Below, one piece after another: positions 1-64,000 of a stretch of DNA of 64,000 nt. The translations under genes and the position numbers were made by a program. A model generated the notes under the pieces. It had not been told where the DNA came from, did no database searches, and was given only the letters and a program-made list of their open reading frames with translations. The number at the start of each line of letters is the position of its first letter. The stretch's first letter is position 1. The stretch is from positions 992,001 through 1,056,000 of the forward strand of contig NZ_BAABCP010000001.1 in NCBI RefSeq assembly GCF_039539005.1, given 5' to 3'. The DNA comes from Microbacterium soli (GTDB taxonomy: Bacteria; Actinomycetota; Actinomycetes; Actinomycetales; Microbacteriaceae).

Positions 1-1173
1 GGGGAAGAACACGCCCGCCTCCGACACGAACCCGTAGGTGGCTCCCTCGCCCGTGCCGCGCACGCTGACGGCGACGCCCGTGCCGGGTTTCACACGGGTG
101 CCCGGCTCCGCACCCTCGGGGACGTCGGCGACCGAGACCGCGGGGTCGTCCGAGCCGGGTGTCATCCGCAGGCAGGCGGCAGAGGGGTTCTCCGCCGGGA
201 CCGGCACCTGTTCGGGCCAGCCCTCCGGCACGGCACGGGAGTTCGCATCACGGAGGTTCGTGGCCTCGGCGACCGTCAGCTCCGCGGGATCGACGCCGAC
301 GTACGCGGTCAGGAGGGTGCGGGCGAAGGGCGTCGCGGGCACGAGGCGTCCGCCACCGTCCACGATGTACTCGGCCACCGTCTCTCCATCGGCCTGGGTG
401 TGCACGACCTGGCCGACGACGAGGCCCGCGGCACCGGCATCCGATCCCAGCTCGCTGCCGAGGTCCACGGCCAGCGGCGGGCCGGGCGCGACGAGGTTCA
501 GCCACAGCGCCGACACGGTCGGCACGGCGCGCACGTCGTCGATGCCGAGGAACACGCTCGCGACCACCGCGACGCTGTCGGTGGGCACCGCGTAGCGACG
601 ATCAGCCTGGAGGAACCAGTACGCGCCGTCCTCGTCCGCGACGAGTGCGGCCCGCTCCTGCGACGACCCGCTCGGGTCGTCCAGCAGTCGGGTGGAGATC
701 CGCTGGGGAGCGTCCGCGGACACGCAGCCGAGCCACGCCCCGTCGTACTGCCGGTCGGGCGCGGGCAGACTGTCCGGCGCGCCGTCGATGCCGATTTCGG
801 CCGGGTCGCGCGCGATGCCGTCGAGCTTGTCCGCCGGCACGGAGATGACCTCCGTCGTGCCGGCCAGCAGGCGCGCGCTGGCGAGGTTCCTGACCGGGTG
901 GAGCGTGTCGTTCAGCGCGACGTACCGGGTCCCCTCGCCCTGCACGACGATGATCGAGCCGTCACCCCAGCCCTTCGGGAGAGTGCCGGTGAACGTCCCG
1001 ATCAGCAGCGAGACGATGACGGTGAGGATGCCGAGGGCGACGCTGACGACGACGCCCCGCAGGGGCTTGGCCGGCGGCAGCTCTCGCCCGCCGGGCGCGC
1101 CGCTGGTGAACGCCGTCTGGAGCCGTCGACGGTTGAACGCCTGCGCCTGCAGCAGCTCGGATTTGGATGCCAT
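1..1173 (-). CDS. eccB: Type VII secretion protein EccB (C-terminus cut off by window edge)
   Basis: About 391 N-terminal residues are visible; the frame runs off the left edge without a stop. EccB is a single-pass membrane subunit of the ESX core complex with a large extracytoplasmic domain. The sequence starts MASKSELLQAQAFNRRRL, the cytoplasmic F-x-R-R-R-L signature of the family. One membrane segment follows (VVVSVALGILTVIVSLLIG, about residues 44-62), then the conserved GTRYVALNDTLHPVRNLASA stretch and IGIDGAPDSLP, both typical of EccB. It starts 3 nt after the EccD stop, so the two are translationally close and almost certainly co-transcribed. EccC, MycP and the WXG100 substrates expected for a complete system are not in view and may lie to the left. 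The family call is firm; the length is unknown. Confidence 0.92.
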   Translation of the reverse strand, partial: MASKSELLQAQAFNRRRLQTAFTSGAPGGRELPPAKPLRGVVVSVALGILTVIVSLLIGTFTGTLPKGWGDGSIIVVQGEGTRYVALNDTLHPVRNLASARLLAGTTEVISVPADKLDGIARDPAEIGIDGAPDSLPAPDRQYDGAWLGCVSADAPQRISTRLLDDPSGSSQERAALVADEDGAYWFLQADRRYAVPTDSVAVVASVFLGIDDVRAVPTVSALWLNLVAPGPPLAVDLGSELGSDAGAAGLVVGQVVHTQADGETVAEYIVDGGGRLVPATPFARTLLTAYVGVDPAELTVAEATNLRDANSRAVPEGWPEQVPVPAENPSAACLRMTPGSDDPAVSVADVPEGAEPGTRVKPGTGVAVSVRGTGEGATYGFVSEAGVFFP

Positions 1174-1176
1174 GGA

Positions 1177-2529
1177 TCAGAACCAGCCCCCGGCGATGAT
1201 GGCCAGCGGCAGGAGCAGGGCGATCGTCGCCCATTCCGCGAAGTCGGCCAGGCGCGTCAGACCCAGTCGGGCCCTGCCGCTGAGCAGCACGATCACGATG
1301 ACGCACACGGCGGTCGCGGCCAGGGCCACCACGAGGACGCCGATCCAGTCCGGGTGGGAGATCATGGCGGCGACGACTCCCAGCGCCACTGCGGTCAGGG
1401 CGCCGGCCACGACGATCACGATGTCGAAGTGCGAGTACACCTGCCTGGTTCCCAGCAGCATGCCGGCGAGGGTGAGCACCCACAGCAGGAGTCCCCAGAA
1501 GCCGGATGCCACCACGGGCGCCGTCGCGATCAGCACGATCAGGCACAGCGCGATCCGCAGCGACACCTGGTAGCGGTGAGCACGCACGTACAGCTTCGCG
1601 ACCTGCTCGGGCGAGATGTGCTCGGGGGCGCTGTACACCTCGGAGTCGTCGCGGGCCGAGACGACGCGCAGCGGGACGGAGGCCAGCGCCACCCAGGGCG
1701 CGCCCAGTCCCGCGATGCCCGCGAGCGCCATGGCCGCGGTCAGGGTCCCGGCGACCGGGGCCGCCATCCAGGCGACCAGGGCGCCGATCACGAGGAGCAC
1801 GCCGCCCAGCGCGATGGGGATGAGACCGTACTCCCGCCGGCTGCGCAGCGCGAGCATGGCGATGACGCCGAACACGAGCACCGCCGCGCCGCCGGCGACC
1901 AGCGGAAGGCCCCACCCCGGCCCGGTCGGCAGCGCCGTGTAGCCCGCCGCCCCCGCGAAGGCGGAGGAGACCAGCGCGAGCGCCATCGCCGCCTGGGAGG
2001 GGGCGCCGGTGCGGTCCATGACGATCGCGCAGATCAACAGCACGACGGCCGCGGCGCCCGTGCCGGCCGCGGTGAGGATGCCGCCTCCGTCGACCCACGC
2101 CCACACGGCGGGGACGAGCCCCAGCAGGAGCAGGACGGATGCCACGACGGTGGCGGCGGTGGCCGAACTCTGCGCGGACCACGGGCGCGCGTTCTCCTCG
2201 ACGACGTCGGCGACGGCCTCGACGAGGTCGTCGTAGCGCTTGCCCGCGGCGGCCGTCGCCCCCTGTTCGAGCACGAGGAGGTCGCCGTCGTGCACGGCCT
2301 GCGCGGTGAGCGTGCGATCGGGGTCCAGCGCGCTGCCGTCCGCGCGGATCAGACGGAAGCCCGCGGATGCCGTCGAGCTGTCCAGCATCCGCAACCGGCG
2401 GGTCAGGGCGGGGAGCACCTCCGCGACGGGGACGCCGCCGGGGACGCCGACGTCGATGCGCTCGGACTCCCACTGCACCGACAGGCGCACGAACTGCGAC
2501 GGCGCGACCGCTGTCGTCTGAGACGGCAT
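1177..2529 (-). CDS. eccD: Type VII secretion integral membrane protein EccD
   Basis: 450 residues. EccD forms the multi-spanning membrane core of ESX secretion complexes. The N-terminus (about residues 10-95: QFVRLSVQWESERIDVGVPG, then ADGSALDPDRTLTAQAVHDG) fits the cytoplasmic ubiquitin-like domain. From about residue 125 to the end I count eleven hydrophobic segments, the last being WATIALLLPLAIIAGGWF at the extreme C-terminus, which matches the eleven-helix family topology. It is transcribed immediately before eccB (3-nt gap). Unlike the overlapping genes upstream, it is separated from the FHA-winged-helix gene by 79 nt, so the secretion core may have its own promoter or translation signal. 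Identification rests on topology, ubiquitin-like domain and pairing with EccB. Confidence 0.9.
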   Translation of the reverse strand: MPSQTTAVAPSQFVRLSVQWESERIDVGVPGGVPVAEVLPALTRRLRMLDSSTASAGFRLIRADGSALDPDRTLTAQAVHDGDLLVLEQGATAAAGKRYDDLVEAVADVVEENARPWSAQSSATAATVVASVLLLLGLVPAVWAWVDGGGILTAAGTGAAAVVLLICAIVMDRTGAPSQAAMALALVSSAFAGAAGYTALPTGPGWGLPLVAGGAAVLVFGVIAMLALRSRREYGLIPIALGGVLLVIGALVAWMAAPVAGTLTAAMALAGIAGLGAPWVALASVPLRVVSARDDSEVYSAPEHISPEQVAKLYVRAHRYQVSLRIALCLIVLIATAPVVASGFWGLLLWVLTLAGMLLGTRQVYSHFDIVIVVAGALTAVALGVVAAMISHPDWIGVLVVALAATAVCVIVIVLLSGRARLGLTRLADFAEWATIALLLPLAIIAGGWF

Positions 2530-2608
2530 GTGACCCTGCTTTCGTTGAACACGCGCGCTTCACTTTATCGCGCGACTGATGCGCTCCCCCGGCGACGGGC
2601 GCGTCCGG
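2530..2608 (-). promoter_or_regulatory. 79-nt gap with possible internal promoter for eccD-eccB
   Basis: This is the only sizeable gap downstream of MoxR in the locus. On the minus strand a TAAAGT hexamer (2562-2567) fits the TANNNT -10 pattern about 32 bases before the eccD ATG, flanked by CGCGCG repeats that could pair into a short stem. No convincing -35 box. Either an internal promoter or only a spacer. Confidence 0.3.
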
Positions 2609-3325
2609 TCAGGAGCGCGCGGCGCCCTCCTCACCGCCGGCCTCGGCATCCAGCAGCGCGAGATCCTCCCTCGTGACGAGGCGGCTGGAGACGACGTGCT
2701 CGACGAGCCGGGCCCGCCGGTTCGTGGCGAGTCTGCCCTGGCCCCCGCGCATCCCCTGCACACCGATGCGATCGAACTTGTCGCACACGTTGTCGAGCTT
2801 GCGGTTGAAGCGGGTGCTGGTCCACCCCAGCCGCTCGGCGGCCTTCGCGGAGCTGGGGATCTCGCTGGTGCCGGTGCCCTCCCTGCGCAGCACCGGTTCG
2901 GCCAGCGCGAGGATCAGCAGCTTCTGGCTGGCCGTGAGCGGGACGTGCCCGATGGTGGACTGCCCGCCGTTCGCGACCTCGCGCGGTGCGATGCGGAAGG
3001 CGGACCCGGTGGCGTGGATCGTGAACTCGTACGTCGTGGGTCCGGCTGTGAACACGACCGTGGTCTGCTCGAAGACGATGGGTAGCCGCGCACCGGGGGC
3101 GAGCCACGCGTTGACGCCGCCGGAGGAGTCGGTGACCGTCGCGGTCAGCCGCGCTCCGACGTTGGCCAGCCACCACAGACCGTCGGTGTTCGTGATCTCC
3201 AGGAAGTTGCGATGCAGGAACAGGTTGTCGTCGAGCTCCAGGTCGCCCTGCCGCCCGACGTGGAACGTGCTGCCGGCATCCAGCGGGTAGTACTCCCCCG
3301 CGTACTCGACCGTGACCTCCGTCAT
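2609..3325 (-). CDS. FHA-like domain fused to winged-helix DNA-binding domain
   Basis: 238 residues. Residues 1-105 look like a forkhead-associated (phosphothreonine-reading) domain: FHVGRQG at 21-27 supplies the GR pair and NLFLHRNFLEI at 34-44 stands where SRxHxxI is usual, so the pocket is somewhat degenerate. Residues 128-220 (LTASQKLLILALAEPVL, then SSAKAAERLGWTSTRFNRKL) resemble a winged helix-turn-helix. The start is the ATG at 3325, which overlaps the kinase stop as ATGA. Lying between the kinase and eccD, it could be the output of the kinase, turning phosphorylation into DNA binding as EmbR does in mycobacteria. That role is inference. Alternatively it is a purely protein-binding adaptor. 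Confidence 0.75.
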   Translation of the reverse strand: MTEVTVEYAGEYYPLDAGSTFHVGRQGDLELDDNLFLHRNFLEITNTDGLWWLANVGARLTATVTDSSGGVNAWLAPGARLPIVFEQTTVVFTAGPTTYEFTIHATGSAFRIAPREVANGGQSTIGHVPLTASQKLLILALAEPVLRREGTGTSEIPSSAKAAERLGWTSTRFNRKLDNVCDKFDRIGVQGMRGGQGRLATNRRARLVEHVVSSRLVTREDLALLDAEAGGEEGAARS

Positions 3326-4962
3326 CCTGCGCACCCCCTGACGGCCTCCGGCGAGGAGCGCCCGTCCCCCCTCCTGAGGACCACCTCCACGCACGTGCGC
3401 CCCGCGTCCGCCTTCTCGACGGTGGCGCTGGTCTCCGCGGTGACGTTCGGCTCCCCCTCTCCGTCGAGGGTGACCTCGTACCACATGTACTCGTCGCCCT
3501 CCTCCGGCGCGGGGTTCGTCCAGGTGAACGTCACGGCGTCCCCCTCGACGGTGCCGGTGAGGTCCGTCACGCGCGGCACCGCGACCGCGATCGGATCCTT
3601 GGGCTCTGGGGGCGGCGCGGATGTGCTCACGGGCGACGGCTCGATGCGATCGCCGAGCAGCGAGGCGGCGAAGACGATGCCCAGTACGACCAGAGCCGCG
3701 CCCACGATGACGAGGAGCCAGCCCCACCACGGCATCCCGCCGCGTCGCGGCGCCGGTCGCACGGCATCCGTCGGCGTCGGCTGCGCACCCGCGCCGGAGA
3801 CCCGCTCCTGCGGCGCGTCGGCATCCGGGACGACGACCTTCGGCCTGCGCAGCACCGTGGCCTCGTCATCGTCCGCGACGGCGGGCGCCGCGGCCGGCGG
3901 GCGGCGTCGGGTGTCGTCCTCGACGTCCGTCGGCGGGGTCGTGAAGCGCGGCACGCCGGCCGGCGGTCCCTCTGCCTCCCTGCGGACCGTCGTCGCGGAG
4001 GGTCGGGTCTGGGACTGCGTGTCGGGGCTGATCGAACGGACCTCCCGCACCCGGGTCAGTCCGTCGCCGTCATCCTCCAGCTCCTCATGCGAGGGGTGCT
4101 CGTCGACGATGTCGATGGGGGTGACCGAGTGCGCGAGCTCGATCTGCACCTTCTGCAGAGCCCGCGCGAACGCCACCGCACTGGGATAGCGATCGTCGGG
4201 GCGCTTGGCCATGCCCCTGTTCAGCACGGCCTGCAGGCTGTCGGGGACGTCCGGGCGGTCGATGCGCGGGACCGCCATGCGCTCGATGCGCTCGATCAGG
4301 TCGGCGCTGGAGTTGCGCTCGCCCCTGCGCTCGAACGGCGACCGGCCGGCGAGCAGGGTGAACACCGTGGCGCTGAGCGCGTACACATCGGTGCGCACGC
4401 TCGTCGACGGGTTCTCGGCGAACGACTCCGGCGGAGACCAGGGGATCGACATCCCCGCGGCGCCGTCCACGGCTGCCGTCGTCGACGCGATGCCGAAGTC
4501 GGTGAGCGCGGGTCTGTTGTACGCGGTGACGAGGATGTTCGCGGGCTTGATGTCACGGTGCAGCACGCCGGCGCGGTGCGCGGTCTCCACGGCGCCGCTG
4601 ACCTGTACGCCGACGCGCAGCGCCTCGGCGACGGAGAACGGCTCCCGGCGGGTGCGGACCTGCAGGTTGGGCCTGGGGCAGTACTCCATCACCAGGTAGG
4701 GGCGCCCGTCGACCGCCACGCCCGCCTGGTGGATGGTGACGATGGCGGGATGCGTGGACAGCATCGCCATGACGTTCGCCTCGTTGGTGAACTCCTCGGC
4801 GGCCCCGGCCGCCAGCCGGTCGGCGAGGAGCACCTTGACGGCGACCTCGCGCTTGGGCAGCTGCTGCTCGTAGAGGAAGACGTCTGCGAAGCCGCCGGTG
4901 CCCAGCGGCCTGAGGTACTCGAACCCCGGCAGCTCGGGCGGCGGAGACGGAGCGCGCGTCAT
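3322..4962 (-). CDS. Membrane Ser/Thr protein kinase (PknB-like) with extracellular FN3-like domain
   Basis: 546 residues. The N-terminal Hanks-type kinase domain (about 14-275) has all key residues: glycine loop LGTGGFADVF, K43 in VAVKV, HRDIKPAN (H135-R136-D137, N142) and DFG at 155-157; the APE position reads PPES. A long Pro/Thr/Arg linker (about 290-400) follows, then one membrane helix (WWGWLLVIVGAALVVLGIV, about 408-430). The outer part is a fibronectin III-like domain (TDLTGTVEGDAVTFTWTNP) with two Cys near the end, instead of the PASTA repeats of PknB. It overlaps both neighbours by ATGA. Likely substrates are proteins of this locus; the FHA proteins around it are probable readers. 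The outer domain may sense or bind the FN3-rich giant proteins (inference). Confidence 0.93.
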   Translation of the reverse strand: MTRAPSPPPELPGFEYLRPLGTGGFADVFLYEQQLPKREVAVKVLLADRLAAGAAEEFTNEANVMAMLSTHPAIVTIHQAGVAVDGRPYLVMEYCPRPNLQVRTRREPFSVAEALRVGVQVSGAVETAHRAGVLHRDIKPANILVTAYNRPALTDFGIASTTAAVDGAAGMSIPWSPPESFAENPSTSVRTDVYALSATVFTLLAGRSPFERRGERNSSADLIERIERMAVPRIDRPDVPDSLQAVLNRGMAKRPDDRYPSAVAFARALQKVQIELAHSVTPIDIVDEHPSHEELEDDGDGLTRVREVRSISPDTQSQTRPSATTVRREAEGPPAGVPRFTTPPTDVEDDTRRRPPAAAPAVADDDEATVLRRPKVVVPDADAPQERVSGAGAQPTPTDAVRPAPRRGGMPWWGWLLVIVGAALVVLGIVFAASLLGDRIEPSPVSTSAPPPEPKDPIAVAVPRVTDLTGTVEGDAVTFTWTNPAPEEGDEYMWYEVTLDGEGEPNVTAETSATVEKADAGRTCVEVVLRRGDGRSSPEAVRGCAG

Positions 4963-6305
4963 CGCAGCTCCTCGACGGCGACCGTCACCCCATCGCCCAG
5001 GTCCACGACGTCGCCGCCCAGCACGAGGGTCTGCTCTCCCGGGTGCAGCCGCACGGGGTCGGATCCCGGTCGCAGCAGCGTCGAGCCGTTGGTGGTGTGC
5101 AGGTCGATGACGACGACGGAGTCACCCTCGGGCCTGACCTCGAGGTGGTTGCGGGAGATGTCGGACTGGGGGCTGTCGACCGCGATGAGGTGCGGCATCG
5201 TGCTGCCGCTGGCACGGGTGGAGCGCGGGCGGCGGCCGATGATGACCGTGCGGTCCAGCTCGACGACCTGTCCGGTGGACAGTCGGATGCGCGCCGTCAC
5301 CGTGACGGGGGCATCCTCGTCGAGGACGGGGATCAGCTCGGTCGGCGCCTGCGAGGCGGCCGACGCCGTCCGCAGCCGGCGCATCTCGGCCATCGAGATG
5401 GTGGCACCGTCGTGGTCGCCGATGTCGAGGGGATCCGATGCGGCGGACTCAGATGCGGCGGGCTCGGCGCCGGCGAGCGCACGCGGGACGGAGGCGATGG
5501 TGGCCGCCACGTCGGGGACGGGCACGATGGTCGCGGCGACGTCGGGAACGTGCGCGACGGACGCGGCGGGCTGCTCGGCCTCGCCCTGCTCGTCGGCGTC
5601 GGCGTCCCACCCTTCGGCTTCATCGTCGTCCTCCGCCTCGTCGGGCAGCTCCGTCTCGTCGGTCTCGTCCCATGCCTCGTCCTCGGCGGGCTCCGCCTCA
5701 TCGTCGGCGTCGGGCTCGACGTCCTCCTCGTCGGACTCCTCCGCGCCGCCGTCGTCGAACTCGTCGAACTCGTCGGAGTCGGCGAACTCGTCGAGCGCAT
5801 CCTCCTCATCGAATCCGTCCGCGGCCTCGGCATCCGAGTCCTCGGCATCCGACTCGTCCTCCCGTGCGGCGGGGGCGACGAACGCCTCACCGACACGGAT
5901 GCCGGAGGCGAGGACCACGCCGGAGCGGATCGGGTACTCTGCCGCGCCGTCGGCATCGCCCATCCGGATCTCGAAGTGCGCGTCACCGGGGAGGTAGCGC
6001 TCGCTCCAGGTGGTGATGTCCTCCCCGGAGAAGCCCTCCTCGAACCCGGTGCCGACCGTCACGGCGCCGCGCACGGCGAAGCGCGTCCCGCCGGAGCCGA
6101 TGAGCGCCACGGCGAAGGAGCCCAGGCCCGTGATGGCGCCGCCGGAGAGCACGTCGATGACCTCGGTCAGGGCGGGCAGTCCGCGGCGGAGCATCTCGGA
6201 CAGCGCGACGACCTTGTCCGCACCCGTGTCCGCCGGGACGGCGGCGATCCCCGACTCCTCGACGACGACCTGCCACGTCCCCGGCCGGTAGCTCACGTCA
6301 CTCAT
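4959..6305 (-). CDS. FHA-domain protein with acidic linker
   Basis: 448 residues, three parts. Residues 1-145 form a domain I do not recognise (starts MSDVSYRPGTWQVVVEESG, contains a Gly-rich ITGLGSFAVALIGSGG stretch). Residues about 148-260 are an extremely acidic Asp/Glu/Ala linker, probably disordered. The C-terminal ~100 residues are a canonical FHA domain: VIIGRRPRSTR, then SDISRNHLEV and TTNGSTLL. FHA domains bind phosphothreonine, so this is a likely target or scaffold of the adjacent kinase. ATGA overlaps join it to the PP2C gene upstream and the kinase downstream. There is no membrane segment, so it is presumably cytoplasmic. Confidence 0.85.
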   Translation of the reverse strand: MSDVSYRPGTWQVVVEESGIAAVPADTGADKVVALSEMLRRGLPALTEVIDVLSGGAITGLGSFAVALIGSGGTRFAVRGAVTVGTGFEEGFSGEDITTWSERYLPGDAHFEIRMGDADGAAEYPIRSGVVLASGIRVGEAFVAPAAREDESDAEDSDAEAADGFDEEDALDEFADSDEFDEFDDGGAEESDEEDVEPDADDEAEPAEDEAWDETDETELPDEAEDDDEAEGWDADADEQGEAEQPAASVAHVPDVAATIVPVPDVAATIASVPRALAGAEPAASESAASDPLDIGDHDGATISMAEMRRLRTASAASQAPTELIPVLDEDAPVTVTARIRLSTGQVVELDRTVIIGRRPRSTRASGSTMPHLIAVDSPQSDISRNHLEVRPEGDSVVVIDLHTTNGSTLLRPGSDPVRLHPGEQTLVLGGDVVDLGDGVTVAVEELR

Positions 6306-7120
6306 CGCATTCCTCCATCCGCCACCGCACGCGGGCGCGTGTCGGCGACGTCCTCGTCGTCATCGGTCTGCACATGCACGCCGCGCACGGATGCCACCGT
6401 GAGCGCATCCACCACCAGCACGGTCACGTTGTCCCGGCCTCCGGCGCGCACGGCATCGGCCGTCAGGATCTCCGCGGCGCGCTGCGGGTCGGACTCGGCG
6501 GCCAGCACCTCGGCGATCCGCGCATCGGAGACCTCCGTGGTCAGACCGTCCGAGCACACCAGCATCCGGTCGCCCCGCTCCGCGGGGAACAGCCAGTAAT
6601 CGGCGTCGCCCACGCTTCCCGCTCCGATCGCCCGCGTGATGATGTTGCGACGCGGGTCGGAGTTCGCCTGCTCCGGCGTGATCTCGCCCTCGTCGATCAG
6701 CTCCTGCACATAGGAGTGGTCCACGGTGATCTGCTCGAGCACGCCGTCGGAGAACTGGTACGTGCGGGAGTCGCCGATGTTGACGACCAGCCAGTACCCC
6801 AGCCCGTCGACCGTGGCCACGACCACGCCGCTGAGGGTGGTCCCCGCACCCGCGCCGCCGCGTCGTCCTATCCCGCCCACCGCGGTGCGTGCGGCGGAAA
6901 GCGTGTCGCGCACCTGGCCGAGCGTGAGGCTCTCGAGCCCGACGAGAGCGGAGAAGTGCTCGATGACCGTCGCGCTGGCGACCTCGCCGGCATCGTGCCC
7001 GCCCATCCCGTCGGCGACGATGAACAGCGGCGCGGCGGCGAGATAGGAGTCCTCGTTGAGCCTGCGACGGGAGCCGACGTCCGTCGCGCCCCCGCCCGCG
7101 GTGATGATCGGAGCGGTCAC
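6302..7120 (-). CDS. PP2C-family protein serine/threonine phosphatase
   Basis: 272 residues, one PP2C/PPM domain and no membrane segment. Metal-binding motifs are intact: LNED at 21-24, VADGMGGHDAG at 35-45, NIGDSR, CSDGLT and GGRDNVTV. It should dephosphorylate the kinase and its targets, giving a reversible switch. ATGA overlaps link it to the RDD-FHA gene upstream and the acidic FHA gene downstream. The layout phosphatase-FHA-kinase is the classic actinobacterial signalling trio, here inside a type VII secretion locus. It also echoes the PppA-FHA-PpkA control of some type VI systems, by analogy only. Confidence 0.95.
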   Translation of the reverse strand: MTAPIITAGGGATDVGSRRRLNEDSYLAAAPLFIVADGMGGHDAGEVASATVIEHFSALVGLESLTLGQVRDTLSAARTAVGGIGRRGGAGAGTTLSGVVVATVDGLGYWLVVNIGDSRTYQFSDGVLEQITVDHSYVQELIDEGEITPEQANSDPRRNIITRAIGAGSVGDADYWLFPAERGDRMLVCSDGLTTEVSDARIAEVLAAESDPQRAAEILTADAVRAGGRDNVTVLVVDALTVASVRGVHVQTDDDEDVADTRPRAVADGGMR

Positions 7121-8487
7121 ACGTACCCTCCGATCGTGACGATGCGATCACCGATCTCGAGGGCGTCGCCCAGGCGCACCGGGACGCGCTGCCCGGGAGG
7201 GCACGCGATGCGCACGCCGTCGCGGACGATGACGGTGCCGTTGGTGGACTGGCGATCGAGCACCCAGCCGCCGCGCGCATCCGCGCCGGCCTCGAAGTGC
7301 GTCTTCGACAGGGAGCGGGTCTCGTCGCGGACGGCCACGTTGACCGCGCCGTCGCCCTCCTCGGGATTGCGCCCGAAGACCGTTCGGCCCGAGACCGTCG
7401 CACGCTGCCCGTCGTCCCACGTGAAGACGAGGCGGTGTCCCGGCACGCTGATGCGGGTGGACTCGATGTCGTCGTCGTGCTCGTTCACGAGCGGAGCGGC
7501 GGCGGATGTCGGCGCGGCGGGGCTCGGTGCCACGGGCGCGGCGACGGGGGGCTCGGGAAGAGGCGCGTCGGCCGGCTCCGCGGCGCGCGGGACGGGGGCG
7601 GGCCCGAGGCGCGCGGCGACCGTCTCCCCGGGCAGGGGGTCGGGTGCGTCGGCGGCGGTGCGATCGGCGTGAACCGGATCCGCGGGTGCGGGGCCCACCG
7701 ACGCGGGCACGACGGACTCCTGGGTGACGCCCGGCACGAACGAGATCAGCGGATCGTCGGGGAGTGCACGGCGCGGCGGTGGGGACAGCACGGTGCGCTC
7801 GGCCGACTCGTCCTGCTCCGCCTGCGCGAAGCCCTGCTGCGCGAACCCGGGAGCCGCCGGCTCGGGCACCGCCGGCTCGGGCGGCGGCGTCCCCACCGAT
7901 CCGGACGCGACCTGCGGCGCCGGCGGGCGGGGCGGGATCTCCTGCGGAGCGGGCCATGCGAAGCCCGGCATCGACGTCTGCGCCGGCTGACCGGCATCGG
8001 TCGCGCCCTCACCGAACGGCTGCGCCGGCTGACCGGCCTCCGTGCGCGGACCGGCATCGACCATGAACGCCCCACCGGCCTTGTCGTGCCAGCCCTGGAA
8101 CCTGCCGGAGCCGTCGAACAGCGGCGAGAAGCAGCCGACGACGATCGACGCCGCCAGACCCCACACGATGTTGCGCAGCAGGGCCCTGCCGAATCCGATC
8201 GGCGTGCCGTCGACAGTGACCAGCCGCAACCGCTGGATGCGCATGCCCACCGAGCCGCGTCCGCCCTGCATGGCCGTGAACGTCAGCGCCCAGGCGAGGC
8301 CGGCCGCGCCCGCCAGCAGTCCTGCCAGCAGGATGGCGGACACCAGGTCGCCACCGCTCACGATGATGGCGACCAGTGCGACCACCGGGACGACCACGCT
8401 GATCGCCGCCGCCAGGACGGCGTCGATGAGGTACGCGATGACTCGTCGTGAGATCGGCGCGACAGCGCCGAAGGGAAGCATCGTCAT
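7117..8487 (-). CDS. RDD-family membrane protein with C-terminal FHA domain
   Basis: 456 residues. The N-terminal ~135 residues are an RDD domain: SRRVIAYLIDAVLAAAISV with the Arg/Asp pair, further hydrophobic segments, and SVGMRIQRLRLV. A long Pro/Ala/Gln-rich linker (about 140-345) leads to a C-terminal FHA domain (TVFGRNPEEGD, RSLSKTHFE, DRQSTNGTV). The domain order places a phosphothreonine reader on a membrane platform, able to recruit phosphorylated partners. The start is the ATG at 8487 (MTMLPFGAV), overlapping the transglutaminase stop as ATGA. A second in-frame ATG two codons on is possible but lacks that overlap. Confidence 0.88.
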   Translation of the reverse strand: MTMLPFGAVAPISRRVIAYLIDAVLAAAISVVVPVVALVAIIVSGGDLVSAILLAGLLAGAAGLAWALTFTAMQGGRGSVGMRIQRLRLVTVDGTPIGFGRALLRNIVWGLAASIVVGCFSPLFDGSGRFQGWHDKAGGAFMVDAGPRTEAGQPAQPFGEGATDAGQPAQTSMPGFAWPAPQEIPPRPPAPQVASGSVGTPPPEPAVPEPAAPGFAQQGFAQAEQDESAERTVLSPPPRRALPDDPLISFVPGVTQESVVPASVGPAPADPVHADRTAADAPDPLPGETVAARLGPAPVPRAAEPADAPLPEPPVAAPVAPSPAAPTSAAAPLVNEHDDDIESTRISVPGHRLVFTWDDGQRATVSGRTVFGRNPEEGDGAVNVAVRDETRSLSKTHFEAGADARGGWVLDRQSTNGTVIVRDGVRIACPPGQRVPVRLGDALEIGDRIVTIGGYV

Positions 8488-10880
8488 GAGGTCTCGCTCT
8501 CGGGTCGCGTGGTACTGCTGTCGATGGTGCCAGGTCGGCGGCGCACGCGCGCGGCCGCGGCCTCCCTCAGCCCCTGTATCCGTCCGGCGGACCGGCCGCT
8601 GCCGGTGAGCGAGCGGACGCTGAGGCGGGCCTTCAGGCGCTTCCAGAAACCGGCCTCGCGGCCCAGGCCGCTCACGACGGAGTCGATCTCGGTCCAGAAC
8701 GCGTCGACCTCCTCCGGGGTGGGGTCGCCGGGACCGAACACCTGGTCGTCGGCCCGATCGGCGAGCGCGGTCACGGCGGGGACGGTGAGCGCCGTGGAGA
8801 CGACGGCCGCCTCCTCGACGCGGGTGCCGCCCGCGGACAGCCGGGCGCCGTAGTCGATCGCCCGGTCGGTGAGCTCGTCCCACCCGCCGCTGATGCGGTC
8901 GGCGGTCAGCCGCGCACTGCGGCGGGAGCGACGGCGCGCGGCCTTCCACGCGCCGATGACGATGAACGGCGAGCTGAGGATCAGCAGCACCAGCAGCGAG
9001 GCGCCGCCGATGGCGAGGATGATCCCGATGATGCCGAGGATGTTCGGGGTGTCGTCCTCCGGCTCCCGGTCGTCCGGGACGGTCGGGGGCAGGTCGACCG
9101 GCTCCTGCGGCGGGGGCGGTGGCTGCAGCACCTGGGGTTTGGGGTCGGCGCGCGGCTTGGTGTTCTGATCCTGGGGGACCTGGTCCTCCGGAGGCGTCGG
9201 GTCGAACGGCAGCCAGCCGTAGCCGGTGAAGTTCACCTCGACCCACGCGTGCACGTCGTCGCCGGTCGCCTCGAAGACGGAGCCGGTGTCGCCGCCCTCC
9301 TTCGGGTAATAGCCCATCACGACGCGCGCCGGGATGCCGATCTCCCGCGCCATGAGCGCCATGGTCACCGCGTACTGCTCGTCGTCGCCGATCATCTGGT
9401 CACCGCCGATGAGCGTCGCGATGCGCTCGGCGGTGTGCCCGGCGCGCGACAGGTGAGCCTGCGCCCCCAGGCCGTGACTGAAGAAGCCGTCCTTCGACAG
9501 CAGAGTCTCCAGCGCGCGCACCTGCGCGATGGGGGTCTCCGCCTCGGTCACGGCCTCCGCGGCCATGCTGCTCAGCTCCTCCGGCACATCATGCAGCTCG
9601 GGCAGACGCATCTTCACGACGGGGGTGTCGCCGAGGGTCTCGTCGCTGGGCACGTCGGGGAACACGGCGTCCACCTCGTACGCGTCGCCCTCGCGCAGCC
9701 CGGCGGTGACCACCGTGGTCCCCGTCGCGGTGTTGTGATACCCGCTGCGACGCAGCTCTTCGGCCCGTTCCCCGTCGAAGGTGATCTGGTCCTCCACCAG
9801 GGTGCCGGGCACCCAGACGCCGCTGTACTCGCCGATCGTGAACTGCAGCGTCGCCGCCTCGCCCTCCACCCCGGCGGCCATGTTCGAGCGCAGCGGCGCG
9901 AACGCGCTGGATGTGCCCGGGCCGCCGTCGGTCACGTTGTAGACCACGCCGTCCCAGTCGTCCATGGCCGCCAGCCGCACCCGCGCGCCCTTCGGCAGTC
10001 CGGTGACGGTGAACAGCGTGCGGTCGACCTGATCGCGCACGTTCTTGCGGAACGCCTGCAGGGGGCTCGGGTAGTCGCGGACGTCGAACGGCGGGACGAT
10101 CGTGTCGCGGAACACGTGCCGGGGTTCGGCGGGCGAGGCGATCGCCCCGAGGCCGCTGCCGGCGACGCCGGCGACGGCGAGGACGGCCACACCGCCCAGC
10201 AGCCGCCGGGCGCGCATGTGCGCGGTCCGCGTCGGGTCTGCCTCGGACACGTCGACGGCGCCGCGCTGCGGCACCCACCAGGTGCGCAGCGACATCCACA
10301 CCGTCGTCACCGCGGCGAACACCACGCCCTGCACGAGCGGGAAGGCGGGATCCGGCACGCCCAGCGCGATGACGAGCATCAGGACGGATGCCGCGGGGAT
10401 GAGCGCCCACCACGCCAGGCGCAGGGTCAGCGCGAGCGAGGCCACCGTGACGGCGCCCACCAGCGCGAGGATGAACGGCACCACCAGGTGCCCGTCGTCC
10501 GCCGACACCGGCGCCACCGTGGTCAACAGCTGCTTCCACGACGTGACCGCCCCGACTGCCAGCGCCTGCAGCGTGTCCAGCGTCGGCACGACGCGGAACA
10601 GTGCGGTGCCCGGCAGCGCGATCGCCCCGCCGAAGAGGAAGTAGGCCGCGATCGTGCATCCGGTGATGACGAGGATGCCCCAGCGCCGCCAGGCGCACAC
10701 CGCCGCGATCGCGAGGCCCAGCACCACGCCGCCGACCGCGGCGGGCAGGAACGAGGGTCCGGCGAAGCTGGGCCAGAAGCCCAGCAGCGCCACGAGCATG
10801 AGCACCGCCGTCGCGGCCAGATCCAGCAGCGCACGACGCGGGCGCAGCCCCCGGCCCGGCGTCTGCGTCGCCGCGGTCAT
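8484..10880 (-). CDS. Membrane transglutaminase-like protein (TgpA type), catalytic Cys replaced by Asp
   Basis: 798 residues. N-terminal hydrophobic segments, a long outer region, a transglutaminase-like core (about 470-565), a Pro-rich stretch (QPPPPPQEPVDLPPTVP), another membrane segment (ILGIIGIILAIGGASLLVLL) and a cytoplasmic tail. The core has His544 (DVHAWVEV) and Asp560 (WLPFDPTP) of the Cys-His-Asp triad, plus GIPARVVMGY. The motif that normally reads G-x-C-E-Q reads GDDEQ, with Asp500 in the Cys position, so ordinary thiol catalysis is not expected. MoxR-DUF58-transglutaminase is a recurrent cluster. ATGA overlaps on both sides. It may be a structural or binding module rather than an enzyme. 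Confidence 0.9.
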   Translation of the reverse strand: MTAATQTPGRGLRPRRALLDLAATAVLMLVALLGFWPSFAGPSFLPAAVGGVVLGLAIAAVCAWRRWGILVITGCTIAAYFLFGGAIALPGTALFRVVPTLDTLQALAVGAVTSWKQLLTTVAPVSADDGHLVVPFILALVGAVTVASLALTLRLAWWALIPAASVLMLVIALGVPDPAFPLVQGVVFAAVTTVWMSLRTWWVPQRGAVDVSEADPTRTAHMRARRLLGGVAVLAVAGVAGSGLGAIASPAEPRHVFRDTIVPPFDVRDYPSPLQAFRKNVRDQVDRTLFTVTGLPKGARVRLAAMDDWDGVVYNVTDGGPGTSSAFAPLRSNMAAGVEGEAATLQFTIGEYSGVWVPGTLVEDQITFDGERAEELRRSGYHNTATGTTVVTAGLREGDAYEVDAVFPDVPSDETLGDTPVVKMRLPELHDVPEELSSMAAEAVTEAETPIAQVRALETLLSKDGFFSHGLGAQAHLSRAGHTAERIATLIGGDQMIGDDEQYAVTMALMAREIGIPARVVMGYYPKEGGDTGSVFEATGDDVHAWVEVNFTGYGWLPFDPTPPEDQVPQDQNTKPRADPKPQVLQPPPPPQEPVDLPPTVPDDREPEDDTPNILGIIGIILAIGGASLLVLLILSSPFIVIGAWKAARRRSRRSARLTADRISGGWDELTDRAIDYGARLSAGGTRVEEAAVVSTALTVPAVTALADRADDQVFGPGDPTPEEVDAFWTEIDSVVSGLGREAGFWKRLKARLSVRSLTGSGRSAGRIQGLREAAAARVRRRPGTIDSSTTRPESETS

Positions 10881-12136
10881 GCCAGCACCTTCTGCAGGGC
10901 GAGGGGCAGCTGGTCGAGGGCGCCCAGCGTCACCACATCGGCGTCGGAGATACGGCGCAGCGCGGGCTGGTCGACGCCGTCCTGCACGACGACGGCGATG
11001 ACGCGCGCCCCGAACGGCATCCGCGAACACGCCAGGCGCAGGTCCTCCCCGGAGACCGCCGACCCGCACACCAGGGCGACGACGCTGGCGGATGCCGTGG
11101 TCGCCGCCAGTGCTCCGGCGAGCTCGGGCACGCCGCCGTCGCGGGGACGGGTGTGCTCCACCATCGACAGCGAGTCCAGCAGCCGCATGCCGGTCCCCGC
11201 GGGCAGCTCCCGCCCCTGCACGCGCACGTCCACGCGCTGCGAGTCGCGCAGCGCGCGAAGGCCGATGGATCCGGCGATGGAGATCGCGAGCTCGAACTCG
11301 TCGTCGGTGCGGTAATCGCGCGCAGAGCAGGAGAGCCCGATGACGAAGTGGGAGCGGCGGGTCTCCTCGAACTGCCGGACCATCATGATCCCGGTACGGG
11401 CCGTGGAGCGCCAGTGCACGTGTCGCAGGTCGTCGCCCGGCTGGTACTCCAGGAGGGTGTGGAAGGACACGTCGTCGCGCGACAGGTCCGCCGCGGGAAG
11501 CCCCTCCAGGTCGCGCAGGAACCCGAGCGACTGCCCGCCGAACAGCGTGGTGCGCGGATGCACGTAGAGGTCCACGGGGTCCTCGCGGTGGTGGGTCCGC
11601 TCGAACAGCCCGAGCGGGTCACCGCGCACGACGCTGACCGGCCCGACCTCGACGACGCCGCGACGGTGCGTGGGGATGGCGAACAGCTCCTCGGCCTCGT
11701 GACCGGGGGCCAGCCGGTGGATGGAGAACTCGCCGCGCCCGTTCCCCACCGGCAGCACCACCCGGGAGGGCAGGATCGCCCGCGATCCGTGGTTGCGCAG
11801 CGTCAGCGCACCGACCGCGCGCTCGCCGACCACGACGCGGTCACGGGCGAGATCCAGCTCGACGTCGTACTCCGTGCGGCCGATGAGGAACAGGGCGCAC
11901 ACGACGGCGACGGCCGCCATCACGAGCCCCAGCACGACGACCTCGTGCCAGCCGAGGACCTGACCGGTGATCCACGCCGCCACGGCGAGCGCCATCACCA
12001 TCCAGCCGAGCGGGCGGACGACGGCCGCGATGCGCCGCAGGCGGTCGACCGCGCGCGCGCCGATGACGGCGACGATGTCGCGCCACCCGGCCTCGCGCGA
12101 GTCCGTCTGCGGTCCCGCGATCGTCTCCGTCGTCAT
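10877..12136 (-). CDS. DUF58-domain protein
   Basis: 419 residues. Two close hydrophobic segments near the N-terminus (PLGWMVMALAVAAWITGQVL and VVVLGLVMAAVAVVCALFLI) anchor it. The DUF58 signature lies in the middle (HVHWRSTARTGIMMVRQFEE), followed by a von Willebrand A-like tail. DUF58 proteins accompany MoxR ATPases and are thought to be their clients or adaptors; biochemical function is largely unknown. The start ATG at 12136 overlaps the MoxR stop by one base (TGATG) and the 3' end overlaps the transglutaminase gene as ATGA. The start fixed by the overlap excludes a longer upstream reading of the frame. Confidence 0.9.
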   Translation of the reverse strand: MTTETIAGPQTDSREAGWRDIVAVIGARAVDRLRRIAAVVRPLGWMVMALAVAAWITGQVLGWHEVVVLGLVMAAVAVVCALFLIGRTEYDVELDLARDRVVVGERAVGALTLRNHGSRAILPSRVVLPVGNGRGEFSIHRLAPGHEAEELFAIPTHRRGVVEVGPVSVVRGDPLGLFERTHHREDPVDLYVHPRTTLFGGQSLGFLRDLEGLPAADLSRDDVSFHTLLEYQPGDDLRHVHWRSTARTGIMMVRQFEETRRSHFVIGLSCSARDYRTDDEFELAISIAGSIGLRALRDSQRVDVRVQGRELPAGTGMRLLDSLSMVEHTRPRDGGVPELAGALAATTASASVVALVCGSAVSGEDLRLACSRMPFGARVIAVVVQDGVDQPALRRISDADVVTLGALDQLPLALQKVLA

Positions 12137-13107
12137 CAGGCGGTCGCCCGTGCCTGCGGTGCCGCCACGATCTCGAGCACCCGGGCGATGACGGAGTCCG
12201 CCGTCGCGCCCGCGAACTCCGCCTCCGCATCCAGCAGGAGCCGATGCTGCCACACGGGGCGGGCGAGAGCCTTGATGTCGTCGGGGAGCACGTAGTGCCG
12301 TCCGTGCGCGGCGGCCCACACCTTGGCGATGCGGACCATGGCGATGGCCCCGCGCACCGACACGCCGAGCTTGATCGCGCTGTCGGTACGGGTGGCCTCG
12401 GCGAGCTCGGCCGTGTACCGCAGCACGGCGGACTCCACGTGCACGGTGGCGGCGAGATCGGCCATGTCGGCCACGGCGCCCGTGGTGATGACCGCGGACA
12501 GCGCTGCAGCGCGGTTGCGCTGCGCGGCGCCGGCGAGGATGCTCTCGGTGACGACGAGACTGGGGTAGCCGATCGACGTCTTGATGAGGAAGCGGTCCAG
12601 CTGCGCCTCGGGCAGTTTGTAGGTCCCCGCCTGCTCGACGGGGTTCTGCGTCGCGATGACGAGGAACGGCCGGCCGGCCTCGTGCGTGACGCCGTCGACG
12701 GTGACGCGCGACTCCTCCATGACCTCCAGCAGCGCGGACTGGGTCTTCGGCGAGGCGCGGTTGATCTCGTCGGCGAGGACGATGGACGCGAAGATCGGAC
12801 CGCGGTGGAATTCGAACCTCTGCGTCTGCTGGTCGTAGATCGTCACACCCGTCACGTCCGAGGGCAGCAGGTCGGGGGTGAACTGGATGCGGGAGCTGGT
12901 GCCCTGCACGGTGGCGGCCAGCGCCTTGGCGAGGCTGGTCTTCCCCGTTCCCGGGGCGTCCTCGAGCAGCACGTGCCCCTCGGCGAGCATGGCCGCGAGC
13001 ACGAGGCCGACGACCTCGGACTTGCCCTGCAGCGCCTTGTCGATGTTCTCCACGAGGCGCTGGAAGGTGCTCTGGAACCAGGCTGCCTGTTCGGGGGTCA
13101 TTGTCAT
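12136..13107 (-). CDS. MoxR-family AAA+ ATPase
   Basis: 323 residues, the usual size for MoxR. Walker A is DAPGTGKT (50-57), Walker B is IVLADEINRASPKTQ, followed by ALLEVMEE and the sensor-like LVIATQNPVEQAGTY. MoxR proteins are chaperone-like ATPases that mature or assemble partner complexes, often with von Willebrand A or DUF58 clients; here the client is the next gene. The ribosome site GAGGAACGAG lies ahead of the start. It follows the giant protein gene by 38 nt, so it is probably read from the same transcript and could help assemble the giant proteins or the secretion machine (inference). Confidence 0.95.
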   Translation of the reverse strand: MTMTPEQAAWFQSTFQRLVENIDKALQGKSEVVGLVLAAMLAEGHVLLEDAPGTGKTSLAKALAATVQGTSSRIQFTPDLLPSDVTGVTIYDQQTQRFEFHRGPIFASIVLADEINRASPKTQSALLEVMEESRVTVDGVTHEAGRPFLVIATQNPVEQAGTYKLPEAQLDRFLIKTSIGYPSLVVTESILAGAAQRNRAAALSAVITTGAVADMADLAATVHVESAVLRYTAELAEATRTDSAIKLGVSVRGAIAMVRIAKVWAAAHGRHYVLPDDIKALARPVWQHRLLLDAEAEFAGATADSVIARVLEIVAAPQARATA

Positions 13108-13145
13108 GTCGATGCTCGTTCCTCATCAGTCGATCTGCTCGAAAT

Positions 13146-16100
13146 TCAGTTCGCGGTACCCCACGTGCGCGACTCGTACTGCTTGCCATCGGCGACCACC
13201 CAGACAGTGTCGTTCGGGTATCCGAAATACTCGTACGGCAGGTCCGCTGTGCCATTGGCCGGCAGATGAATCGAATACGTCCCCGTATTGCCGTGCGCTG
13301 ACGTCTTCATGTACACGCTGTACGTCCCCGCGGAGAAGTCCTTGGTGTTGATGACGATGTGGGCGCAGGACCAGGTACTGCAGTTCGCGTTGTTGACGCT
13401 CGTCCCGCGGCTGATCCATGCCCTCGGTGGCGGCGGCGCACTCGTCGTGGCCGAGTACGTCGGCGAGAGCGCCTCGCCGCCCGGGCTGGCGACCGCCCGC
13501 ACCCGGATGCTGTGGGTCTGGCTGTACCCGTTGCCGACCGTCTTGCTGCCCGTCGTCTCGACCTTCTCCCAACCGCCGCCGTCCACACTGATGTAGGTCG
13601 TGACGGGGTAGCCGTTGGCGGAGCCTCCGGCGTTCCAGGTGAGCTTGATCTGCTGGTCGCCGGACTTCGCGGCCGTTCCCGTCGGCGCGTGCGGCGTGCC
13701 ATAGGGCCGGACCGTGGCAGACGGGGCGGAGGCGCTGCCCGGCTGCGACTGCTGACCGCCGACGACCGAATACGCCCGCAGCCTCACCGTGTAGTCGGTG
13801 CCGTTGCTCGCGGTGATGGCGCTCGTGCCGTTCCAGGCCACCCACGAGCCGCCGGAGAGCTGGTACTCGTACCTGATCTCGCTGCTCTTGGCACCGTTGA
13901 GGGCCGTGCTGGGCATCGTGAAGGTGACGGTGATCCGCCCGTCCCCCGCCGTGGCCTTCACGTTCGTGGGCGCACCGGGGGCGCCGAACGCGCGCTGCGG
14001 CGTCGACTGCGGGCTCGCGGCGCTCGTGCCCGCCTTGTTGGTCGCCTTGACCGCATAGGTGTAGTCGGCCGAGTTGGTCGGGACGGCGACCGTCTTGGAG
14101 GTGGCCGTGCCGGCCTGGAGCGTCTGGAACAGCGTGCCGCCGCGGTAGACCAGCAGGTCGTATCCGCTGACCGCGTCGCCGTTGGGCGCGGCGGCGTTCC
14201 ACCGCACGGTCATCTGCGCCTCGTCGCCGACGGACGGTGCACTGGTGACGGTCGGCGCCGCCACGGTGCCGGGGATGCCGGCCGGGGTCTGCCCGATGGA
14301 CCACATGCTGTATCCGGACGGGTCGGGGGCCCGGTTGTGCGCACGCACCCGCACCTGGTAGTTCGTGCCGTTCTCCAGGCCGTCCCAGGTGAGGGTGTTG
14401 ACATTGCCGACGGTGCGCTCGGCGGACCCGCTCAGCGGTGCGGGGGATATCTGCAGCGTGTACGACTCCACCGGCGAGCCGTTGGACTGCGGCGTCGTCC
14501 ACGACACCTTCAGCGCCTCATCGCCGGGCACCAGGGTGGGCGGCAGCGGCGTCTCCGGACGGACGTCCGGCCGTGCGGGCTCGGACAGCGGTGAGGCCGG
14601 CCCGTCGCCGACCCTGTTGTGCGCGGTCACCTGGAACGTGTACTCCACGTTGTTGACCAGGCCGTCCAGCGTGCAGGTCGTCGACTCGCAGGCCTTCGTG
14701 AACGGGCGGCCATCCACCGAGGTGACCGTGTAGTGGTCGATCTCGGCCCCGTTGTTCGACGGCGCCGACCAGTTCAGCACCACGGTGCGGTCCTCGACGG
14801 TCGTCGCATACGGCATTCCCGGTGCATCCGGAACGCCCTGGACGGTCACCGTGATGCGGCCGTCCACCTCACGATCCGGGTCCTCCGTCGCGTCCTGGAT
14901 CCGGTAGCGCACGACCATGACACCCACGAAATCCGGGGCGGAGGTCACCTCGACCTGGTCGCCGACCACGCCCGCACTGCCGTTGCCGCTCTCCACGACG
15001 GCGGACAGCAGCGTCAGCGGCGTGCCCTCGTCGGCGAACGGGTTGATGTCGTTCTCCAGCACCGGGACGGTGATGGTCTTGCCCTGGTCGGCCTCCTCGA
15101 CCGTGTCGGGTCCCGCCACCGCCAGCGGCCGGGTGGACGCGCTGACCGTCACGAGGACGTTTCCGCTGACCGGCTCGGTGGTGCCGTCGGTGATGCTGAG
15201 CCCGACCGTCGCCGTCGTGCCCTTGGGCGTGCTGGTGGCGGCGTCGACGAGCAGGGTGCTGCCGTCCAGCCGCGCGTTCAGGCCGGTCCCGGGGGCGTCG
15301 GTGATGGTGTAGCGGATCCTGTCCGCGTCGCCCTCGTCGGGGTCGGTCGTCAGCGCGGACAGATCCAGCGACGTCGCGTCCTCGCCGGGGGCGACGTCGA
15401 TCTGCCCGTTCACGAACATCGGCGGCTGGTTCTCCGGCGGCAGCACCGTGATCGGGATCGACAGCGTGCTCTTGCGTCCGTCGGGGTCGTCGACGCTCGT
15501 GCCGTCGGTGACCTCGAAGCTCAGCGAGTCGTCGCCGAAGTAGCCCTCCTCGGAGGTGTACACCAGCGTGGTCGCGTCCTTGATGAGGTCGTCGCCGTTG
15601 GCGTGGCCCGCGCTGACCTTCGCGGCCTCGGTGAGGCGCACGGCGCCGCCGCCCACGACCGTGACGTAGTCCTTCAGCGGCAGCTCCACGGTCTCGCCGC
15701 TTCTGACCTCGACGGGCGTGGTGGAACGCAGCACGGGCCGCAGCTCGACGCGTGAGGGGACGAAGATGAACGCGGAGGCGCTCTGGCCGTCCTGGTCGGT
15801 GATCGTGTACCGGATCAGCTGGCGCTCGTCGGTCACGCTCACGCGCGCCTTGCGGTCTCCGACCAGATGCGCGCCCTCGTCGATCGTGACGGTGAGGCCC
15901 TCGACCGTGCCGTCCGGGTCCTCATCGTTCGCGAGGATGTCGATGTCGGCGGTGAGGGCGTCGTCGAGCTCCTCGAGACGCAGCCTGTCATCACGGGCGA
16001 CGGGGCTGATCAGCGGGACGTCCTCGTCGACGGTCACGAGGATGGGGGCGGTCGCCTCCGCGCCCTTGGCGTCGCGGATCGTGTACCGCAGCGCCGCCTC

Positions 16101-19100
16101 GAACTCGCGGTCGGGCACCTCGACGACCACGCGGTCGCCGGAGACCCTCGCGGTGATGCCCGTGTCCTCGGGCACCTCGACGCCGTCGGCGACCAGCCGG
16201 ATCTCATCGCCCTCGGGGTCGGAGTCGTTGGCCAGCACGGGGACGGCCACGGAGCGGTCGGGCCGGACCACGACGGTGTCCGTCACGGCGAAGGGCGCCT
16301 GATTGGTCGCCTCCGCGGGGGCGATGCCCACGCGGATGGTGGCCGTGCCCTCTCCGCCGAGTCTGTCGCGCACCCGGTAGACGATGGTGTCCACGCCCGT
16401 GGAGCCCTGGAAGGCCTCGTATTCGAGGAAGTCGCCGCCGGTATCGGTGATCCGCCCCTTGACGGGGGCGATGTCCTGCCCCAGCAGCTCGACGGAGTCG
16501 CCGTCGGTGTCGATGCCGTCGAGCGGTACCGGGATGCGGATGGTCGTGCCGGCGAGGGCGCGCGCGGTCAGGTCGCGCGGGCGCGGCGGCACGTTGGCCT
16601 CGGAGCCCAGCGGCAGGATCTGCACGGTGACGTGCCCGCCGGCGCGCTGGCCGAGGGAGTCCACGGCCTCGTAGGCGAGATAGACGGTGCCCGGCTTCGT
16701 GCCCGCCCGGAACCGCACGGCGTCCTGCGAGACGAACGCCTCGCCGTCGGCCGGGTCCACGAGCGGCTCGATGAGATCCGGCGCGACGTGCAGCGCGTCC
16801 CCGCTGGGATGCACGTCATTGTCCAGCACGGGGATCGTGACGACGTCGCCCACGCGGACGACCGCCTCATCGTCGTAGGTCACCGGCGGGGAGATCTTCG
16901 CCGGTGCGGGGATCGGCACCACCGTGACATCGCCCTCGGCGGACTTCGACCCGTTCGAGATCCGATAGGTGATCTTGACCGGCTCGTCCAGCGCGACCTG
17001 GCCGCTGATGCGCAGCGTCTCGTGGTTCAGGATCGACACCGCGACGCCGCTGTGCGGCGGCACCGACACGGACTGCACCACGAGCACCCCGCCCGCCGGG
17101 TCGGAGTCGTTGTCCAGCACGCCGACCAGCGCCTCCTTGCCGCTGGGCAGCAGCGCCACGTCGCGCACGGCGACCGGCGGCAGCTCGGACTCCTGCTCGT
17201 CGAGCACGTCCACGCGGACGATGCCCTCCGCGTCGGCCTGTCCCGCCGACACCAGGTACTGCACGTAGTAGACCCCCGGCGCGTCGGCTTTGAACGTGAA
17301 CTGCTTCTTCGGATAGTCCGGCAGCACGGTGGTCCCGTCCAGCGGCTCCACCCTGGTCAGGCGCAGCTCGTCGCGCCCGGAGCTCGAGTCGTTGGCGAGC
17401 GGCGCGACCGTCGCGGTCTCGCCCACCCTGGTCACGATGTGATCGGCGTTGGTGACCGGTACGGTCGTCCCGACGGGTTTGACATCGAGGAGGATCGTCG
17501 CGTCGGCGACCTCGCCGAGGGCATCCGCCACCGCGATCCCGATCTCCTTGCGACCCTGCAGGCTCCCGATCGCCCGGTAGGTCATCTGGCCGTCGGTCGT
17601 GAACTCGACCTCGTCGCCCTCAGCCGCGACGACGCCCTTGAGGTAGAGATCGTCGCCCTCGGGATCGAGCCAGTCCTGCAGCAGGTTGTACGCCAGGGTG
17701 CCGCCCGCCTCCACCGACAGCTGCGTCTTGCGCTTGGGCCGGGGAGCCGAGTTGGAGTCCCAGTCGTGGACCGTCGCGGTGACCGTGGCGGTGTCCGTGC
17801 CGTTCACCCTGCCGTCATCGACCTCGTACCTGAACACGGCCGTACCGGTCGCATCGTCGGGCACCATGATCTGCAGAGCCGCGCCGTTGAGGATGGACTG
17901 CACCTCGCCGATCGACGGCTGCGCGCCCACCAGCGACGCCACCAGCACGTCGCCGTCGGCGTCGTTGTCGTTGTCGAGCACGGGCAGCAGGGTGGTGCCA
18001 CCGGGGCGCACCCCGAGCCTGTCGTCCTCGGCGACCGGTGGCGTGTTCTCCTCCTTGCGCTCCGGGAGAGAGGTCTCGACGATCTCCTGGGTGGAATCCT
18101 CCTCGTCGTCCGCCTCGCCCTCCGGCGGTGTCAGGATGCTCCAGTCGTCCACCCGCTGCAGGCTCTCGTCGGCGAGCCACGCGGCACCGCCGACGATGTC
18201 GTTGAGAACGATGACGTCGCGGTTCACACGGAAGGTCAGGCGTGTGCTGCGCTCGGCACCGGGGATGGTCTCGGCGACGTCGGCATCCTCCCCCTCGCAG
18301 TCGCGGAGGAACCGTGCCGAGCCCGCCCAGGCGCCGTACGCGCAGCCCTTCAGGAACACGGGCTCGGCGGGCGCGCCCGACCCTCCGGCCGGGACCGTGG
18401 TCGTCTCGCCGCCGTCCAGCGGCACGCGCACGAGCCCGCTGGGGGTCGCCACGAGCGCGGCGTCGGCGGCCGCGGAGACCTGCTGCAGCACGGCATCCTG
18501 CGCGCCGGCGACCTGCGCGCGCACCCCGTCGGATGTGACGACGACGCCGTCGGCCGGGTCCAGCACGACGGCGACGTCCCCGACGACCGTGATCCGCGCC
18601 TCGGCGGCCTCCTCGATGCCCTCGAGGGAGGAGCGCTTCGGAGTCAGCGGTGCGCCCTCATCGTCGGCGGGGATCCTGACGAGCTCGCCGTCGTCCGCGG
18701 AGACCGCGTACACCGTGCCGTCCTGTCCGACGGCGACGTCGGCCCCCTTCCCGAGCTCGACGACCGGCTCGGCGGCCTTGACGTCGAATCCCGCGATCCT
18801 GCTCGTGGGGATCACCCACAGCGCTCCGGAGGAGCGATCGAGCACGGCCGTCGTGCTCCCGCCCAGAGCCGTCTTGGCGTCTCCGGGGATGCTGGCGCTG
18901 TCCGCCAGCGAGACGGTCGCGGGGTGCACGGCGGTCAGCGTGGCCTCGGCGCGGTCGGCGACGAGGACGGTCGAGCCCCGTTGCAGCACGTCGTAGTCCT
19001 CGCTGCCGGCGCGCAGGCCTCCGTCCAGCACCGTCGACTCGTGGTTGAAATGCCCCACCAGCAGGCTGGAAGTCTTCGTCAGCCATACACCCGCGTCATT

Positions 19101-19232
19101 GAGATCGACCTTGGTCGTCGGAAGCCCGTCATAGGCGAAGGCCATGCCGGTGACGGTGACCGCGCCGACCACGACGCCCGCAGCCGCCGCAAGCGTCTTC
19201 GTGCGCGACCGCACGCGCGACAGCACCCTCAT
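13146..19232 (-). CDS. Giant Ig/cadherin-like and fibronectin III surface protein, paralogue B
   Basis: 2,028 residues. A basic N-terminus and one hydrophobic helix (about 13-33, ending GMAFAYDGLP) act as signal anchor. Residues ~50-390 resemble a beta-propeller head. From ~430 to ~1460 run about ten Ig/cadherin-like modules marked by VLDNDNDADGD, VLDNDSDPAGG, VLANDSDPEGD, ILANDEDPDGT and VLENDINPFAD; such Asp-rich turns often bind calcium. Five FN3 modules follow (~1467-1930; VPDAPGMP, PETPLPP, GIPGTVAAP, GAPGAPTNVK, GTPHAPTG). The last ~95 residues form a tip with two Cys (CSTWSC). It is a close paralogue of the upstream gene. AGGGGGGAG precedes the ATG at 19232. Probably an extended envelope fibre made with the type VII system; the role is unproven. 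Confidence 0.88.
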   Translation of the reverse strand: MRVLSRVRSRTKTLAAAAGVVVGAVTVTGMAFAYDGLPTTKVDLNDAGVWLTKTSSLLVGHFNHESTVLDGGLRAGSEDYDVLQRGSTVLVADRAEATLTAVHPATVSLADSASIPGDAKTALGGSTTAVLDRSSGALWVIPTSRIAGFDVKAAEPVVELGKGADVAVGQDGTVYAVSADDGELVRIPADDEGAPLTPKRSSLEGIEEAAEARITVVGDVAVVLDPADGVVVTSDGVRAQVAGAQDAVLQQVSAAADAALVATPSGLVRVPLDGGETTTVPAGGSGAPAEPVFLKGCAYGAWAGSARFLRDCEGEDADVAETIPGAERSTRLTFRVNRDVIVLNDIVGGAAWLADESLQRVDDWSILTPPEGEADDEEDSTQEIVETSLPERKEENTPPVAEDDRLGVRPGGTTLLPVLDNDNDADGDVLVASLVGAQPSIGEVQSILNGAALQIMVPDDATGTAVFRYEVDDGRVNGTDTATVTATVHDWDSNSAPRPKRKTQLSVEAGGTLAYNLLQDWLDPEGDDLYLKGVVAAEGDEVEFTTDGQMTYRAIGSLQGRKEIGIAVADALGEVADATILLDVKPVGTTVPVTNADHIVTRVGETATVAPLANDSSSGRDELRLTRVEPLDGTTVLPDYPKKQFTFKADAPGVYYVQYLVSAGQADAEGIVRVDVLDEQESELPPVAVRDVALLPSGKEALVGVLDNDSDPAGGVLVVQSVSVPPHSGVAVSILNHETLRISGQVALDEPVKITYRISNGSKSAEGDVTVVPIPAPAKISPPVTYDDEAVVRVGDVVTIPVLDNDVHPSGDALHVAPDLIEPLVDPADGEAFVSQDAVRFRAGTKPGTVYLAYEAVDSLGQRAGGHVTVQILPLGSEANVPPRPRDLTARALAGTTIRIPVPLDGIDTDGDSVELLGQDIAPVKGRITDTGGDFLEYEAFQGSTGVDTIVYRVRDRLGGEGTATIRVGIAPAEATNQAPFAVTDTVVVRPDRSVAVPVLANDSDPEGDEIRLVADGVEVPEDTGITARVSGDRVVVEVPDREFEAALRYTIRDAKGAEATAPILVTVDEDVPLISPVARDDRLRLEELDDALTADIDILANDEDPDGTVEGLTVTIDEGAHLVGDRKARVSVTDERQLIRYTITDQDGQSASAFIFVPSRVELRPVLRSTTPVEVRSGETVELPLKDYVTVVGGGAVRLTEAAKVSAGHANGDDLIKDATTLVYTSEEGYFGDDSLSFEVTDGTSVDDPDGRKSTLSIPITVLPPENQPPMFVNGQIDVAPGEDATSLDLSALTTDPDEGDADRIRYTITDAPGTGLNARLDGSTLLVDAATSTPKGTTATVGLSITDGTTEPVSGNVLVTVSASTRPLAVAGPDTVEEADQGKTITVPVLENDINPFADEGTPLTLLSAVVESGNGSAGVVGDQVEVTSAPDFVGVMVVRYRIQDATEDPDREVDGRITVTVQGVPDAPGMPYATTVEDRTVVLNWSAPSNNGAEIDHYTVTSVDGRPFTKACESTTCTLDGLVNNVEYTFQVTAHNRVGDGPASPLSEPARPDVRPETPLPPTLVPGDEALKVSWTTPQSNGSPVESYTLQISPAPLSGSAERTVGNVNTLTWDGLENGTNYQVRVRAHNRAPDPSGYSMWSIGQTPAGIPGTVAAPTVTSAPSVGDEAQMTVRWNAAAPNGDAVSGYDLLVYRGGTLFQTLQAGTATSKTVAVPTNSADYTYAVKATNKAGTSAASPQSTPQRAFGAPGAPTNVKATAGDGRITVTFTMPSTALNGAKSSEIRYEYQLSGGSWVAWNGTSAITASNGTDYTVRLRAYSVVGGQQSQPGSASAPSATVRPYGTPHAPTGTAAKSGDQQIKLTWNAGGSANGYPVTTYISVDGGGWEKVETTGSKTVGNGYSQTHSIRVRAVASPGGEALSPTYSATTSAPPPPRAWISRGTSVNNANCSTWSCAHIVINTKDFSAGTYSVYMKTSAHGNTGTYSIHLPANGTADLPYEYFGYPNDTVWVVADGKQYESRTWGTAN

Positions 19233-19274
19233 GACGTGGTCTCCCCCCTGGTGTCGGCCGCGTATGCCGGTGCC

Positions 19275-19328
19275 AGTGTAGCCGGAAGTCCCGATGAGAG
19301 CCCTATCAGCGGATGGGGAGCGCTCCCC
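19275..19328 (-). promoter_or_regulatory. Candidate promoter and palindrome upstream of giant gene B
   Basis: On the minus strand a perfect palindrome GGGGAGCGCTCCCC (19315-19328) is followed by TACACT (19275-19280), a TANNNT -10 box about 42 bases before the ATG. The same elements in the same order precede giant gene A. The palindrome also lies 17 bases past the stop of gene A, so it could be a terminator-like hairpin; no T-run follows. Confidence 0.4.
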
Positions 19329-19344
19329 GCACCCGCCGGTGCGG

Positions 19345-22300
19345 TCACCAGTACGTGCCCTCGATGTCGGCCTCCACGCCCTGGATCTCCACCGTGACGA
19401 ACTTCCCCGCCTCGCCGGGGCACACGTAGGAGCCGAGCTCGGCCGGACCCTTCGCCGGGATGGGCACCGCATTGCCCTTGTTGTTGGCGAACCACCTGCC
19501 GGCCTTGTACGCGTCGACCACGTACCTGCCGGCCGGGAAGTCGCCGTACGTCGTCACCCGCACGTTCTGGCAGGTGCTGGGCCCGTATGTCGCCGTGCCG
19601 CCCCGACTGACCGTCACCCTCGGCAGCGGCTTCGCACCCGTCGCGCTCTTCGCGGTCACCGTCCTGGACTGGGCGGCCGCGGGCTGCGAGGAGGTGGGCT
19701 TGTCGGTCACCGTGACGGTGAGCGTCACCGACGTGCTCCAGCTGTAGCTCTCGGCGACATTGCCGCCGCCTGCGCCGACGGTGCCGGAGTTGCCCTTGTT
19801 GTCGGACCACGCGACGGTGACGTCGCGTCCGTTGCGCGCCGTGGCGCCGATGCGCCAGGTGATCGTCTGCCCGCTCACGCTCGCCGAGGCGGAGGGCACG
19901 TTCGGGGCGCCGTACGGGGACACCGCGTTGGAAGGAGCCGACGCCGGTCCCGCCTTCGATGTGGTGCCGGCGACATCGGAGACCGCCCGCACGTAGATGC
20001 TGTACGTGCCGTTGTTGGCCACCCCGCTGCGGATCACCCGGTCCGAGGGCATGGCCGTCCACGAGCCGTTCGATCCGATGCGGTACTGGTAGGAGACCTC
20101 GCCCTGCTTCGCACCCCCCAGCGATCCCGCCGTGTAGGACACCGTCACCGTGTTGTCGCCCGGTGTCGCCTTCACGTTCGTGGGAGCGCCGGGGGCGAGC
20201 ACTCCGCGGCGCTCGGCCGACAGCGGACTCCACTCGCCCGCGCCGGCCCTGTTGATGGCGCGGATGCGGAACGTGTACCCGGTCTGGGAGGGGTCGACCT
20301 GCACGGCCTGCCGTGTCGCACCGGCCGCCGGCTCCAGGGTCCGCACCACCGTGCTGCCTTGTCTGACCTGCAGCTCGTAGCCGGAGATCGCGTCGCCGTT
20401 GGCATCCGGAGCCGACCATCTCACCTCCATCTGCGCCTGGGAGCCGACCGGATCCAGCTCGGCCGTCGTGGGCTGCGCGGGCGCCAGCGGCGGCCCCGCC
20501 GGCGTCTCGCCGAGGGAGTACAGGCTCCAGTCCGACGGCTCGGGCGCGCGGTTGTGCGCCCGGATGCGGACCTGATACTCCCGGCCGTTCTCCAGCCCCG
20601 TCCACACGGTGCTGTTGCCGGTCACGCCGCTGATCTCCGCGGGACCGCTGGGCGGGGCGGGACTGATCTGCAGCGTGTACGACTCGACCGGGGAGCCCGC
20701 CGTGCTCGGGGTGGTCCACGCCACCTCGAGTTCGTGGTCGCCGAACGTCAGCCACGGGGCGCTGGGCGTGTCCGGGCGGGTGTCCGGCCGCGCCATCTCG
20801 CTGGACGGCGACGGCTCGGACTCCCCGACGCGGTTGGTGGCCGTGACCTGGAAGACGTACTCGACGTTGTTGGTGAGCCGATCCAGCGTGCACGTGGTCG
20901 ACTCGCACTGCTTCGTATAGGTGCCGCCCTGCACGGAGCGGACCGTGTACGTCGTGATCTCCGCCCCGTTGTTCACCGGAGAGGACCAGGCCAGCACGAC
21001 GGTGCGGTCCTGCACGCTGACCACCCGCGGGGTGCCGGGCGCATCGGGCACTCCCTGGACGGTGAGCCGGATGCGCCCGTCGACCTCGCGATCCGGATCC
21101 TTGGTCGCGTCCTGGATGCGGTAGCGCACCACGAGCGCGCCGACGAAGTCCCCGTCGGGCGTGATCACGACCTCCTCGCCCCTCGTCGTCACGTCACCGC
21201 GACCGGTCTCCAGCGATGCGGAGACGATGCTCAGCGGGGTGTCCGGGAACGGGTTGATGTCGTTCTCCAGCACGGGGATCGTGATCGGCTCGCCCTGATC
21301 GACCTCGTCGTACACGTCGTCGGTCGCGATGGGGAGGTCGCGGGTGGACGCCGTGACCTCGACCGTCACCTGCCCGGGGACGGGCTCCGTCTCGCCGTCC
21401 GTGACGCTCAGCCCGACGGTCGCCGTCGTCCCTCGGCGCACATCCTCCGCGGCGCTGACCTGCAGCCGGCTGCCGTCCAGCCGGACGGTAATGCCGTCGG
21501 CGGGGGTGTCGGTCAGACGGAACGCGAGCTCGTCGTCGGGGTCGGGGTCGGATGCCAGCGGAGCCAGGTCCAGGGTCATCGCCTCCTCGCCGGGGGCGAT
21601 CTGCATGCGCGCGTCGGTGAAGGCCGGCTGCTGGTTCTCCGGCGGGAGCACGGTGATGGGGATGGTGAGGGTGGCCCTGCGTCCGGCCGGGTCGTCGACG
21701 CGCTCGCCGTCGGTGACCTCGAAGGTCAGCGAGTCCTCCCCGAAGTAGCCTTCGGCCGACGTGTACACGAGCGTGCGCTCGTCCTTGATGAGGTTGTCGC
21801 CGTTGCCGTGCGGGGCGCTGACCTTCGAGGCCTCGGTGATGATCGCACGCCCGCCGCCGAACACCGTCACGTAGTCGTCCAGCGGGAGCTCCTTCGTCTC
21901 CCCACTGCGGACGACGACGGGGTCGACGCGGGTGAGGATGGGCCGCATCTGCGCGATCGACGGCACGAAGACGAAGGCGGATGCGCTCTTCTCGTCGCGG
22001 TCGGTGACGGTGTAGCGGACGATCTGCATCTGCTCGCCGACGACCACGCGCACGATGCCGTCCGGGAGTGCGGTGCCCCCGGGGCCGACGTCCAGGGCGA
22101 GGTCCTGTGTCGTGCCGTCCGGGTCCTCGTCATTGGCGAGCACGTCGATGTCGACGGTGGCGCTGTCGGTGACGTCCGTCATCAGCACCCTGTCGTCACG
22201 CGCGATCGGAGCCTTCAACGGCACGTCCGGGTCGACTCTGACCTGCACGACGGCGGTCGCCGTGGCACCCATCTCGTCGACGATCGTGTAGCGCAGCGCC

Positions 22301-25300
22301 GTCTCGAGCTCACGGTCCGGCACGCGGATGAGCACCCGGTCCCCGGAGACCCGGGCGGACACGCCCTCGACATCGGGGGCGGACAGCCCGTCCTCCACGA
22401 GGGAGATCTTCCCGCCCTCGGGGTCGGAATCGTTGAGCAGCACCGGCACGGCGACCTCGCGGTCCGGCCGCACCACGACGGAGTCCTTGACGGCATAGGG
22501 TGCCTGGTTGGCCTTCTCTCGCGGGGCGATGCCGACCCGGATGCTCCCGCTTCCCTCTCCGCCGAGCCGGTCGCGCACCAGATAGCTGAACGTGTCCACG
22601 CCCGTCGCGTCCGAGAAGGCCTCATACGTGAGGAAGTCCTGGCCGGTCTCCACCACTCGGCCCTTCTGCGGGCCGTCCGCCAGTCCCAGCAGTTCGACGG
22701 AGTCGCCGTCCTGGTCGAGGCCGTCGAGCGGGATGGCGATGCGCTGGGTCGCGCCGCTGAGGGTGCGGACCGTGAGGTCGCGCGGCACGGGGGCCGCGTT
22801 GCTGTCCTCATCGAGGGGGACGACCTGGATGCGGATGTACGCGGCGGCCTTCTGCCCCATCGAATCGACGATCTCGTAGGTGGCGCCCACGGTCTTCGGC
22901 GTGGTCCCGGCGCGGAAGCGCACGGTGTCCTGGGAGACGAAGATCTCGCCGTCCTCCGGGTCGGCCGGAGCCTCCACGAGCTCCGGGACGACGTGGATGG
23001 TGTCACCGCTGGGATGCGAGTCGTTGGCCATGACGGGGATCGTGACGACGTCGCCGACGCGGACGACCGCCTGGTCGTCGACGGCCACCGGGGCGAGGAT
23101 CCGATCCGGGGCCGGGATGGGGAGCACCACGACCTCGCCCTCGGCCGAGCGCGTGCCGTTGGAGATGCGATACGTGATGTGGGCCGGACCGTTCAGGCCG
23201 CCCTGGTCGCCGATGCGCAGGGTCTGATGCTCGAGGACCGAGACGGAGAGGCCGCCGCGGGCCTCGTCGAGGCTCGCGGACTGCAGCACCAGCACGCCCC
23301 CGGCCGGGTCCGTGTCGTTGACCAGCGGATCCAGCAGCACCTCACCGCCCATCGGCAGCAGTGCCACATCGCGCACCGCCACCGGAGGCAGCGCACTGTC
23401 GGCGGTGTCGAGCACGTCGACGCGGACGAGACCGGGAACGGCGTTGGGGCCCGCCGCCACCAGGTACTGCACGTAGTAGACGCCGGCGGCCTGGGTGGTG
23501 AAGGTGAACTGCTTGTTGGGGAAGTCGGAGGTGATGATGGCGCCGGGCACGTCGTCCACTCCCGCCAGTCGCAGCTGCTCACGACCCGAGCTGGCGTCGT
23601 TGGCCAGCGGGGAGACCGTGACGGCCGCGCCGGGGCGGGTGACGACATGGTCGGCGTTGGTCTTCGGCAGTGTGGACCCCGGGGGCCGCACGTCCAGCTG
23701 GATGGTGCCGGAGGCCGTCGCCTGCAGCCCGTCGGACACGGTGATCTGGACGTCCTTGCGGCCCTGCAGGCTGCCGACGGCGCGATAGGTGATCTGCCCG
23801 CCGGTGGTGAACTCGACCTCGTCGCCGGGGGCGGCGGCGACGTCCTGCAGGTAGATGTCGTCACCATCGGGGTCGATCCAGTCGGGCAGCACGTTGTAGG
23901 AGATCGTGCCGCCGGACTCGACGGCGAGCCGGGTGACCCGTTTCGTCCTGGGGGCGCTGTTCACGCTCCAGTCGTGCACGGAGACCGTCGCCGTCGCCGT
24001 GTCGGACCCGCCACGACCGTCATCGGCCCGATAGGTGAAGGCCGCCGAGCCGGACGCGTCCTCGGGCACGTCGATCTGCAGCGCCGCGCCGTCGAGCACG
24101 GGCTGCACCTCGCCGACCGAGGGCTGCCCACCCACGAGCGATGCGACGAGGACATCGCCGTCCGGGTCGTTGTCGTTGTCCAGCACAGACAGCATGGTCG
24201 TCGATCCCGGGCGCACGCCCAGACCGGGGTCGTCCTCGGCGGTGGGCGGAGTGTTCTCCTTCTTGCGCTCGGGAAGGGTGGTCTCGACGGTCTCCTCGGA
24301 GTTCTGCTCCTCGTCCTCCGTGTCCCCCTCCGGCGGGGTGAGGACGCTCCAGTCGTCGACCTGCTGCAGGCTCTCGTCGGTGAGCCAGGCCGCGCCGCCG
24401 ATGATGTCGTTGAGGACGATCACGTCGCGATTGACGCGGAAGGCCAGCTGCGTCGCGCTCTCGGCCTGCGGAATCCGCTCGGCCACGTCATCCGCGTCTC
24501 CCGCGCAGTCGCGCAGGAACCGCGCCGAGCCCGCCCAGGCTCCGTACGTGCAGCCCTGCAGCCACACCGGCGCGGCGGGCGCACCCGTGCCGCCGGCGGA
24601 CATGCGGGTCGGCTCGCCGCCGTCCAGCGGCACGCGGATCAGCTCGTCCGCGGTGGCCACGGTCACGGCATCCGTCGCCGCCGAGGTCTGCTGCAGCACG
24701 GCGCCCCCGTCGGCGTCCAGTTCGACGCGCACGCCGCCCGGTGCGAGCACCGTGCCCGCGGAGTCCAGCACCACCGGGGTGGTCCCCACCGCGGTGATCG
24801 CCGGGCGCTCCGCATCGTCGAGCTCGCCGATCGGGTCACGGGTCTGGTCGAGGACCTCACCGCGGGCATCCGTCGCGAGGGTGACGATCTCGCCCTCGGC
24901 GCCGGCGACGCCGTACACCGTACCGTCCGTGCCGACGGTCACCGCGGAGTCGCCTCCGAGGGTGATGTCGGGCTCCGCCGATGCCGGGTCGAAACCGGCC
25001 AGCCCGGAGAACGGCACCACCCACAGGCGTCCGGAGCCGCGCTCCATGACGGCGACCGTGCCGCCCCCCAGCGCCACCTGCGCATCGCCGGGCAGGTCGA
25101 CGGAGCCGCTGAGCGAGACACGGGCGGGGTCCACCGCGGAGACGGTCGCATTCCCCCGGTCGACGATGAGGACGTCGGACCGGTCCTGCAGCACGTCGTA
25201 GTCCTCGCTGCCCGCACGCAGACCGCCGTCGAGCACCGTGGACTCGTGATTGAAATGCCCCACCAGCAGACTCGACGTCTTCGTCAGCCATACACCCGCA

Positions 25301-25437
25301 TCGTTGAGATCGACTTTGGCCGTGGGAAGCCCGTCATACGCGAACGCCATCCCGGTCAGGGCGACAGCGCCGATCACGACACCCGCCGTCGCCGCAAGAG
25401 TCCTCGGACGCGACCGGACCCACGACAGCACCCTCAT
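19345..25437 (-). CDS. Giant Ig/cadherin-like and fibronectin III surface protein, paralogue A
   Basis: 2,030 residues, same architecture as paralogue B: signal anchor (MRVLSWVRSRPRTLAATAG, hydrophobic to GMAFAYDGLP), propeller-like head, Ig/cadherin-like modules (VLDNDNDPDGD, VLLNDSDPEGG, VLANDEDPDGT, VLENDINPFPD), five FN3 modules from ~1464 (VPDAPGTP, PDTPSAPW, GPPLAPAQP, APGAPTNVK, GAPNVPSA) and a C-terminal tip with two Cys (STCQNV, YVCPGEAG). The N-terminal LNDAGVWLTKTSSLLVGHFN stretch is identical in the two paralogues, while the FN3 region and tip have diverged more. First gene of the locus, with GGGGGGAAT before the ATG. In-place tandem duplication is the simplest origin. Likely a cell-surface fibre or adhesin; substrate or anchor of the type VII machine is inference. 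Confidence 0.88.
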   Translation of the reverse strand: MRVLSWVRSRPRTLAATAGVVIGAVALTGMAFAYDGLPTAKVDLNDAGVWLTKTSSLLVGHFNHESTVLDGGLRAGSEDYDVLQDRSDVLIVDRGNATVSAVDPARVSLSGSVDLPGDAQVALGGGTVAVMERGSGRLWVVPFSGLAGFDPASAEPDITLGGDSAVTVGTDGTVYGVAGAEGEIVTLATDARGEVLDQTRDPIGELDDAERPAITAVGTTPVVLDSAGTVLAPGGVRVELDADGGAVLQQTSAATDAVTVATADELIRVPLDGGEPTRMSAGGTGAPAAPVWLQGCTYGAWAGSARFLRDCAGDADDVAERIPQAESATQLAFRVNRDVIVLNDIIGGAAWLTDESLQQVDDWSVLTPPEGDTEDEEQNSEETVETTLPERKKENTPPTAEDDPGLGVRPGSTTMLSVLDNDNDPDGDVLVASLVGGQPSVGEVQPVLDGAALQIDVPEDASGSAAFTYRADDGRGGSDTATATVSVHDWSVNSAPRTKRVTRLAVESGGTISYNVLPDWIDPDGDDIYLQDVAAAPGDEVEFTTGGQITYRAVGSLQGRKDVQITVSDGLQATASGTIQLDVRPPGSTLPKTNADHVVTRPGAAVTVSPLANDASSGREQLRLAGVDDVPGAIITSDFPNKQFTFTTQAAGVYYVQYLVAAGPNAVPGLVRVDVLDTADSALPPVAVRDVALLPMGGEVLLDPLVNDTDPAGGVLVLQSASLDEARGGLSVSVLEHQTLRIGDQGGLNGPAHITYRISNGTRSAEGEVVVLPIPAPDRILAPVAVDDQAVVRVGDVVTIPVMANDSHPSGDTIHVVPELVEAPADPEDGEIFVSQDTVRFRAGTTPKTVGATYEIVDSMGQKAAAYIRIQVVPLDEDSNAAPVPRDLTVRTLSGATQRIAIPLDGLDQDGDSVELLGLADGPQKGRVVETGQDFLTYEAFSDATGVDTFSYLVRDRLGGEGSGSIRVGIAPREKANQAPYAVKDSVVVRPDREVAVPVLLNDSDPEGGKISLVEDGLSAPDVEGVSARVSGDRVLIRVPDRELETALRYTIVDEMGATATAVVQVRVDPDVPLKAPIARDDRVLMTDVTDSATVDIDVLANDEDPDGTTQDLALDVGPGGTALPDGIVRVVVGEQMQIVRYTVTDRDEKSASAFVFVPSIAQMRPILTRVDPVVVRSGETKELPLDDYVTVFGGGRAIITEASKVSAPHGNGDNLIKDERTLVYTSAEGYFGEDSLTFEVTDGERVDDPAGRRATLTIPITVLPPENQQPAFTDARMQIAPGEEAMTLDLAPLASDPDPDDELAFRLTDTPADGITVRLDGSRLQVSAAEDVRRGTTATVGLSVTDGETEPVPGQVTVEVTASTRDLPIATDDVYDEVDQGEPITIPVLENDINPFPDTPLSIVSASLETGRGDVTTRGEEVVITPDGDFVGALVVRYRIQDATKDPDREVDGRIRLTVQGVPDAPGTPRVVSVQDRTVVLAWSSPVNNGAEITTYTVRSVQGGTYTKQCESTTCTLDRLTNNVEYVFQVTATNRVGESEPSPSSEMARPDTRPDTPSAPWLTFGDHELEVAWTTPSTAGSPVESYTLQISPAPPSGPAEISGVTGNSTVWTGLENGREYQVRIRAHNRAPEPSDWSLYSLGETPAGPPLAPAQPTTAELDPVGSQAQMEVRWSAPDANGDAISGYELQVRQGSTVVRTLEPAAGATRQAVQVDPSQTGYTFRIRAINRAGAGEWSPLSAERRGVLAPGAPTNVKATPGDNTVTVSYTAGSLGGAKQGEVSYQYRIGSNGSWTAMPSDRVIRSGVANNGTYSIYVRAVSDVAGTTSKAGPASAPSNAVSPYGAPNVPSASASVSGQTITWRIGATARNGRDVTVAWSDNKGNSGTVGAGGGNVAESYSWSTSVTLTVTVTDKPTSSQPAAAQSRTVTAKSATGAKPLPRVTVSRGGTATYGPSTCQNVRVTTYGDFPAGRYVVDAYKAGRWFANNKGNAVPIPAKGPAELGSYVCPGEAGKFVTVEIQGVEADIEGTYW

Positions 25438-25477
25438 CCAGCCGATTCCCCCCGGTTGCGCTTGGCGTACCCGGGCG

Positions 25478-25523
25478 AGTCTACAGATTCGGCGGGACCG
25501 CTTCCATGGGGAGAAGTCTCCCC
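25478..25523 (-). promoter_or_regulatory. Candidate promoter and palindrome upstream of giant gene A
   Basis: On the minus strand GGGGAGACTTCTCCCC (25508-25523, two perfect 7-base arms) is followed by TAGACT (25478-25483) about 40 bases before the ATG at 25437. It mirrors the region before giant gene B: core GCGGGGAG-N2/4-CTCCCCAT, then a TANNNT box at nearly the same distance from the start. It also lies 18 bases past the tag stop, so a termination role is possible. Confidence 0.4.
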
Positions 25524-25540
25524 GCTCGGCGCATCGGGTC

Positions 25541-26116
25541 TCAGAAGGACGCCGCGCGCCAGCATCCGACGACGTGATCGTCGACCATCCCCGTCGACTG
25601 CATGAGGGCGTACATGGTGGTGGGGCCGACGAAGCGGAATCCTCTCCTGCGCAGCGCGCGACTGAGCGCCGTGGATTCCACGGTGACGGCGGGGACGTCC
25701 TCCCGGCGTCGGGGGCGGGCGGATGCCGGTGGCGCGAACGACCACATCAGCGCATCCAGCTCCCCGTCGGCCATGTCGCGAACGAGCGCGGCGTTGGAGA
25801 TCGTGGCGAGGATCTTCGCCCGGTTGCGGATGATCCCGGCATCCGCCATGAGCCGTTCGACGTCGCGGTCGTCGAAGCCCGCGACCGCCACCGGGTCGAA
25901 GCCCGCGAACGCCTCCCGGAACCGCGGGCGCCGCCGCAGGATCGTGATCCAGCTCAGCCCCGCCTGGAACCCCTCCAGCGACATCTTCTCGAACAGTGCT
26001 CGGTCGCCGTGCAGCGGGACGCCCCACTCCTCGTCGTGGTAGCGGCGGTACTCGTCGTCATCGCCGACCCAGGCGCAGCGGTCGCGGCCGTCAGGTCCGG
26101 TCAGGACCGAGGTCAT
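25541..26116 (-). CDS. tag: DNA-3-methyladenine glycosylase I
   Basis: 191 residues, normal for Tag. It removes 3-methyladenine from alkylated DNA, starting base excision repair. Family hallmarks: CAWVGDDDEYRRYHDEEWG near the N-terminus (Cys and His of the zinc site), FEKMSLEGFQAGLSWITIL in the middle, NRAKI, and FVGPTTMYALMQSTGMVDDH near the C-terminus; the last segment also carries distal zinc ligands. The ATG at 26116 overlaps the cupin stop as ATGA, so the two are translated together. Unrelated to the giant gene downstream apart from orientation. Confidence 0.96.
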   Translation of the reverse strand: MTSVLTGPDGRDRCAWVGDDDEYRRYHDEEWGVPLHGDRALFEKMSLEGFQAGLSWITILRRRPRFREAFAGFDPVAVAGFDDRDVERLMADAGIIRNRAKILATISNAALVRDMADGELDALMWSFAPPASARPRRREDVPAVTVESTALSRALRRRGFRFVGPTTMYALMQSTGMVDDHVVGCWRAASF

Positions 26117-26511
26117 GCGTTCCAGGGGAACGGGCGGTCCCGATCGAGCTCGGCGTCGTGGCCGATGTCGCTGAGCGCTTCGCCCGCCGCGCGGATGCAC
26201 ACCCAGTGCATGGGCGAGGGGCTGTCCGGGAGGGCGCGCAGCCCGTGCATGATCCCGGGGGCGACGCGCACCACGGTGCCCGCCTCGAGGGGGATCACCT
26301 CGTCGCCGAGCGCGAACTCGCCGCGGCCGTCGACGATGATGTAGACCTCCTCGAGCTTGGCGTGCGCGTGCCAGAACGGCGACTCGCCGCCTGGAGGCGT
26401 GGTGTTGACCGAGACGCCGGCGAACTGGGCGCCGACCTCCTTCTCCAGGAACTGCTTGCCCTTCTCGCCGCCCCAGGACGCGAGGGGCCCGACCTGCATC
26501 ACGTTGCTCAT
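26113..26511 (-). CDS. Cupin-domain protein
   Basis: 132 residues forming one cupin barrel. Metal ligands are visible: HAHAKLEEVYIIVDG supplies two His and a Glu, and RVAPGIMHGL supplies the later His. Function is undefined; such small cupins bind metals and act as isomerases, dioxygenases or sensors. It precedes tag with an ATGA overlap, so a link to alkylation or oxidative damage is possible but speculative. The ATG at 26511 is supported by a -10 box six bases upstream and by the GGGGCC run replacing any ribosome site, suggesting a leaderless message. Confidence 0.88.
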   Translation of the reverse strand: MSNVMQVGPLASWGGEKGKQFLEKEVGAQFAGVSVNTTPPGGESPFWHAHAKLEEVYIIVDGRGEFALGDEVIPLEAGTVVRVAPGIMHGLRALPDSPSPMHWVCIRAAGEALSDIGHDAELDRDRPFPWNA

Positions 26512-26517
26512 GGCCCC

Positions 26518-26523
26518 AGGCTA
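26518..26523 (-). promoter_or_regulatory. Leaderless -10 box for cupin-tag
   Basis: TAGCCT on the minus strand, exactly six bases before the cupin ATG; transcription would start at the A of the start codon. Confidence 0.55.
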
Positions 26524-26567
26524 CCCGCGCCCCCTCTTCCGCATCCCGCTCCCCCGTCTGCGCCCGC

Positions 26568-26688
26568 GAGCCACCAGGCGATCGTCGAACCACCAGGCGA
26601 TCGACCGTCATTCGGATGGTGGCTCGGCACTCGGATGGTGGCTCGGCACCCACATGGTGGCTCGGCACTCGGATGGTGGCTCGGCGGG
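26568..26688. repeat. Array of 19-nt repeats in two opposed blocks
   Basis: Two 19-nt units starting GAGCCACCAGGCGATCG or GAACCACCAGGCGATCG (26568-26586, 26587-26605) are followed, after 7 nt, by four 19-nt units of the type CGGATGGTGGCTCGGCACT (26613-26631, 26632-26650, 26651-26669, 26670-26688). TGGTGGCTC in the second block is the reverse complement of GAGCCACCA in the first, so the blocks can pair. It lies between the oxidase gene and the cupin promoter. No spacers, so not CRISPR. Confidence 0.85.
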
Positions 26689-26711
26689 AGGTGGGGCGCG
26701 GGGAGAGGGGG

Positions 26712-28760
26712 TCAGGAGGTCTTGCGGGCCTTGTAGAGCTCCTTCTCGGAGAGCGGGGCCTCGCCCGAGGCCGCGAGCGCGGCGTAATGCGCGCGGGCCT
26801 CATCCTGGCGCTGCTGCTCGATGCCGCTCGCGATCGTCGCCCGCACATGCTCGGGCTCGTACCCGAACGCCTCGACGAGCTCCAGGGCGTGCGGACGCAG
26901 CCGCGCGCAGAGCCGGTCGATGTAGCTGGAGACCGCGGCGGCGCGCTGCGTGGACAGGCGCCCGTTGATCAGGTGCCAGGCCAGATGCTTCTCCACCAGC
27001 GAGAGGCCGAACAGGTCGCGCAGCCAGGTGAGGACCTGCTTCGTGTGCTCATCCTCGATCGCATTGACGGCGTCGGTGAACGCCTCCCATTGCAGCAGCT
27101 CGCCGTGCGCACGGGCCGCCTCGATGAGCTCGGCCTGGTTCTCGTTGAAGAGCCTCTCGCCGAGGGCCTCGTCCTTGCCCGCCGCACGCAGACGTCCCGC
27201 GATGTCGGCGACCATCTGCTGCACCCGCTCGGTGAGCAGCTCGTGCTGCTGCTCGGCGCGCAGGCCGAGCTCCACCGACCGCGCGGTGGACCCCAGATCG
27301 GCGACGGCCTGGCCGAGAGCGCGCAGACCGGCGCCGTGGAACACCTTGCCCGCGGTGTGCTCGACGGCGTACTTGGCCAGGGCGGCCGCGTCCTTCCCCT
27401 TGAACTGCGCGGCGAAGTCGGTCAGCAGCCGCTTGCCCACCAGCTGCAGCAGCACGTTGTTGTCGCCCTCGAAGGTGACGTAGATGTCCAGGTCCTGCCG
27501 CAGCCCGACCAAGCGGTTCTCCGCCATGAAGCCGGCGCCGCCGCAGGCTTCGCGCGCCTCCTGCAGCGTGTCCAGCGCGTGCCACGTCGACAGCGGCTTG
27601 AGGGCCGCCGCCAGGGTCTCCAGATCCTCCCGGTCATCGGGGGTGTCCCCGCGGCCGGAGAACACGTCGTCGAACTTCCGCAGGAACTCGTCGTGCGCGA
27701 AGATCTGCGCGTAGGTGGTCGCCAGACGCGGCAGCAGCCGCCGCTGGTGCTTCCCGTAGTCCAGCAGCACCGTCTCCTGCCCGTCGACGCCGTCGAACTG
27801 GCGGCGCTGCGACCCGTAGGTGAGTGCGATGTGCAGGCCGAGAGCGGATGCCCAGGATGCGGCGCCGTCCAGCGAGACCCTGCCCTGCACGAGCGTGCCG
27901 AGCATTGTGAAGAACCGCCGGCCGGGGCTGGCGATGGGGCTCGTATAGGTGCCGTCGGCGGCCACATCGCCGTACTTGTTGAGGAGGTTGGTGCGCGGCA
28001 CGCGCACGTGGTCGAAGCTGAGCCGGCCGTTGTCGATGCCGTTCAGCCCGCCCTTGAGCCCGTCGTCCTCGCGTCCGATGCCGGGCAGGTCGTTGCCGTC
28101 CTCGTCGCGCAGCGGCACGTAGAAGCAGTGCACGCCGTGGTTGACGCCCTTCGTGATGAGCTGCGCGAACACCGTGGCGGCGATCCCGTGCAGGGCGGCG
28201 TTGCCGAGGAACTCCTTCGTCGCCGCACGGAACGGCGTGTCGATGACGAACTCCTCCGTGTCCGGGTCGTAGGTGGCCGTCGTCCCGACGGCGGCGACGT
28301 CGGAGCCGTGCCCGATCTCGGTCATCGCGAAGGCGCCGGGGATGGAGAGGTCCATGATGCCGGGCAGCCAGCGCCGGTGGTGCTCCTCGGTGCCCAGCTG
28401 CAGGACCGCACCGCCGAACAGCCCCCACTGCACGCCCGACTTGATCTGCAGGCTGGGGTCGGCGGCCACCAGCTCCTCGAAGCCCGCGATGTTGGCGCCG
28501 TTGTCCTCCTCGCCGCCGAACGCCTTCGGGAAGGCCCGATGCACGGCGCTGTTCTCCACGAGCAGGCGCAGCTGTGCGAGCACGCGCTCGCGGTGCTCGT
28601 CCTTGCCGAGGCTGTCATCGCGCCAGAACGCGGGGTCCTTGATGAGCTCGCGAGCCTGACGCCGCACGTCCGCCCAGGTGCCCATGAGAAGCTCGTTGAT
28701 GCGCGAGACGTCGATGCCGGTCTCGGCGGGGGCGTCGGAGCGGGTGGTGGCGGCGGCCAT
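26712..28760 (-). CDS. Acyl-CoA oxidase/dehydrogenase-like flavoprotein (large ACOX type)
   Basis: 682 residues, far longer than a ~385-residue acyl-CoA dehydrogenase and matching the acyl-CoA oxidase class. It should oxidise acyl-CoA to trans-2-enoyl-CoA with FAD. Motifs: AFAMTEIGHGSDVAAV (FAD/substrate region), a central helical bundle, ACGGAGFMAENRLVGL, and FEGDNNVLLQLVGKRLL with the Glu expected to be the catalytic base. The C-terminal ~180 residues are the second helical domain of ACOX enzymes. AGGAGG-like CTGAGAGG precedes the ATG. It is monocistronic: metQ upstream ends in a strong hairpin and the repeat array follows it. Electron acceptor (oxygen or a flavoprotein) cannot be told from sequence. 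Confidence 0.92.
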   Translation of the reverse strand: MAAATTRSDAPAETGIDVSRINELLMGTWADVRRQARELIKDPAFWRDDSLGKDEHRERVLAQLRLLVENSAVHRAFPKAFGGEEDNGANIAGFEELVAADPSLQIKSGVQWGLFGGAVLQLGTEEHHRRWLPGIMDLSIPGAFAMTEIGHGSDVAAVGTTATYDPDTEEFVIDTPFRAATKEFLGNAALHGIAATVFAQLITKGVNHGVHCFYVPLRDEDGNDLPGIGREDDGLKGGLNGIDNGRLSFDHVRVPRTNLLNKYGDVAADGTYTSPIASPGRRFFTMLGTLVQGRVSLDGAASWASALGLHIALTYGSQRRQFDGVDGQETVLLDYGKHQRRLLPRLATTYAQIFAHDEFLRKFDDVFSGRGDTPDDREDLETLAAALKPLSTWHALDTLQEAREACGGAGFMAENRLVGLRQDLDIYVTFEGDNNVLLQLVGKRLLTDFAAQFKGKDAAALAKYAVEHTAGKVFHGAGLRALGQAVADLGSTARSVELGLRAEQQHELLTERVQQMVADIAGRLRAAGKDEALGERLFNENQAELIEAARAHGELLQWEAFTDAVNAIEDEHTKQVLTWLRDLFGLSLVEKHLAWHLINGRLSTQRAAAVSSYIDRLCARLRPHALELVEAFGYEPEHVRATIASGIEQQRQDEARAHYAALAASGEAPLSEKELYKARKTS

Positions 28761-28795
28761 GGTGATACCTCTCAGGAGGGGACGGGATGCTTCGA

Positions 28796-28809
28796 TGGTA
28801 GGTCTACCA
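28796..28809. promoter_or_regulatory. Palindromic operator candidate upstream of the oxidase gene
   Basis: TGGTAGGTCTACCA has perfect 6-base arms around a 2-base centre, 35 bases before the oxidase ATG. It overlaps a minus-strand TACCAT (28795-28800) that could be the -10 box. Shape and position fit a TetR/FadR-like site; the regulator is not nearby. Confidence 0.4.
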
Positions 28810-28943
28810 CAACAACCATTGAAGTCGACTGGTGATATCCCACAAGCGACGGATCGCGCACCCCTCCGCGTCGTTGTCGCGACTCCACAGCATCCGCCAC
28901 CGCGAACCGCTGCCTCAGCCCGCGCTCAGTCCGCCGGAAGCCG

Positions 28944-28981
28944 GGACGCCGCGTGACGCCCGGGTGCGTCACGCGGCGTCC
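28944..28981 (-). terminator. Strong hairpin terminator of metN-metI-metQ
   Basis: A perfect 16-bp stem (28944-28959 with 28966-28981, GGACGCCGCGTGACGC and complement) closes a 6-base loop, 6 bases past the metQ stop. No T-run follows, as is common in GC-rich actinobacteria. Confidence 0.75.
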
Positions 28982-28987
28982 TGAACG

Positions 28988-29812
28988 TCACCAGGCGGGC
29001 TGGATGGTGCCGTTGGCCTCGATGACCTCGCGCACCTGGTCGCTCGTGAAGGCCTTCTTCAGCGCGGCCGTGGCGGCGGAGTCGGCGTCCTTCTTCTGCA
29101 CGACGAGGTTCAGCGCGAAGCGGTCGTCGAGCTCGGTGATCAGGCCGTCGTCCTGCGGGGTCAGGCCCAGCGCGATGATGTGCGAGGGCCACTGGAAGAC
29201 GAGGTCGGCCTCCTCGTACGCGGCGTTCAGCGAGGCGATCGGCACCTGCAGGAACTCGAGGTGCTTCGGGTTCTCCGAGATGTCGGCGACGGTGGCGTCG
29301 TACGGGTCGACCTCCGGGTCCAGCGAGATGACGTCGTGCTCGGCCAGCAGCTTGAGGGCGCGTCCGGTGTTGGACGGGTCGTCGGGCATGGCCACCGTGC
29401 CGCCGTCGGGCAGGTCGGCGATGTCGTCGAGGGTCTTGGAGTAGAACGCGATGACGAAGTTGTACACCGGCTGCACGCCCACCAGTGTGCCGTCGTTGCC
29501 CTCGTTGAAGTCCTCCATGTAGGGGATGTGCTGCGAGTAGTTCGCGTACACGTCTCCGGAGTTGAGGATCGTGTTGGCGGTGATGTAGTCGCCCACCTCG
29601 ACGAGCTCGATCTCGTAGCCGTCCTCGATGGCCTCGCCCGCCGCCTTCACGACGTCGGTCATCGGGGATTGCACGGCGGCGACCTTCAGCACCTGCGGGG
29701 CGGCGGTGCCGGCGTCCGTGCTGTCCTCGGCGGGCGCGCCGGCCGCGCAGCCGCTGACGACCATCGCCATGCCCAGCGCTGCCGCCAGCATTCCGACACG
29801 TGACTTCTTCAT
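28988..29812 (-). CDS. metQ: Methionine-type ABC transporter substrate-binding lipoprotein (NlpA/MetQ)
   Basis: 274 residues. A lipoprotein signal peptide (MKKSRVGMLAAALGMAMVVS, lipobox VSGC with lipidated Cys22) leads to an NlpA/MetQ domain: VKAAGEAIEDGYEIELVEVG, NSGDVYANYSQHIPYM, VAMPDDPSNTGRALKLL. It captures substrate outside the membrane for MetI and MetN. Methionine is the family's usual ligand, but relatives bind other small molecules, so specificity is assumed. It is the last gene of the operon, starting 49 nt after metI with a GAGGAGATC ribosome site. Confidence 0.92.
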   Translation of the reverse strand: MKKSRVGMLAAALGMAMVVSGCAAGAPAEDSTDAGTAAPQVLKVAAVQSPMTDVVKAAGEAIEDGYEIELVEVGDYITANTILNSGDVYANYSQHIPYMEDFNEGNDGTLVGVQPVYNFVIAFYSKTLDDIADLPDGGTVAMPDDPSNTGRALKLLAEHDVISLDPEVDPYDATVADISENPKHLEFLQVPIASLNAAYEEADLVFQWPSHIIALGLTPQDDGLITELDDRFALNLVVQKKDADSAATAALKKAFTSDQVREVIEANGTIQPAW

Positions 29813-29861
29813 TGCTCTGATCTCCTCGTGGGTTGGGGTCTCGGGGCCGGTCGCCGCCTGT

Positions 29862-30533
29862 TCAGCGATGATCCAGCCGGATGGAGGTGCGGTGCCCGAC
29901 GGCCTGGATGGCGAGCACGCACACGATGATGATGACGATGGTGAGGTACATGAGGCTGTCGTTGTACACCTGGTACCCGTAGCGCATCGCGAAGTCGCCG
30001 ATGCCGCCGCCGCCGACCACGCCCAGCACCGTCGAGTACGACAGCAGGCTGATGGCCGCCGAGGTCAGCGCGTAGACGAGTCCCGACCTGGCCTCCGGCA
30101 GCAGCATCCGGAACACCGCCTGCGGGACCGTCGCGCCCAGCGCACGGGCGACCTGCGGGATGCCCGGCGGGATCTCGCGGAGGATCTGCTCGGTGAGCCT
30201 GCCGTAGATGGCCACGGCGACGAAGCACAGCGGGAAGGTCGCCGCGGGGGTGCCGAAGCTCGTGCCGATCACCGCGCGGGTGAAGGGGATGAAGAACACC
30301 ACGAGCAGGAGGAACGGGAATGAGCGGACCACGTTGATGTACAGGTTCGCGATCATGTTGACCACACGGTTCTCGGCGATCCCGCCGCGTTCGGTCAGGT
30401 ACACGGCCATGCCCACCGGCAGGCCGATGAACACGGCCGCCAGCAGCGAGACCAGCATCATGTAGCCGGTCTCCGCCATGGACTTCGTGATGTCCTCGCC
30501 GTACTCGGCCAGCAGGTCGGTGAGCCAGTTCAC
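29862..30533 (-). CDS. metI: ABC transporter permease (MetI)
   Basis: 223 residues with about five membrane helices. The EAA loop that contacts the ATPase is visible (IPQVARALGATVPQAVFRML). The start is a GTG at 30533 (VNWLTDLLAEYGEDITKSM) forming a GTGA overlap with the metN stop, so metN and metI are translationally coupled; a longer frame upstream is the shadow of metN. It forms the channel of the importer. Confidence 0.94.
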   Translation of the reverse strand: MNWLTDLLAEYGEDITKSMAETGYMMLVSLLAAVFIGLPVGMAVYLTERGGIAENRVVNMIANLYINVVRSFPFLLLVVFFIPFTRAVIGTSFGTPAATFPLCFVAVAIYGRLTEQILREIPPGIPQVARALGATVPQAVFRMLLPEARSGLVYALTSAAISLLSYSTVLGVVGGGGIGDFAMRYGYQVYNDSLMYLTIVIIIVCVLAIQAVGHRTSIRLDHR

Positions 30534-31339
30534 GACATCAGCTCCCGCTTGACCTGCTCGTAGTAGCTGGGCAGAGTGCGCTCGGCGGCGCTCCGGGTGA
30601 TGGGGAAGACCTCGCGCAGCCGCCCCTTCTCCAGCAGGGCTGCGCGATCGCACAGCACCTTGACGACGTCGAGGTCATGCGTGATGACGATCACGGTGGT
30701 GCCGAGCTTCTCGCGGGCGTCGGCCAGCACGCGCAGCACGTCGCCGGTCGTGGACGCGTCCAGGGACGAGGTCGGCTCGTCGCACAGCAGCAGCGACGGC
30801 CGGGTGACCAGCGCCCGGGCGAGGCCCACGCGCTGCCGCTCGCCGCCGCTGAGCTGGGCGGGGTAGTGGTCGGCGCGGTGTGCGAGGCCGACGAAGCTCA
30901 GCATCCGCTCGACCTCCTCGGCCTGCTGCCTGCCGCTCAGCGCGTCCTCGCCGCGGCGGCCGGCGAGCCGCAGCGGCAGTCGGATGTTCTCGCGGACGGT
31001 GCTGTTGCTGAGCAGGTGCACCCCCTGGAAGACGGTGCCGATGCCGCGGCGCAGGGCGCGCATCCCGCGGCGGTCCAGGCCGGCGACGTCGACGCCGCCG
31101 ACGGAGACGCTGCCGGCGGTGGGAAGGGTGAGTCCGTTGACGAGTTCCAGGAGAGTCGACTTTCCCGCGCCGCTCTCGCCGACGATGCCGAAGATCTCGC
31201 CGGTGCGGATGCTGAGGGTCACGTCCTCGAGCGCGGCCGGCCCGTCCTCGCCGGAGCGGTACCGCTTGGTGATGCCGCGGAACTCCACGATCGACCGGGT
31301 GGTCGTCGTGGGCGCACTCGCGATGGTGGCGCGGGCCAT
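30530..31339 (-). CDS. metN: ABC transporter ATP-binding protein (MetN-like, without NIL domain)
   Basis: 269 residues. All ABC motifs are present: GESGAGKST (Walker A), LSGGERQRVGLA (signature), LLLCDEPTSSLD (Walker B with catalytic Glu) and the switch His in VIVITHDLD. Typical MetN proteins have ~340 residues with a C-terminal NIL domain that binds methionine and shuts transport down (trans-inhibition). Here the protein ends soon after the ATPase core, so that feedback is missing. The ATG at 31339 (MARATIASAP) has GAGAGA upstream; a farther TTG is in frame but less likely. Confidence 0.9.
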   Translation of the reverse strand: MARATIASAPTTTTRSIVEFRGITKRYRSGEDGPAALEDVTLSIRTGEIFGIVGESGAGKSTLLELVNGLTLPTAGSVSVGGVDVAGLDRRGMRALRRGIGTVFQGVHLLSNSTVRENIRLPLRLAGRRGEDALSGRQQAEEVERMLSFVGLAHRADHYPAQLSGGERQRVGLARALVTRPSLLLCDEPTSSLDASTTGDVLRVLADAREKLGTTVIVITHDLDVVKVLCDRAALLEKGRLREVFPITRSAAERTLPSYYEQVKRELMS

Positions 31340-31417
31340 GGAGGGGTCTCTCGGGTCGAGGGGAGGGCCGCGGTCAGGCCCGACGGGCCCGAGCAGCCCT
31401 TTCTGTACGTGATCCAA

Positions 31418-31425
31418 ATTATAGT
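31418..31425. promoter_or_regulatory. Overlapping divergent -10 boxes for metN and the OsmC gene
   Basis: The plus strand reads ATTATAGT. On the minus strand 31423-31418 is a perfect TATAAT facing metN; on the plus strand 31420-31425 is TATAGT, six bases before the OsmC ATG. The two boxes share four bases, so polymerase can bind only one at a time. No clear -35 for either. Confidence 0.6.
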
Positions 31426-31431
31426 TGGGTT

Positions 31432-31839
31432 ATGGGTGCCAGGTACCGGACGGAAGCGATCAACGGCGTCGACGGGCGCAGCAGAGTGCCGGGTGGGCTC
31501 GATGTCGCCGTGGCATCGCCTCTCAAGGCGGATGCCGATCCGACCGCCACCAACCCCGAGCAGCTGCTCGCGCTGGCCTGGGCGACGTGCCTCAACGGCA
31601 CCGCTCAGGTACTCGTGGGCGAGCAGCGTCGCACGGCGGTCCGCGTGGAGGTGGAGCTGCACCCGGTCATCCCCGGCCCCGGGTACGAATTCCACGTCGA
31701 CGGGTATCTGTCCGCCGAGGGTCTCTCGGAGGCCGAGACGGAGGACCTGCTCGCCCGTGCGCACGCCCGCTGCCCGGTCTCCAAGCTCATCGGCGCCGCC
31801 GCCACCGTGCACACGCACACCGAGGCGTACGCGGGCTGA
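31432..31839 (+). CDS. OsmC/Ohr-family peroxide resistance protein
   Basis: 135 residues, the standard size. Ohr/OsmC proteins reduce organic hydroperoxides with two Cys and a lipoyl or thiol donor. Both Cys are present: Cys53 in LAWATCLNG and Cys114 in ARCPVSKLI; the N-terminal dimerisation part (NGVDGRSRVPGGLDVAVASP) fits. The ATG sits six bases after TATAGT, so the message is probably leaderless. It is divergent from metN. Ohr versus OsmC subtype is not resolved; the ATNPEQLLALAWATC pattern leans to Ohr. Confidence 0.92.
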   Translation: MGARYRTEAINGVDGRSRVPGGLDVAVASPLKADADPTATNPEQLLALAWATCLNGTAQVLVGEQRRTAVRVEVELHPVIPGPGYEFHVDGYLSAEGLSEAETEDLLARAHARCPVSKLIGAAATVHTHTEAYAG

Positions 31840-31887
31840 CCGGGCGCGGGCGCGGCGTCCCCGGGCAGCCCGGGCCCCGCACCGTGA

Positions 31888-33942
31888 TCAGGAGGCGCCG
31901 TGCGCGGCGATCACCTCGAGCAACGCCGCGCCGTAGGCGTCGCGCTTCTTCGCGCCGATGCCGCTGATCCCGTCCAGCGCGTCGGCGCTGCCGGGGCGGT
32001 GCTCCGCCAGGGCGCGCAACGTGGCGTCGCCGAAGACGATGTATGCGGGCACACCCTGCTCCCGCGCGGTCGCCGCGCGCCAGGCCCGCAGCGCCTCGAA
32101 CAGCGGCTGATCGCTCTCGTCCAGGCTCTCCGCGGCGGTGGACTTCCGTGCCCGCGCCGTGCGCACCCGCCCGATCGTGTCCTTGCGCAGCGGCACGGGA
32201 GTCTCGCCGCGCAGCACCGCCGCGGCGCCCTCGCCGAGCCCGAGGGTGCCGTACTCGCCCTGGGCGACGAGGATGCCACGGGCCAGCAGCTGCCGGACGA
32301 CGCTGCGCCAGTCCTGGTCGGAGAGGTCGGCGCCGATGCCGTAGGTCGCCAGCCGCTCATGATGCATCTTCCGGATGCGGTCGTTCGCCGAGCCGCGCAG
32401 GATGTCGATGAGGTGCCCGGCACCGAAGGCCTGGTTCCGCTCTCGCTTGAGGCGCACGATCGTGGAGAGCAGCTTCTGGGCGGGGATGAGCCCGTCGAAG
32501 GTGTCGGGCTTCTCCAGGCAGGTGTCGCAGTTGCCGCACCCTTCGGCTCCCCCGGCTCCGCCGTTCTCGCTCAGGGACCGAGCCTCCGGAAGGTCTTGAC
32601 CGAAGTAGCGCAGCAGGTTCTGCCTGCGGCACGTCACCGTCTCGCACAGCGCGAGCATGGCATCCAGATGTCTGCCCATCCGCATCTTGAAGGTGCGGTC
32701 GCCGGGGCTCTGGTCGATGAGCCGGCGCTGCTGCACGACGTCCCCCAGGCCGTACACCATCCACGCCACCGAGGGCTCGCCGTCGCGGCCGGCGCGACCG
32801 GTCTCCTGGTAGTAGCCCTCCACGGACTTGGGCAGGTCGATGTGGGCGACGAACCGCACGTCGGGCTTGTCGATCCCCATCCCGAACGCGATCGTCGCGA
32901 CCATGATCACGCCGTCCTCGCGCAGGAACCTCGCCTGGTTCGCCGCACGCACCTCCGTCGGCAGGCCCGCGTGATACGGCAGCGCATCGAAGCCGCGGGA
33001 TGCCAGGTACTCCGCCGTCTGCTCGACCGACTTGCGGCTGAGGGCGTACACGATGCCCGCCGCGTCCTCCGACTGGGACCGGAGGAACTCCACGAGCTGC
33101 CTGCGCGCGTCGACCTTGGGGACGATGCGGTACTGGATGTTGGGCCTGTCGAAGCTGGCGACGAAGTGCGCGGCGCCGTCCAGGTGAAGGCGCTCGGTGA
33201 GCTCGCGGTGCGTGGCCTGGGTCGCCGTGGCGGTCAGCGCCATGCGCGGTACGCCGGGGAAGCGCTCGGCGAGGTCGCCGAGCGCCAGGTAGTCGGGACG
33301 GAAGTCATGCCCCCACTGCGACACGCAGTGCGCCTCGTCGATGGCGATCACGCTCAGCACGCCCCGCTGCAGCAGCCGTGTGGTCTGCGTGGAGGACAGC
33401 CGCTCGGGCGCGACGTAGAGGAGGTCGAGCTCGCCGGCGAGGTAGGCGCGCTCCACCTCACGGCGCTCGTCCGGCGTCTGCGTGGAGTTGAGGTAGGCGG
33501 CGCGCACGCCGTTGGCGCGCAGCGCGTCGACCTGATCGTGCATGAGCGCGATGAGCGGGCTGATGACCAGCCCGGTGCCCTCGCGCACCAGCGCCGGCAC
33601 CTGGTACGTGACGGACTTGCCGCCGCCGGTCGGCATCAGCACGACCGCGTCCCCGCCGCCGATGACCTGCTCGATGATCGCCGCCTGGTCGCCGCGGAAC
33701 GCGTCGTACCCGAACACCGTCCGCAGCGCCTCCAGCGCCGTCGGGAAGCGGGAGGGCGCCGCGGTGCGCGGGTGCGCGGTCGGCGTCGGGGCGGATGCCG
33801 CGGGCTCCGCGCCCGCACCCCAGTCCACCAGCGGCTCCCAGCCGTCCTCCGGCGGGACCCAGTCCCTCTCCGCGCCCTCGGGCTCGCCCCACGGCTCCTC
33901 CGGGTAGGGGATGTCCTCGTACGGGTCGGACGGCTGCGGCAT
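31888..33942 (-). CDS. recQ: ATP-dependent DNA helicase RecQ
   Basis: 684 residues. After an acidic N-terminal extension (~75 residues) come the superfamily 2 helicase motifs: MPTGGGKSVTYQVPAL (Walker A), IAIDEAHCVSQWGHDFRPDY (DEAH plus RecQ aromatic loop), LTATAT, and QETGRAGRDG (motif VI). The zinc-binding domain has Cys residues in LCETVTCRR and CGNCDTC. A winged-helix RQC region and a C-terminal HRDC domain (LFEALRAWRAATAREQGVPA) follow. It unwinds recombination and repair intermediates. The ATG at 33942 is chosen over one at 33990 because TACGCT lies exactly six bases upstream. Confidence 0.96.
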   Translation of the reverse strand: MPQPSDPYEDIPYPEEPWGEPEGAERDWVPPEDGWEPLVDWGAGAEPAASAPTPTAHPRTAAPSRFPTALEALRTVFGYDAFRGDQAAIIEQVIGGGDAVVLMPTGGGKSVTYQVPALVREGTGLVISPLIALMHDQVDALRANGVRAAYLNSTQTPDERREVERAYLAGELDLLYVAPERLSSTQTTRLLQRGVLSVIAIDEAHCVSQWGHDFRPDYLALGDLAERFPGVPRMALTATATQATHRELTERLHLDGAAHFVASFDRPNIQYRIVPKVDARRQLVEFLRSQSEDAAGIVYALSRKSVEQTAEYLASRGFDALPYHAGLPTEVRAANQARFLREDGVIMVATIAFGMGIDKPDVRFVAHIDLPKSVEGYYQETGRAGRDGEPSVAWMVYGLGDVVQQRRLIDQSPGDRTFKMRMGRHLDAMLALCETVTCRRQNLLRYFGQDLPEARSLSENGGAGGAEGCGNCDTCLEKPDTFDGLIPAQKLLSTIVRLKRERNQAFGAGHLIDILRGSANDRIRKMHHERLATYGIGADLSDQDWRSVVRQLLARGILVAQGEYGTLGLGEGAAAVLRGETPVPLRKDTIGRVRTARARKSTAAESLDESDQPLFEALRAWRAATAREQGVPAYIVFGDATLRALAEHRPGSADALDGISGIGAKKRDAYGAALLEVIAAHGAS

Positions 33943-33948
33943 CCACCC

Positions 33949-33954
33949 AGCGTA
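33949..33954 (-). promoter_or_regulatory. Leaderless -10 box for recQ
   Basis: TACGCT on the minus strand, six bases before the chosen recQ ATG; supports the shorter start. Confidence 0.5.
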
Positions 33955-34006
33955 TCGATGGCCGCCGACGTCGAGGACCGGCATCCACATCCCGGCGAGG
34001 AGCGCG

Positions 34007-34012
34007 TAGGTT
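34007..34012 (+). promoter_or_regulatory. -10 box for the GNAT gene
   Basis: TAGGTT, about 22 bases before the ATG at 34035. Unlike many neighbours this gene keeps a leader with a strong ribosome site (AAGGAGGAG). Confidence 0.45.
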
Positions 34013-34034
34013 GGACGGAATCGAAGGAGGAGAC

Positions 34035-34331
34035 ATGCCCGAGATCACCGTCCGCCGCAACGACGAGGCGTCGCGCTACGAGATCCATTCCGACGGCACT
34101 CTCGCGGGCTTCACGCAGTTCGAACGGCGCCCGGGGGAGTTCAGATTCCTGCACACGGAGATCGACCACGCCTTCCAGGGACGGGGGCTGGCCCAGCGGC
34201 TGGCGGCCGAGGCGCTGGCGGATGCCGTGAATTCCGGTGACGCGATCGGCGCCTACTGCCCGCTGATCTCGAAGCACCTCGAGGACCACCCGATCGAGGG
34301 CGTGGAGGTGCGCAGGCCCGGCCGGAGCTGA
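34035..34331 (+). CDS. Small GNAT-family N-acetyltransferase (YidJ-like)
   Basis: 98 residues, the size of the minimal GNAT-related group. The acetyl-CoA loop is visible as EIDHAFQGRGLAQRLAAEAL, with the Q-x-x-G-x-G/A pattern. The C-terminus (CPLISKHLEDHP) carries the YCP...K/R motif typical of these small proteins. Substrate unknown. The start has an excellent ribosome site, AAGGAGGAG, five bases before ATG. It stands alone between divergent recQ and the ykoE gene. Confidence 0.88.
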   Translation: MPEITVRRNDEASRYEIHSDGTLAGFTQFERRPGEFRFLHTEIDHAFQGRGLAQRLAAEALADAVNSGDAIGAYCPLISKHLEDHPIEGVEVRRPGRS

Positions 34332-34348
34332 GCGCAGCCGAGATCGCG

Positions 34349-34354
34349 TAGCCT
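34349..34354 (+). promoter_or_regulatory. Leaderless -10 box for ykoE
   Basis: TAGCCT, six bases before the GTG start. There is no room for a TPP riboswitch, which often controls related transporters elsewhere. Confidence 0.5.
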
Positions 34355-34360
34355 GGAGCG

Positions 34361-34906
34361 GTGCCCTCCCTCGCCCGCCTGAGCACGCGCACGCTGCTCG
34401 TCTGTGCCGCCATCGGCGTCGCCACCGGCATCCTCGGCGGCATCGCGGGACTCATCACCCTGGGTGTCCTCGCGGTCACCCCGTACCTGTACGGCCTCGT
34501 CCTGGGTGTGCACGTGCTGCCGGGGATCATCGCGCAGGAGGTGCTCCGCCGGCCGCTGGTCGCACTGATCACGCACGTCATCGCGGCGCTCATCTCCAGC
34601 GCGTTCAACCCCGCGTGGGCGATGCGGTTCATCGGCACGGCGCTGCTGTTCGGCGTGATCCAGGAGGGCGTCGCCGCGCTGACGCGCTACCGCTCCTGGG
34701 GACGCTGGCGGTTCTTCGTCTCGGCGGTGATCATCGGCGCGATCGTCGCCGCCGTGGTCGGGTTCGCCGTCGACCTGACCCGATTCGAGACCTGGGTGCA
34801 GGTGGTGTACCTCACGATCTCGGTGCTGGGCCCGGTGGCCTGGACGGCGATCGGCATCGCGATCGGAAACGCGCTGCGCCGCGCGGGCGTCGCGCCGAAG
34901 CGCTGA
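34361..34906 (+). CDS. ykoE: ECF transporter substrate-binding (S) subunit, YkoE family
   Basis: 181 residues, mostly hydrophobic with about five to six membrane helices (LLVCAAIGVATGILGGIAGL, GLVLGVHVLPGIIAQEVL and others). It is followed by a fused ATPase-ATPase-permease gene, the layout of YkoEDC importers, for which thiamine precursors such as hydroxymethylpyrimidine or thiamine are the proposed cargo. Cargo is inferred from the family only. The start is GTG at 34361, six bases after TAGCCT. Confidence 0.85.
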   Translation: MPSLARLSTRTLLVCAAIGVATGILGGIAGLITLGVLAVTPYLYGLVLGVHVLPGIIAQEVLRRPLVALITHVIAALISSAFNPAWAMRFIGTALLFGVIQEGVAALTRYRSWGRWRFFVSAVIIGAIVAAVVGFAVDLTRFETWVQVVYLTISVLGPVAWTAIGIAIGNALRRAGVAPKR

Positions 34907-34944
34907 TCGGCCCCGTCGCTCACCGACGCCCCGTTCGGCATGGG

Positions 34945-34950
34945 TAGGCT
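34945..34950 (+). promoter_or_regulatory. -10 box upstream of the ECF fusion gene
   Basis: TAGGCT, 35 bases before the GTG at 34986, so the fusion gene can be transcribed separately from ykoE. Confidence 0.4.
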
Positions 34951-34985
34951 GAATTCTCTCCCGTACCGTCGATCGAGGACCAGCC

Positions 34986-37385
34986 GTGCGCCCATCCGCG
35001 CCTCTGCTGCGCGTGCAGCGCCTCAGCGTCACGCATGCCGGTGCCGCGCACCCCGCACTCCGGGACCTCTCCCTCGAGGTGGCCGCCGGCGAGGTCGTCC
35101 TGCTGCTGGGGCCGAGCGGCTCCGGCAAGTCCACCCTCGCCCTCGCCCTCAACGGGCTCATCCCGCAGTCCGTCGAGGCCGAGATGACGGGATCCGTCGA
35201 GGTCTCCGGCCAGGACACCCGCACCACCCCGGTCGCGCGTCTGGCCACCGACGTCTCACTGGTCTTCCAGGACCCGGATGCGCAGCTGGTCACCGGCACC
35301 GTGCTCGATGAGGTCGCCTTCGCACTGGAGAACCTGCTGCTTCCGGCGTCCGAGGTGCTCGCGCGCGCGGAGAAGGCGCTGCGCCGCATGGGTCTCTGGC
35401 ACCGGCGCGACTGGAACCCCGACCTGCTCTCCGGCGGCGGCCGTCAGCGCCTGGCCATCGCCTGCGCGCTGGCCGTGCATCCGACGCTCATCGTGCTCGA
35501 CGAACCCACCGCCAATCTCGACCCCCGCGGCGTGGAGGACGTGTACGCCGCGCTCGACGACCTCGCGGCGGATGCCGAGGAGCGCGCCATCGTGCTCATC
35601 GAGCACAACGTCGACGCGGCGCTGCGGTTCGCGACCCGCGTGATCGTGCTCGGCCGTGACGGACGGGTGCTGTGGGACGGGCGGCCGAGCGCGGTCTTCG
35701 ACGAGCATGCGGCCGAACTGGCAGAACTCGGCGTGTGGCTGCCTCGGACCGCCACCCCGAGGGACGCCGCGCTTCCGGCCCCGGCCGGCCGTGCTGCGAG
35801 CATCCCGTCCCGCACCGCCCCCGCAGCCCCCGCGATCGCCGTGCGCGACCTCGTCGTGCAGAAGCGAGGCACGACCGTGCTGCGCGTGCCGGAGCTCGAG
35901 ATCGAGAGCGGCTCGTTCACGGCCGTCATCGGGCCCAACGGCGCGGGCAAGACCACCCTGCTGCAGGCGCTGGGCGGCGTGGTGCCGCCGCCGCGCGGCA
36001 CTGTGCGGATCGGCGATCTGGATGCCGGGCGGGCCTCCCCCCGCGAGCTCAGCGCCCGTGTCGGTTACGTGTTCCAGAACCCGGAGCACCAGTTCATCGC
36101 GCAGACCGTCCGCGACGAGCTCGCGCACGGCCTGCGCCTGCAGCGGATCGACGACGTGGAGATCGCCGAGCGCGTCGAACGGATGCTGGACCGACTGGGC
36201 CTGAGGGACAAGGCCGACGAGCATCCGTTCCTCCTCTCCGGGGGCGAGAAGCGACGCCTGTCGGTCGGCACGGCGCTGATCGCCCGGCCCGACGTGCTCA
36301 TCCTCGACGAGCCGACCTTCGGTCAGGATCGACGGCGCGCCGCCGAGCTGCTCGACCTGCTCCGACAGCGGCAGCAGGAGGGCGCGACGGTCGTGGTCGT
36401 CAGCCACGATCCGGCGCTCGTGGCCTCCTACGCCACGCACACGGTCGTCGTCGACGACGGGGCGGTGCGCGCGGCGGGGCCGACCGCCGATCTCGTCGAC
36501 GCGGTGCGTACCACGGCGCCCGACGCCGCCGCCGAGGACTCCGCGGCCCCGCGCACCGAGCCGTCACCGACCGACCCGTACGCGGCGGCACCGGCATCCG
36601 CCCGGCACTGGCTGCACCGTCTGAACCCCCTGGCGACCTTCGGCGCGGTGATCCCGGCGATGGTGCTGCTCGTGGCCACCCGCGATCTGATCACCCCGGC
36701 GGTCTTCCTCGTGCTCGCGTGCGTCCTGGTGCTGACGGGTGCACGGCTGACACGTCGCACTCTCGCCGCCCTGCTGCTGGGTGTGCCGATCGGCGTCGCC
36801 GCGCTCACCGTCGGCTTCGGCGTCTGGATCGCCCCCGCACAGGTCGCCGACACCGCACCTGTGCTGAGCATCGGCGACTGGACGCTCCATCAGGGCGCCC
36901 TGCTGATCGGACTGACGACCGCGCTGCGCCTCGCGGCCATCCTCGCACTCGCCCTCCTCGGCGGCCTGACGACGACCGGGCCGGATCTCGTGCGCTCCTC
37001 CGTGCAGCAGCTGCACGTGCCGTACCGGATCGGGTACACCGCGCTGGCCGCCTACCGCTTCGTCCCCCGCTTCGGCTACGAGCTGGCCGTGATCCGCGCC
37101 GCCCATCGCGTGCGCGGGCACGGGTTCGGCGGGCGCTTCGGCGGGCAGGGCCCGCTCGCCCGCGTCGTGCGGGGCTGGGGGTACATCGTGCCGCTGCTGG
37201 CGTCCGGCATCCGCCATGCCGAGCGCGTGGCCCTGTCGATGGACGCCCGCGCCTTCGGCGCGCACCCCACCCGCACGGAGCGGCGCATCGTGGCCTGGCG
37301 CGCCCGTGACACCGCGTTCGTGGTCGCCGTGCTGCTGGCATCCGCGGCCGTGTTCACCGCCACGTTCCCCTGGCAGCCGGGCTGA
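34986..37385 (+). CDS. ECF transporter energising module: two ATPases fused to permease (EcfA-EcfA-EcfT)
   Basis: 799 residues with three domains. ATPase 1 (~8-255): LGPSGSGKST, LSGGGRQRLAIA, LIVLDEPTANLD, and His in LIEHNVD. ATPase 2 (~280-495): IGPNGAGKTT, LSGGEKRRLSVG, VLILDEPTFGQD, and His in VVSHDPA. EcfT-type permease (~540-799) with several helices and the coupling-helix residues in ARAFG near the C-terminus. In Bacillus the equivalents are YkoD (two ATPases) and YkoC (permease) as separate proteins. With YkoE this makes a complete importer from two genes. The signature of ATPase 1 reads LSGGGRQR rather than LSGGEQQR, a mild deviation. GTG start at 34986. Confidence 0.93.
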   Translation: MRPSAPLLRVQRLSVTHAGAAHPALRDLSLEVAAGEVVLLLGPSGSGKSTLALALNGLIPQSVEAEMTGSVEVSGQDTRTTPVARLATDVSLVFQDPDAQLVTGTVLDEVAFALENLLLPASEVLARAEKALRRMGLWHRRDWNPDLLSGGGRQRLAIACALAVHPTLIVLDEPTANLDPRGVEDVYAALDDLAADAEERAIVLIEHNVDAALRFATRVIVLGRDGRVLWDGRPSAVFDEHAAELAELGVWLPRTATPRDAALPAPAGRAASIPSRTAPAAPAIAVRDLVVQKRGTTVLRVPELEIESGSFTAVIGPNGAGKTTLLQALGGVVPPPRGTVRIGDLDAGRASPRELSARVGYVFQNPEHQFIAQTVRDELAHGLRLQRIDDVEIAERVERMLDRLGLRDKADEHPFLLSGGEKRRLSVGTALIARPDVLILDEPTFGQDRRRAAELLDLLRQRQQEGATVVVVSHDPALVASYATHTVVVDDGAVRAAGPTADLVDAVRTTAPDAAAEDSAAPRTEPSPTDPYAAAPASARHWLHRLNPLATFGAVIPAMVLLVATRDLITPAVFLVLACVLVLTGARLTRRTLAALLLGVPIGVAALTVGFGVWIAPAQVADTAPVLSIGDWTLHQGALLIGLTTALRLAAILALALLGGLTTTGPDLVRSSVQQLHVPYRIGYTALAAYRFVPRFGYELAVIRAAHRVRGHGFGGRFGGQGPLARVVRGWGYIVPLLASGIRHAERVALSMDARAFGAHPTRTERRIVAWRARDTAFVVAVLLASAAVFTATFPWQPG

Positions 37386-37422
37386 GCCCTGCGGGGCGGG
37401 CCCCCACCCGCCCCGCAGGGCT
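37385..37422. terminator. Bidirectional hairpin terminator between convergent genes
   Basis: A perfect 16-bp stem (37385-37400 with 37407-37422, AGCCCTGCGGGGCGGG and complement) closes a 6-base loop. It starts on the last base of the ECF fusion stop and ends six bases before the stop of the acyl-CoA dehydrogenase, so it can serve both. Confidence 0.8.
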
Positions 37423-37427
37423 CGACG

Positions 37428-38591
37428 TCAGCGCTTGCCGGCGATCTGACGACCGACGATGTCGCGCATGATCTCGTTGGTTCCGCCGTAGATGCGGTGC
37501 ACGCGGGCGTCGGTGAACGCCTTCGCGATGGGGTACTCCATGATGTAGCCGTAGCCGCCGTGCAGCTGCACTCCCATGTCGAGCACCTCCCACTCGCGCT
37601 CGGTGGCCCAGAACTTCACCTTCGCCGCGTCCTCCGCGGTGAGCCTGCGGTCCTTGTAGGCCAGCAGCGCGCGGTCGACGTATGCCCACATCGCCTCGGT
37701 CGTGGTGGCCATGTCGGCGAGGCGGAAGCGGGTGTTCTGGAAGTCGGCGATGCGCTCGCCGAACGCCTCGCGATCCTTCGTGTAGGCGACGGTCCAGTCC
37801 GTCGCGGCCTGCGCGACGGCCGCAGCGGCGACGCCGATCGACAGCCGCTCCAACGGCAGGTTCATCATCAGCTGGATGAAGCCCTGTCCCTCCTTGCCGC
37901 TGATGAGGTTCTCGTCGGGGACGAACACGTCCGTGAAGCTCAGCTCCGCGGTGTCCCAGCCGTGGAAGCCCATCTTGCGCAGCTTCTTGCCCTGGTCGAA
38001 CCCCTCCATGCCCTTTTCGAGGATGAGCAGGCTGAACGCGTCGGGGCGGGTTCCCTCGCCGGTCTTCACGAAGGTGATCACGATGTCGGCCGTCGTGCCG
38101 GAGGAGATGAACGTCTTCGCCCCATTGACGATGTAGCCGCCGTCGACCTTCTTCGCGGTGGTCTTGATGCCGCGCAGGTCGCTGCCGGCGCCGGGGTCGG
38201 TCATGGCCAGCGCGCCCAGCACCTCGCCGGTGGCCATCCGCGGCAGCCACTTCTCCTTCTGCTCCTGCGTGCCCATGTGCACGAGGTACGGCACGGCCAG
38301 GTCGTCTTGGATCCCCAGGGCGCCGGCGAGCGATCCCGCCCCCGCGGCGATGACCTCCTCCATCACGATGGAACGGAACCGGTAATCCTGCAGCATTCCC
38401 GCGCCGCCGAACTCCTCGGGCACGGAGAGTCCGATGATGCCGGCCTCGCCCGCGGCGAGAAGGGTGTCGCGGTCGACCTCGCCGGCTGCCTCCCACCGCT
38501 CGATGTTCTCGTTGGTGGCGTAGCGCTTGACGAAGTCCTTGACCAGGTCGCGGAAGGTCTCGTGGTCCTCTTCGTAGATGTCGCGTTCCAT
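37428..38591 (-). CDS. Acyl-CoA dehydrogenase (long/medium-chain type)
   Basis: 387 residues, the classic length. FAD-dependent alpha-beta dehydrogenation of acyl-CoA in beta-oxidation or amino-acid breakdown. Motifs: ALAMTDPGAGSDLRGIKT (FAD/substrate), GGYIVNGAKTFISSGTTADI, LPLERLSIG (holds the catalytic Glu in long-chain and isovaleryl-type members), QLHGGYGYIMEYPIAK and RIYGGTNEIMRDIVGR. The ATG at 38591 has a perfect AGGAGG seven bases upstream; longer frames lack support. It stands alone, ending at the bidirectional terminator. Chain-length preference is not certain. Confidence 0.95.
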   Translation of the reverse strand: MERDIYEEDHETFRDLVKDFVKRYATNENIERWEAAGEVDRDTLLAAGEAGIIGLSVPEEFGGAGMLQDYRFRSIVMEEVIAAGAGSLAGALGIQDDLAVPYLVHMGTQEQKEKWLPRMATGEVLGALAMTDPGAGSDLRGIKTTAKKVDGGYIVNGAKTFISSGTTADIVITFVKTGEGTRPDAFSLLILEKGMEGFDQGKKLRKMGFHGWDTAELSFTDVFVPDENLISGKEGQGFIQLMMNLPLERLSIGVAAAAVAQAATDWTVAYTKDREAFGERIADFQNTRFRLADMATTTEAMWAYVDRALLAYKDRRLTAEDAAKVKFWATEREWEVLDMGVQLHGGYGYIMEYPIAKAFTDARVHRIYGGTNEIMRDIVGRQIAGKR

Positions 38592-38629
38592 GGTGTCCTC
38601 CTGACGATCGCGTGCGTCTTCGCACCGGG

Positions 38630-38680
38630 AGTCTACGGTCGGAAGACGGTTCGCGACACTGCATTGTGGGAACGCGTTCC
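38630..38680 (-). promoter_or_regulatory. Candidate promoter and TetR-type operator for the acyl-CoA dehydrogenase
   Basis: A perfect palindrome GGAACGCGTTCC (38669-38680) lies upstream of TAGACT (38630-38635 on the minus strand), itself 38 bases before the ATG. The AAC-NN-GTT core resembles operators of TetR-type lipid regulators such as KstR. Regulator not in the window. Confidence 0.4.
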
Positions 38681-38711
38681 ATAGAAGTTGAGACTGCGTC
38701 CCGCATTTGTG

Positions 38712-38745
38712 GGATGCCGTCAATGCGGCCCGCACGACGGCATCC
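38712..38745 (-). terminator. Hairpin downstream of the VanY gene
   Basis: A perfect 10-bp stem (GGATGCCGTC at 38712-38721 with GACGGCATCC at 38736-38745) and 14-base loop, 20 bases past the stop of the peptidase gene on the minus strand. No T-run. Confidence 0.5.
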
Positions 38746-38765
38746 GCACTTCGAGCGCGGATGCG

Positions 38766-39692
38766 TCAGTGTCCGTAATCGGGAGCGGGCGGAAGCCCGA
38801 AGAACTCCTCGAGGGTGCGGAAACCGCCCTCGTGATACACCGTCGCCAGCTCGACCCCGATGTACCGCAGATGCCAGGGCTCGGGCATGTACCCGGTGAC
38901 TCCCTCGGCATCCTTCTCGTACCGCACGATGAAGCCGTACTCATGCGCATGCCGGACGATCCAGTCGCTCTGCGCGGTCGCTCCGAATTGGCCGAGGGAC
39001 CCGCATCCGCTCGAGCAGGCGACGACGTCGACGGCCAGACCGCTCTGATGCTCGCTGTGACCGGGGCGCGCCGACCCGGCATCCGCTCCCTCGACACCCT
39101 CCGAGCGCACGAAGCGCGAGTACGTGACCTGCTGCAGGCCGTAGGAGCGATACGCGTTGTTCACCCCCAGGGCGCCGCCCCCTTCCGCGACCATCGCGGC
39201 GCCCATCCGGCTCAGCGCGTCGGCGACCTCCGGCCGCATGCTCACCGACCCCGACAGTCCGCGCAGATCGGAGGCGACGACGGATGCCGGGGCGAAGTCC
39301 GCCGGCTGCAGCGGCCGGAGCTTGTTGACGACGACCCAATCACGGTGCGGGTCCTCGAGGGAGATGCAGGGTGCGTTGCCCGCCACGACCGCCGCACGGA
39401 ACTGCTCGCCCCCGCCGAACGCGTGCACGGTCGCCTCGTCGTCGCCCGCCGTCAGTGCCGAGCGGACCGCGGCATCCGCGCAGGGGTCGGCGGCCGGTGT
39501 CTGCGCCATCCGCACATCCGGCAGCGCCATCGCCGCAGCGGGGGCGGGCAGGGGAATCGGCGCGGGATCCGCCGCGATCACCCCACCCAGTGCCCCCAGC
39601 GAAGCGATCGCCGTGAACAGCACGCCGATGGGCAGGGCGACCTTCACGGCGAGCGGTCCACGCGACGCATGCCGGGAGTGCGTGGCGCTCAT
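38766..39692 (-). CDS. D-alanyl-D-alanine carboxypeptidase, VanY/LdcB family
   Basis: 308 residues. An N-terminal hydrophobic segment (LAVKVALPIGVLFTAIASLG) acts as signal or anchor; an ~80-residue linker precedes the zinc peptidase domain. Zinc and catalytic motifs: SRARPGHSEHQSGLAVDVV-like segment (S-x-H-Q-S-G-x-A-x-D) and EPWHLRYIG (E-x-W-H-x-R-Y). Such enzymes trim the terminal D-Ala of peptidoglycan stem peptides outside the cell. Four Cys in the outer part (DPCADAA, NAPCISL, ACSSGCGS) could form disulfides. The ATG at 39692 is preferred because CAGAAT sits exactly six bases upstream; ATG 39710 is the alternative. Confidence 0.9.
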   Translation of the reverse strand: MSATHSRHASRGPLAVKVALPIGVLFTAIASLGALGGVIAADPAPIPLPAPAAAMALPDVRMAQTPAADPCADAAVRSALTAGDDEATVHAFGGGEQFRAAVVAGNAPCISLEDPHRDWVVVNKLRPLQPADFAPASVVASDLRGLSGSVSMRPEVADALSRMGAAMVAEGGGALGVNNAYRSYGLQQVTYSRFVRSEGVEGADAGSARPGHSEHQSGLAVDVVACSSGCGSLGQFGATAQSDWIVRHAHEYGFIVRYEKDAEGVTGYMPEPWHLRYIGVELATVYHEGGFRTLEEFFGLPPAPDYGH

Positions 39693-39698
39693 CCGTCC

Positions 39699-39704
39699 AT
39701 TCTG
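39699..39704 (-). promoter_or_regulatory. Leaderless -10 box for the VanY gene
   Basis: CAGAAT on the minus strand (one mismatch to TAGAAT), six bases before the chosen ATG. Confidence 0.4.
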
Positions 39705-39753
39705 ACGCATGACCGGAGGGGAACAGATGTTCGCCATGCCCTTGACGTCTCCA

Positions 39754-39769
39754 TCGTTGTTATGTTCGA
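39754..39769 (+). promoter_or_regulatory. Degenerate LexA (SOS) box candidate
   Basis: TCGTTGTTATGTTCGA matches 12 of 16 positions of the actinobacterial SOS box TCGAACATATGTTCGA; the right half is perfect, the left half decayed. It ends nine bases before the radical SAM ATG and overlaps TATGTT (39761-39766), a possible -10 box. Confidence 0.35.
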
Positions 39770-39777
39770 ATGAAGAG

Positions 39778-41673
39778 ATGCGGTGGCAGGGTCAGACGAT
39801 CGACGACGCGGACGCCGCGGCGCTGCCCGGTCTGGAGAACCGCAGCGGCATCGTGCAGTCGGTCACGACGCCCGAGTTCGCGGGCATGACGTTCCACGAG
39901 GTGCTCGCGCGCTCCGCCCTGAACGCCGTGCCCGCCGTCTCGCGGATGCCCTTCCGCTGGACGATCAACCCGTACCGCGGATGCAGCCATGCGTGCGTCT
40001 ACTGCGTGGATCCGCGCACACTCGTCCTGTGCGCAGACGGGCGCCAGAGGCCGATACGCGATCTGCGAACCGGCGACGAGATCATCGGAACCGAGCGGCA
40101 GGGCCGCTGCCGGCGCTACATCAGGACACGCGTGCAAGCGAAGTGGACGACCCGCAAGACCGCGTATCGGGTCACGCTCGCAGACGGGACCGAATTGATC
40201 GCAAGCGGCGACCACCGGTTCCTCACCGACCGCGGGTGGAAGCATGTGGCCGATGCGCATGACGGCCAGCGGCCGCATCTCACCGTGGACAACCGGCTCA
40301 TGGGGTTCGGCGGAGGGACACCGCAATCGGCATCCGCGCCCGACAGCGCCGACTACCGGCGCGGCTACCCGGCGTCCGAAGGCGTCAGCACCATCACGCG
40401 CCCCTTCTCACTCCGGAGCGAGACTCGAGCACGGATGACCGGCATCCCCGTCTTCCCATCCAAGGATTGGAGAAGAGGATTCCTGTCCGGCATCTTCGAC
40501 GCAGAGGGCAGCTGCTCGCGAGGCGTGCTGCGCATCTCGAACCGAGACCCCGTCCTCCTGAGCACGATCATGTCGGCGCTCCGTGCCTTCGACATCCCCT
40601 GCACGCTCGAACCTCCCCGCGTCAACGGCGTCCGCAGCGTCAGGGTCACGGGCGGATTGCCCTCTCGGATGAAGTTCTTCGCCGTTGCGAGCCCGGCAAT
40701 CACTCGGAAACCGAGCATCGAAGGCACCGCCGTGAAATCCGTTGCGGATCTCCGCGTCATCAGTATCGAGGAGTTGCCAGGCACCCGCACACTCGTCGAC
40801 ATCACCACAGGCACGGGCGATTTCGTGGCCAACGGCGTCATCAGCCACAACTGCTTCGCCCGGGGCACCCACCAGTACCTGGACCTGGATGCGGGGCACG
40901 ACTTCGATTCGCAGATCGTCGTGAAGACCAACGTCGTCGACGTGCTCCGGCGCGAGCTGCGTCGGGGGTCCTGGCAGCACGAGACCGTCGCACTGGGCAC
41001 CAACACCGACCCGTACCAGCGGGCGGAGGGGCGGTACCGGCTGATGCCGGGGATCATCGCCGCACTGGCGGACTCGGGCACGCCGATGTCGATCCTCACC
41101 AAGGGCACGCTGATCCGCCGCGACATCCCCCTGCTGGTCGAAGCGGCCGCGCGGGTACCGGTGGACATCCAGCTGTCCATCGCGATGTACGACGAAGCGC
41201 TGCAGCGCTCCATCGAGCCGGGGACGCCGTCCACGCAGGCGCGACTGGACACGGTGCGCGCACTGACGGATGCGGGATTCCGGGTCGGCGTGTTCCTCAT
41301 GCCCGTCCTGCCGTATCTGACCGACTCCGTCGACGCGATCGATTCCGCGCTGCGGCGCATCGCCGACGCCGGCGCCGCCCATGCCGTCTACGGCGCCCTG
41401 CACCTGCGCGCGGGCGTGAAGCCGTGGTTCTTCCAGTGGCTGCAGCGCGAGCGCCCCGACCTCGTCGCCGCGTACCGTGGACTGTACCCGGGGGCGGCGT
41501 CCGAGGCGCCGAAGGGCTACCGGCGGTGGCTCGCGGAGCGCATACGTCCGCTCATCCGCGCCCACGGCCTGCGCGCGCAGTCGGAGCAGGAGCACGACCG
41601 GATGCGGGGGATGCTGCGAGCGCGCACGAACCCGGCGCCTCTTGCAGCGCCTGCGCCCGCCACCCTGTTCTGA
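39778..41673 (+). CDS. Rv2578c-family radical SAM protein interrupted by an intein
   Basis: 631-residue precursor; 348 residues after splicing. The host protein starts MRWQGQTIDDADAAALPG, like Rv2578c of M. tuberculosis, which fixes the ATG at 39778 rather than 39709. The radical SAM cluster motif C-x3-C-x2-C is split: Cys69 and Cys73 (GCSHACVY) come before the intein, and the third Cys is residue 359, the first after it (CFARGTHQYLD). Spliced, the motif reads GCSHACVYCFARGT. The rest matches the family (NTDPYQRAEGRYRLMPGII, SILTKGTLIRRD). The family resembles SPL-like radical SAM enzymes and is tied to DNA damage responses in mycobacteria; its reaction is unknown. Confidence 0.93.
   Translation: MRWQGQTIDDADAAALPGLENRSGIVQSVTTPEFAGMTFHEVLARSALNAVPAVSRMPFRWTINPYRGCSHACVYCVDPRTLVLCADGRQRPIRDLRTGDEIIGTERQGRCRRYIRTRVQAKWTTRKTAYRVTLADGTELIASGDHRFLTDRGWKHVADAHDGQRPHLTVDNRLMGFGGGTPQSASAPDSADYRRGYPASEGVSTITRPFSLRSETRARMTGIPVFPSKDWRRGFLSGIFDAEGSCSRGVLRISNRDPVLLSTIMSALRAFDIPCTLEPPRVNGVRSVRVTGGLPSRMKFFAVASPAITRKPSIEGTAVKSVADLRVISIEELPGTRTLVDITTGTGDFVANGVISHNCFARGTHQYLDLDAGHDFDSQIVVKTNVVDVLRRELRRGSWQHETVALGTNTDPYQRAEGRYRLMPGIIAALADSGTPMSILTKGTLIRRDIPLLVEAAARVPVDIQLSIAMYDEALQRSIEPGTPSTQARLDTVRALTDAGFRVGVFLMPVLPYLTDSVDAIDSALRRIADAGAAHAVYGALHLRAGVKPWFFQWLQRERPDLVAAYRGLYPGAASEAPKGYRRWLAERIRPLIRAHGLRAQSEQEHDRMRGMLRARTNPAPLAAPAPATLF
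40003..40851 (+). other. Intein with single-motif LAGLIDADG endonuclease
   Basis: 283 residues in frame inside the radical SAM gene. It starts with Cys (CVDPRTLVLCADGRQRPI, block A), has a block B-like TELIASGDHRFLTDRGW with the conserved T/G-x-x-H, and ends VISHN before Cys+1, the standard His-Asn/Cys ending, so it should splice. The inner part carries one LAGLIDADG-type motif (FLSGIFDAEGS), then ISNRDPVLLSTIMSALRAF; I see no second copy. Its base composition looks less GC-rich than the host gene, fitting later acquisition. Whether the endonuclease still cuts is unknown. Confidence 0.93.
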
Positions 41674-41696
41674 TCGCCGCCGCGCTGTGTTGCGCG

Positions 41697-41768
41697 AGAA
41701 CAGGAGATTCACCGAGAACAGGACATCACCCGGCGATTCCGTCCTGTTCTGGCCGAATCTCCTGTTCT
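41697..41768. repeat. 72-nt palindromic element, copy 1
   Basis: Arms 41697-41724 and 41741-41768 (28 nt each) around a 16-nt loop. Each arm holds AGAACAGGAGATTC and AGAACAGGAC joined by 4 bases that do not pair, so there are a 14-bp and a 10-bp perfect stem. It starts 23 bases after the radical SAM stop. A near copy with identical geometry lies 429 bp to the right. Confidence 0.85.
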
Positions 41769-41858
41769 GGGGCGACGGGCCGGGCGACGGGACGGGTGGG
41801 ACGGACCGGGCGGGACGGACCGGGCGGGACGGGTCCATGGCCGCGGAAGGTGCCGTGA

Positions 41859-42041
41859 TCACCGCTTCCCGAGCGGCTCGGTCAAGAAGACCAGGATCAG
41901 CAGCGCCAGCGGGCCGAAGATCATCCCGAGGATGAACCAGCCGAGCTTCGTGCGGCCCTGCAGCCCCGCCAGAGCACTGATCGTCAGCGCGATGCAGAAC
42001 CAGACCGTGCCGCCCGCCGTCGCCCACTCGTTCCACTCCAT
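41859..42041 (-). CDS. Small two-helix membrane protein of unknown function
   Basis: 60 residues. Two hydrophobic segments (TVWFCIALTISALAGL and GWFILGMIFGPLALLILVFL) separated by a short basic loop (QGRTKLG), ending EPLGKR: a hairpin membrane protein. No known family recognised. It is bracketed by the two copies of the palindromic element. Base use is like the surroundings. The ATG at 42041 lacks a strong ribosome site; the call rests on the clear helices and the lack of any other gene here. Confidence 0.6.
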   Translation of the reverse strand: MEWNEWATAGGTVWFCIALTISALAGLQGRTKLGWFILGMIFGPLALLILVFLTEPLGKR

Positions 42042-42125
42042 GCGCTCAGCCTAAGCGGCCGGACTGCTCCGACGTCGCCGGCACCTCGGCATCCGTGCTC
42101 CCCCATCCCCGTCGCCGCGTCACCG

Positions 42126-42197
42126 AGAACAGGAGATTCACCGGAAACAGGACATCCTCCGACGAATCCGTCCTGTCGTGGCCGAATCCCCTGTTCT
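42126..42197. repeat. 72-nt palindromic element, copy 2
   Basis: Arms 42126-42153 and 42170-42197 around a 16-nt loop, the same 28-16-28 geometry as copy 1. The left arm differs by one base (GGAAACAGGAC for GAGAACAGGAC region) and the right arm by a few (GTCCTGTCGTGGCC). It lies 81 bases past the DEAD-box gene stop on the other side and 84 bases before the small membrane gene. Confidence 0.85.
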
Positions 42198-42278
42198 GGC
42201 GCGAGCGCCCGGGCTGAGGCGAGCGCCCGGGTTGGGGCGCGAGGAATCGCGCCGAACCACGCAGAGCCGCGACCGGCG

Positions 42279-44210
42279 TCAAGCGGTCAGCTCGGCGTCC
42301 GTCGGCATCCGCCCCGCGATCTCCTCGATGACGTCGTCGCCGGGCTCCGCGACGTCGAACGGGGCGTGGATCTGCGCCCGCGCCAGCAGATCCTCCATGC
42401 GGCGACGGCGGTGCCGGGTGATCAGGGTGACCACGCGACCCGCGTGCCCGGCGCGCCCGGTGCGGCCCGCGCGGTGCAGGTAGGTCTTGTACTCGTCGGG
42501 GGCGTCGGCCTGAACGACGAGATCGATGTCGTCGACGTGGATGCCGCGGGCGGCGACGTCCGTGGCGACGAGCACCCGCACCTTGCCGGAGGTGAGCTTG
42601 TGCAGGTTGCGGGTGCGCTTGGCCTGGTTGAGGTCGCCGTGCAGCGCGACGGCGGGGATGCCGGCATCCTCGAACTGCTCGGTGAGCATCTCCGCATAGG
42701 CGCGCGTGCGCGTGAACACGAGGGTGCGGCCCTCTCGGTCGACGAGCGAGCCGAGCACCTCCGCCTTGTCGCGGTGCTCGATCACGAGCACGCGATGCTC
42801 GATGGAGCTCGAGTCCTGATCCTCACCGGCGACCTCGTACACTGCAGGATCGACGAGGAACTCGTCGACGATCGCGGCGACCTCGCGATCGAGGGTCGCT
42901 GAGAACAGCAGCTTCTGGCTCGTCGTGCCGCCGGAGAGCCCCGTGCCCGTCCTGCGGAGGATGCGCTGCACGGGCTCCGCGAAGCCCAGCTCGGCCATGT
43001 GATCGGCCTCATCCAGCACGGCGATGCGCACGTCGGAGAGGTCGAGCTTGCGCTGCTCGATGAGATCCTCGATGCGGCCGGGCGTGCCGATGACGATGTC
43101 GACGCCCTTCTTGAGCGCCCCCACCTGGCGCGCCTGCGGCACGCCGCCGTAGATCTGCGTGGTGAACAGTCCAACGCTGCGGGCGATCGGCTGCACGGTG
43201 CGGTCGATCTGCAGGGCCAGTTCGCGCGTGGGCGCGAGGATGAGCGCGCGCGGACGGCGACCGAACTCGCGGCGCCCGCCCCTCTGCGACTGCAGGATGC
43301 TCTCCACCAGCGGCGCGCCGAAGGCGATGGTCTTGCCCGACCCCGTCCGCCCCCGGCCCAGCACGTCGCGCCCCTGCAGGATCGAGGGGATGGTGGCGGC
43401 CTGGATCGGGAACGGCGTCTCGGCGCCCATGTTCTTCAGTGCCTCGACGATGTTCGACCCCAGGCCCAGGTCGCTGAAGGAGACATCGGCGACATCGGAT
43501 GCCCGGACGGCCTCGGCCTCGAGGCGCTCGTGCACGATGTCGACGTGCTCCTCGCGGGCTCGGACGCTCTCGGCGCGGTTCGCAGCGTCGAAGCGGTCGT
43601 GGCGGACAGGGCGCGCGGAACGGTGGCCGCGCTCGAAGCCCGGGCGGTCGTCGCGACGCGGGCGGTCATCGCGACGCGGACGCTCGTCACGACGGTCGTA
43701 CCCGCCGCGCGTGCCGCGCTCGTCACGGCTGCGGTGCGACCTGTCGCTCCGGTCGTCGCGGCCGCGCCCGTCGCGACCGAAGCCGCCGTCACGACGCGGA
43801 CGCTCGTCGAAGCGACGTTCCGGACGCTCCTCGAAACGCCGCCCGTGGCCGCGCTCGTCACGATCACCGCGACGGTGTGGCGCCTCGCGGCGGCCGGACT
43901 CCGCACGGTTGCGGATGGCGCGGGCCTCATCGCGCCCCGCACGCTCGGAGTCGCTCCATCGGCGCTTGGGGGCAGCGCCCCCGGCATCCGGCGGACGGTA
44001 GCCGCGGTGCTTGGGGCTGATGCTTCCCGGCCGACGATCGGCACGCCCGTCGGAGGAGGCGGAGCGGCGCTCTCCGGCATCCGTTCTCCGGTCGTCGTCA
44101 CGAATCGGGCGTCCGCCGGCGTGACGGTCGCGGAACGACGTCTTCCTGGCGTAGCGCGGATCGAAGTTGCGGGACGGCCGTCCGCCCTTGAGTCTGCCGT
44201 TCTTCGGCAT
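42279..44210 (-). CDS. DEAD-box RNA helicase with Arg/Asp-rich N-terminal extension
   Basis: 643 residues. Residues 1-~215 are a low-complexity extension rich in Arg, Asp, Gly and Glu, probably disordered and RNA-binding. The helicase core follows: Q-motif region (FSDLGLGSNIVEALKNMG), GRTGSGKT, APTRELALQ, VLDEADHM, FSATL, and HRAGRTGRAGHAG. It remodels RNA, likely in ribosome assembly or mRNA decay, often at low temperature. GAGGAAG precedes the ATG. The extension at the N-terminus is unusual; in many bacterial members the basic tail is C-terminal. Confidence 0.95.
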   Translation of the reverse strand: MPKNGRLKGGRPSRNFDPRYARKTSFRDRHAGGRPIRDDDRRTDAGERRSASSDGRADRRPGSISPKHRGYRPPDAGGAAPKRRWSDSERAGRDEARAIRNRAESGRREAPHRRGDRDERGHGRRFEERPERRFDERPRRDGGFGRDGRGRDDRSDRSHRSRDERGTRGGYDRRDERPRRDDRPRRDDRPGFERGHRSARPVRHDRFDAANRAESVRAREEHVDIVHERLEAEAVRASDVADVSFSDLGLGSNIVEALKNMGAETPFPIQAATIPSILQGRDVLGRGRTGSGKTIAFGAPLVESILQSQRGGRREFGRRPRALILAPTRELALQIDRTVQPIARSVGLFTTQIYGGVPQARQVGALKKGVDIVIGTPGRIEDLIEQRKLDLSDVRIAVLDEADHMAELGFAEPVQRILRRTGTGLSGGTTSQKLLFSATLDREVAAIVDEFLVDPAVYEVAGEDQDSSSIEHRVLVIEHRDKAEVLGSLVDREGRTLVFTRTRAYAEMLTEQFEDAGIPAVALHGDLNQAKRTRNLHKLTSGKVRVLVATDVAARGIHVDDIDLVVQADAPDEYKTYLHRAGRTGRAGHAGRVVTLITRHRRRRMEDLLARAQIHAPFDVAEPGDDVIEEIAGRMPTDAELTA

Positions 44211-44447
44211 GGTGCTTCCTCACTGTCTCTGACACGAGAACAGCATCCGCTCCCGTGCGCACAGAGATCAGCGCACCGCGGACAAACCCGGGCATCCGTC
44301 GGCCGGGGCCATTCATGTGATGGTCGTCGAACCATCGGCCCCTGGGCTCACACTGTCACACGTCCCGCTGCCCGCGGGTGCCCGAAGCCGACCGCACCAG
44401 CATAGCGGAGCCGCCTGGGAGACCGCCCGGCGCAGCCCCTGCGGCTC
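44211..44447 (-). promoter_or_regulatory. Divergent region with possible long leader of the helicase gene
   Basis: A minus-strand TATGCT (44399-44404) fits a -10 box and would give the helicase mRNA a ~180-base leader. No gene is visible here; several GC-rich inverted repeats are present. Long leaders are common on cold-induced helicase genes, but nothing specific is proven. Confidence 0.3.
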
Positions 44448-44453
44448 TACGAT
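44448..44453 (+). promoter_or_regulatory. Leaderless -10 box for the epimerase gene
   Basis: TACGAT, six bases before the aldose 1-epimerase ATG. Confidence 0.5.
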
Positions 44454-44459
44454 GGCTCC

Positions 44460-45380
44460 ATGCCTCTCGACCCCGCAGCCAGCTCCCCCACCGGTATCCA
44501 GACGCACCTCCGACTCGGCGACGTGACCGCGCAGATCGCGCAGGTCGGCGCCTCCCTGCGGCATCTCGCGGTCGGCGACGTCGACATCGTGCCGCCGTAC
44601 CCGGAGGAGTCGCCGACGCCCGGCGCCTCGGGCATCGTGCTCGCGCCCTGGCCGAACCGGGTCCGTGACGGCGTCTGGCAGGACGGCGACACCACCCGTG
44701 CCCTCGCGATCACCGAGCCGAAGTTCCGCAACGCGAGCCACGGGCTGCTGCGCTTCACCGCCTACGAGATCTCCGATCAGACCGAGGACGCCGTGACGCT
44801 GACGGCGAGCATCGTCCCGCAGACGGGGTATCCGTACCTGGTGGGCACGAGTGTCCACTACGCGCTGACGGATGCCGGCATCGACGTCACGCACACCCTC
44901 GTCAACCGCTCCCCCGCAGCCGCGCCCGTCGCCCTCGGCACCCACCCGTATCTCACGATCGGCGACGCGGATGCGCGCGAGCTGGTGCTGACGATCCCCG
45001 CACAGACGTGGTTCGAGACCGACGAGCGGATGCTGCCGGTCGGTGAGTCCCCCGTGTCGGGCGGCACCGACCTGCGGGAGGGACGACGCCTGGGCGACGT
45101 GCAGCTGGACACCGGGTTCGCGAACCTGCGCCGCGACGCCGACGGTCTGGCGCGCAGCACGCTCGCCGCGCCCGACGGACGCACCGTCACCCTGTGGCAG
45201 GGTCCGGGACTCGACTACGTGCAGGCGTTCACCTACACCGGCTACCCCGGCCGGCAGCTCGTCGTCGCCGTCGAGCCGATGTCGGCCCCGGCGGACGCGT
45301 TCAACTCCGGACGGGGCCTGCGCCGCCTGGAGCCCGGCGAGTCGTGGACGCTGGAGTGGGGCATCCACTACTCGCGCTGA
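44460..45380 (+). CDS. Aldose 1-epimerase (mutarotase) family protein
   Basis: 306 residues forming a galactose-mutarotase beta-sandwich. It interconverts alpha and beta anomers of sugars in the cytoplasm. Family features: LAPWPNRVRDG (Arg), FRNASHGLLRF (first catalytic-region His), ALGTHPYL (second His) and late VAVEPMSAPADAFNSG with the catalytic Glu. Sugar specificity is not evident, as no sugar operon is adjacent. It has its own leaderless promoter and ends 25 bases before the convergent RND gene. Confidence 0.92.
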   Translation: MPLDPAASSPTGIQTHLRLGDVTAQIAQVGASLRHLAVGDVDIVPPYPEESPTPGASGIVLAPWPNRVRDGVWQDGDTTRALAITEPKFRNASHGLLRFTAYEISDQTEDAVTLTASIVPQTGYPYLVGTSVHYALTDAGIDVTHTLVNRSPAAAPVALGTHPYLTIGDADARELVLTIPAQTWFETDERMLPVGESPVSGGTDLREGRRLGDVQLDTGFANLRRDADGLARSTLAAPDGRTVTLWQGPGLDYVQAFTYTGYPGRQLVVAVEPMSAPADAFNSGRGLRRLEPGESWTLEWGIHYSR

Positions 45381-45405
45381 CGAACGGCGCCCGCCGGACC
45401 GCGAC

Positions 45406-48400
45406 TCAGTCCACCTGGTTCGCCGAAGGCAGGCCGCGGGCGCGCAGCTCTCGACGGGTGAGGTAGTGCTCCTGCCGGTCGGAGGCGGCGTTCGCGACGA
45501 CGGACGCCGCTGCGGCTGCTGCGGAGGCGGCTGCCGCAGCGGCAGCGGATGCCGCGGCGGCCGCAGCCATCATCGAGTCGGTGCCGGCTCGACCGGCCCC
45601 ATCGGTCTCGATGAGCTGCTCCGTGCGCGGCTCGCCTTCGGCGGGCGACGCGTCGGGGGCGCGGACGGCGAGCGCGCCGGTCACCGGTTCCTGCGCCGGC
45701 GCGGCCGCCTCGTGCGGTGCGTCCTCCCCCGCGGGCGCGGCGGAGAACGGCGAAACCGCAGCCGCCGGCACGGCCGCACCTGCATCGCCGGGGTCGGCAT
45801 GCGGCGCTCCGCCGTGGCCGTCGCCGCCGTCATCCGCCGCTCCCCCACCACCGCGTGCGGAACGTCGGGCGGCGCGGCGCTCCTTCGCGCCCTCCACGAG
45901 GTTGTACAGGGTGGGCAGCACGATGAGCGTGAGCACCGTCGACGACACGAGCCCGCCGATCACGACGATCGCCAGCGGCTGCGAGATGAACCCGCCGTGG
46001 CCGGTGATGCCCAGCGCCATGGGCGTGAGCGCGAAGATCGTCGCGAGCGCGGTCATGAGGATCGGTCGCAGACGCTTCTCGCCGCCGGCCATCACCGCGT
46101 CCGCGGTGGACAGGCCCTTCGCGCGGTACTGGTTGACGAGGTCGACGAGCACGATCGCGTTGGTGACGACGATGCCGATGAGCATCAGCACGCCGATCAG
46201 GGAGGCGACGCCCAGCGGCACCCCGGTGATGATCTGCAGCAGGATGGCGCCGGTGGCCGCGAACGGCACCGACACGAGCAGCAGCAGGGGCTGACGCAGC
46301 GACTTGAACGTCGCGACCATGACGACGTAGACGATGAGGATGGCCGCCAGCATGGCCAGGCCCAGCTGCGAGAACGCGTCGGCCTGCTGCTCGGCCACAC
46401 CGCCGAGCTCGGCGGTGGCCCCGTCGGGCAGATCGACGGCGTCCATCGCGCTCGTGACGGATGCCGTCGCGACGGTGAGGTCGTCGGACTCCTGCGGGAT
46501 GGTGATGGTCGCCGTGCGACGGCCCTGATCGGTGGTGATCGAGGTCGGCCCCTCGCGCTCCTCGACGGTCGCGATGTCCTGCAGCTCGATCGGCCCGAGG
46601 GCGCTGAGGATCGGAAGCTCCCGCAGTTCGGCCAGTGTCGTCGGCGGCTCCTCGGCGGCCAGATAGATGGTCAGCGCGCTGCCGTCGATCTCGATCGATC
46701 CGAGCTGCTGCGGGCGCATGGCGTTGGAGACCATGGAACCGACCGCGACCTCGGACAGCCCGCGCTCGGCGGCCTTGTCGCGGTCGATGGCGACGGCGAT
46801 GTACGGCAGGGACGCGGCGAGGTTGTCGGTCACCTGACCGATGCCGTCCCGGCCCTCCAGCTCGTCGCGCAGCGCCTTGGTCGCGGTGACGAGGTCGTCG
46901 CCGTTGGGGGCGGACACGGCCACGGTGATGTCGGTCGCGCCGAATCCGCCCGCGGCGCCGGCGACGGTCACCTCGCCGACGTCGTCGAGGTCGTCGACGG
47001 CCTTCTGCACGTCCGCACGCAGCGCCTCCTGGTCGGCGTCCTCCGCGGTCAGGATGGAGAAGGTCACCCCGCCGCCACCCGCGAAGGCGTCGCGCAGCGA
47101 GGATCCGCTGGAGCCGATGGAGGCCTGCACGTGCTCGATGCCGTCGATGCCGTCCAGCGCGTCCTCGACCTTCAGCGCCGCTTCGGACTTCGTCTCGAGG
47201 CTCGCCGTGGGGCCGAGGTCCTGCGTGACCGTCATGGTGTTCTGCCCCGTGTCGCCGAGGAAGTTGATCTTCATGAGCGGCGCGGCGGCGACGGTGCCGG
47301 CGAGCACGAGCACGGCCAGCACGACGGTGGTCGCCGAGTGCTTGAGCGTCCAGCCCAGCATGGGGCGGTAGATGCGCTGCAGCGGCGTCGGCGGGGCGGC
47401 GGGGTCCTCCGGGTCGATGCGCCGGCCCTGCTCGTCGCGCAGCTCCCTGCCCGGCCGCATGAACCAGTACGCCAGCACGGGCACGATCGTCAGCGCCACC
47501 AGGAGCGATGCGGCCATGGCGATCGTGACGGTCATCGCGAAGGGTCGGAACAGCTCGCCGACCATGTCGCCGACGAAGACGATCGGCAGGAACACCGCGA
47601 CGGTCGTGATGGTGGATGCCGTGATGGCCGCTGCGACCTCTCGCACGGCGAGCCGGATGGCGTCGCCCTTGTCGGCGCCCTGCACGTAGTGCCGTTTGAT
47701 GTTCTCGATCACGACGATCGAGTCGTCCACCACGCGTCCGATCGCGATGGTCAGCGCGCCGAGGGTGAGCATGTTCAGCGAGTAGCCAAACGCCTGCAGG
47801 CCGATGAAGGTGATCAGCACGCTCGTCGGGATGGAGATCGCGGTGACGAGGGTGGAGCGGATCGACAACAGGAAGACGAGGATGACGATCACCGCGAACG
47901 CCAGGCCCAGCAGCCCCTCGGTCGCGAGCGTCTCGATCGACTGCTGGATGAACGGCGCCTGGTCGAAGACGACGGTGAACTCGGCATCCGGGAACGTCTT
48001 CCGGATCTCGTCGAGTGCGGCCAGCACCCCCTGCGAGACCTCCACGGTGTTGGCGGCGGGCAGCTTCGTGACGGCGAGGGTCAGCGCATCCTCCCCGTCG
48101 ACGCGCGAGATGGAGGTGACGGGGTCGTCCTCCTCCACGACGGTGGCGACGTCGCCGACGACGGCGTCGGTGCCGACCAGCGGCAGCGCGGCGATCTCGT
48201 CGACGGAACCGAGCTTCACCCCGCTCTGCACGGTGAGGGTCTGCCCGTCCTCGGTGATGTCGCCGCCGGGGAACAGTGTCCCGTTCTGCGCCAGCGCGTC
48301 GCGGATCTGCTGCGGGTTCGCGCCGTGCGCGGCCAGCTCCGCGGCATCCGGGGTGATGGTCACCCGCTTGCCGACACCGCCGACGACCTCCGCGGCGTTG

Positions 48401-48909
48401 ACGCCGTCGACATCCTCCAGTTCGGGGACGACGACGTTCTGCAGGTCGGCCTGAGCCTCATCGCCCTCGCCGAGACCGGTGACGGCGATCTGGATGACGG
48501 GGAAGTCGTCGATCGAGATGCTCAGCACCTGCGGGTCCAGATCCTCGGGCAGCTGGCCGGAGATGCGGTTGATGGCCTGCTGCATCTTCTGCTCGGCGGT
48601 GGCGAGGTTGGTGCCGTAGGTGAACATCGCCTGCACGATGGACGCGTTGGTCGTGCTGGTCGCCGTCGTCGACTCCAGTCCCGGCACGCCCTGCACCGCG
48701 TTCTCGATGGGCGTGGACACGTCGTTCTCCACCACCTCGGGCGAGGCGCCGGGGTACGGCGTCATGACGATCAGCGCCGGCAGTTCGAGCGAGGGGATGA
48801 GCTCCTGCTTGAGATTGGTCAGCGCCAGTCCGCCGAAGACGGCGGCGACGATCGTGACGAGCGCGATCAATGCGCGGTTGCGCAGGCTCAGGACGGAGAG
48901 TTTCGACAC
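45406..48909 (-). CDS. HAE1-type RND efflux transporter (AcrB/SwrC-like)
   Basis: 1,167 residues. Standard RND duplicated fold: first helix near the N-terminus (ALIALVTIVAAVFGGLALTN), large outer loops, central helices with the proton-relay segment ALTIAIGRVVDDSIVVIENI, a second outer half and a final helix bundle (GVLMLIGIVVTNAIVLVDLV). It exports toxic or amphipathic compounds by proton antiport. As in other Gram-positives there is no visible adaptor or outer-membrane channel. The C-terminal ~125 residues are a disordered tail with a long Ala/Ser run and a charged end (QEHYLTRRELRARGL). GTG start at 48909; the TetR gene upstream ends 10 bases earlier, so they are co-transcribed. Confidence 0.94.
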   Translation of the reverse strand: MSKLSVLSLRNRALIALVTIVAAVFGGLALTNLKQELIPSLELPALIVMTPYPGASPEVVENDVSTPIENAVQGVPGLESTTATSTTNASIVQAMFTYGTNLATAEQKMQQAINRISGQLPEDLDPQVLSISIDDFPVIQIAVTGLGEGDEAQADLQNVVVPELEDVDGVNAAEVVGGVGKRVTITPDAAELAAHGANPQQIRDALAQNGTLFPGGDITEDGQTLTVQSGVKLGSVDEIAALPLVGTDAVVGDVATVVEEDDPVTSISRVDGEDALTLAVTKLPAANTVEVSQGVLAALDEIRKTFPDAEFTVVFDQAPFIQQSIETLATEGLLGLAFAVIVILVFLLSIRSTLVTAISIPTSVLITFIGLQAFGYSLNMLTLGALTIAIGRVVDDSIVVIENIKRHYVQGADKGDAIRLAVREVAAAITASTITTVAVFLPIVFVGDMVGELFRPFAMTVTIAMAASLLVALTIVPVLAYWFMRPGRELRDEQGRRIDPEDPAAPPTPLQRIYRPMLGWTLKHSATTVVLAVLVLAGTVAAAPLMKINFLGDTGQNTMTVTQDLGPTASLETKSEAALKVEDALDGIDGIEHVQASIGSSGSSLRDAFAGGGGVTFSILTAEDADQEALRADVQKAVDDLDDVGEVTVAGAAGGFGATDITVAVSAPNGDDLVTATKALRDELEGRDGIGQVTDNLAASLPYIAVAIDRDKAAERGLSEVAVGSMVSNAMRPQQLGSIEIDGSALTIYLAAEEPPTTLAELRELPILSALGPIELQDIATVEEREGPTSITTDQGRRTATITIPQESDDLTVATASVTSAMDAVDLPDGATAELGGVAEQQADAFSQLGLAMLAAILIVYVVMVATFKSLRQPLLLLVSVPFAATGAILLQIITGVPLGVASLIGVLMLIGIVVTNAIVLVDLVNQYRAKGLSTADAVMAGGEKRLRPILMTALATIFALTPMALGITGHGGFISQPLAIVVIGGLVSSTVLTLIVLPTLYNLVEGAKERRAARRSARGGGGAADDGGDGHGGAPHADPGDAGAAVPAAAVSPFSAAPAGEDAPHEAAAPAQEPVTGALAVRAPDASPAEGEPRTEQLIETDGAGRAGTDSMMAAAAAASAAAAAAASAAAAAASVVANAASDRQEHYLTRRELRARGLPSANQVD

Positions 48910-48919
48910 AGTGCTCGTT

Positions 48920-49498
48920 TCAGTCGGTCACGGACGAAGGACGGATGCCGTCGCCGAGGATCCCGGCGAGGGCGGAACGGATGAGGGATTCGGAGGGCGG
49001 ATCCTCGCTGATGCGGGAGTGCCACAGCACCCCGTCGATGAAGATCGCGGCGGCGGTCGCGCGCTCGGCGCCGTAGTCGTCGACGAGGAACTCGGCCATC
49101 CGCGCCGACCAGCCCCGCGCGAGCTCGCGCAGCTGCGGGTCGTTGACGGCGGCGGTGACGACGGCCCGGTCGGTCTCCATGGCACGCACGTCGGCGAGGC
49201 CGCGCAGGATGAGCTCGGTGAGGACATCGGGTGTGGCGCCGCGCTCGCGCAGCGCTTGACGGATGCCGTCGATGCGCCCGTCCACCTCGACGGCCAGGTG
49301 CTGCAGGGCCGCGGCCCGCAGATCGTCGAGGGTGGCGAAGTACTGGGTCGTCGCTCCCAGCGGCACGTCGGCGCGCGCGGCGATCATGCGGTGGGTGAGG
49401 GCGCCGACGCCGACTTCGAGGATCAGCTCGGCCGCGGCCACGATGATCGCCCGGCGACGGGTCGCCGGATCGCGCCTGCGCCGCACAGCCTCCGCCAT
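48920..49498 (-). CDS. TetR-family transcriptional regulator
   Basis: 192 residues. N-terminal helix-turn-helix (RRRAIIVAAAELILEVGVGA, then ITHRMIAARADVPLGATTQYFATLDDL-like region with V-P-x-G-x-x-x-x-Y-F) and a C-terminal ligand-binding domain (ATAAAIFIDGVLWHS). Probably represses itself and the RND exporter just downstream, responding to an exported compound. The ATG at 49498 has GGAAGGGG upstream; a longer frame starting at 49666 has no support. Confidence 0.93.
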   Translation of the reverse strand: MAEAVRRRRDPATRRRAIIVAAAELILEVGVGALTHRMIAARADVPLGATTQYFATLDDLRAAALQHLAVEVDGRIDGIRQALRERGATPDVLTELILRGLADVRAMETDRAVVTAAVNDPQLRELARGWSARMAEFLVDDYGAERATAAAIFIDGVLWHSRISEDPPSESLIRSALAGILGDGIRPSSVTD

Positions 49499-49511
49499 CG
49501 CATCCCCTTCC

Positions 49512-49525
49512 TGTACATTTGTACA
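49512..49525. promoter_or_regulatory. Palindromic TetR operator TGTACA-N2-TGTACA
   Basis: TGTACATTTGTACA lies 13 bases before the regulator ATG. Each TGTACA half is itself a palindrome. On the minus strand it contains TACAAA, a possible -10 box, so a bound repressor would block initiation. Confidence 0.6.
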
Positions 49526-49595
49526 TTCTCGGGCTAGGAGGCGGCTGAGAATGCGGGCTCGGAGGCGGCGGGGCCCGGCCCCGCCGCGGACGGTC

Positions 49596-49955
49596 TCAGA
49601 GGGCGCCGCCCACCGCCAGCCCGAGGACGGCGGCGGCGATGCCGGCCACGAGCATCCCGCCCGCATACAGCACGGAAGCCCGCCGTTCGCCGTCCCGCCA
49701 CAGCGCGACCGTGTCGATCATCGCCGTGCTGAAGGTCGTGTACCCGCCCAGGAATCCCGCACCGAGGACGAACGCCGCCCCGGGCAGCAGCCCCACCACG
49801 AGCCCGAGCGCCAGCGACCCCGTCACGTTGATGACGAGGATGCCCCAGGGGAAGCGGGTCCCCACCAGCCGCGCGATGCCGACGTCGGCGAGATAGCGCG
49901 TCGCGGCACCGAGCCCGCCGCACACGGATGCGAGCAGGAGGACCCACCCGCTCAT
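49596..49955 (-). CDS. crcB: Fluoride channel protein CrcB/Fluc (second of pair)
   Basis: 119 residues, four membrane helices. Signature parts: GGLGAATRYL (helix 1), FPWGILVINVTGSLALGLVVG (Asn of the fluoride path) and GFLGGYTTFSTAMIDTV (the break-helix with Thr/Phe/Ser). CrcB dimers export fluoride passively. The ATG at 49955 overlaps the stop of the other crcB as ATGA, suggesting a heterodimer. No fluoride riboswitch is visible upstream of the pair. Confidence 0.94.
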   Translation of the reverse strand: MSGWVLLLASVCGGLGAATRYLADVGIARLVGTRFPWGILVINVTGSLALGLVVGLLPGAAFVLGAGFLGGYTTFSTAMIDTVALWRDGERRASVLYAGGMLVAGIAAAVLGLAVGGAL

Positions 49956-50350
49956 GAGCGCGCTTCCCTCCGGCCCAGCCGCAGGCCCAGCACGGCGGCG
50001 GCGACGCCGCCCGTGAGCGTGAGCACGACGTACCCCGCCGCCAGGAGCGGGGTCGCGCCCCACAGGCCGACGGCGTCGACGGCGAAGGAGCTGTAGGTGG
50101 TGAACCCGCCCAGTACCCCGGTGCCGAGCATCACGCGCAGGCCGGACGCGGGCAGCCGCGCGGTGAGCACGCCCAGCGCGAGGGCGCCGAGGATGTTGGC
50201 CGTCAGCACGCCCGGTGCGGCGTCCGGGATGAGCGTCCCGAGCAGCAGCCGCATGGCCGTGCCCGCCGTCCCGCCGACTGCCACCAGTGCGGTGCGGCGC
50301 AGCACCGTGCGCACGGGCGGGGAAGGGGTCACCTGCGTCACTCTAGTCAC
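49952..50350 (-). CDS. crcB: Fluoride channel protein CrcB/Fluc (first of pair)
   Basis: 132 residues with the same four-helix plan: VGGTAGTAMRLLLGTLI, GVLTANILGALALGVL (Asn in helix 2) and GVLGGFTTYSSFAVDAVGL. In actinobacteria and firmicutes two diverged crcB genes often lie side by side and their products pair. GTG start at 50350 with AGGAG eleven bases upstream. It overlaps the second crcB gene by four bases. Confidence 0.93.
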   Translation of the reverse strand: MTRVTQVTPSPPVRTVLRRTALVAVGGTAGTAMRLLLGTLIPDAAPGVLTANILGALALGVLTARLPASGLRVMLGTGVLGGFTTYSSFAVDAVGLWGATPLLAAGYVVLTLTGGVAAAVLGLRLGRREARS

Positions 50351-50407
50351 GTCCGCGAGCTCCTGCCCTCCCGGCGGCGCGCGCCGTGACGCCGCGGCGG
50401 CATTACG

Positions 50408-50413
50408 TAGACT
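50408..50413 (+). promoter_or_regulatory. -10 box for the Pr6Pr gene
   Basis: TAGACT, about 60 bases upstream of the GTG at 50474, in the divergent gap from crcB. Confidence 0.35.
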
Positions 50414-50473
50414 CGGGGAACGGCTGGCCGCTCAGCCAGAACGAGCGGCCAGGGCCAGGAGGACGACACCCGC

Positions 50474-51190
50474 GTGCAGACGAGAAGGATCTTCGGATGG
50501 CTGCGTCTGCTCGCCGCGGCGGTGTGCGTCGTGTCGCTCGCGCACCGGATGCTGTGGGGCATGGGATCGCAGACCCTGGCCAGCCAGAACTTCTTCGCCT
50601 ATCTGACCATCCAGTCGAACATCGCCTTCGTGGCGCTGGCCATCGTGGCGGGCGTCACCTGCCTGCGCCGGGCGGAGGACCCGGGTTGGCTGACTTCCGT
50701 TCGGGTGCTCGTGCTGAGCTGGACAGTCACCGCCGGGCTGGCGTTCTCGATCATCGTCTGGCAGGCCGGTGTCCGCGGCATCCCCATCACCGTGCCCTGG
50801 TCGGATGTGGTGCTGCACTACGTGCTCCCGGCCCTCGCCGTGCTCGCCTGGGCCGTCGGTCCCGGCCGTCGCGTCGCGTCGTGGCGGATCGTGCCGTTCG
50901 TGCTGCTGTACCCGGCGCTGTGGGGGATCTTCACGATCTGGCGGGGCCGGATCATCGGCTGGTACCCGTACTACTTCCTGGACCCCCGGCAGGTGTCGGG
51001 GCTGCCGGAGATGGCGCTGTCGTGCCTGGCGGCGCTGGCGATCTTCGCCGTGGTGGCCGTCGCGCTGGTCCTGATCAGTCGGATGCCGGTGAGCCTGCCG
51101 CCCTGGGGTGTGATCAGCTCTCGTCCGCCGACGCCGGCGCGAAGAGGGCCAGTGAGGCGCGGGCGGCGACCTGCGCGTCGTGGTCGCTGA
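50474..51190 (+). CDS. Pr6Pr-family membrane protein
   Basis: 238 residues with six hydrophobic segments: FGWLRLLAAAVCVVSLAHRM, FFAYLTIQSNIAFVALAIVA, SWTVTAGLAFSIIVWQAG, VLHYVLPALAVLAWAVG, VPFVLLYPALWGIFTIW and MALSCLAALAIFAVVAVALV. The FxxYxTIQSN motif and HYxxPxxxxxxW match the Pr6Pr/AIG1-like group, whose eukaryotic relatives are lipid (FAHFA) hydrolases; bacterial function is unknown. The last ~25 residues are basic and low-complexity and overlap the 3' end of the convergent oxidase gene by 77 bp, so the natural end may be slightly elongated by loss of a stop. GTG start. Confidence 0.82.
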   Translation: MQTRRIFGWLRLLAAAVCVVSLAHRMLWGMGSQTLASQNFFAYLTIQSNIAFVALAIVAGVTCLRRAEDPGWLTSVRVLVLSWTVTAGLAFSIIVWQAGVRGIPITVPWSDVVLHYVLPALAVLAWAVGPGRRVASWRIVPFVLLYPALWGIFTIWRGRIIGWYPYYFLDPRQVSGLPEMALSCLAALAIFAVVAVALVLISRMPVSLPPWGVISSRPPTPARRGPVRRGRRPARRGR

Positions 51191-52493
51191 GCCCGGCGAA
51201 CTGCTCGGCCTGCGGCCCGCCGACGATGCCGACCAGCACGGGCTCCCCCGTGGCGGGGTGCAGATTGATCCAGGTGCGGATGGCGCCGTCGCCGCCGACG
51301 ACGTGCCAGACGGCCTCATCGGCCTCCCAGAACGGCTCGTCGAAGCGCATCCACACGGTCTCGATGAAGCCGGATGCCAACGCGGCGATGGCACCGCGGT
51401 GCGAGAACGGCAGCGCCGGGGCGAACTCGATGCCCTGCTGCTGGAGCACGCCCAGCGGTGCGGTGACGACGACCCTGTCGAAGGACAGCGCCTCCCCGGT
51501 GCCCAGCCGCAGGCTCACGCCGCTGTCGTCGTAGGCCACGCGGACGACGGGTGAGGCGAGGGTGATCTCGAGGTCCTGCAGATGCTCGTCGAAGAACTCC
51601 CCGAGGTCCTCCGCCATGCCCGCCAGGCCGTCCTCGGGTGGTGTCGGCGGGTACCAGCTGGACGCCTTCTGCGGGTCGGCCGCCGTCGTGGCCGCCAGCC
51701 ACGCCAGCGCCGCGGCGAGCGCGGGGTCTGAGGGGTCGGCGCCGTCCTGTTCGAGCGCCTCGGAGAGCGGCACGTCGGCCGGCAGCTCCTTCGCATGCTC
51801 GACGGCCTGCGCGATGGCCTCGCCGGAGGGCGCGTCGGTCGCGCCGTCCTGCGACCATCCCGTCGTCGTCTCGAAGGCCAGCTGCTGCTCGCCGAGCGCG
51901 GTGAGCCGGCCCTTGAGCGCGGCCAGCTGCTCGGCCGAGATGAGCCAGGCGCCCAGCTGGGCGGGGATCGGCCACTCGTCGGCGGTGCGGCTGAGGATGC
52001 GGCCTCCGGAGCGGTCGCGAGCCTCGAAGATCGTCACGTCGTGCCCGGCATCCGCCAGCAGTCGGCCCGCCACGACTCCTGAGGCGCCCGCCCCGATGAC
52101 GGCGACGCGCTCCTGCCCCGTCGCGGCCATGATGAGCGCGAGTGCCGCGCTGCGGCCGGAGTCCACGGCTCCGAGGACGGTGCCGGGGCGGGTGTCGTCC
52201 AGCGCCTCCCCGGCGAAGAACAGCCGGTCGTCGACGGGTTCGGCGAGTGCCGCGCGCTGCTGCGGGTCGGTGCCGGCGGGCAGATAGCTGATGGCACCGA
52301 AGGAGTAGGGATCCGTCGACCACGTGCTGCGCAGCCAGGCGGCGGGCGCCGGCACCTTCGGCGGCGCGGCGGGCTCCGGTGCCGGGGTGCTGGGGGTCGG
52401 GGTGGGCTCCGGCTCCGGGGTGCAGGCGGCGAGAAGCATCGCGGCGGCGCCCGTCCCGGCGCCGAGCAGCAGTGTGCGGCGAGTGATCCTCAT
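51114..52493 (-). CDS. Tat-exported lipoprotein flavin amine oxidase, apparently circularly permuted
   Basis: 459 residues. N-terminus has twin Arg and a lipobox (MRITRRTLLLGAG ... LLAAC, Cys24), then a Pro/Glu/Thr spacer. Residues 53-124 (WSTDPYSFGAISYLPAG, RLFFAGEALDD, GTVLGAVDSGRSAALAL) are what normally ends a flavin monoamine oxidase. Only then comes the FAD-binding Rossmann motif (VAVIGAGASG, 130-139; FEARDRSGGR, 156-165) that normally starts one. The protein ends after VLVGIVGGPQAEQFAGL, just where the missing C-terminal segment would follow. So the family order is rotated. FAD and substrate parts are all present, so it may be active outside the membrane. Substrate unknown. Confidence 0.88.
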   Translation of the reverse strand: MRITRRTLLLGAGTGAAAMLLAACTPEPEPTPTPSTPAPEPAAPPKVPAPAAWLRSTWSTDPYSFGAISYLPAGTDPQQRAALAEPVDDRLFFAGEALDDTRPGTVLGAVDSGRSAALALIMAATGQERVAVIGAGASGVVAGRLLADAGHDVTIFEARDRSGGRILSRTADEWPIPAQLGAWLISAEQLAALKGRLTALGEQQLAFETTTGWSQDGATDAPSGEAIAQAVEHAKELPADVPLSEALEQDGADPSDPALAAALAWLAATTAADPQKASSWYPPTPPEDGLAGMAEDLGEFFDEHLQDLEITLASPVVRVAYDDSGVSLRLGTGEALSFDRVVVTAPLGVLQQQGIEFAPALPFSHRGAIAALASGFIETVWMRFDEPFWEADEAVWHVVGGDGAIRTWINLHPATGEPVLVGIVGGPQAEQFAGLSDHDAQVAARASLALFAPASADES

Positions 52494-52627
52494 CGTCCAG
52501 CCAGACTACCTGTGACCCGCGGTGTCCACCCCCGACGGATGCGCGCCCCGCCTACAGGTTCGCCTCCGCATAGACGCGCAGGCGTCGCGGACGAACTCCG
52601 CCCCGGCGGTGCCGTCTCCTGAACCAC

Positions 52628-52679
52628 TTGACATACTCGAGATATATCGTGTTATTCTCACAACACGCGATATATCTCG
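52628..52679 (+). promoter_or_regulatory. Promoter with PadR-type palindromic operator
   Basis: TTGACA (52628-52633, perfect -35) is followed at 17-18 bases by GTTATT/TTATTC (about 52651-52657). Perfect 12-base arms CGAGATATATCG (52638-52649) and CGATATATCTCG (52668-52679) flank the -10 region. The PadR gene is second in the operon, so autoregulation is the likely reading. The site is strikingly AT-rich for this genome. Confidence 0.65.
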
Positions 52680-52707
52680 ATATCGCCTCACCAGGAAGAG
52701 AACGACC

Positions 52708-53550
52708 ATGACCGAGAAGTGGCTCATCGCCCCCGGCGAGGAACGCGTCATCGACATCGCCTCGGCGTCCCAGCTCAAGATCGGGCTCGTCGGCGGGCAG
52801 GTCGACGTCATCGCCCACGACGACCCCGGCATCCGCATCGAGGTGCACGGCGTCACCACCAAGGACCTGCGCATCGAATCCGACGGCACGAGGGTCGAGA
52901 TCGACCACCCCCAGATCGGGTGGGACAACTTCCTCGAGGTGTTCCGCAACTTCGGCGCCGGCGGACCCCGTGCCGAGATCAGCGTGGCCGTGCCGCGCAC
53001 CATCGCCCTCGCCCTGGGCGTCGTCAGCGCCGGCGCACTGGTCTCCGGCATCCGCACCGACATCAGACTCAACACCGTCTCCGGCGACATCATCGCCGAC
53101 GAGGTGCGGGGCGACCTGTCGGTCAACTCCGTCTCCGGGGACGTGCAGCTGCGCGGCCTCGCGGGCGCCGTGACAGCCAACAGCGTCTCCGGCGACGTGG
53201 CCGTCACGGGCACGCTGCGCAAGGCGACCATCGACACCGTCTCGGGCGCCATCCTCATCGACGCCGTCGGCGACGCCAACACCGTGAACCTCAACACCGT
53301 CTCCGGCGGTGTGACCGTGCGGCTGGATGAGACCCTGCCCGCCAACTACGCACTGCGCAGCATGAGCGGACGGCTCATGGTCGACGGCATCCAGCGCTCC
53401 AGCGGGGGTCCCAGCAGCTACACCGGGACGGTGGGCGAGCTGGCCGGCAGCTTCGTCGACGTGCGCGCGAACACCGTCTCGGGCGGCATCACGGTGCTCC
53501 GCCGCCCGAGGGTCTCCGTCGCCGACGACGCGGAATGGGAGCAGTCATGA
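52708..53550 (+). CDS. DUF4097-family beta-repeat protein
   Basis: 280 residues. The body is a run of short beta-strand repeats with the phrase N-T/S-V-S-G-D (LNTVSGDIIAD, VNSVSGDVQLRG, ANSVSGDVAVTG, IDTVSGAILID, LNTVSGGVTV), folding as a beta-helix or solenoid typical of DUF4097/adhesin-like proteins. No signal peptide or membrane helix, so it is probably cytoplasmic. Function unknown; members are commonly paired with PadR regulators, as here. ATG at 52708 after AGGAAGAGAA; the stop overlaps the padR start (ATGA). Confidence 0.88.
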   Translation: MTEKWLIAPGEERVIDIASASQLKIGLVGGQVDVIAHDDPGIRIEVHGVTTKDLRIESDGTRVEIDHPQIGWDNFLEVFRNFGAGGPRAEISVAVPRTIALALGVVSAGALVSGIRTDIRLNTVSGDIIADEVRGDLSVNSVSGDVQLRGLAGAVTANSVSGDVAVTGTLRKATIDTVSGAILIDAVGDANTVNLNTVSGGVTVRLDETLPANYALRSMSGRLMVDGIQRSSGGPSSYTGTVGELAGSFVDVRANTVSGGITVLRRPRVSVADDAEWEQS

Positions 53551-54176
53551 CGCCCGCGGTCTTCTCGCACGGCGATCTGCGGCTGTACCTGCTGTCGCTG
53601 CTGGGCGAGGCCCCGCAGCACGGCTACGGCATCATCCAGGCGCTCACCGACCGCACCGGCGGCACATACACCCCCAGCGCCGGCACCATCTACCCGAGGC
53701 TCGCCAAGCTCGAGGAGGAGGGTCTGGTCACCAAGACCGTCGAGGGCCGCACGACCGTGTACGCCATCACGGACGCCGGTCGTGCCGAGCTCGCGGACAG
53801 GGCGGAGGATCTCGTCGGCATCGAGCAGGGGCTGTCCGACTCCATCCGCCTGATCGCCAGCGAGGTGCGGCAGAGCGTGCAGGAGGCCATGCGCAGCCTG
53901 CGGGCCGACCTCGCCACCGCCGAGCAGGAGGAGCGCAGATCCGCCAAGGCCCGGGCGCGCAGCGCGGGGATGTCGGATGCCCGGGTCACCAGCCGCGAGA
54001 ATCTGCAGCGAGCGGATGCCGTGATCAACGCGTTCCGGGCACGGGTGCGCACCGACCTGCGCAGGCATGTCGCACAGGGCGGCGTGCTGGAGGCATCCGT
54101 CGTCACCGATCTCGAGCGCGCGCTGGACGACGCCGCGCACGCCGTCGTCCGCGCCCTGGCCGCTCCTGCCCCGTAG
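53547..54176 (+). CDS. PadR-family transcriptional regulator
   Basis: 209 residues. N-terminal winged helix with the PadR pattern LRLYLLSLLGEAPQHGYGII, then TYTPSAGTIYPRLAKLEEEG and a wing (TVEGRTTVYAITDAGRAEL). The C-terminal part is helical and charged and probably dimerises. It overlaps the DUF4097 gene by ATGA. It probably binds the TATATC palindrome in the operon promoter. Three bases separate its stop from the convergent stress-protein gene. Confidence 0.93.
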   Translation: MTPAVFSHGDLRLYLLSLLGEAPQHGYGIIQALTDRTGGTYTPSAGTIYPRLAKLEEEGLVTKTVEGRTTVYAITDAGRAELADRAEDLVGIEQGLSDSIRLIASEVRQSVQEAMRSLRADLATAEQEERRSAKARARSAGMSDARVTSRENLQRADAVINAFRARVRTDLRRHVAQGGVLEASVVTDLERALDDAAHAVVRALAAPAP

Positions 54177-54179
54177 GGG

Positions 54180-54722
54180 CTATTCCGGCCAGACGTCCTT
54201 CTGCTCGTCGGGAACCTGCTCGGTCTGCGGCACGACGAGCACGGGCCGGTGCTGTCGGTGGGCGAGCCGAGCGGCGACGGAGCCCGTGAAGAACTCGCGG
54301 ATCGACTCGCCGATGCCGCGCTTGCGCGTGCCGATGACGATCAGCTGCGCGTCGAGTTTGTCCGCGAGCTGCTTGATCGCCAGCGCGGGGTCGCCGACCA
54401 GCTGGCGGGCGGTCCAGACGATGTCCTCCTTGTCGAGGGCCTCCGCCGCAGCGGCCTCCACGTCCTCGAACTCGACGGCGCCCGCGTCGAGGTTCAGATC
54501 GATGGGTGCCGAATGGACGTACCCGTCGGGGTCCTCGTAGGTGACGAAGCGCGTCACGTCGACGTGCACGACCACCAGCGGCGCACCGAGCAGCTTCGCA
54601 TACCGGAGCGCCTCGGCCAGTACGTGCGGCGGCTGACCGGGCTGGATGCCGACGATCACGGCCTTCTGCAGCGACTGGTTCTGGACTGCCTCATCTGCAG
54701 CCGAGGGCGTGGAATCCGACAT
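54180..54722 (-). CDS. Universal stress protein (UspA family)
   Basis: 180 residues, single Usp domain. VIVGIQPGQPPHVLAEALRY opens it; the nucleotide loop at the end reads VIGTRKRGIGESIREFFTGS, where ATP-binding members have G-x2-G-x9-G-S/T, here G-T-R-K-R-G, so the pocket is only partly canonical. LVVPQ closes the fold. It likely helps survival in stasis or stress. ATG at 54722 with GGAAGG seven bases upstream. Divergent from DUF3073. Confidence 0.9.
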   Translation of the reverse strand: MSDSTPSAADEAVQNQSLQKAVIVGIQPGQPPHVLAEALRYAKLLGAPLVVVHVDVTRFVTYEDPDGYVHSAPIDLNLDAGAVEFEDVEAAAAEALDKEDIVWTARQLVGDPALAIKQLADKLDAQLIVIGTRKRGIGESIREFFTGSVAARLAHRQHRPVLVVPQTEQVPDEQKDVWPE

Positions 54723-54777
54723 GTCGATCCTTCCGCTCAAGGGCCGCCCACGCGGCCGGATGCTCTGGCGTGCGTGC

Positions 54778-54783
54778 TATCCT
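54778..54783 (+). promoter_or_regulatory. -10 box of the DUF3073 gene
   Basis: TATCCT, about 94 bases before the ATG. The leader contains a GC-rich hairpin (ACCGGCGCCAGGCCGGT region, 54797-54813); no known riboswitch recognised. Confidence 0.4.
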
Positions 54784-54876
54784 GAATGCTACTCTTACCG
54801 GCGCCAGGCCGGTGCCGTGAATAACAGCGGGCGTCGCACAGTCCGTTGCTGAACTCGTAAAAAGGGGGTCTCGCGC

Positions 54877-55065
54877 ATGGGCCGTGGCCGTCAGAAGGCG
54901 AAGCACACCAAGATCGCCCGCGAACTCAAGTCGTACAGCCCGAGTGTGGATTTCTCCGCTCTGGAGAGCGAACTCGGGCACGCATCCTCAGGGGACGACC
55001 AGTACGTCGACAAGTGGGCGGACCAGTACGAGGACGAGGACGAGGACAAGCTCGAGCGAGCCTGA
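54877..55065 (+). CDS. DUF3073-family small protein
   Basis: 62 residues: a basic start (MGRGRQKAKHTKIARELKSY) and a very acidic end (YEDEDEDKLERA), the hallmark of DUF3073. Function unknown. In M. tuberculosis the homologue (Rv0810c) lies beside purM-purF, and here purM-purF is also close by. AAAGGGGG is the ribosome site. The charge split suggests binding to nucleic acid or ribosome, but that is a guess. Confidence 0.92.
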   Translation: MGRGRQKAKHTKIARELKSYSPSVDFSALESELGHASSGDDQYVDKWADQYEDEDEDKLERA

Positions 55066-55085
55066 CCGTCTCCTCGCCTGACAAC

Positions 55086-55123
55086 GACCCTGGCGACCGG
55101 CATCCGCCGAGTCGACCAGGGTC
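55086..55123 (+). terminator. Hairpin downstream of DUF3073
   Basis: GACCCTGG (55086-55093) pairs with CCAGGGTC (55116-55123), extended inward by GAC/GTC across a one-base bulge, 20 bases past the stop. Confidence 0.45.
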
Positions 55124-55209
55124 TCGTCATGTCCGCCCCGTATCCGTCCGCGGCTTCGTGACCGTGCACACCCGTGAGGGCGGCTGAGCCACCCGCGGGC
55201 GGAAGGTCG

Positions 55210-56553
55210 TCACCAGGCCCCGTGCCGGCGCTCCCACTCGTCCTCGACGGTGCGGTGGCGGCCGGCGATCATGCCCGCGGGGATGACGGCGATGAGCACC
55301 GTGCTCATCAGCAGCAGCGACCACGTCCACGTCCCGGTGCTCTCATGCAGCATGCCGAACAGCAGCGGGAACACCGCCGCGAGCGTGTAGCCGACACTCT
55401 GCACGAAGCTGGAGAGCACGACGGCCGTCTCCGGCGTGCGGGCGCGGATGCTGATGAGCACCAGCGCCAGCGGGAACAGCACGCCGTTCAGCCCGAACAG
55501 CACCGTCCACAGCACGAGCAGGCCGGGCGCGGGCACGAGGATCAGACCGAGCAGCCCCAGCGTGCCGCCGAGTGATCCGAGCAGCATCAGCGCGCGCGTG
55601 GCGCGCCAGCGCACCACCAGCATCGGGACCAGCAGCGAGGCCGGCAGGCCGATGGCGGCGAACAGCGACAGCAGCAGTCCCGCCGTGGAGTCGTCGACCC
55701 CGGCGATGCCCATGAACACCGACGGCAGCCAGGCGAAGGACACGTACGCCATCGTCGACGAGGTCGCGAACGTCACCGCCAAGGCCCAGACCAGGGGGAT
55801 GCGCGCCAGTCTGCCGAACAGCGACCGCGTCTGCGCGGAGGTGGGGATCGGTCCGGTCAGCTGTTGACGCTCGGCGGCCGGTCGATCGCTCTCCGTCGGC
55901 CGCGCGGCGGGCTCGTTCCGCGGCGCGGGGGACGCCGCGGCCGGTGACCGACCCGCGTGCTCCGCCGGATCCGTCGGCGTGGAGCGGCCGCGCAGCAGCA
56001 TCGTGGTCCATGGGATCGTCCCGGCCAGGGCGAACACGCCCCACAGGGTTATCGAGAAGCGCCAGCCCACGGCATCCGCCACCGGCACCGCGACCAGCGG
56101 CGGCACGAACGTCGACAGCGCCATCGCCGACGTGTACAGCGTCATCATCAGACCGATGCGGTCCGGGAAGTGCTTCTTCACGAGCGGCGGCATGAGGATG
56201 TTGCCCATCCCCACACCGGCGAACACGAGGGCCGTCGTCAGCAGCAGCCCCACCGAGTCGCCGACGACGCCGCGCAGGAACAGCCCGAGCGTGATGAGTC
56301 CGAGGGCCACCGCGGTCAGCCGCTCCAGCCCCAGCCGGCGCTCGAAGATCGGTGTCAGCAGCCCGAACAGCGCGAAGCACACCGGCGGCGCCGACCCGAT
56401 CAGCCCGACCACGGCGGGCGCGAGCGGGAAGTCCTCCTCGATCATGCTCAGCATCGGCGAGAGGGATGCCACGGCCGAGCGCAGCGAGAACGCGCACAGC
56501 AGGATGCCGAGCAGCGCCAGTGCGCGCCCCTGCCACAGCGGTCGGGCGGTCAT
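55210..56553 (-). CDS. MFS transporter, CynX/NimT type
   Basis: 447 residues, twelve membrane helices in two halves joined by a long Pro/Ala/Glu-rich cytoplasmic loop (about 195-240). Helix 1 (LALLGILLCAFSLRSAVASL) with the LRSAVASLSPML motif is typical of the CynX/NimT branch, which exports or imports small organic anions and nitroimidazoles. Substrate unknown. It is transcribed after purF, 57 bases downstream, and may be independent. Confidence 0.88.
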   Translation of the reverse strand: MTARPLWQGRALALLGILLCAFSLRSAVASLSPMLSMIEEDFPLAPAVVGLIGSAPPVCFALFGLLTPIFERRLGLERLTAVALGLITLGLFLRGVVGDSVGLLLTTALVFAGVGMGNILMPPLVKKHFPDRIGLMMTLYTSAMALSTFVPPLVAVPVADAVGWRFSITLWGVFALAGTIPWTTMLLRGRSTPTDPAEHAGRSPAAASPAPRNEPAARPTESDRPAAERQQLTGPIPTSAQTRSLFGRLARIPLVWALAVTFATSSTMAYVSFAWLPSVFMGIAGVDDSTAGLLLSLFAAIGLPASLLVPMLVVRWRATRALMLLGSLGGTLGLLGLILVPAPGLLVLWTVLFGLNGVLFPLALVLISIRARTPETAVVLSSFVQSVGYTLAAVFPLLFGMLHESTGTWTWSLLLMSTVLIAVIPAGMIAGRHRTVEDEWERRHGAW

Positions 56554-56610
56554 CTCGACTCATTTCGCTCGATCGGCGCAGACGGCCGTCTCCGGGGTGC
56601 GCTCATGCGG

Positions 56611-58074
56611 TCACGAAGTCTGCGACTTCTCGACCCACTCCAGGTACTCCTCCGTCACCGTACCGGTGACGTAGCGACCGTCGAAGCAGCTCATGTCGAG
56701 GTCGGTGAGCGCGGACCCCTCGATGATCGCGTCCTTGAGGTCCTCGACCTCCTGGTACACGATCCTGTCGCAGCCCAGCACCTCGGCGATCTCCGGGATC
56801 GTCCGGCCGTGCGCGACGAGCTCGTGCTTGGAGGGCATGTTGATCCCGTACACGTGCGGGTAGCGCACCGGCGGGGCGGCCGACGCGAAGATCACCGAGG
56901 CGGCGCCGGCGTCGCGCGCCATCTGGATGATCTGCGTGCTCGTGGTCCCCCGCACGATCGAGTCGTCGATGAGCAGCACGTTCTTGCCCTGGAACTCGGT
57001 GGACAGGGCGTTCAGCTTCTGCCGAACGCTGCGCTTGCGCACGGCCTGGCCGGGCATGATGAACGTGCGCCCCACGTACCGGTTCTTGTAGAAGCCCTCG
57101 CGGTACTCCTTGCCGAGCTTGCGCGCGACCTCCATCGCCGAGGGGCGGGACGAGTCCGGGATGGGCATGACGACGTCGATCTCGTCGAGCGGGACGTGCC
57201 GGGCGATCGTGTCGGCGAGCTTCTCCCCCATGCGCAGTCGCGACTCGTACACCGAGACGCCGTTCATGACCGAGTCGGGCCGGGCGAGGTAGACGTACTC
57301 GAAGGCGCAGGGGGTCAGCTGGGTGCGCTCGGCGCACTGCCGGGTGAAGAGCTCGCCGTCATTGGTGACGAACACGGCCTCGCCGGGCTCGACCTCGCGC
57401 ACGACCTCGTAGTCGGCGTTCTCCAGCACGAGCGATTCGCTCGTGACCACCCATTCGTCGCGCGCGTCGTCGGCGGATCGCCGGCGGCCGAGGATGAGCG
57501 GACGGATGCCGAAGGGATCGCGGAACGCCAGCAGGCCGTACCCCGCGATGATGGAGACCACCGCGTAGGCGCCCTCGATGCGCCGGTGCGTGCGGGCGAC
57601 GGCCTCGAAGATGCGCTCCGGGTCGAGGTCGACGGACGAGGTGGTGGCCTGCAGCTCGTTGGCGAGCACGTTCAGCAGCAGCTCGGTGTCGCTGGAGGAG
57701 TTCAGATGGCGGCGGTCGCGGTTGGCCATCTCGGCGGTGAGCTCGCGGGTGTTGGTGAGGTTGCCGTTGTGGATGAGGACGATGCCGTAGGGCGCGTTCA
57801 CGTAGAACGGCTGCATCTCCTCCTCGTTCGACGCGGTGCCCTTGGTGGCATAGCGCACATGCCCCAGACCGATGTTGCCGAGCAGAGAGCGCATGTCACG
57901 GGTGCGGAACGCCTCGCGCACCATGCCCTCGGCCTTGGCCATGTGCATGACGCCGTTCGGCTCCGCCGTGGCGATGCCGGTGGCGTCCTGGCCGCGATGC
58001 TGCAGGAGCAGGAGCGCGTCGTAGATGTCCTGATTGACGGGGCCGCTGCCGACCATTCCGACGATGCCGCACAT
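56611..58074 (-). CDS. purF: Amidophosphoribosyltransferase
   Basis: 487 residues. It makes 5-phosphoribosylamine from PRPP and glutamine, the first committed step of purine synthesis. It begins MCGIVGMVG, so Cys2 becomes the N-terminal nucleophile after Met removal; there is no propeptide as in the Bacillus enzyme. The glutaminase half includes HRGQDATGIAT; the PRPP loop is VLLIDDSIVRGTTS. It follows purM by six bases, a tight operon. Confidence 0.97.
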   Translation of the reverse strand: MCGIVGMVGSGPVNQDIYDALLLLQHRGQDATGIATAEPNGVMHMAKAEGMVREAFRTRDMRSLLGNIGLGHVRYATKGTASNEEEMQPFYVNAPYGIVLIHNGNLTNTRELTAEMANRDRRHLNSSSDTELLLNVLANELQATTSSVDLDPERIFEAVARTHRRIEGAYAVVSIIAGYGLLAFRDPFGIRPLILGRRRSADDARDEWVVTSESLVLENADYEVVREVEPGEAVFVTNDGELFTRQCAERTQLTPCAFEYVYLARPDSVMNGVSVYESRLRMGEKLADTIARHVPLDEIDVVMPIPDSSRPSAMEVARKLGKEYREGFYKNRYVGRTFIMPGQAVRKRSVRQKLNALSTEFQGKNVLLIDDSIVRGTTSTQIIQMARDAGAASVIFASAAPPVRYPHVYGINMPSKHELVAHGRTIPEIAEVLGCDRIVYQEVEDLKDAIIEGSALTDLDMSCFDGRYVTGTVTEEYLEWVEKSQTS

Positions 58075-58080
58075 GGGGTG

Positions 58081-59199
58081 TTACTTCGTTCCGTTCGCGT
58101 AGGCGCCGACCAGGCGCACGGCTCCACCATCGACGCCCTTGGCGCCCTCTTCGAAATCTCCCGCCGGTCGCGCATCCGCGCTCACCGTCGCCGCCTGCCA
58201 GGCGTGGATGCCCTGCCGACGGATCGCCGCGATCGCGGCATCCTTCTGGTCGTCGGCGACGACCGCGAGGAACCCGATGCCGAGGTTCCACGTGCCCTCG
58301 GTGTCGGTGATGGGCGTGCCGGCGATGTCGGCGAGCACCTGGAAGACGGGGCTCGGCGTCCACGTCGACCGGTCGATCTCCGCCCAGCTGCCCTGCGGCA
58401 GCACCCGGGCGAGGTTGGCGGCGATGCCGCCGCCCGTGACATGGCTGAGGGCGTGGACGGCACCCGCGGGCAGCGCATCGATGAGCTCCAGCAGCGGGGT
58501 CGTGTACAGCCGGGTCGGTTCGAGCAGCGCCTCGCCCCAGGTGGTGCCCAGGTCCGCAGCGCGGTCCCCGTAGCCGATGCCCGCGTTCGCGACGATGTGC
58601 CGCACGAGCGAGTAGCCGTTGGAGTGCAGTCCGCTGGATGCCAGCGCGATCACGGCGTCCCCGTCCTGCACGCGGTCGGCGCCGAGCACGGCATCCGCCT
58701 CGACGACGCCGGTGGCCGCGCCCGCGACGTCGTAGTCGCGGGGTCCGAGCAGTCCAGGGTGCTCGGCGGTCTCCCCGCCGACGAGCGCGGTGCCCGTGGC
58801 GGAGCAGGCCTCGGCGATGCCGCGGACGATGTCGGCGATGCGCTCGGGAACGACCTTGCCGCAGGCGATGTAGTCGGTCATGAACAGCGGCTTCGCGCCC
58901 ACGACGACGATGTCGTCGACGACCATGCCCACCAGGTCCTGTCCGATCGTGTCGTGCTTGTCGATGGCCTGGGCGATCGCGACCTTCGTACCCACGCCGT
59001 CGGTGCTGGATGCCAGCAGCGGACGGCGGTAGCCGAGCAGGGCGCCGGCATCGAACATGCCGGCGAATCCACCGACTCCGCCGAGCACCTCGGGCCCGTG
59101 GGTGGCGCGCACCGAGGCCTTCATGAGTTCGACGGCGAGGTCGCCGGCTGCGGTGTCGACGCCGGCCTGAGCATACGGGTTGGTGGGGGTGGCTGCCAC
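58081..59199 (-). CDS. purM: Phosphoribosylformylglycinamidine cyclo-ligase (AIR synthetase)
   Basis: 372 residues. ATP-dependent ring closure giving aminoimidazole ribonucleotide. Motifs: YAQAGVDTAAGDLAVEL at the start, STDGVGTKVAIAQ (ATP/substrate loop), LVGGETAEHPG and ALSHVTGGGIAANLARVLP. GTG start at 59199, six bases after TAGGCT, so the purMF mRNA looks leaderless. Directly upstream of purF. Confidence 0.97.
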   Translation of the reverse strand: MAATPTNPYAQAGVDTAAGDLAVELMKASVRATHGPEVLGGVGGFAGMFDAGALLGYRRPLLASSTDGVGTKVAIAQAIDKHDTIGQDLVGMVVDDIVVVGAKPLFMTDYIACGKVVPERIADIVRGIAEACSATGTALVGGETAEHPGLLGPRDYDVAGAATGVVEADAVLGADRVQDGDAVIALASSGLHSNGYSLVRHIVANAGIGYGDRAADLGTTWGEALLEPTRLYTTPLLELIDALPAGAVHALSHVTGGGIAANLARVLPQGSWAEIDRSTWTPSPVFQVLADIAGTPITDTEGTWNLGIGFLAVVADDQKDAAIAAIRRQGIHAWQAATVSADARPAGDFEEGAKGVDGGAVRLVGAYANGTK

Positions 59200-59205
59200 C
59201 TGTAC

Positions 59206-59211
59206 AGCCTA
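59206..59211 (-). promoter_or_regulatory. Leaderless -10 box for purM-purF
   Basis: TAGGCT on the minus strand, six bases before the purM GTG. Confidence 0.55.
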
Positions 59212-59298
59212 TCGGGCCGCACGCGTCGCCCAGGTCGTCGTTTCCCGCCGAGCGATGCGGCGCGCGGTTCCACACGGAGCTGCTGAGTCCTGGTCTGA

Positions 59299-59304
59299 TA
59301 GAAT
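59299..59304 (+). promoter_or_regulatory. -10 box and leader upstream of the 108-residue gene
   Basis: TAGAAT preceded by TG (extended -10). It is ~140 bases before the ATG at 59448; the leader holds a GCTGCGC...GCGCAGC inverted repeat (59310-59346 region). No known RNA motif recognised. Confidence 0.4.
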
Positions 59305-59447
59305 GATGGCTGCGCTCACGCCTGCCGATCTCACCGGCGCAGCGCATACCTGACCAGGGCCAGCAGAGCGGGACCCGCACCGATGCGGATCCGCCGCCCG
59401 GTCATCGCGGAGGCGGCAGCGTGCCGCCCGCACACGAGTCGAGAATC

Positions 59448-59774
59448 ATGAGCAGGACCCACGCACTCGCGCGCCCCGGCGCGCCCTTCCACGACCGTCC
59501 GGACGACGGCCGCCCCGAGACCCCGCAGACGGGAGCCCCCGAACTGGCCTGGCGTCAGGCCGACGAAGACGTCTTCGTCGCCACCGCCGGCGGCGAGTTC
59601 GCCGGTTTCGTCACGGTCGAGAGCAACACGCACGTCGCGCACGACCGCCACAGCCGCCGCATCGGCAGCTACCCGACCCTCGCCGCGGCCCGGCAGGCGC
59701 TGGCGGATGCCACCCGTCCGCCGTCCCGTCGGCTGCAGCGCCTGCACCGGCGCATCATCGCCCGCCGCCGCTGA
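59448..59774 (+). CDS. Hypothetical protein, 108 residues
   Basis: Not recognised. The first ~30 residues are Pro/Arg-rich; a compact middle (WRQADEDVFVATAGGEFAGF, then VTVESNTHVAHDRH) may be a small beta-fold, and the end is very basic (PPSRRLQRLHRRIIARRR), suggesting nucleic-acid or membrane-surface contact. It is divergent from purM-purF. The ATG at 59448 is chosen because MSRTHALARP follows directly; no strong ribosome site. Codon use matches neighbours. Confidence 0.6.
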   Translation: MSRTHALARPGAPFHDRPDDGRPETPQTGAPELAWRQADEDVFVATAGGEFAGFVTVESNTHVAHDRHSRRIGSYPTLAAARQALADATRPPSRRLQRLHRRIIARRR

Positions 59775-59848
59775 GCCCGCGCCTTCGCGGCGGGCTCGCC
59801 GAAGACACGGAGCAGCGGCGATTCGCCCCATGGCACGGGCGACTTCCA

Positions 59849-59854
59849 TACGAT
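59849..59854 (+). promoter_or_regulatory. Leaderless -10 box for the 199-residue gene
   Basis: TACGAT, six bases before ATG 59861. Confidence 0.5.
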
Positions 59855-59860
59855 GGGGCC

Positions 59861-60460
59861 ATGGTCGACAAGCCGCAGTGGCTGATCCGCGAGGACGCCG
59901 GCACCTCGGTGCTGGTGGCGCTCTCGCTGCGCCAGCTGCTGGGCATCCGCGCCCCGGAGGACCTGCCGTCGCTGCGCGGTCTGGAGGCACGCGGACCGGA
60001 GACCGACGACGCGACCGAAGCGCTGGAGGCGCAGTGGCGCGAGTACTGGGACATGACCGTCGAGCCGCGGGCGCACCGCTCCGAGGTGCCGCTGGACCTC
60101 GTGGACGGCTTCGACACGCTCGTCGCCCTGCCCACCACGGGGTCGGAGGATCTGCGCGAGGCGATCATCCCGCACGCGCCGACGGCGCTCCGCTACGCGC
60201 AGGACGCGCACAATCGGTACGTCGACTCCATGAACGCGACGGGCGGCGCGTACCGCGCGTACGCGAGCGCCATCGCGGAGTTCGAGCGCGACATCGGCCG
60301 ACGCGCGCACTCCTTCGAGCTGAACGTGCAGGTGCTGCCGTTCACTCAACGCGGCATCTGGTGGATCGGCGCACTGAGCGTGGCCGTCACCGACGGGCTG
60401 CGTCGCGATGTCGTGGCGTTCGACGCCGCCATGCGCCCGGTCATCGCCGAACTGGCCTGA
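59861..60460 (+). CDS. Hypothetical protein, 199 residues
   Basis: Not recognised. Soluble, mixed alpha/beta by eye, no signal or membrane segment. Segments DLVDGFDTLVALPTTGSEDL and LPFTQRGIWWIGALSVAVTD look conserved in character. The start is firm, six bases after a TACGAT box. It precedes a convergent membrane-protein gene. No functional clue from neighbours beyond nearness to purine genes. Confidence 0.75.
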   Translation: MVDKPQWLIREDAGTSVLVALSLRQLLGIRAPEDLPSLRGLEARGPETDDATEALEAQWREYWDMTVEPRAHRSEVPLDLVDGFDTLVALPTTGSEDLREAIIPHAPTALRYAQDAHNRYVDSMNATGGAYRAYASAIAEFERDIGRRAHSFELNVQVLPFTQRGIWWIGALSVAVTDGLRRDVVAFDAAMRPVIAELA

Positions 60461-60490
60461 CCGTCGCGACGGCGGTTGCCGCCCGGCGGG

Positions 60491-60805
60491 TCACCCCTCG
60501 TCGGTGACGTGCTCGTGCTCCACGCGCACGACGCGGGCGTGCCTGCGCGCGACGCGCTCGAGGATCAGCGCGACCAGTCCGCCCAGGGCGATGCCGATCG
60601 GCACGGTCCACAGCAGGACGAACCCGAACACCTGCCCGTCGGGGTAGACCACATCGAGCACCGGCGACTTGTCGTGACTGCCGACGACGGTGAGGATGGC
60701 CGCGCCGACGATGCCGAGCACCGCGCCGAGCCCCAGGAACACGCCGAAGCGCGGAACCGGGCGCACGGTCGCCTCGGTCGTCTGATGCCGGGTGCGAGAG
60801 GACAT
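60491..60805 (-). CDS. Small membrane protein of unknown function, 104 residues
   Basis: Two hydrophobic segments (FGVFLGLGAVLGIVGAAILTVV and VFGFVLLWTVPIGIALGGLVALIL) with a short outer loop (SHDKSPVLDVVYPDGQ) and cytoplasmic charged ends. Orthologues of this shape are common actinobacterial conserved membrane proteins of unknown role. GACAAT sits six bases before ATG 60805, an imperfect leaderless promoter. Convergent with the 199-residue gene. Confidence 0.75.
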   Translation of the reverse strand: MSSRTRHQTTEATVRPVPRFGVFLGLGAVLGIVGAAILTVVGSHDKSPVLDVVYPDGQVFGFVLLWTVPIGIALGGLVALILERVARRHARVVRVEHEHVTDEG

Positions 60806-60895
60806 GCCTCCATTGTCCCATGGCCCGTACGCGGGCGGTGCATCGGCGCCGTCCGTCCGGAAAGTGGCGGAGGATACCGATGACGCGGACGGTTG

Positions 60896-61252
60896 TCAGG
60901 GGCGCAGCGGCAGCAGCGCGGAGAGGTCGGCGCGGGTCCCGGATGCCGACACCCGGCCGTCCGTCACGGCATCCGTCCAGGACTCGGCGCCCGTGGCCAG
61001 CGCGATCCACGTCGCCGCGTCCATCTCCACGACGTTCGGCGGGGTGCCGCGGGTGTGCCGCGGGCCCTGCACCACCTGCACCGCGCCGAACGGCGGCACC
61101 CTCACCTCGACGCTGTTGCCCGGTGCGCGCTCGTCGAGCAGCTGGAGCAGGTAGCGCACGGCCGTGGCCAGTGCGGGACGCGGCGCACCGCCTGCGGCCA
61201 CCGTGGCGAGCGCGGCACGGCCGTCGGCGGTCCGGATCCTCGGGGTGGGCAT
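60896..61252 (-). CDS. Sterol carrier-like family protein
   Basis: 118 residues, resembling the actinobacterial sterol carrier family (MDUF/SCP-like; Rv0807 lies beside purF in M. tuberculosis). Features: [24 protein letters not shown] helix, [16 protein letters not shown] strand pair and [16 protein letters not shown], the last typical of SCP-type folds. Probably binds a hydrophobic ligand; role unknown. The ATG at 61252 is preferred over the GTG at 61258 because TAGCCT lies six bases before it. Confidence 0.75.
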
Positions 61253-61258
61253 GCACAC

Positions 61259-61289
61259 AGGCTACGTCCTGCGCATTCGGGCTTAGGCT
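61259..61289. promoter_or_regulatory. Divergent -10 boxes for the sterol carrier-like and Nudix genes
   Basis: Minus strand TAGCCT (61259-61264) lies six bases before the SCP-like ATG. Plus strand TAGGCT (61284-61289) lies eight bases before the Nudix ATG at 61298. Confidence 0.5.
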
Positions 61290-61297
61290 CGGATGCG

Positions 61298-61996
61298 ATG
61301 AGGCAGGCACACGTGAACCCGAACGTCGACACCGCTCTGCGCGGGGCGCGCGCGCAGCTGCTGGGGGCCGCGGCGCACGCGGAGGACTGGATCCCCCGGC
61401 TGCCGAAGGCGGCCGACACCGTGCGCCCCGCATCCGTGCTCATCCTGTTCGGTCGGCTGGACGACGTGCCCGCCCGCTCCGACGAGCAGACCGTCGCCGC
61501 CGATCTCGACGTGCTGCTGCAGCGGCGCGCGGCCGATCTGCAGTCGCATCCCGGCCAGGTGTCGTTCCCCGGCGGGGCGCGCGAGGACGGGGACGCCGAT
61601 GTCGTCGCGACCGCGCTGCGCGAGGCGCAGGAGGAGACCGGGCTGGATCCGGACGGCGTCGAGGTGCTGGCGGCGCTGCCGCAGCTCCCACTGGTGGTGA
61701 GCAGGTTCCTCGTCACCCCGGTGCTGGGCTGGTGGCGGGAGCCGTCGCAGGTCGCCGCCGTCGACCACGCCGAGACCGTCGAGGTGTTCCGGATGCCGGT
61801 GGCGAATCTGCTGGATCCGGCGAATCGGTACACCTCGGTGCTCGCGCACGAGGGCGGCACGTTCCGCGGTCCGGCGTTCGAGGTCGACGGAACAGTGGTG
61901 TGGGGCTTCACCGCCGGCATCCTCAACGCCCTGTTCGATGCGACGGGATGGGCCCTGCCCTGGGACCCGTCGGTCGAGCGACCCGTCACCGTCTGA
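61298..61996 (+). CDS. Nudix hydrolase, CoA pyrophosphatase type
   Basis: 232 residues. Hydrolyses CoA or similar nucleoside diphosphate derivatives. The Nudix box spans GGAREDGDADVVATALREAQ and continues EETGLD, giving G-x5-E-x7-R-E-x2-E-E-x-G; the preceding LQSHPGQVSFPGG matches the CoA-pyrophosphatase extension (NuCoA motif). Later FRGPAFEVDGTVVWGFTA fits the family. Divergent from the SCP-like gene, upstream of purD. Confidence 0.92.
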   Translation: MRQAHVNPNVDTALRGARAQLLGAAAHAEDWIPRLPKAADTVRPASVLILFGRLDDVPARSDEQTVAADLDVLLQRRAADLQSHPGQVSFPGGAREDGDADVVATALREAQEETGLDPDGVEVLAALPQLPLVVSRFLVTPVLGWWREPSQVAAVDHAETVEVFRMPVANLLDPANRYTSVLAHEGGTFRGPAFEVDGTVVWGFTAGILNALFDATGWALPWDPSVERPVTV

Positions 61997-62034
61997 GCTC
62001 GCGACCGGCCCGACGGGGCGGCGCCCGCCGCCGG

Positions 62035-62040
62035 TAGGCT
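62035..62040 (+). promoter_or_regulatory. Leaderless -10 box for purD
   Basis: TAGGCT, seven bases before the purD ATG. Confidence 0.5.
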
Positions 62041-62047
62041 GTCGGGC

Positions 62048-63325
62048 ATGAAGATGCTGATCCTCGGCTCCGGTGCGCGCGAGCACGCGATCATCCTTTC
62101 CCTGCGCTCCGAGGAGGTCGAGCACGAGATCTTCGCCGCGCCCGGCAACGCCGGCATCGCGCAGGACGCCACCCTCGTCGACGTGGACATGCTCGACGGC
62201 GCGGCTGTCGCGGCGTTCGCGAACGAGCACGGCATCGACCTCGTCGTCATCGGCCCGGAGGCCCCGCTCGTCGCCGGTGTCGCCGACTCGCTGCGCGAGC
62301 GCGGGATCCCGGTGTTCGGGCCCGGCAGGGTCGCCGCCCAGCTGGAGGGCTCGAAGGCGTTCGCCAAGCGGATCATGGATGCCGCGGGCGTGCCGACGGG
62401 GAAGGCCGTGCGCGCGGCGACGATCGCCGAGGTCGAGGCCGCCTTCGACGAGCTCGGCTCGCCGCACGTCGTCAAGGCGGACGGCCTCGCCTCGGGCAAG
62501 GGCGTCATCGTCACGACCGACCGTGCCGAGGCTCTCGCGCACGCCGAGCGCTACCTGCCCGCCGGTCCCGTGCTCGTCGAGGAGTTCCTCACCGGCCCGG
62601 AGGTCTCGCTGTTCTTCCTCAGCGACGGCGACACCGTGCGCCCGCTGGCCCCCGCGCAGGACTTCAAGCGCGCGCTGGACGGTGACGGCGGCCCGAACAC
62701 CGGCGGCATGGGCGCCTACTCGCCGCTGCCGTGGCTGGCCGACGACTTCGGCAGCGTGCAGGCGTTCGTCGACGAGGTGACCGAGACGATCGCCCTGCCC
62801 GTGATCCGCCGGCTCGACGCCGAGGGCACGCCGTTCATCGGTCTGCTCTACGCCGGGCTGATCCTCACCCCCGCCGGGGTGCGCGTGATCGAGTTCAACG
62901 CCCGGTTCGGCGATCCGGAGACGCAGGTCGTCCTGCCGCGGCTGCGCACCCCGCTGTCGCGGCTGCTGCTGTCGGCGGCATCCGGGCATCTCGAGGACGA
63001 ACCGGCGCCGGAGTTCTCCGACGACGTCGCGATCACCGTCGTGCTCGCCAGCGAGGGCTACCCCGAGGCGCCCCAGACGGGTCGCATGATCGAGGGCCTC
63101 GCCGATGCGGCATCCGTCGACGGGGTGCAGCTCGTGCACGCCGCCACCGGCGCTCCGGATGCCCCCGGCGGCGCGCTCATCGCCACGGGCGGGCGGGTGC
63201 TGAACGTCGTCGCGACGGGTGCCGACTTCACGGATGCCAGGACCCGCGCCTACGAGGCGATCGGCCGCATCTCGCTGGAGGGTGCGCACTACCGGCACGA
63301 TATCGCGGCGCGCGTCGCGCAGTAG
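62048..63325 (+). CDS. purD: Phosphoribosylamine-glycine ligase (GAR synthetase)
   Basis: 425 residues, standard for PurD. ATP-grasp enzyme joining glycine to 5-phosphoribosylamine, the step after PurF. Motifs: LILGSGAREHAI at the start, VVIGPEAPLVAGVADSLRE, KADGLASGKGVIV, GGPNTGGMGAYSP and IEFNARFGDPETQVVLPRL (Mg/ATP site). With purF and purM nearby, three of the first five purine steps are in this window. Own leaderless promoter; ends in a bidirectional hairpin. Confidence 0.97.
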   Translation: MKMLILGSGAREHAIILSLRSEEVEHEIFAAPGNAGIAQDATLVDVDMLDGAAVAAFANEHGIDLVVIGPEAPLVAGVADSLRERGIPVFGPGRVAAQLEGSKAFAKRIMDAAGVPTGKAVRAATIAEVEAAFDELGSPHVVKADGLASGKGVIVTTDRAEALAHAERYLPAGPVLVEEFLTGPEVSLFFLSDGDTVRPLAPAQDFKRALDGDGGPNTGGMGAYSPLPWLADDFGSVQAFVDEVTETIALPVIRRLDAEGTPFIGLLYAGLILTPAGVRVIEFNARFGDPETQVVLPRLRTPLSRLLLSAASGHLEDEPAPEFSDDVAITVVLASEGYPEAPQTGRMIEGLADAASVDGVQLVHAATGAPDAPGGALIATGGRVLNVVATGADFTDARTRAYEAIGRISLEGAHYRHDIAARVAQ

Positions 63326-63335
63326 CCGCCGGGTG

Positions 63336-63368
63336 ATCGGCATCCGCCCGCGCACGGCGGATGCCGAT
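63336..63368. terminator. Bidirectional hairpin between purD and the MFS gene
   Basis: Perfect 13-bp stem (ATCGGCATCCGCC at 63336-63348 with GGCGGATGCCGAT at 63356-63368) and 7-base loop, between two convergent stops. It is built from two opposed GGATGCC heptamers. Confidence 0.7.
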
Positions 63369-63415
63369 GCGGGAGCGGGACGTGGACGTGGCGGGCCCGG
63401 ATGCCGAACGGCGGG

Positions 63416-64000
63416 TCAGCGCAGCTCGTCCGCGCTCCTGCCCTTGTAGCGGCCGATGAACACGGCGGCGATGAGGGCGATGGCCAGCACGCCCGCCGGC
63501 AGCAGCATGGCCTGCGCCATGCCCGCCGAGAAGCCCTCCGCCACGGCATCCGGCATCCGTCCGCCCGCGAGCCCGGCCGGTGCCCGGTCGAGCCCGGGCA
63601 GGTTCGCCTCCAGGCGCGCCTGCATGAACGCGGCGATCGCCGAGGAGCCGACGACGGAGCCGATCGTGCGCGTGGTGTTGTAGATGCCGGCGCCCGCCCC
63701 GGCCTGCCGCGGCGGCAGGTTGCGGGTGGCCTCCGTGGCCAGCGGCCCCCACATGCCGGCGTTGCCGACGCCCAGCAGCGCGGACGACAGCAGGAACATC
63801 CAGGTCGGGGTGTCCATGTTCATCAGGGTGGCGTTCCACAGCACGCCCCCGGCCACGCACGCCAGCCCCGGCACGAGGATGAAACGCGGGTCGACGCGGT
63901 CCAGCAGCGCCCCGGCGAACGACGCCAGCACCCCGGAGATGACCGCCATCGGGACCATCAGCAGCGCCGCCTCGGTCGGTGTCAGACCGCGCGCCAGCTG
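63416..64000 (-). CDS. DHA2-type MFS transporter (N-terminus cut off by window edge)
   Basis: The C-terminal 194 residues are visible; the frame is open to the right edge (reading ARGLTPTEAALLMVPMAVIS). Helices include SGVLASFAGALLDRVDPRFI, LSSALLGVGNAGMWGPLATEATRN and PAGVLAIALIAAVFIGRYKG. The pattern R-G-L-T/S-x-x-x-A-G/A-L-x-x-x-P and the NTTRTIGSVVGSSAIAAFMQ helix are typical of the drug:H+ antiporter 2 (EmrB/QacA) family. Convergent with purD. Substrate unknown. Confidence 0.88.
   Translation of the reverse strand, partial: QLARGLTPTEAALLMVPMAVISGVLASFAGALLDRVDPRFILVPGLACVAGGVLWNATLMNMDTPTWMFLLSSALLGVGNAGMWGPLATEATRNLPPRQAGAGAGIYNTTRTIGSVVGSSAIAAFMQARLEANLPGLDRAPAGLAGGRMPDAVAEGFSAGMAQAMLLPAGVLAIALIAAVFIGRYKGRSADELR

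Follow-up and report, generated by a model that had tools for sequence, protein, structure and literature searches.

A gene block resembling the PFNA operon of Bifidobacterium is recurrently and physically coupled to several types of type VII secretion motor, and one instance lies in the window analyzed here, a stretch of 64,000 nucleotides from Microbacterium soli (G000:C1:992001-1056000; 71% GC; 3.1-Mb genome). For this locus, we propose that a block of overlapping genes and the two giant proteins encoded upstream of it form the surface-and-control half of a type VII system, of the PFNA-operon type, docked to an ESX-4-like T7SSa motor, a reading to which we give an even chance. We further infer that the kinase, PP2C phosphatase, and FHA proteins of the block control the type VII motor. 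The parts belong to known families; it is the link between a PFNA-type module and type VII secretion that, from the open-access papers searched, appears to be new. A sequence-only reading of the same DNA had singled out the locus as its main candidate for an under-described system, and this judgment is supported: the gene set is recurrently linked with type VII secretion, seemingly without much description so far, and several motor types are found beside the module.

Organization of the locus

Twelve minus-strand genes lie in open frames, most with a coding-type GC pattern, and each was found where the sequence-only reading had placed it, in the order two giants, MoxR, DUF58, TgpA-like transglutaminase, RDD-FHA, PP2C, FHA, kinase, FHA-winged helix, EccD, and EccB (Table 1). 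Pfam matches back EccB, EccD/YukD, the kinase, the FHA protein at 4959-6305, PP2C, RDD, TgpA_N plus Transglut_core, DUF58, MoxR (AAA_3), and the Big_9/FN3 giants; the FHA-winged helix protein, with no Pfam match, is the only one of the 12 without such support. All seven successive junctions from MoxR to FHA-winged helix overlap, as had been claimed, one as TGATG (1 nt) and six as ATGA/GTGA (4 nt). These overlaps suggest translational coupling of the genes and no more, which falls short of the production in fixed ratio that had been read from them; similarly, the locus had been called fused to its switch, but the genes are adjacent and none is fused. Giant 2 and MoxR are separated by 38 bp, and 79 bp separate the FHA-winged helix gene from EccD, so the ESX genes stand outside the overlapping chain. 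Among the matches listed, the closest named loci are those of Microbacterium; in the transglutaminase-like (TG) protein, Microbacterium sp. 69-10 and M. arabinogalactanolyticum each reach 82% identity.

The genes sought to the left of position 1, eccC, mycP, and WXG100, are present there as EccC, a MycP-like subtilase, and two WXG100 genes, and the ESX is therefore real. EccE had no match among the left-flank proteins scanned, a subset of the open reading frames; EccE is absent from some ESX-4 systems. An EssC model matched nothing beyond the FtsK level in the source genome. No FHA family is among the matches of the window EccC, and the FHA readers must consequently act here through other proteins, whether RDD-FHA, FHA, or those with FHA domains that the ESX block encodes.

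Table 1. Features of the locus in window coordinates, or in L002 coordinates where so marked (L002 coordinates minus 16000 give window coordinates).
Feature	Position	Strand	Basis or remarks
EccB	1..1173	-	Pfam; extends beyond left edge, full gene L002:15854-17173
EccD (YukD-like ubiquitin domain and membrane domain)	1177..2529	-	Pfam
Gap between overlapping chain and ESX genes	2530..2608	-	79 bp
Degenerate FHA and winged-helix-like protein	2609..3325	-	Winged helix as read in the sequence-only reading
Transmembrane Hanks-type Ser/Thr kinase	3322..4962	-	Pfam; GLTRVR and EATVLR in linker; small domain beyond membrane segment
FHA-domain protein	4959..6305	-	Pfam; long acidic linker, C-terminal FHA
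PP2C phosphatase	6302..7120	-	Pfam; metal-site motifs intact
RDD membrane protein with C-terminal FHA motif	7117..8487	-	Pfam RDD; ESTRIS directly before FHA
TgpA-like membrane transglutaminase-fold protein	8484..10880	-	Catalytic Cys to Asp (GDDEQYA)
DUF58 protein	10877..12136	-	Pfam; TGATG overlap with MoxR
MoxR AAA+ ATPase	12136..13107	-	Walker A/B intact
Giant 2, about 2028 aa	13146..19232	-	59% identity with giant 1 (2016 aligned columns)
Giant 1, 2030 aa	19345..25437	-	Sec-like signal (by eye), propeller (AlphaFold model), Big_9/cadherin-like and FN3 repeats
MycP-like subtilase	L002 14589-15857		PF00082 and position only
Second degenerate FHA protein	L002 13378-14142		
RDD protein with two FHA	L002 9200-10666	+	
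Second EccD-like protein	L002 7866-9203	+	Slightly below Pfam cutoff
EccC	L002 3794-7780		FtsK domains; motor in EccC clade
WXG100 pair	L002 3325-3642 and 3009-3305		PF06013 above cutoff in both

The module beside different motors

The module was followed in other genomes through its TG protein, because MoxR is a poor marker alone, its paralogues overlapping at 60-63% identity. For the best 80 of 89 matched loci in named genomes, the end of the module lies inside the locus in 61, and the motor beside it is EssC-A in 39, ESX (EccD/EccB/MycP) in 5, convergent EccC in 4 (among the matches listed, all from Arthrobacter), a third EssC in 1, and none inside the locus in 12; gene calls in these relatives come from a simple caller, with small genes and starts approximate. 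Three of the 12 motorless loci among the matches listed have under 3 kb left beyond the module. A motor stands just past the locus end in L029 and L084, EssC-A is encoded elsewhere in the genome for L045, L048, L051, L062, L067, L076, and L086 (in the genomes of L067, L076, and L086 it adjoins a second module copy, in L097, L099, and L100), EccC is encoded elsewhere for L077, and L020 and L022 have weak EccC-model matches only. Ten small proteins near motors were scanned for WXG100, of which six score above the Pfam cutoff (EssC-A, 5/8; third EssC, 1/1; EccC, 0/1); those below it are L090 and L114, with sub-threshold matches, L099, with a weak T7SS_signal match only, and L102, with none.

All 44 module-bearing genomes searched encode a type VII-type ATPase (32 EssC-A, 2 third EssC, 4 ESX EccC, and 6 other EccC; the L014 match was read across one TGA), but EccB was found in only 4 of them, and ESX as obligate partner is rejected. 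The sequence-only reading had tied the module to ESX and had allowed that regular occurrence without an ESX core, or a lack of eccC past the left edge, would refute it. The second outcome did not arise, as eccC is there. The first is what the EccB count reveals, the usual partner being an EssC-type ATPase; the broader association of the module with type VII secretion survives.

Two wider samples place this association in context. In the order sample (198 genomes; TG in 97, with 106 TG loci), EssC lies within 20 kb of 33 TG loci, and EccC lies within 25 kb of 4, once downstream on the same strand (the window), twice downstream and convergent, and once upstream. Full-length EssC is found in 50/97 TG-bearing and 7/101 other genomes, and any type VII ATPase in 82/97 and 48/101, respectively, by counts that ignore shared ancestry, as do the Fisher tests on both samples; at the cutoffs used, 15/97 TG-bearing genomes lack both ATPase types. 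This sample leaves out the second piece of one TG match (G196) and the second pieces of split ATPase matches, and the ATPase matches of TG-less genomes were entered by genome name only. Within 109 Microbacterium genomes, the module is present in 76, as 78 copies, and absent from 33. A motor follows within 25 kb downstream on the same strand in 34 of the copies (25 EssC-A, 5 EccC, and 4 third EssC), EccC lies upstream in 3, and 41 are unlinked within 25 kb, so the neighborhood is not obligatory. The three upstream cases were not counted as docking, as unrelated genes intervene in L146, the one that was read. Again with ancestry ignored, some type VII ATPase is found in 75/76 module genomes and 28/33 without the module, EssC-A in 59/76 versus 1/33, and EccC of any type in 14/76 versus 27/33, the last comparison speaking against a particular link with EccC as a class. 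In both samples, type VII ATPases are common even where the module or TG is missing, which counts against the proposed reading.

A resolvase-like gene, malate dehydrogenase, and a zinc peptidase identify one site at which the motor behind the module varies; of the flanking genes, the zinc peptidase alone was matched by Pfam, and the malate dehydrogenase, resolvase-like, and antiporter names were given by eye. At this site, the module is followed by EssC-A in L087, L088, and L089, by ESX in the window and L105 (no resolvase-like gene was seen in L105), and by the third EssC in L101. In L048, L051, L062, and L067 there is no motor, and the resolvase-like gene comes directly after the module with an antiporter-like gene beside it; the zinc peptidase was not seen in L048. 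Shorter chains occur in other families: giant-MoxR-DUF58-TG-EssC-WXG100 in L110, L111, and L112, the same chain in L113 except that an RDD gene separates EssC from the WXG100-like gene, and, in L119, giant-DUF58-TG-kinase, after which come subtilase-like genes and an EccC in convergent orientation.

In a tree of 56 ATPases, which does not include reference T7SSb-T7SSj motors, EssC-A forms a clade of 26 (support, 0.98), apart from 12 EccC (1.0), the third EssC, and the motor of L108/L144, which is labeled T7SSd-like from its kinase-giant-EssC order. Identity of EssC-A with T7SSd was rejected on the basis of this separate clade, within the limits of that set of motors. A T7SSd-like kinase-giant-EssC set lies approximately 33 kb from a PFNA locus in the 2.1-Mb genome G134.

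These distributions bear on the alternative that the block is a PFNA-type surface or adhesion operon, neighboring type VII genes merely via a shared cell-envelope region, with a switch that controls display of the giants and not secretion. Such a view would be in keeping with the 41 unlinked Microbacterium copies, with L106, a paralogue from another Microbacterium in PFNA order (kinase-giant-MoxR-DUF58-TG-?-PP2C-FHA/wHTH) that has no type VII neighbor in the 20 kb read, and with the Bifidobacterium PFNA papers, the available parts of which draw no type VII link (PMC8430577, PMC6803598); the term "type VII" is absent from the available text of PMC8430577. However, the 33 nearby EssC genes of the order sample are all downstream on the same strand, 10 of the 39 EssC-A loci among the matches listed have an EssC start that overlaps the stop before it, EssC-A is nearly confined to module-bearing Microbacterium genomes even where unlinked, and the EssC-A motor itself is predicted to bear a phosphothreonine-competent FHA domain. 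We consider a surface operon of this kind unlikely, though worth keeping in view.

Giant proteins and the transglutaminase-like protein

Both giants begin with a Sec-like signal, seen by eye and in hydropathy. For giant 2, the start is most likely at 19232, where this signal sits, rather than at the longest-ORF start of 19472. The longest ORF also holds a further hydrophobic stretch at residues 294-314 (ORF numbering), within the propeller region. A model of 357 residues from the N-terminal part of giant 1 predicts a beta-propeller (mean pLDDT, 86); a surface-layer propeller and BamB rank at the top of its Foldseek matches, although the TM-scores are modest (approximately 0.4-0.6). Big_9 and FN3 repeats follow the propeller in the Pfam scan, which matched no WXG/LXG family in either giant, and hydropathy gave no C-terminal membrane helix.

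It could be speculated that the giants are themselves type VII substrates, displayed by ESX or EssC with the switch timing their export, given that they share gene chains with the motors. The Sec-like signals make this improbable: the giants are probably not type VII substrates, and their display by ESX is unlikely. The lack of a WXG/LXG match points in the same direction, as does a same-family giant encoded at a distance from type VII genes, in the PFNA locus L107 of G134 (a PFNA-order relative with kinase-giant-MoxR-TG, in which DUF58 was not called). More improbable still is that two unrelated systems are adjacent by chance in this genome, for which the 79-bp gap before EccD might speak, since the same junction recurs with ESX in L007, L008, L014, L021, and L057 and with other motors in many loci.

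In the TG protein, the position aligned to the Cys of TgpA (6g49) that we take to be catalytic is D in 93, E in 2, and S in 1 of 96 sequences, with Cys absent in 96/96. The Cys-His-Asp triad of active transglutaminases is accordingly not present in the window protein, and cross-linking of the giants by this protein was set aside for want of the catalytic Cys.

Phosphosignaling components and a model

The kinase, PP2C, and two FHA readers look competent from their conserved key residues. A complete switch with three FHA readers, one kinase, and one phosphatase had been proposed; this stands for the kinase, PP2C, and two FHA domains, but the third FHA, in the winged-helix protein, lacks phosphothreonine-binding residues, with H-R-x-F in place of the expected Ser-x-x-His in 67/67 homologues (FHA-pattern alignment by eye). 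The FHA of the RDD-FHA protein was called from its motif, without a Pfam match. An acidic-x-Thr motif recurs in the kinase and RDD-FHA linkers and is weakly enriched in the FHA-protein linker (20 versus 9.7; shuffle maximum, 21). These counts are of start positions, so that one Thr may count repeatedly, in shuffles likewise, and they cover the 47/92 RDD-labeled, 71/73 kinase, and 57/69 FHA sequences within length or score limits, which are not independent because they are related. In EssC-A, a fold search matched FHA domains for approximately residues 91-192, and the first 88 or so residues are tentatively predicted as beta-beta-alpha-beta.

It can be hypothesized that the giant is exported by Sec to form a wall-spanning or surface element, and that remodeling or assembly of the membrane complex falls to MoxR, DUF58, and the TgpA-like protein that lacks its Cys. 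The kinase, perhaps sensing via its extracytoplasmic domain, would phosphorylate acidic-x-Thr-[RVIK]-hydrophobic motifs, which FHA domains (those of RDD-FHA and FHA, joined in EssC-type relatives by that of the motor itself) may then bind to switch motor assembly or activity, with PP2C resetting the switch. EssC-A motors with their own FHA would offer a direct route of control; in the window, the route would run through RDD-FHA, FHA, or the FHA proteins of the ESX block.

More broadly, and with slightly less than even confidence, we suggest that MoxR, DUF58, the catalytically dead TgpA-like protein, and the propeller/Ig/FN3 giant are the core of an unrecognized type VII subtype of Actinomycetes, represented by the EssC-A clade with the minimal chain giant-MoxR-DUF58-TG-EssC-WXG100. 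This half would be portable, with no fewer than three other motors to which it has docked (the window ESX, the third EssC, and the convergent Arthrobacter-type EccC), and the PFNA operon of Bifidobacterium, which has been interpreted as sensing host immunity, would represent a relative separated from its motor. The analysis connects two literatures, on type VII secretion and on the PFNA operon of probiotic bifidobacteria, puts forward a hypothesis, open to experiment, of how phosphorylation could control type VII secretion in harmless soil bacteria, and supplies a named motor clade together with a minimal gene chain for further study. It also calls into question the enzyme assignment of the PFNA "transglutaminase," and, if motors are exchanged behind a constant surface and control block, the contribution of each part could be told apart.

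Comparison with known systems

No paper joining PFNA-type modules to type VII secretion was found in the open-access library searched. The Bifidobacterium PFNA operon is pkb2-fn3-aaa-atp-duf58-tgm-prpC-?-fha, and its kinase is reported to phosphorylate MoxR, according to the available parts of PMC8430577 and PMC6803598. The window module likewise has a kinase, FN3 giant, MoxR, DUF58, transglutaminase-like protein, PP2C, and FHA protein in one direction, and the first five of these, on one strand together, are what marks a PFNA operon. By gene content and most of the order, the non-ESX part of the locus thus matches this operon with the kinase moved downstream: the PFNA order starts with the kinase and then fn3 (PMC8430577, available part), whereas in the window the kinase comes after FHA. 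Beyond this set, the window has RDD-FHA, one more FHA protein, and two giants in place of one, and its block abuts a type VII motor. The mycobacterial moxR operon has been compared with PFNA by the authors of a review, the available text of which makes that comparison without a link to type VII secretion (PMC12067865).

With T7SSa and ESX-4-like systems the window shares EccB, EccC, EccD, a MycP-like subtilase, and the WXG100 pair, but it differs in the extra EccD-like protein, the RDD protein with two FHA, and the degenerate FHA protein inside the ESX block, and in the PFNA-like module upstream. The type VI PpkA-PppA-Fha switch follows a common kinase, PP2C, and FHA logic; there is no homologous secretion machine, and the likeness is one of analogy only.

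The type VI comparison is also made by Garrett et al. 2024 (PMC11217815, available part), who propose phospho-control for some type VII subtypes and describe the kinase-plus-giant T7SSd. The main text of that paper, as available, has no mention of MoxR, DUF58, transglutaminase, fibronectin, Microbacterium, or Arthrobacter. Two T7SSd features, a motor with an N-terminal FHA and a giant with a C-terminal membrane helix (the latter judged by hydropathy only), were not found at this locus. Nonetheless, the T7SSd/T7SSe systems as described there resemble ours in an FHA motor, a membrane Ser/Thr kinase, a giant Ig-like Sec-exported protein, and the idea of phospho-control, and for the window giants a role at the surface or across the wall, like the one put forward there for TsdI of T7SSd, would be plausible.

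Transglutaminase-like protein

The catalytic cysteine is absent from the PFNA-type "transglutaminase", a TgpA-like membrane protein, in 96 of 96 aligned sequences (window 8484-10880, minus strand, and 95 homologues), with serine at this position in the protein of L107, a PFNA locus in a small genome. As the residue is missing throughout the alignment, it is doubtful that this protein cross-links.

Module copies and type VII neighbors

Two Arthrobacter genomes each carry two copies of the module: EssC lies beside one (L099, L100), and MoxR was not found in the other (L076, L086). No type VII neighbor was found in the 20 kb read of L106, a PFNA-order module in Microbacterium. EssC-A, the commonest motor clade beside the module, adjoins it in L115 and L122, where the module is nearer to the L106 type.

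Microbacterium-like module genes also occur in records labeled Planococcus and Stenotrophomonas maltophilia (L030, L050), which are probably contaminated or mislabeled assemblies. Separately, the eccB match of a close relative (L007; G020 contig 19) is split into two pieces, perhaps through gene decay or assembly error.

Candidate substrates

The short acidic proteins tabulated below are candidate multi-site threonine substrates.

Short acidic proteins encoded at loci with EssC-A
Coordinates	Feature	Position
L115:9178-9777	Repeated DDATRLS-like motifs	Near FHA-protein position
L122:5757-6389	Repeated DDATRLS-like motifs	Near FHA-protein position

Elsewhere, EssC is separated from the conserved flank by a series of small repeated genes (L089:4055-15238) that, on visual inspection, resembles an array of type VII effectors or partners; another FHA-winged-helix relative lies within this series (L089:4462-5244).

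EssC-A N terminus

A beta-beta-alpha-beta fold is predicted for the first ~88 residues of EssC-A (L064:17744-18010 and relatives), and this segment could possibly be a fused ubiquitin-like (YukD-type) domain. The type VII subtype T7SSd is described in PMC11217815 as having no separate ubiquitin-like protein.
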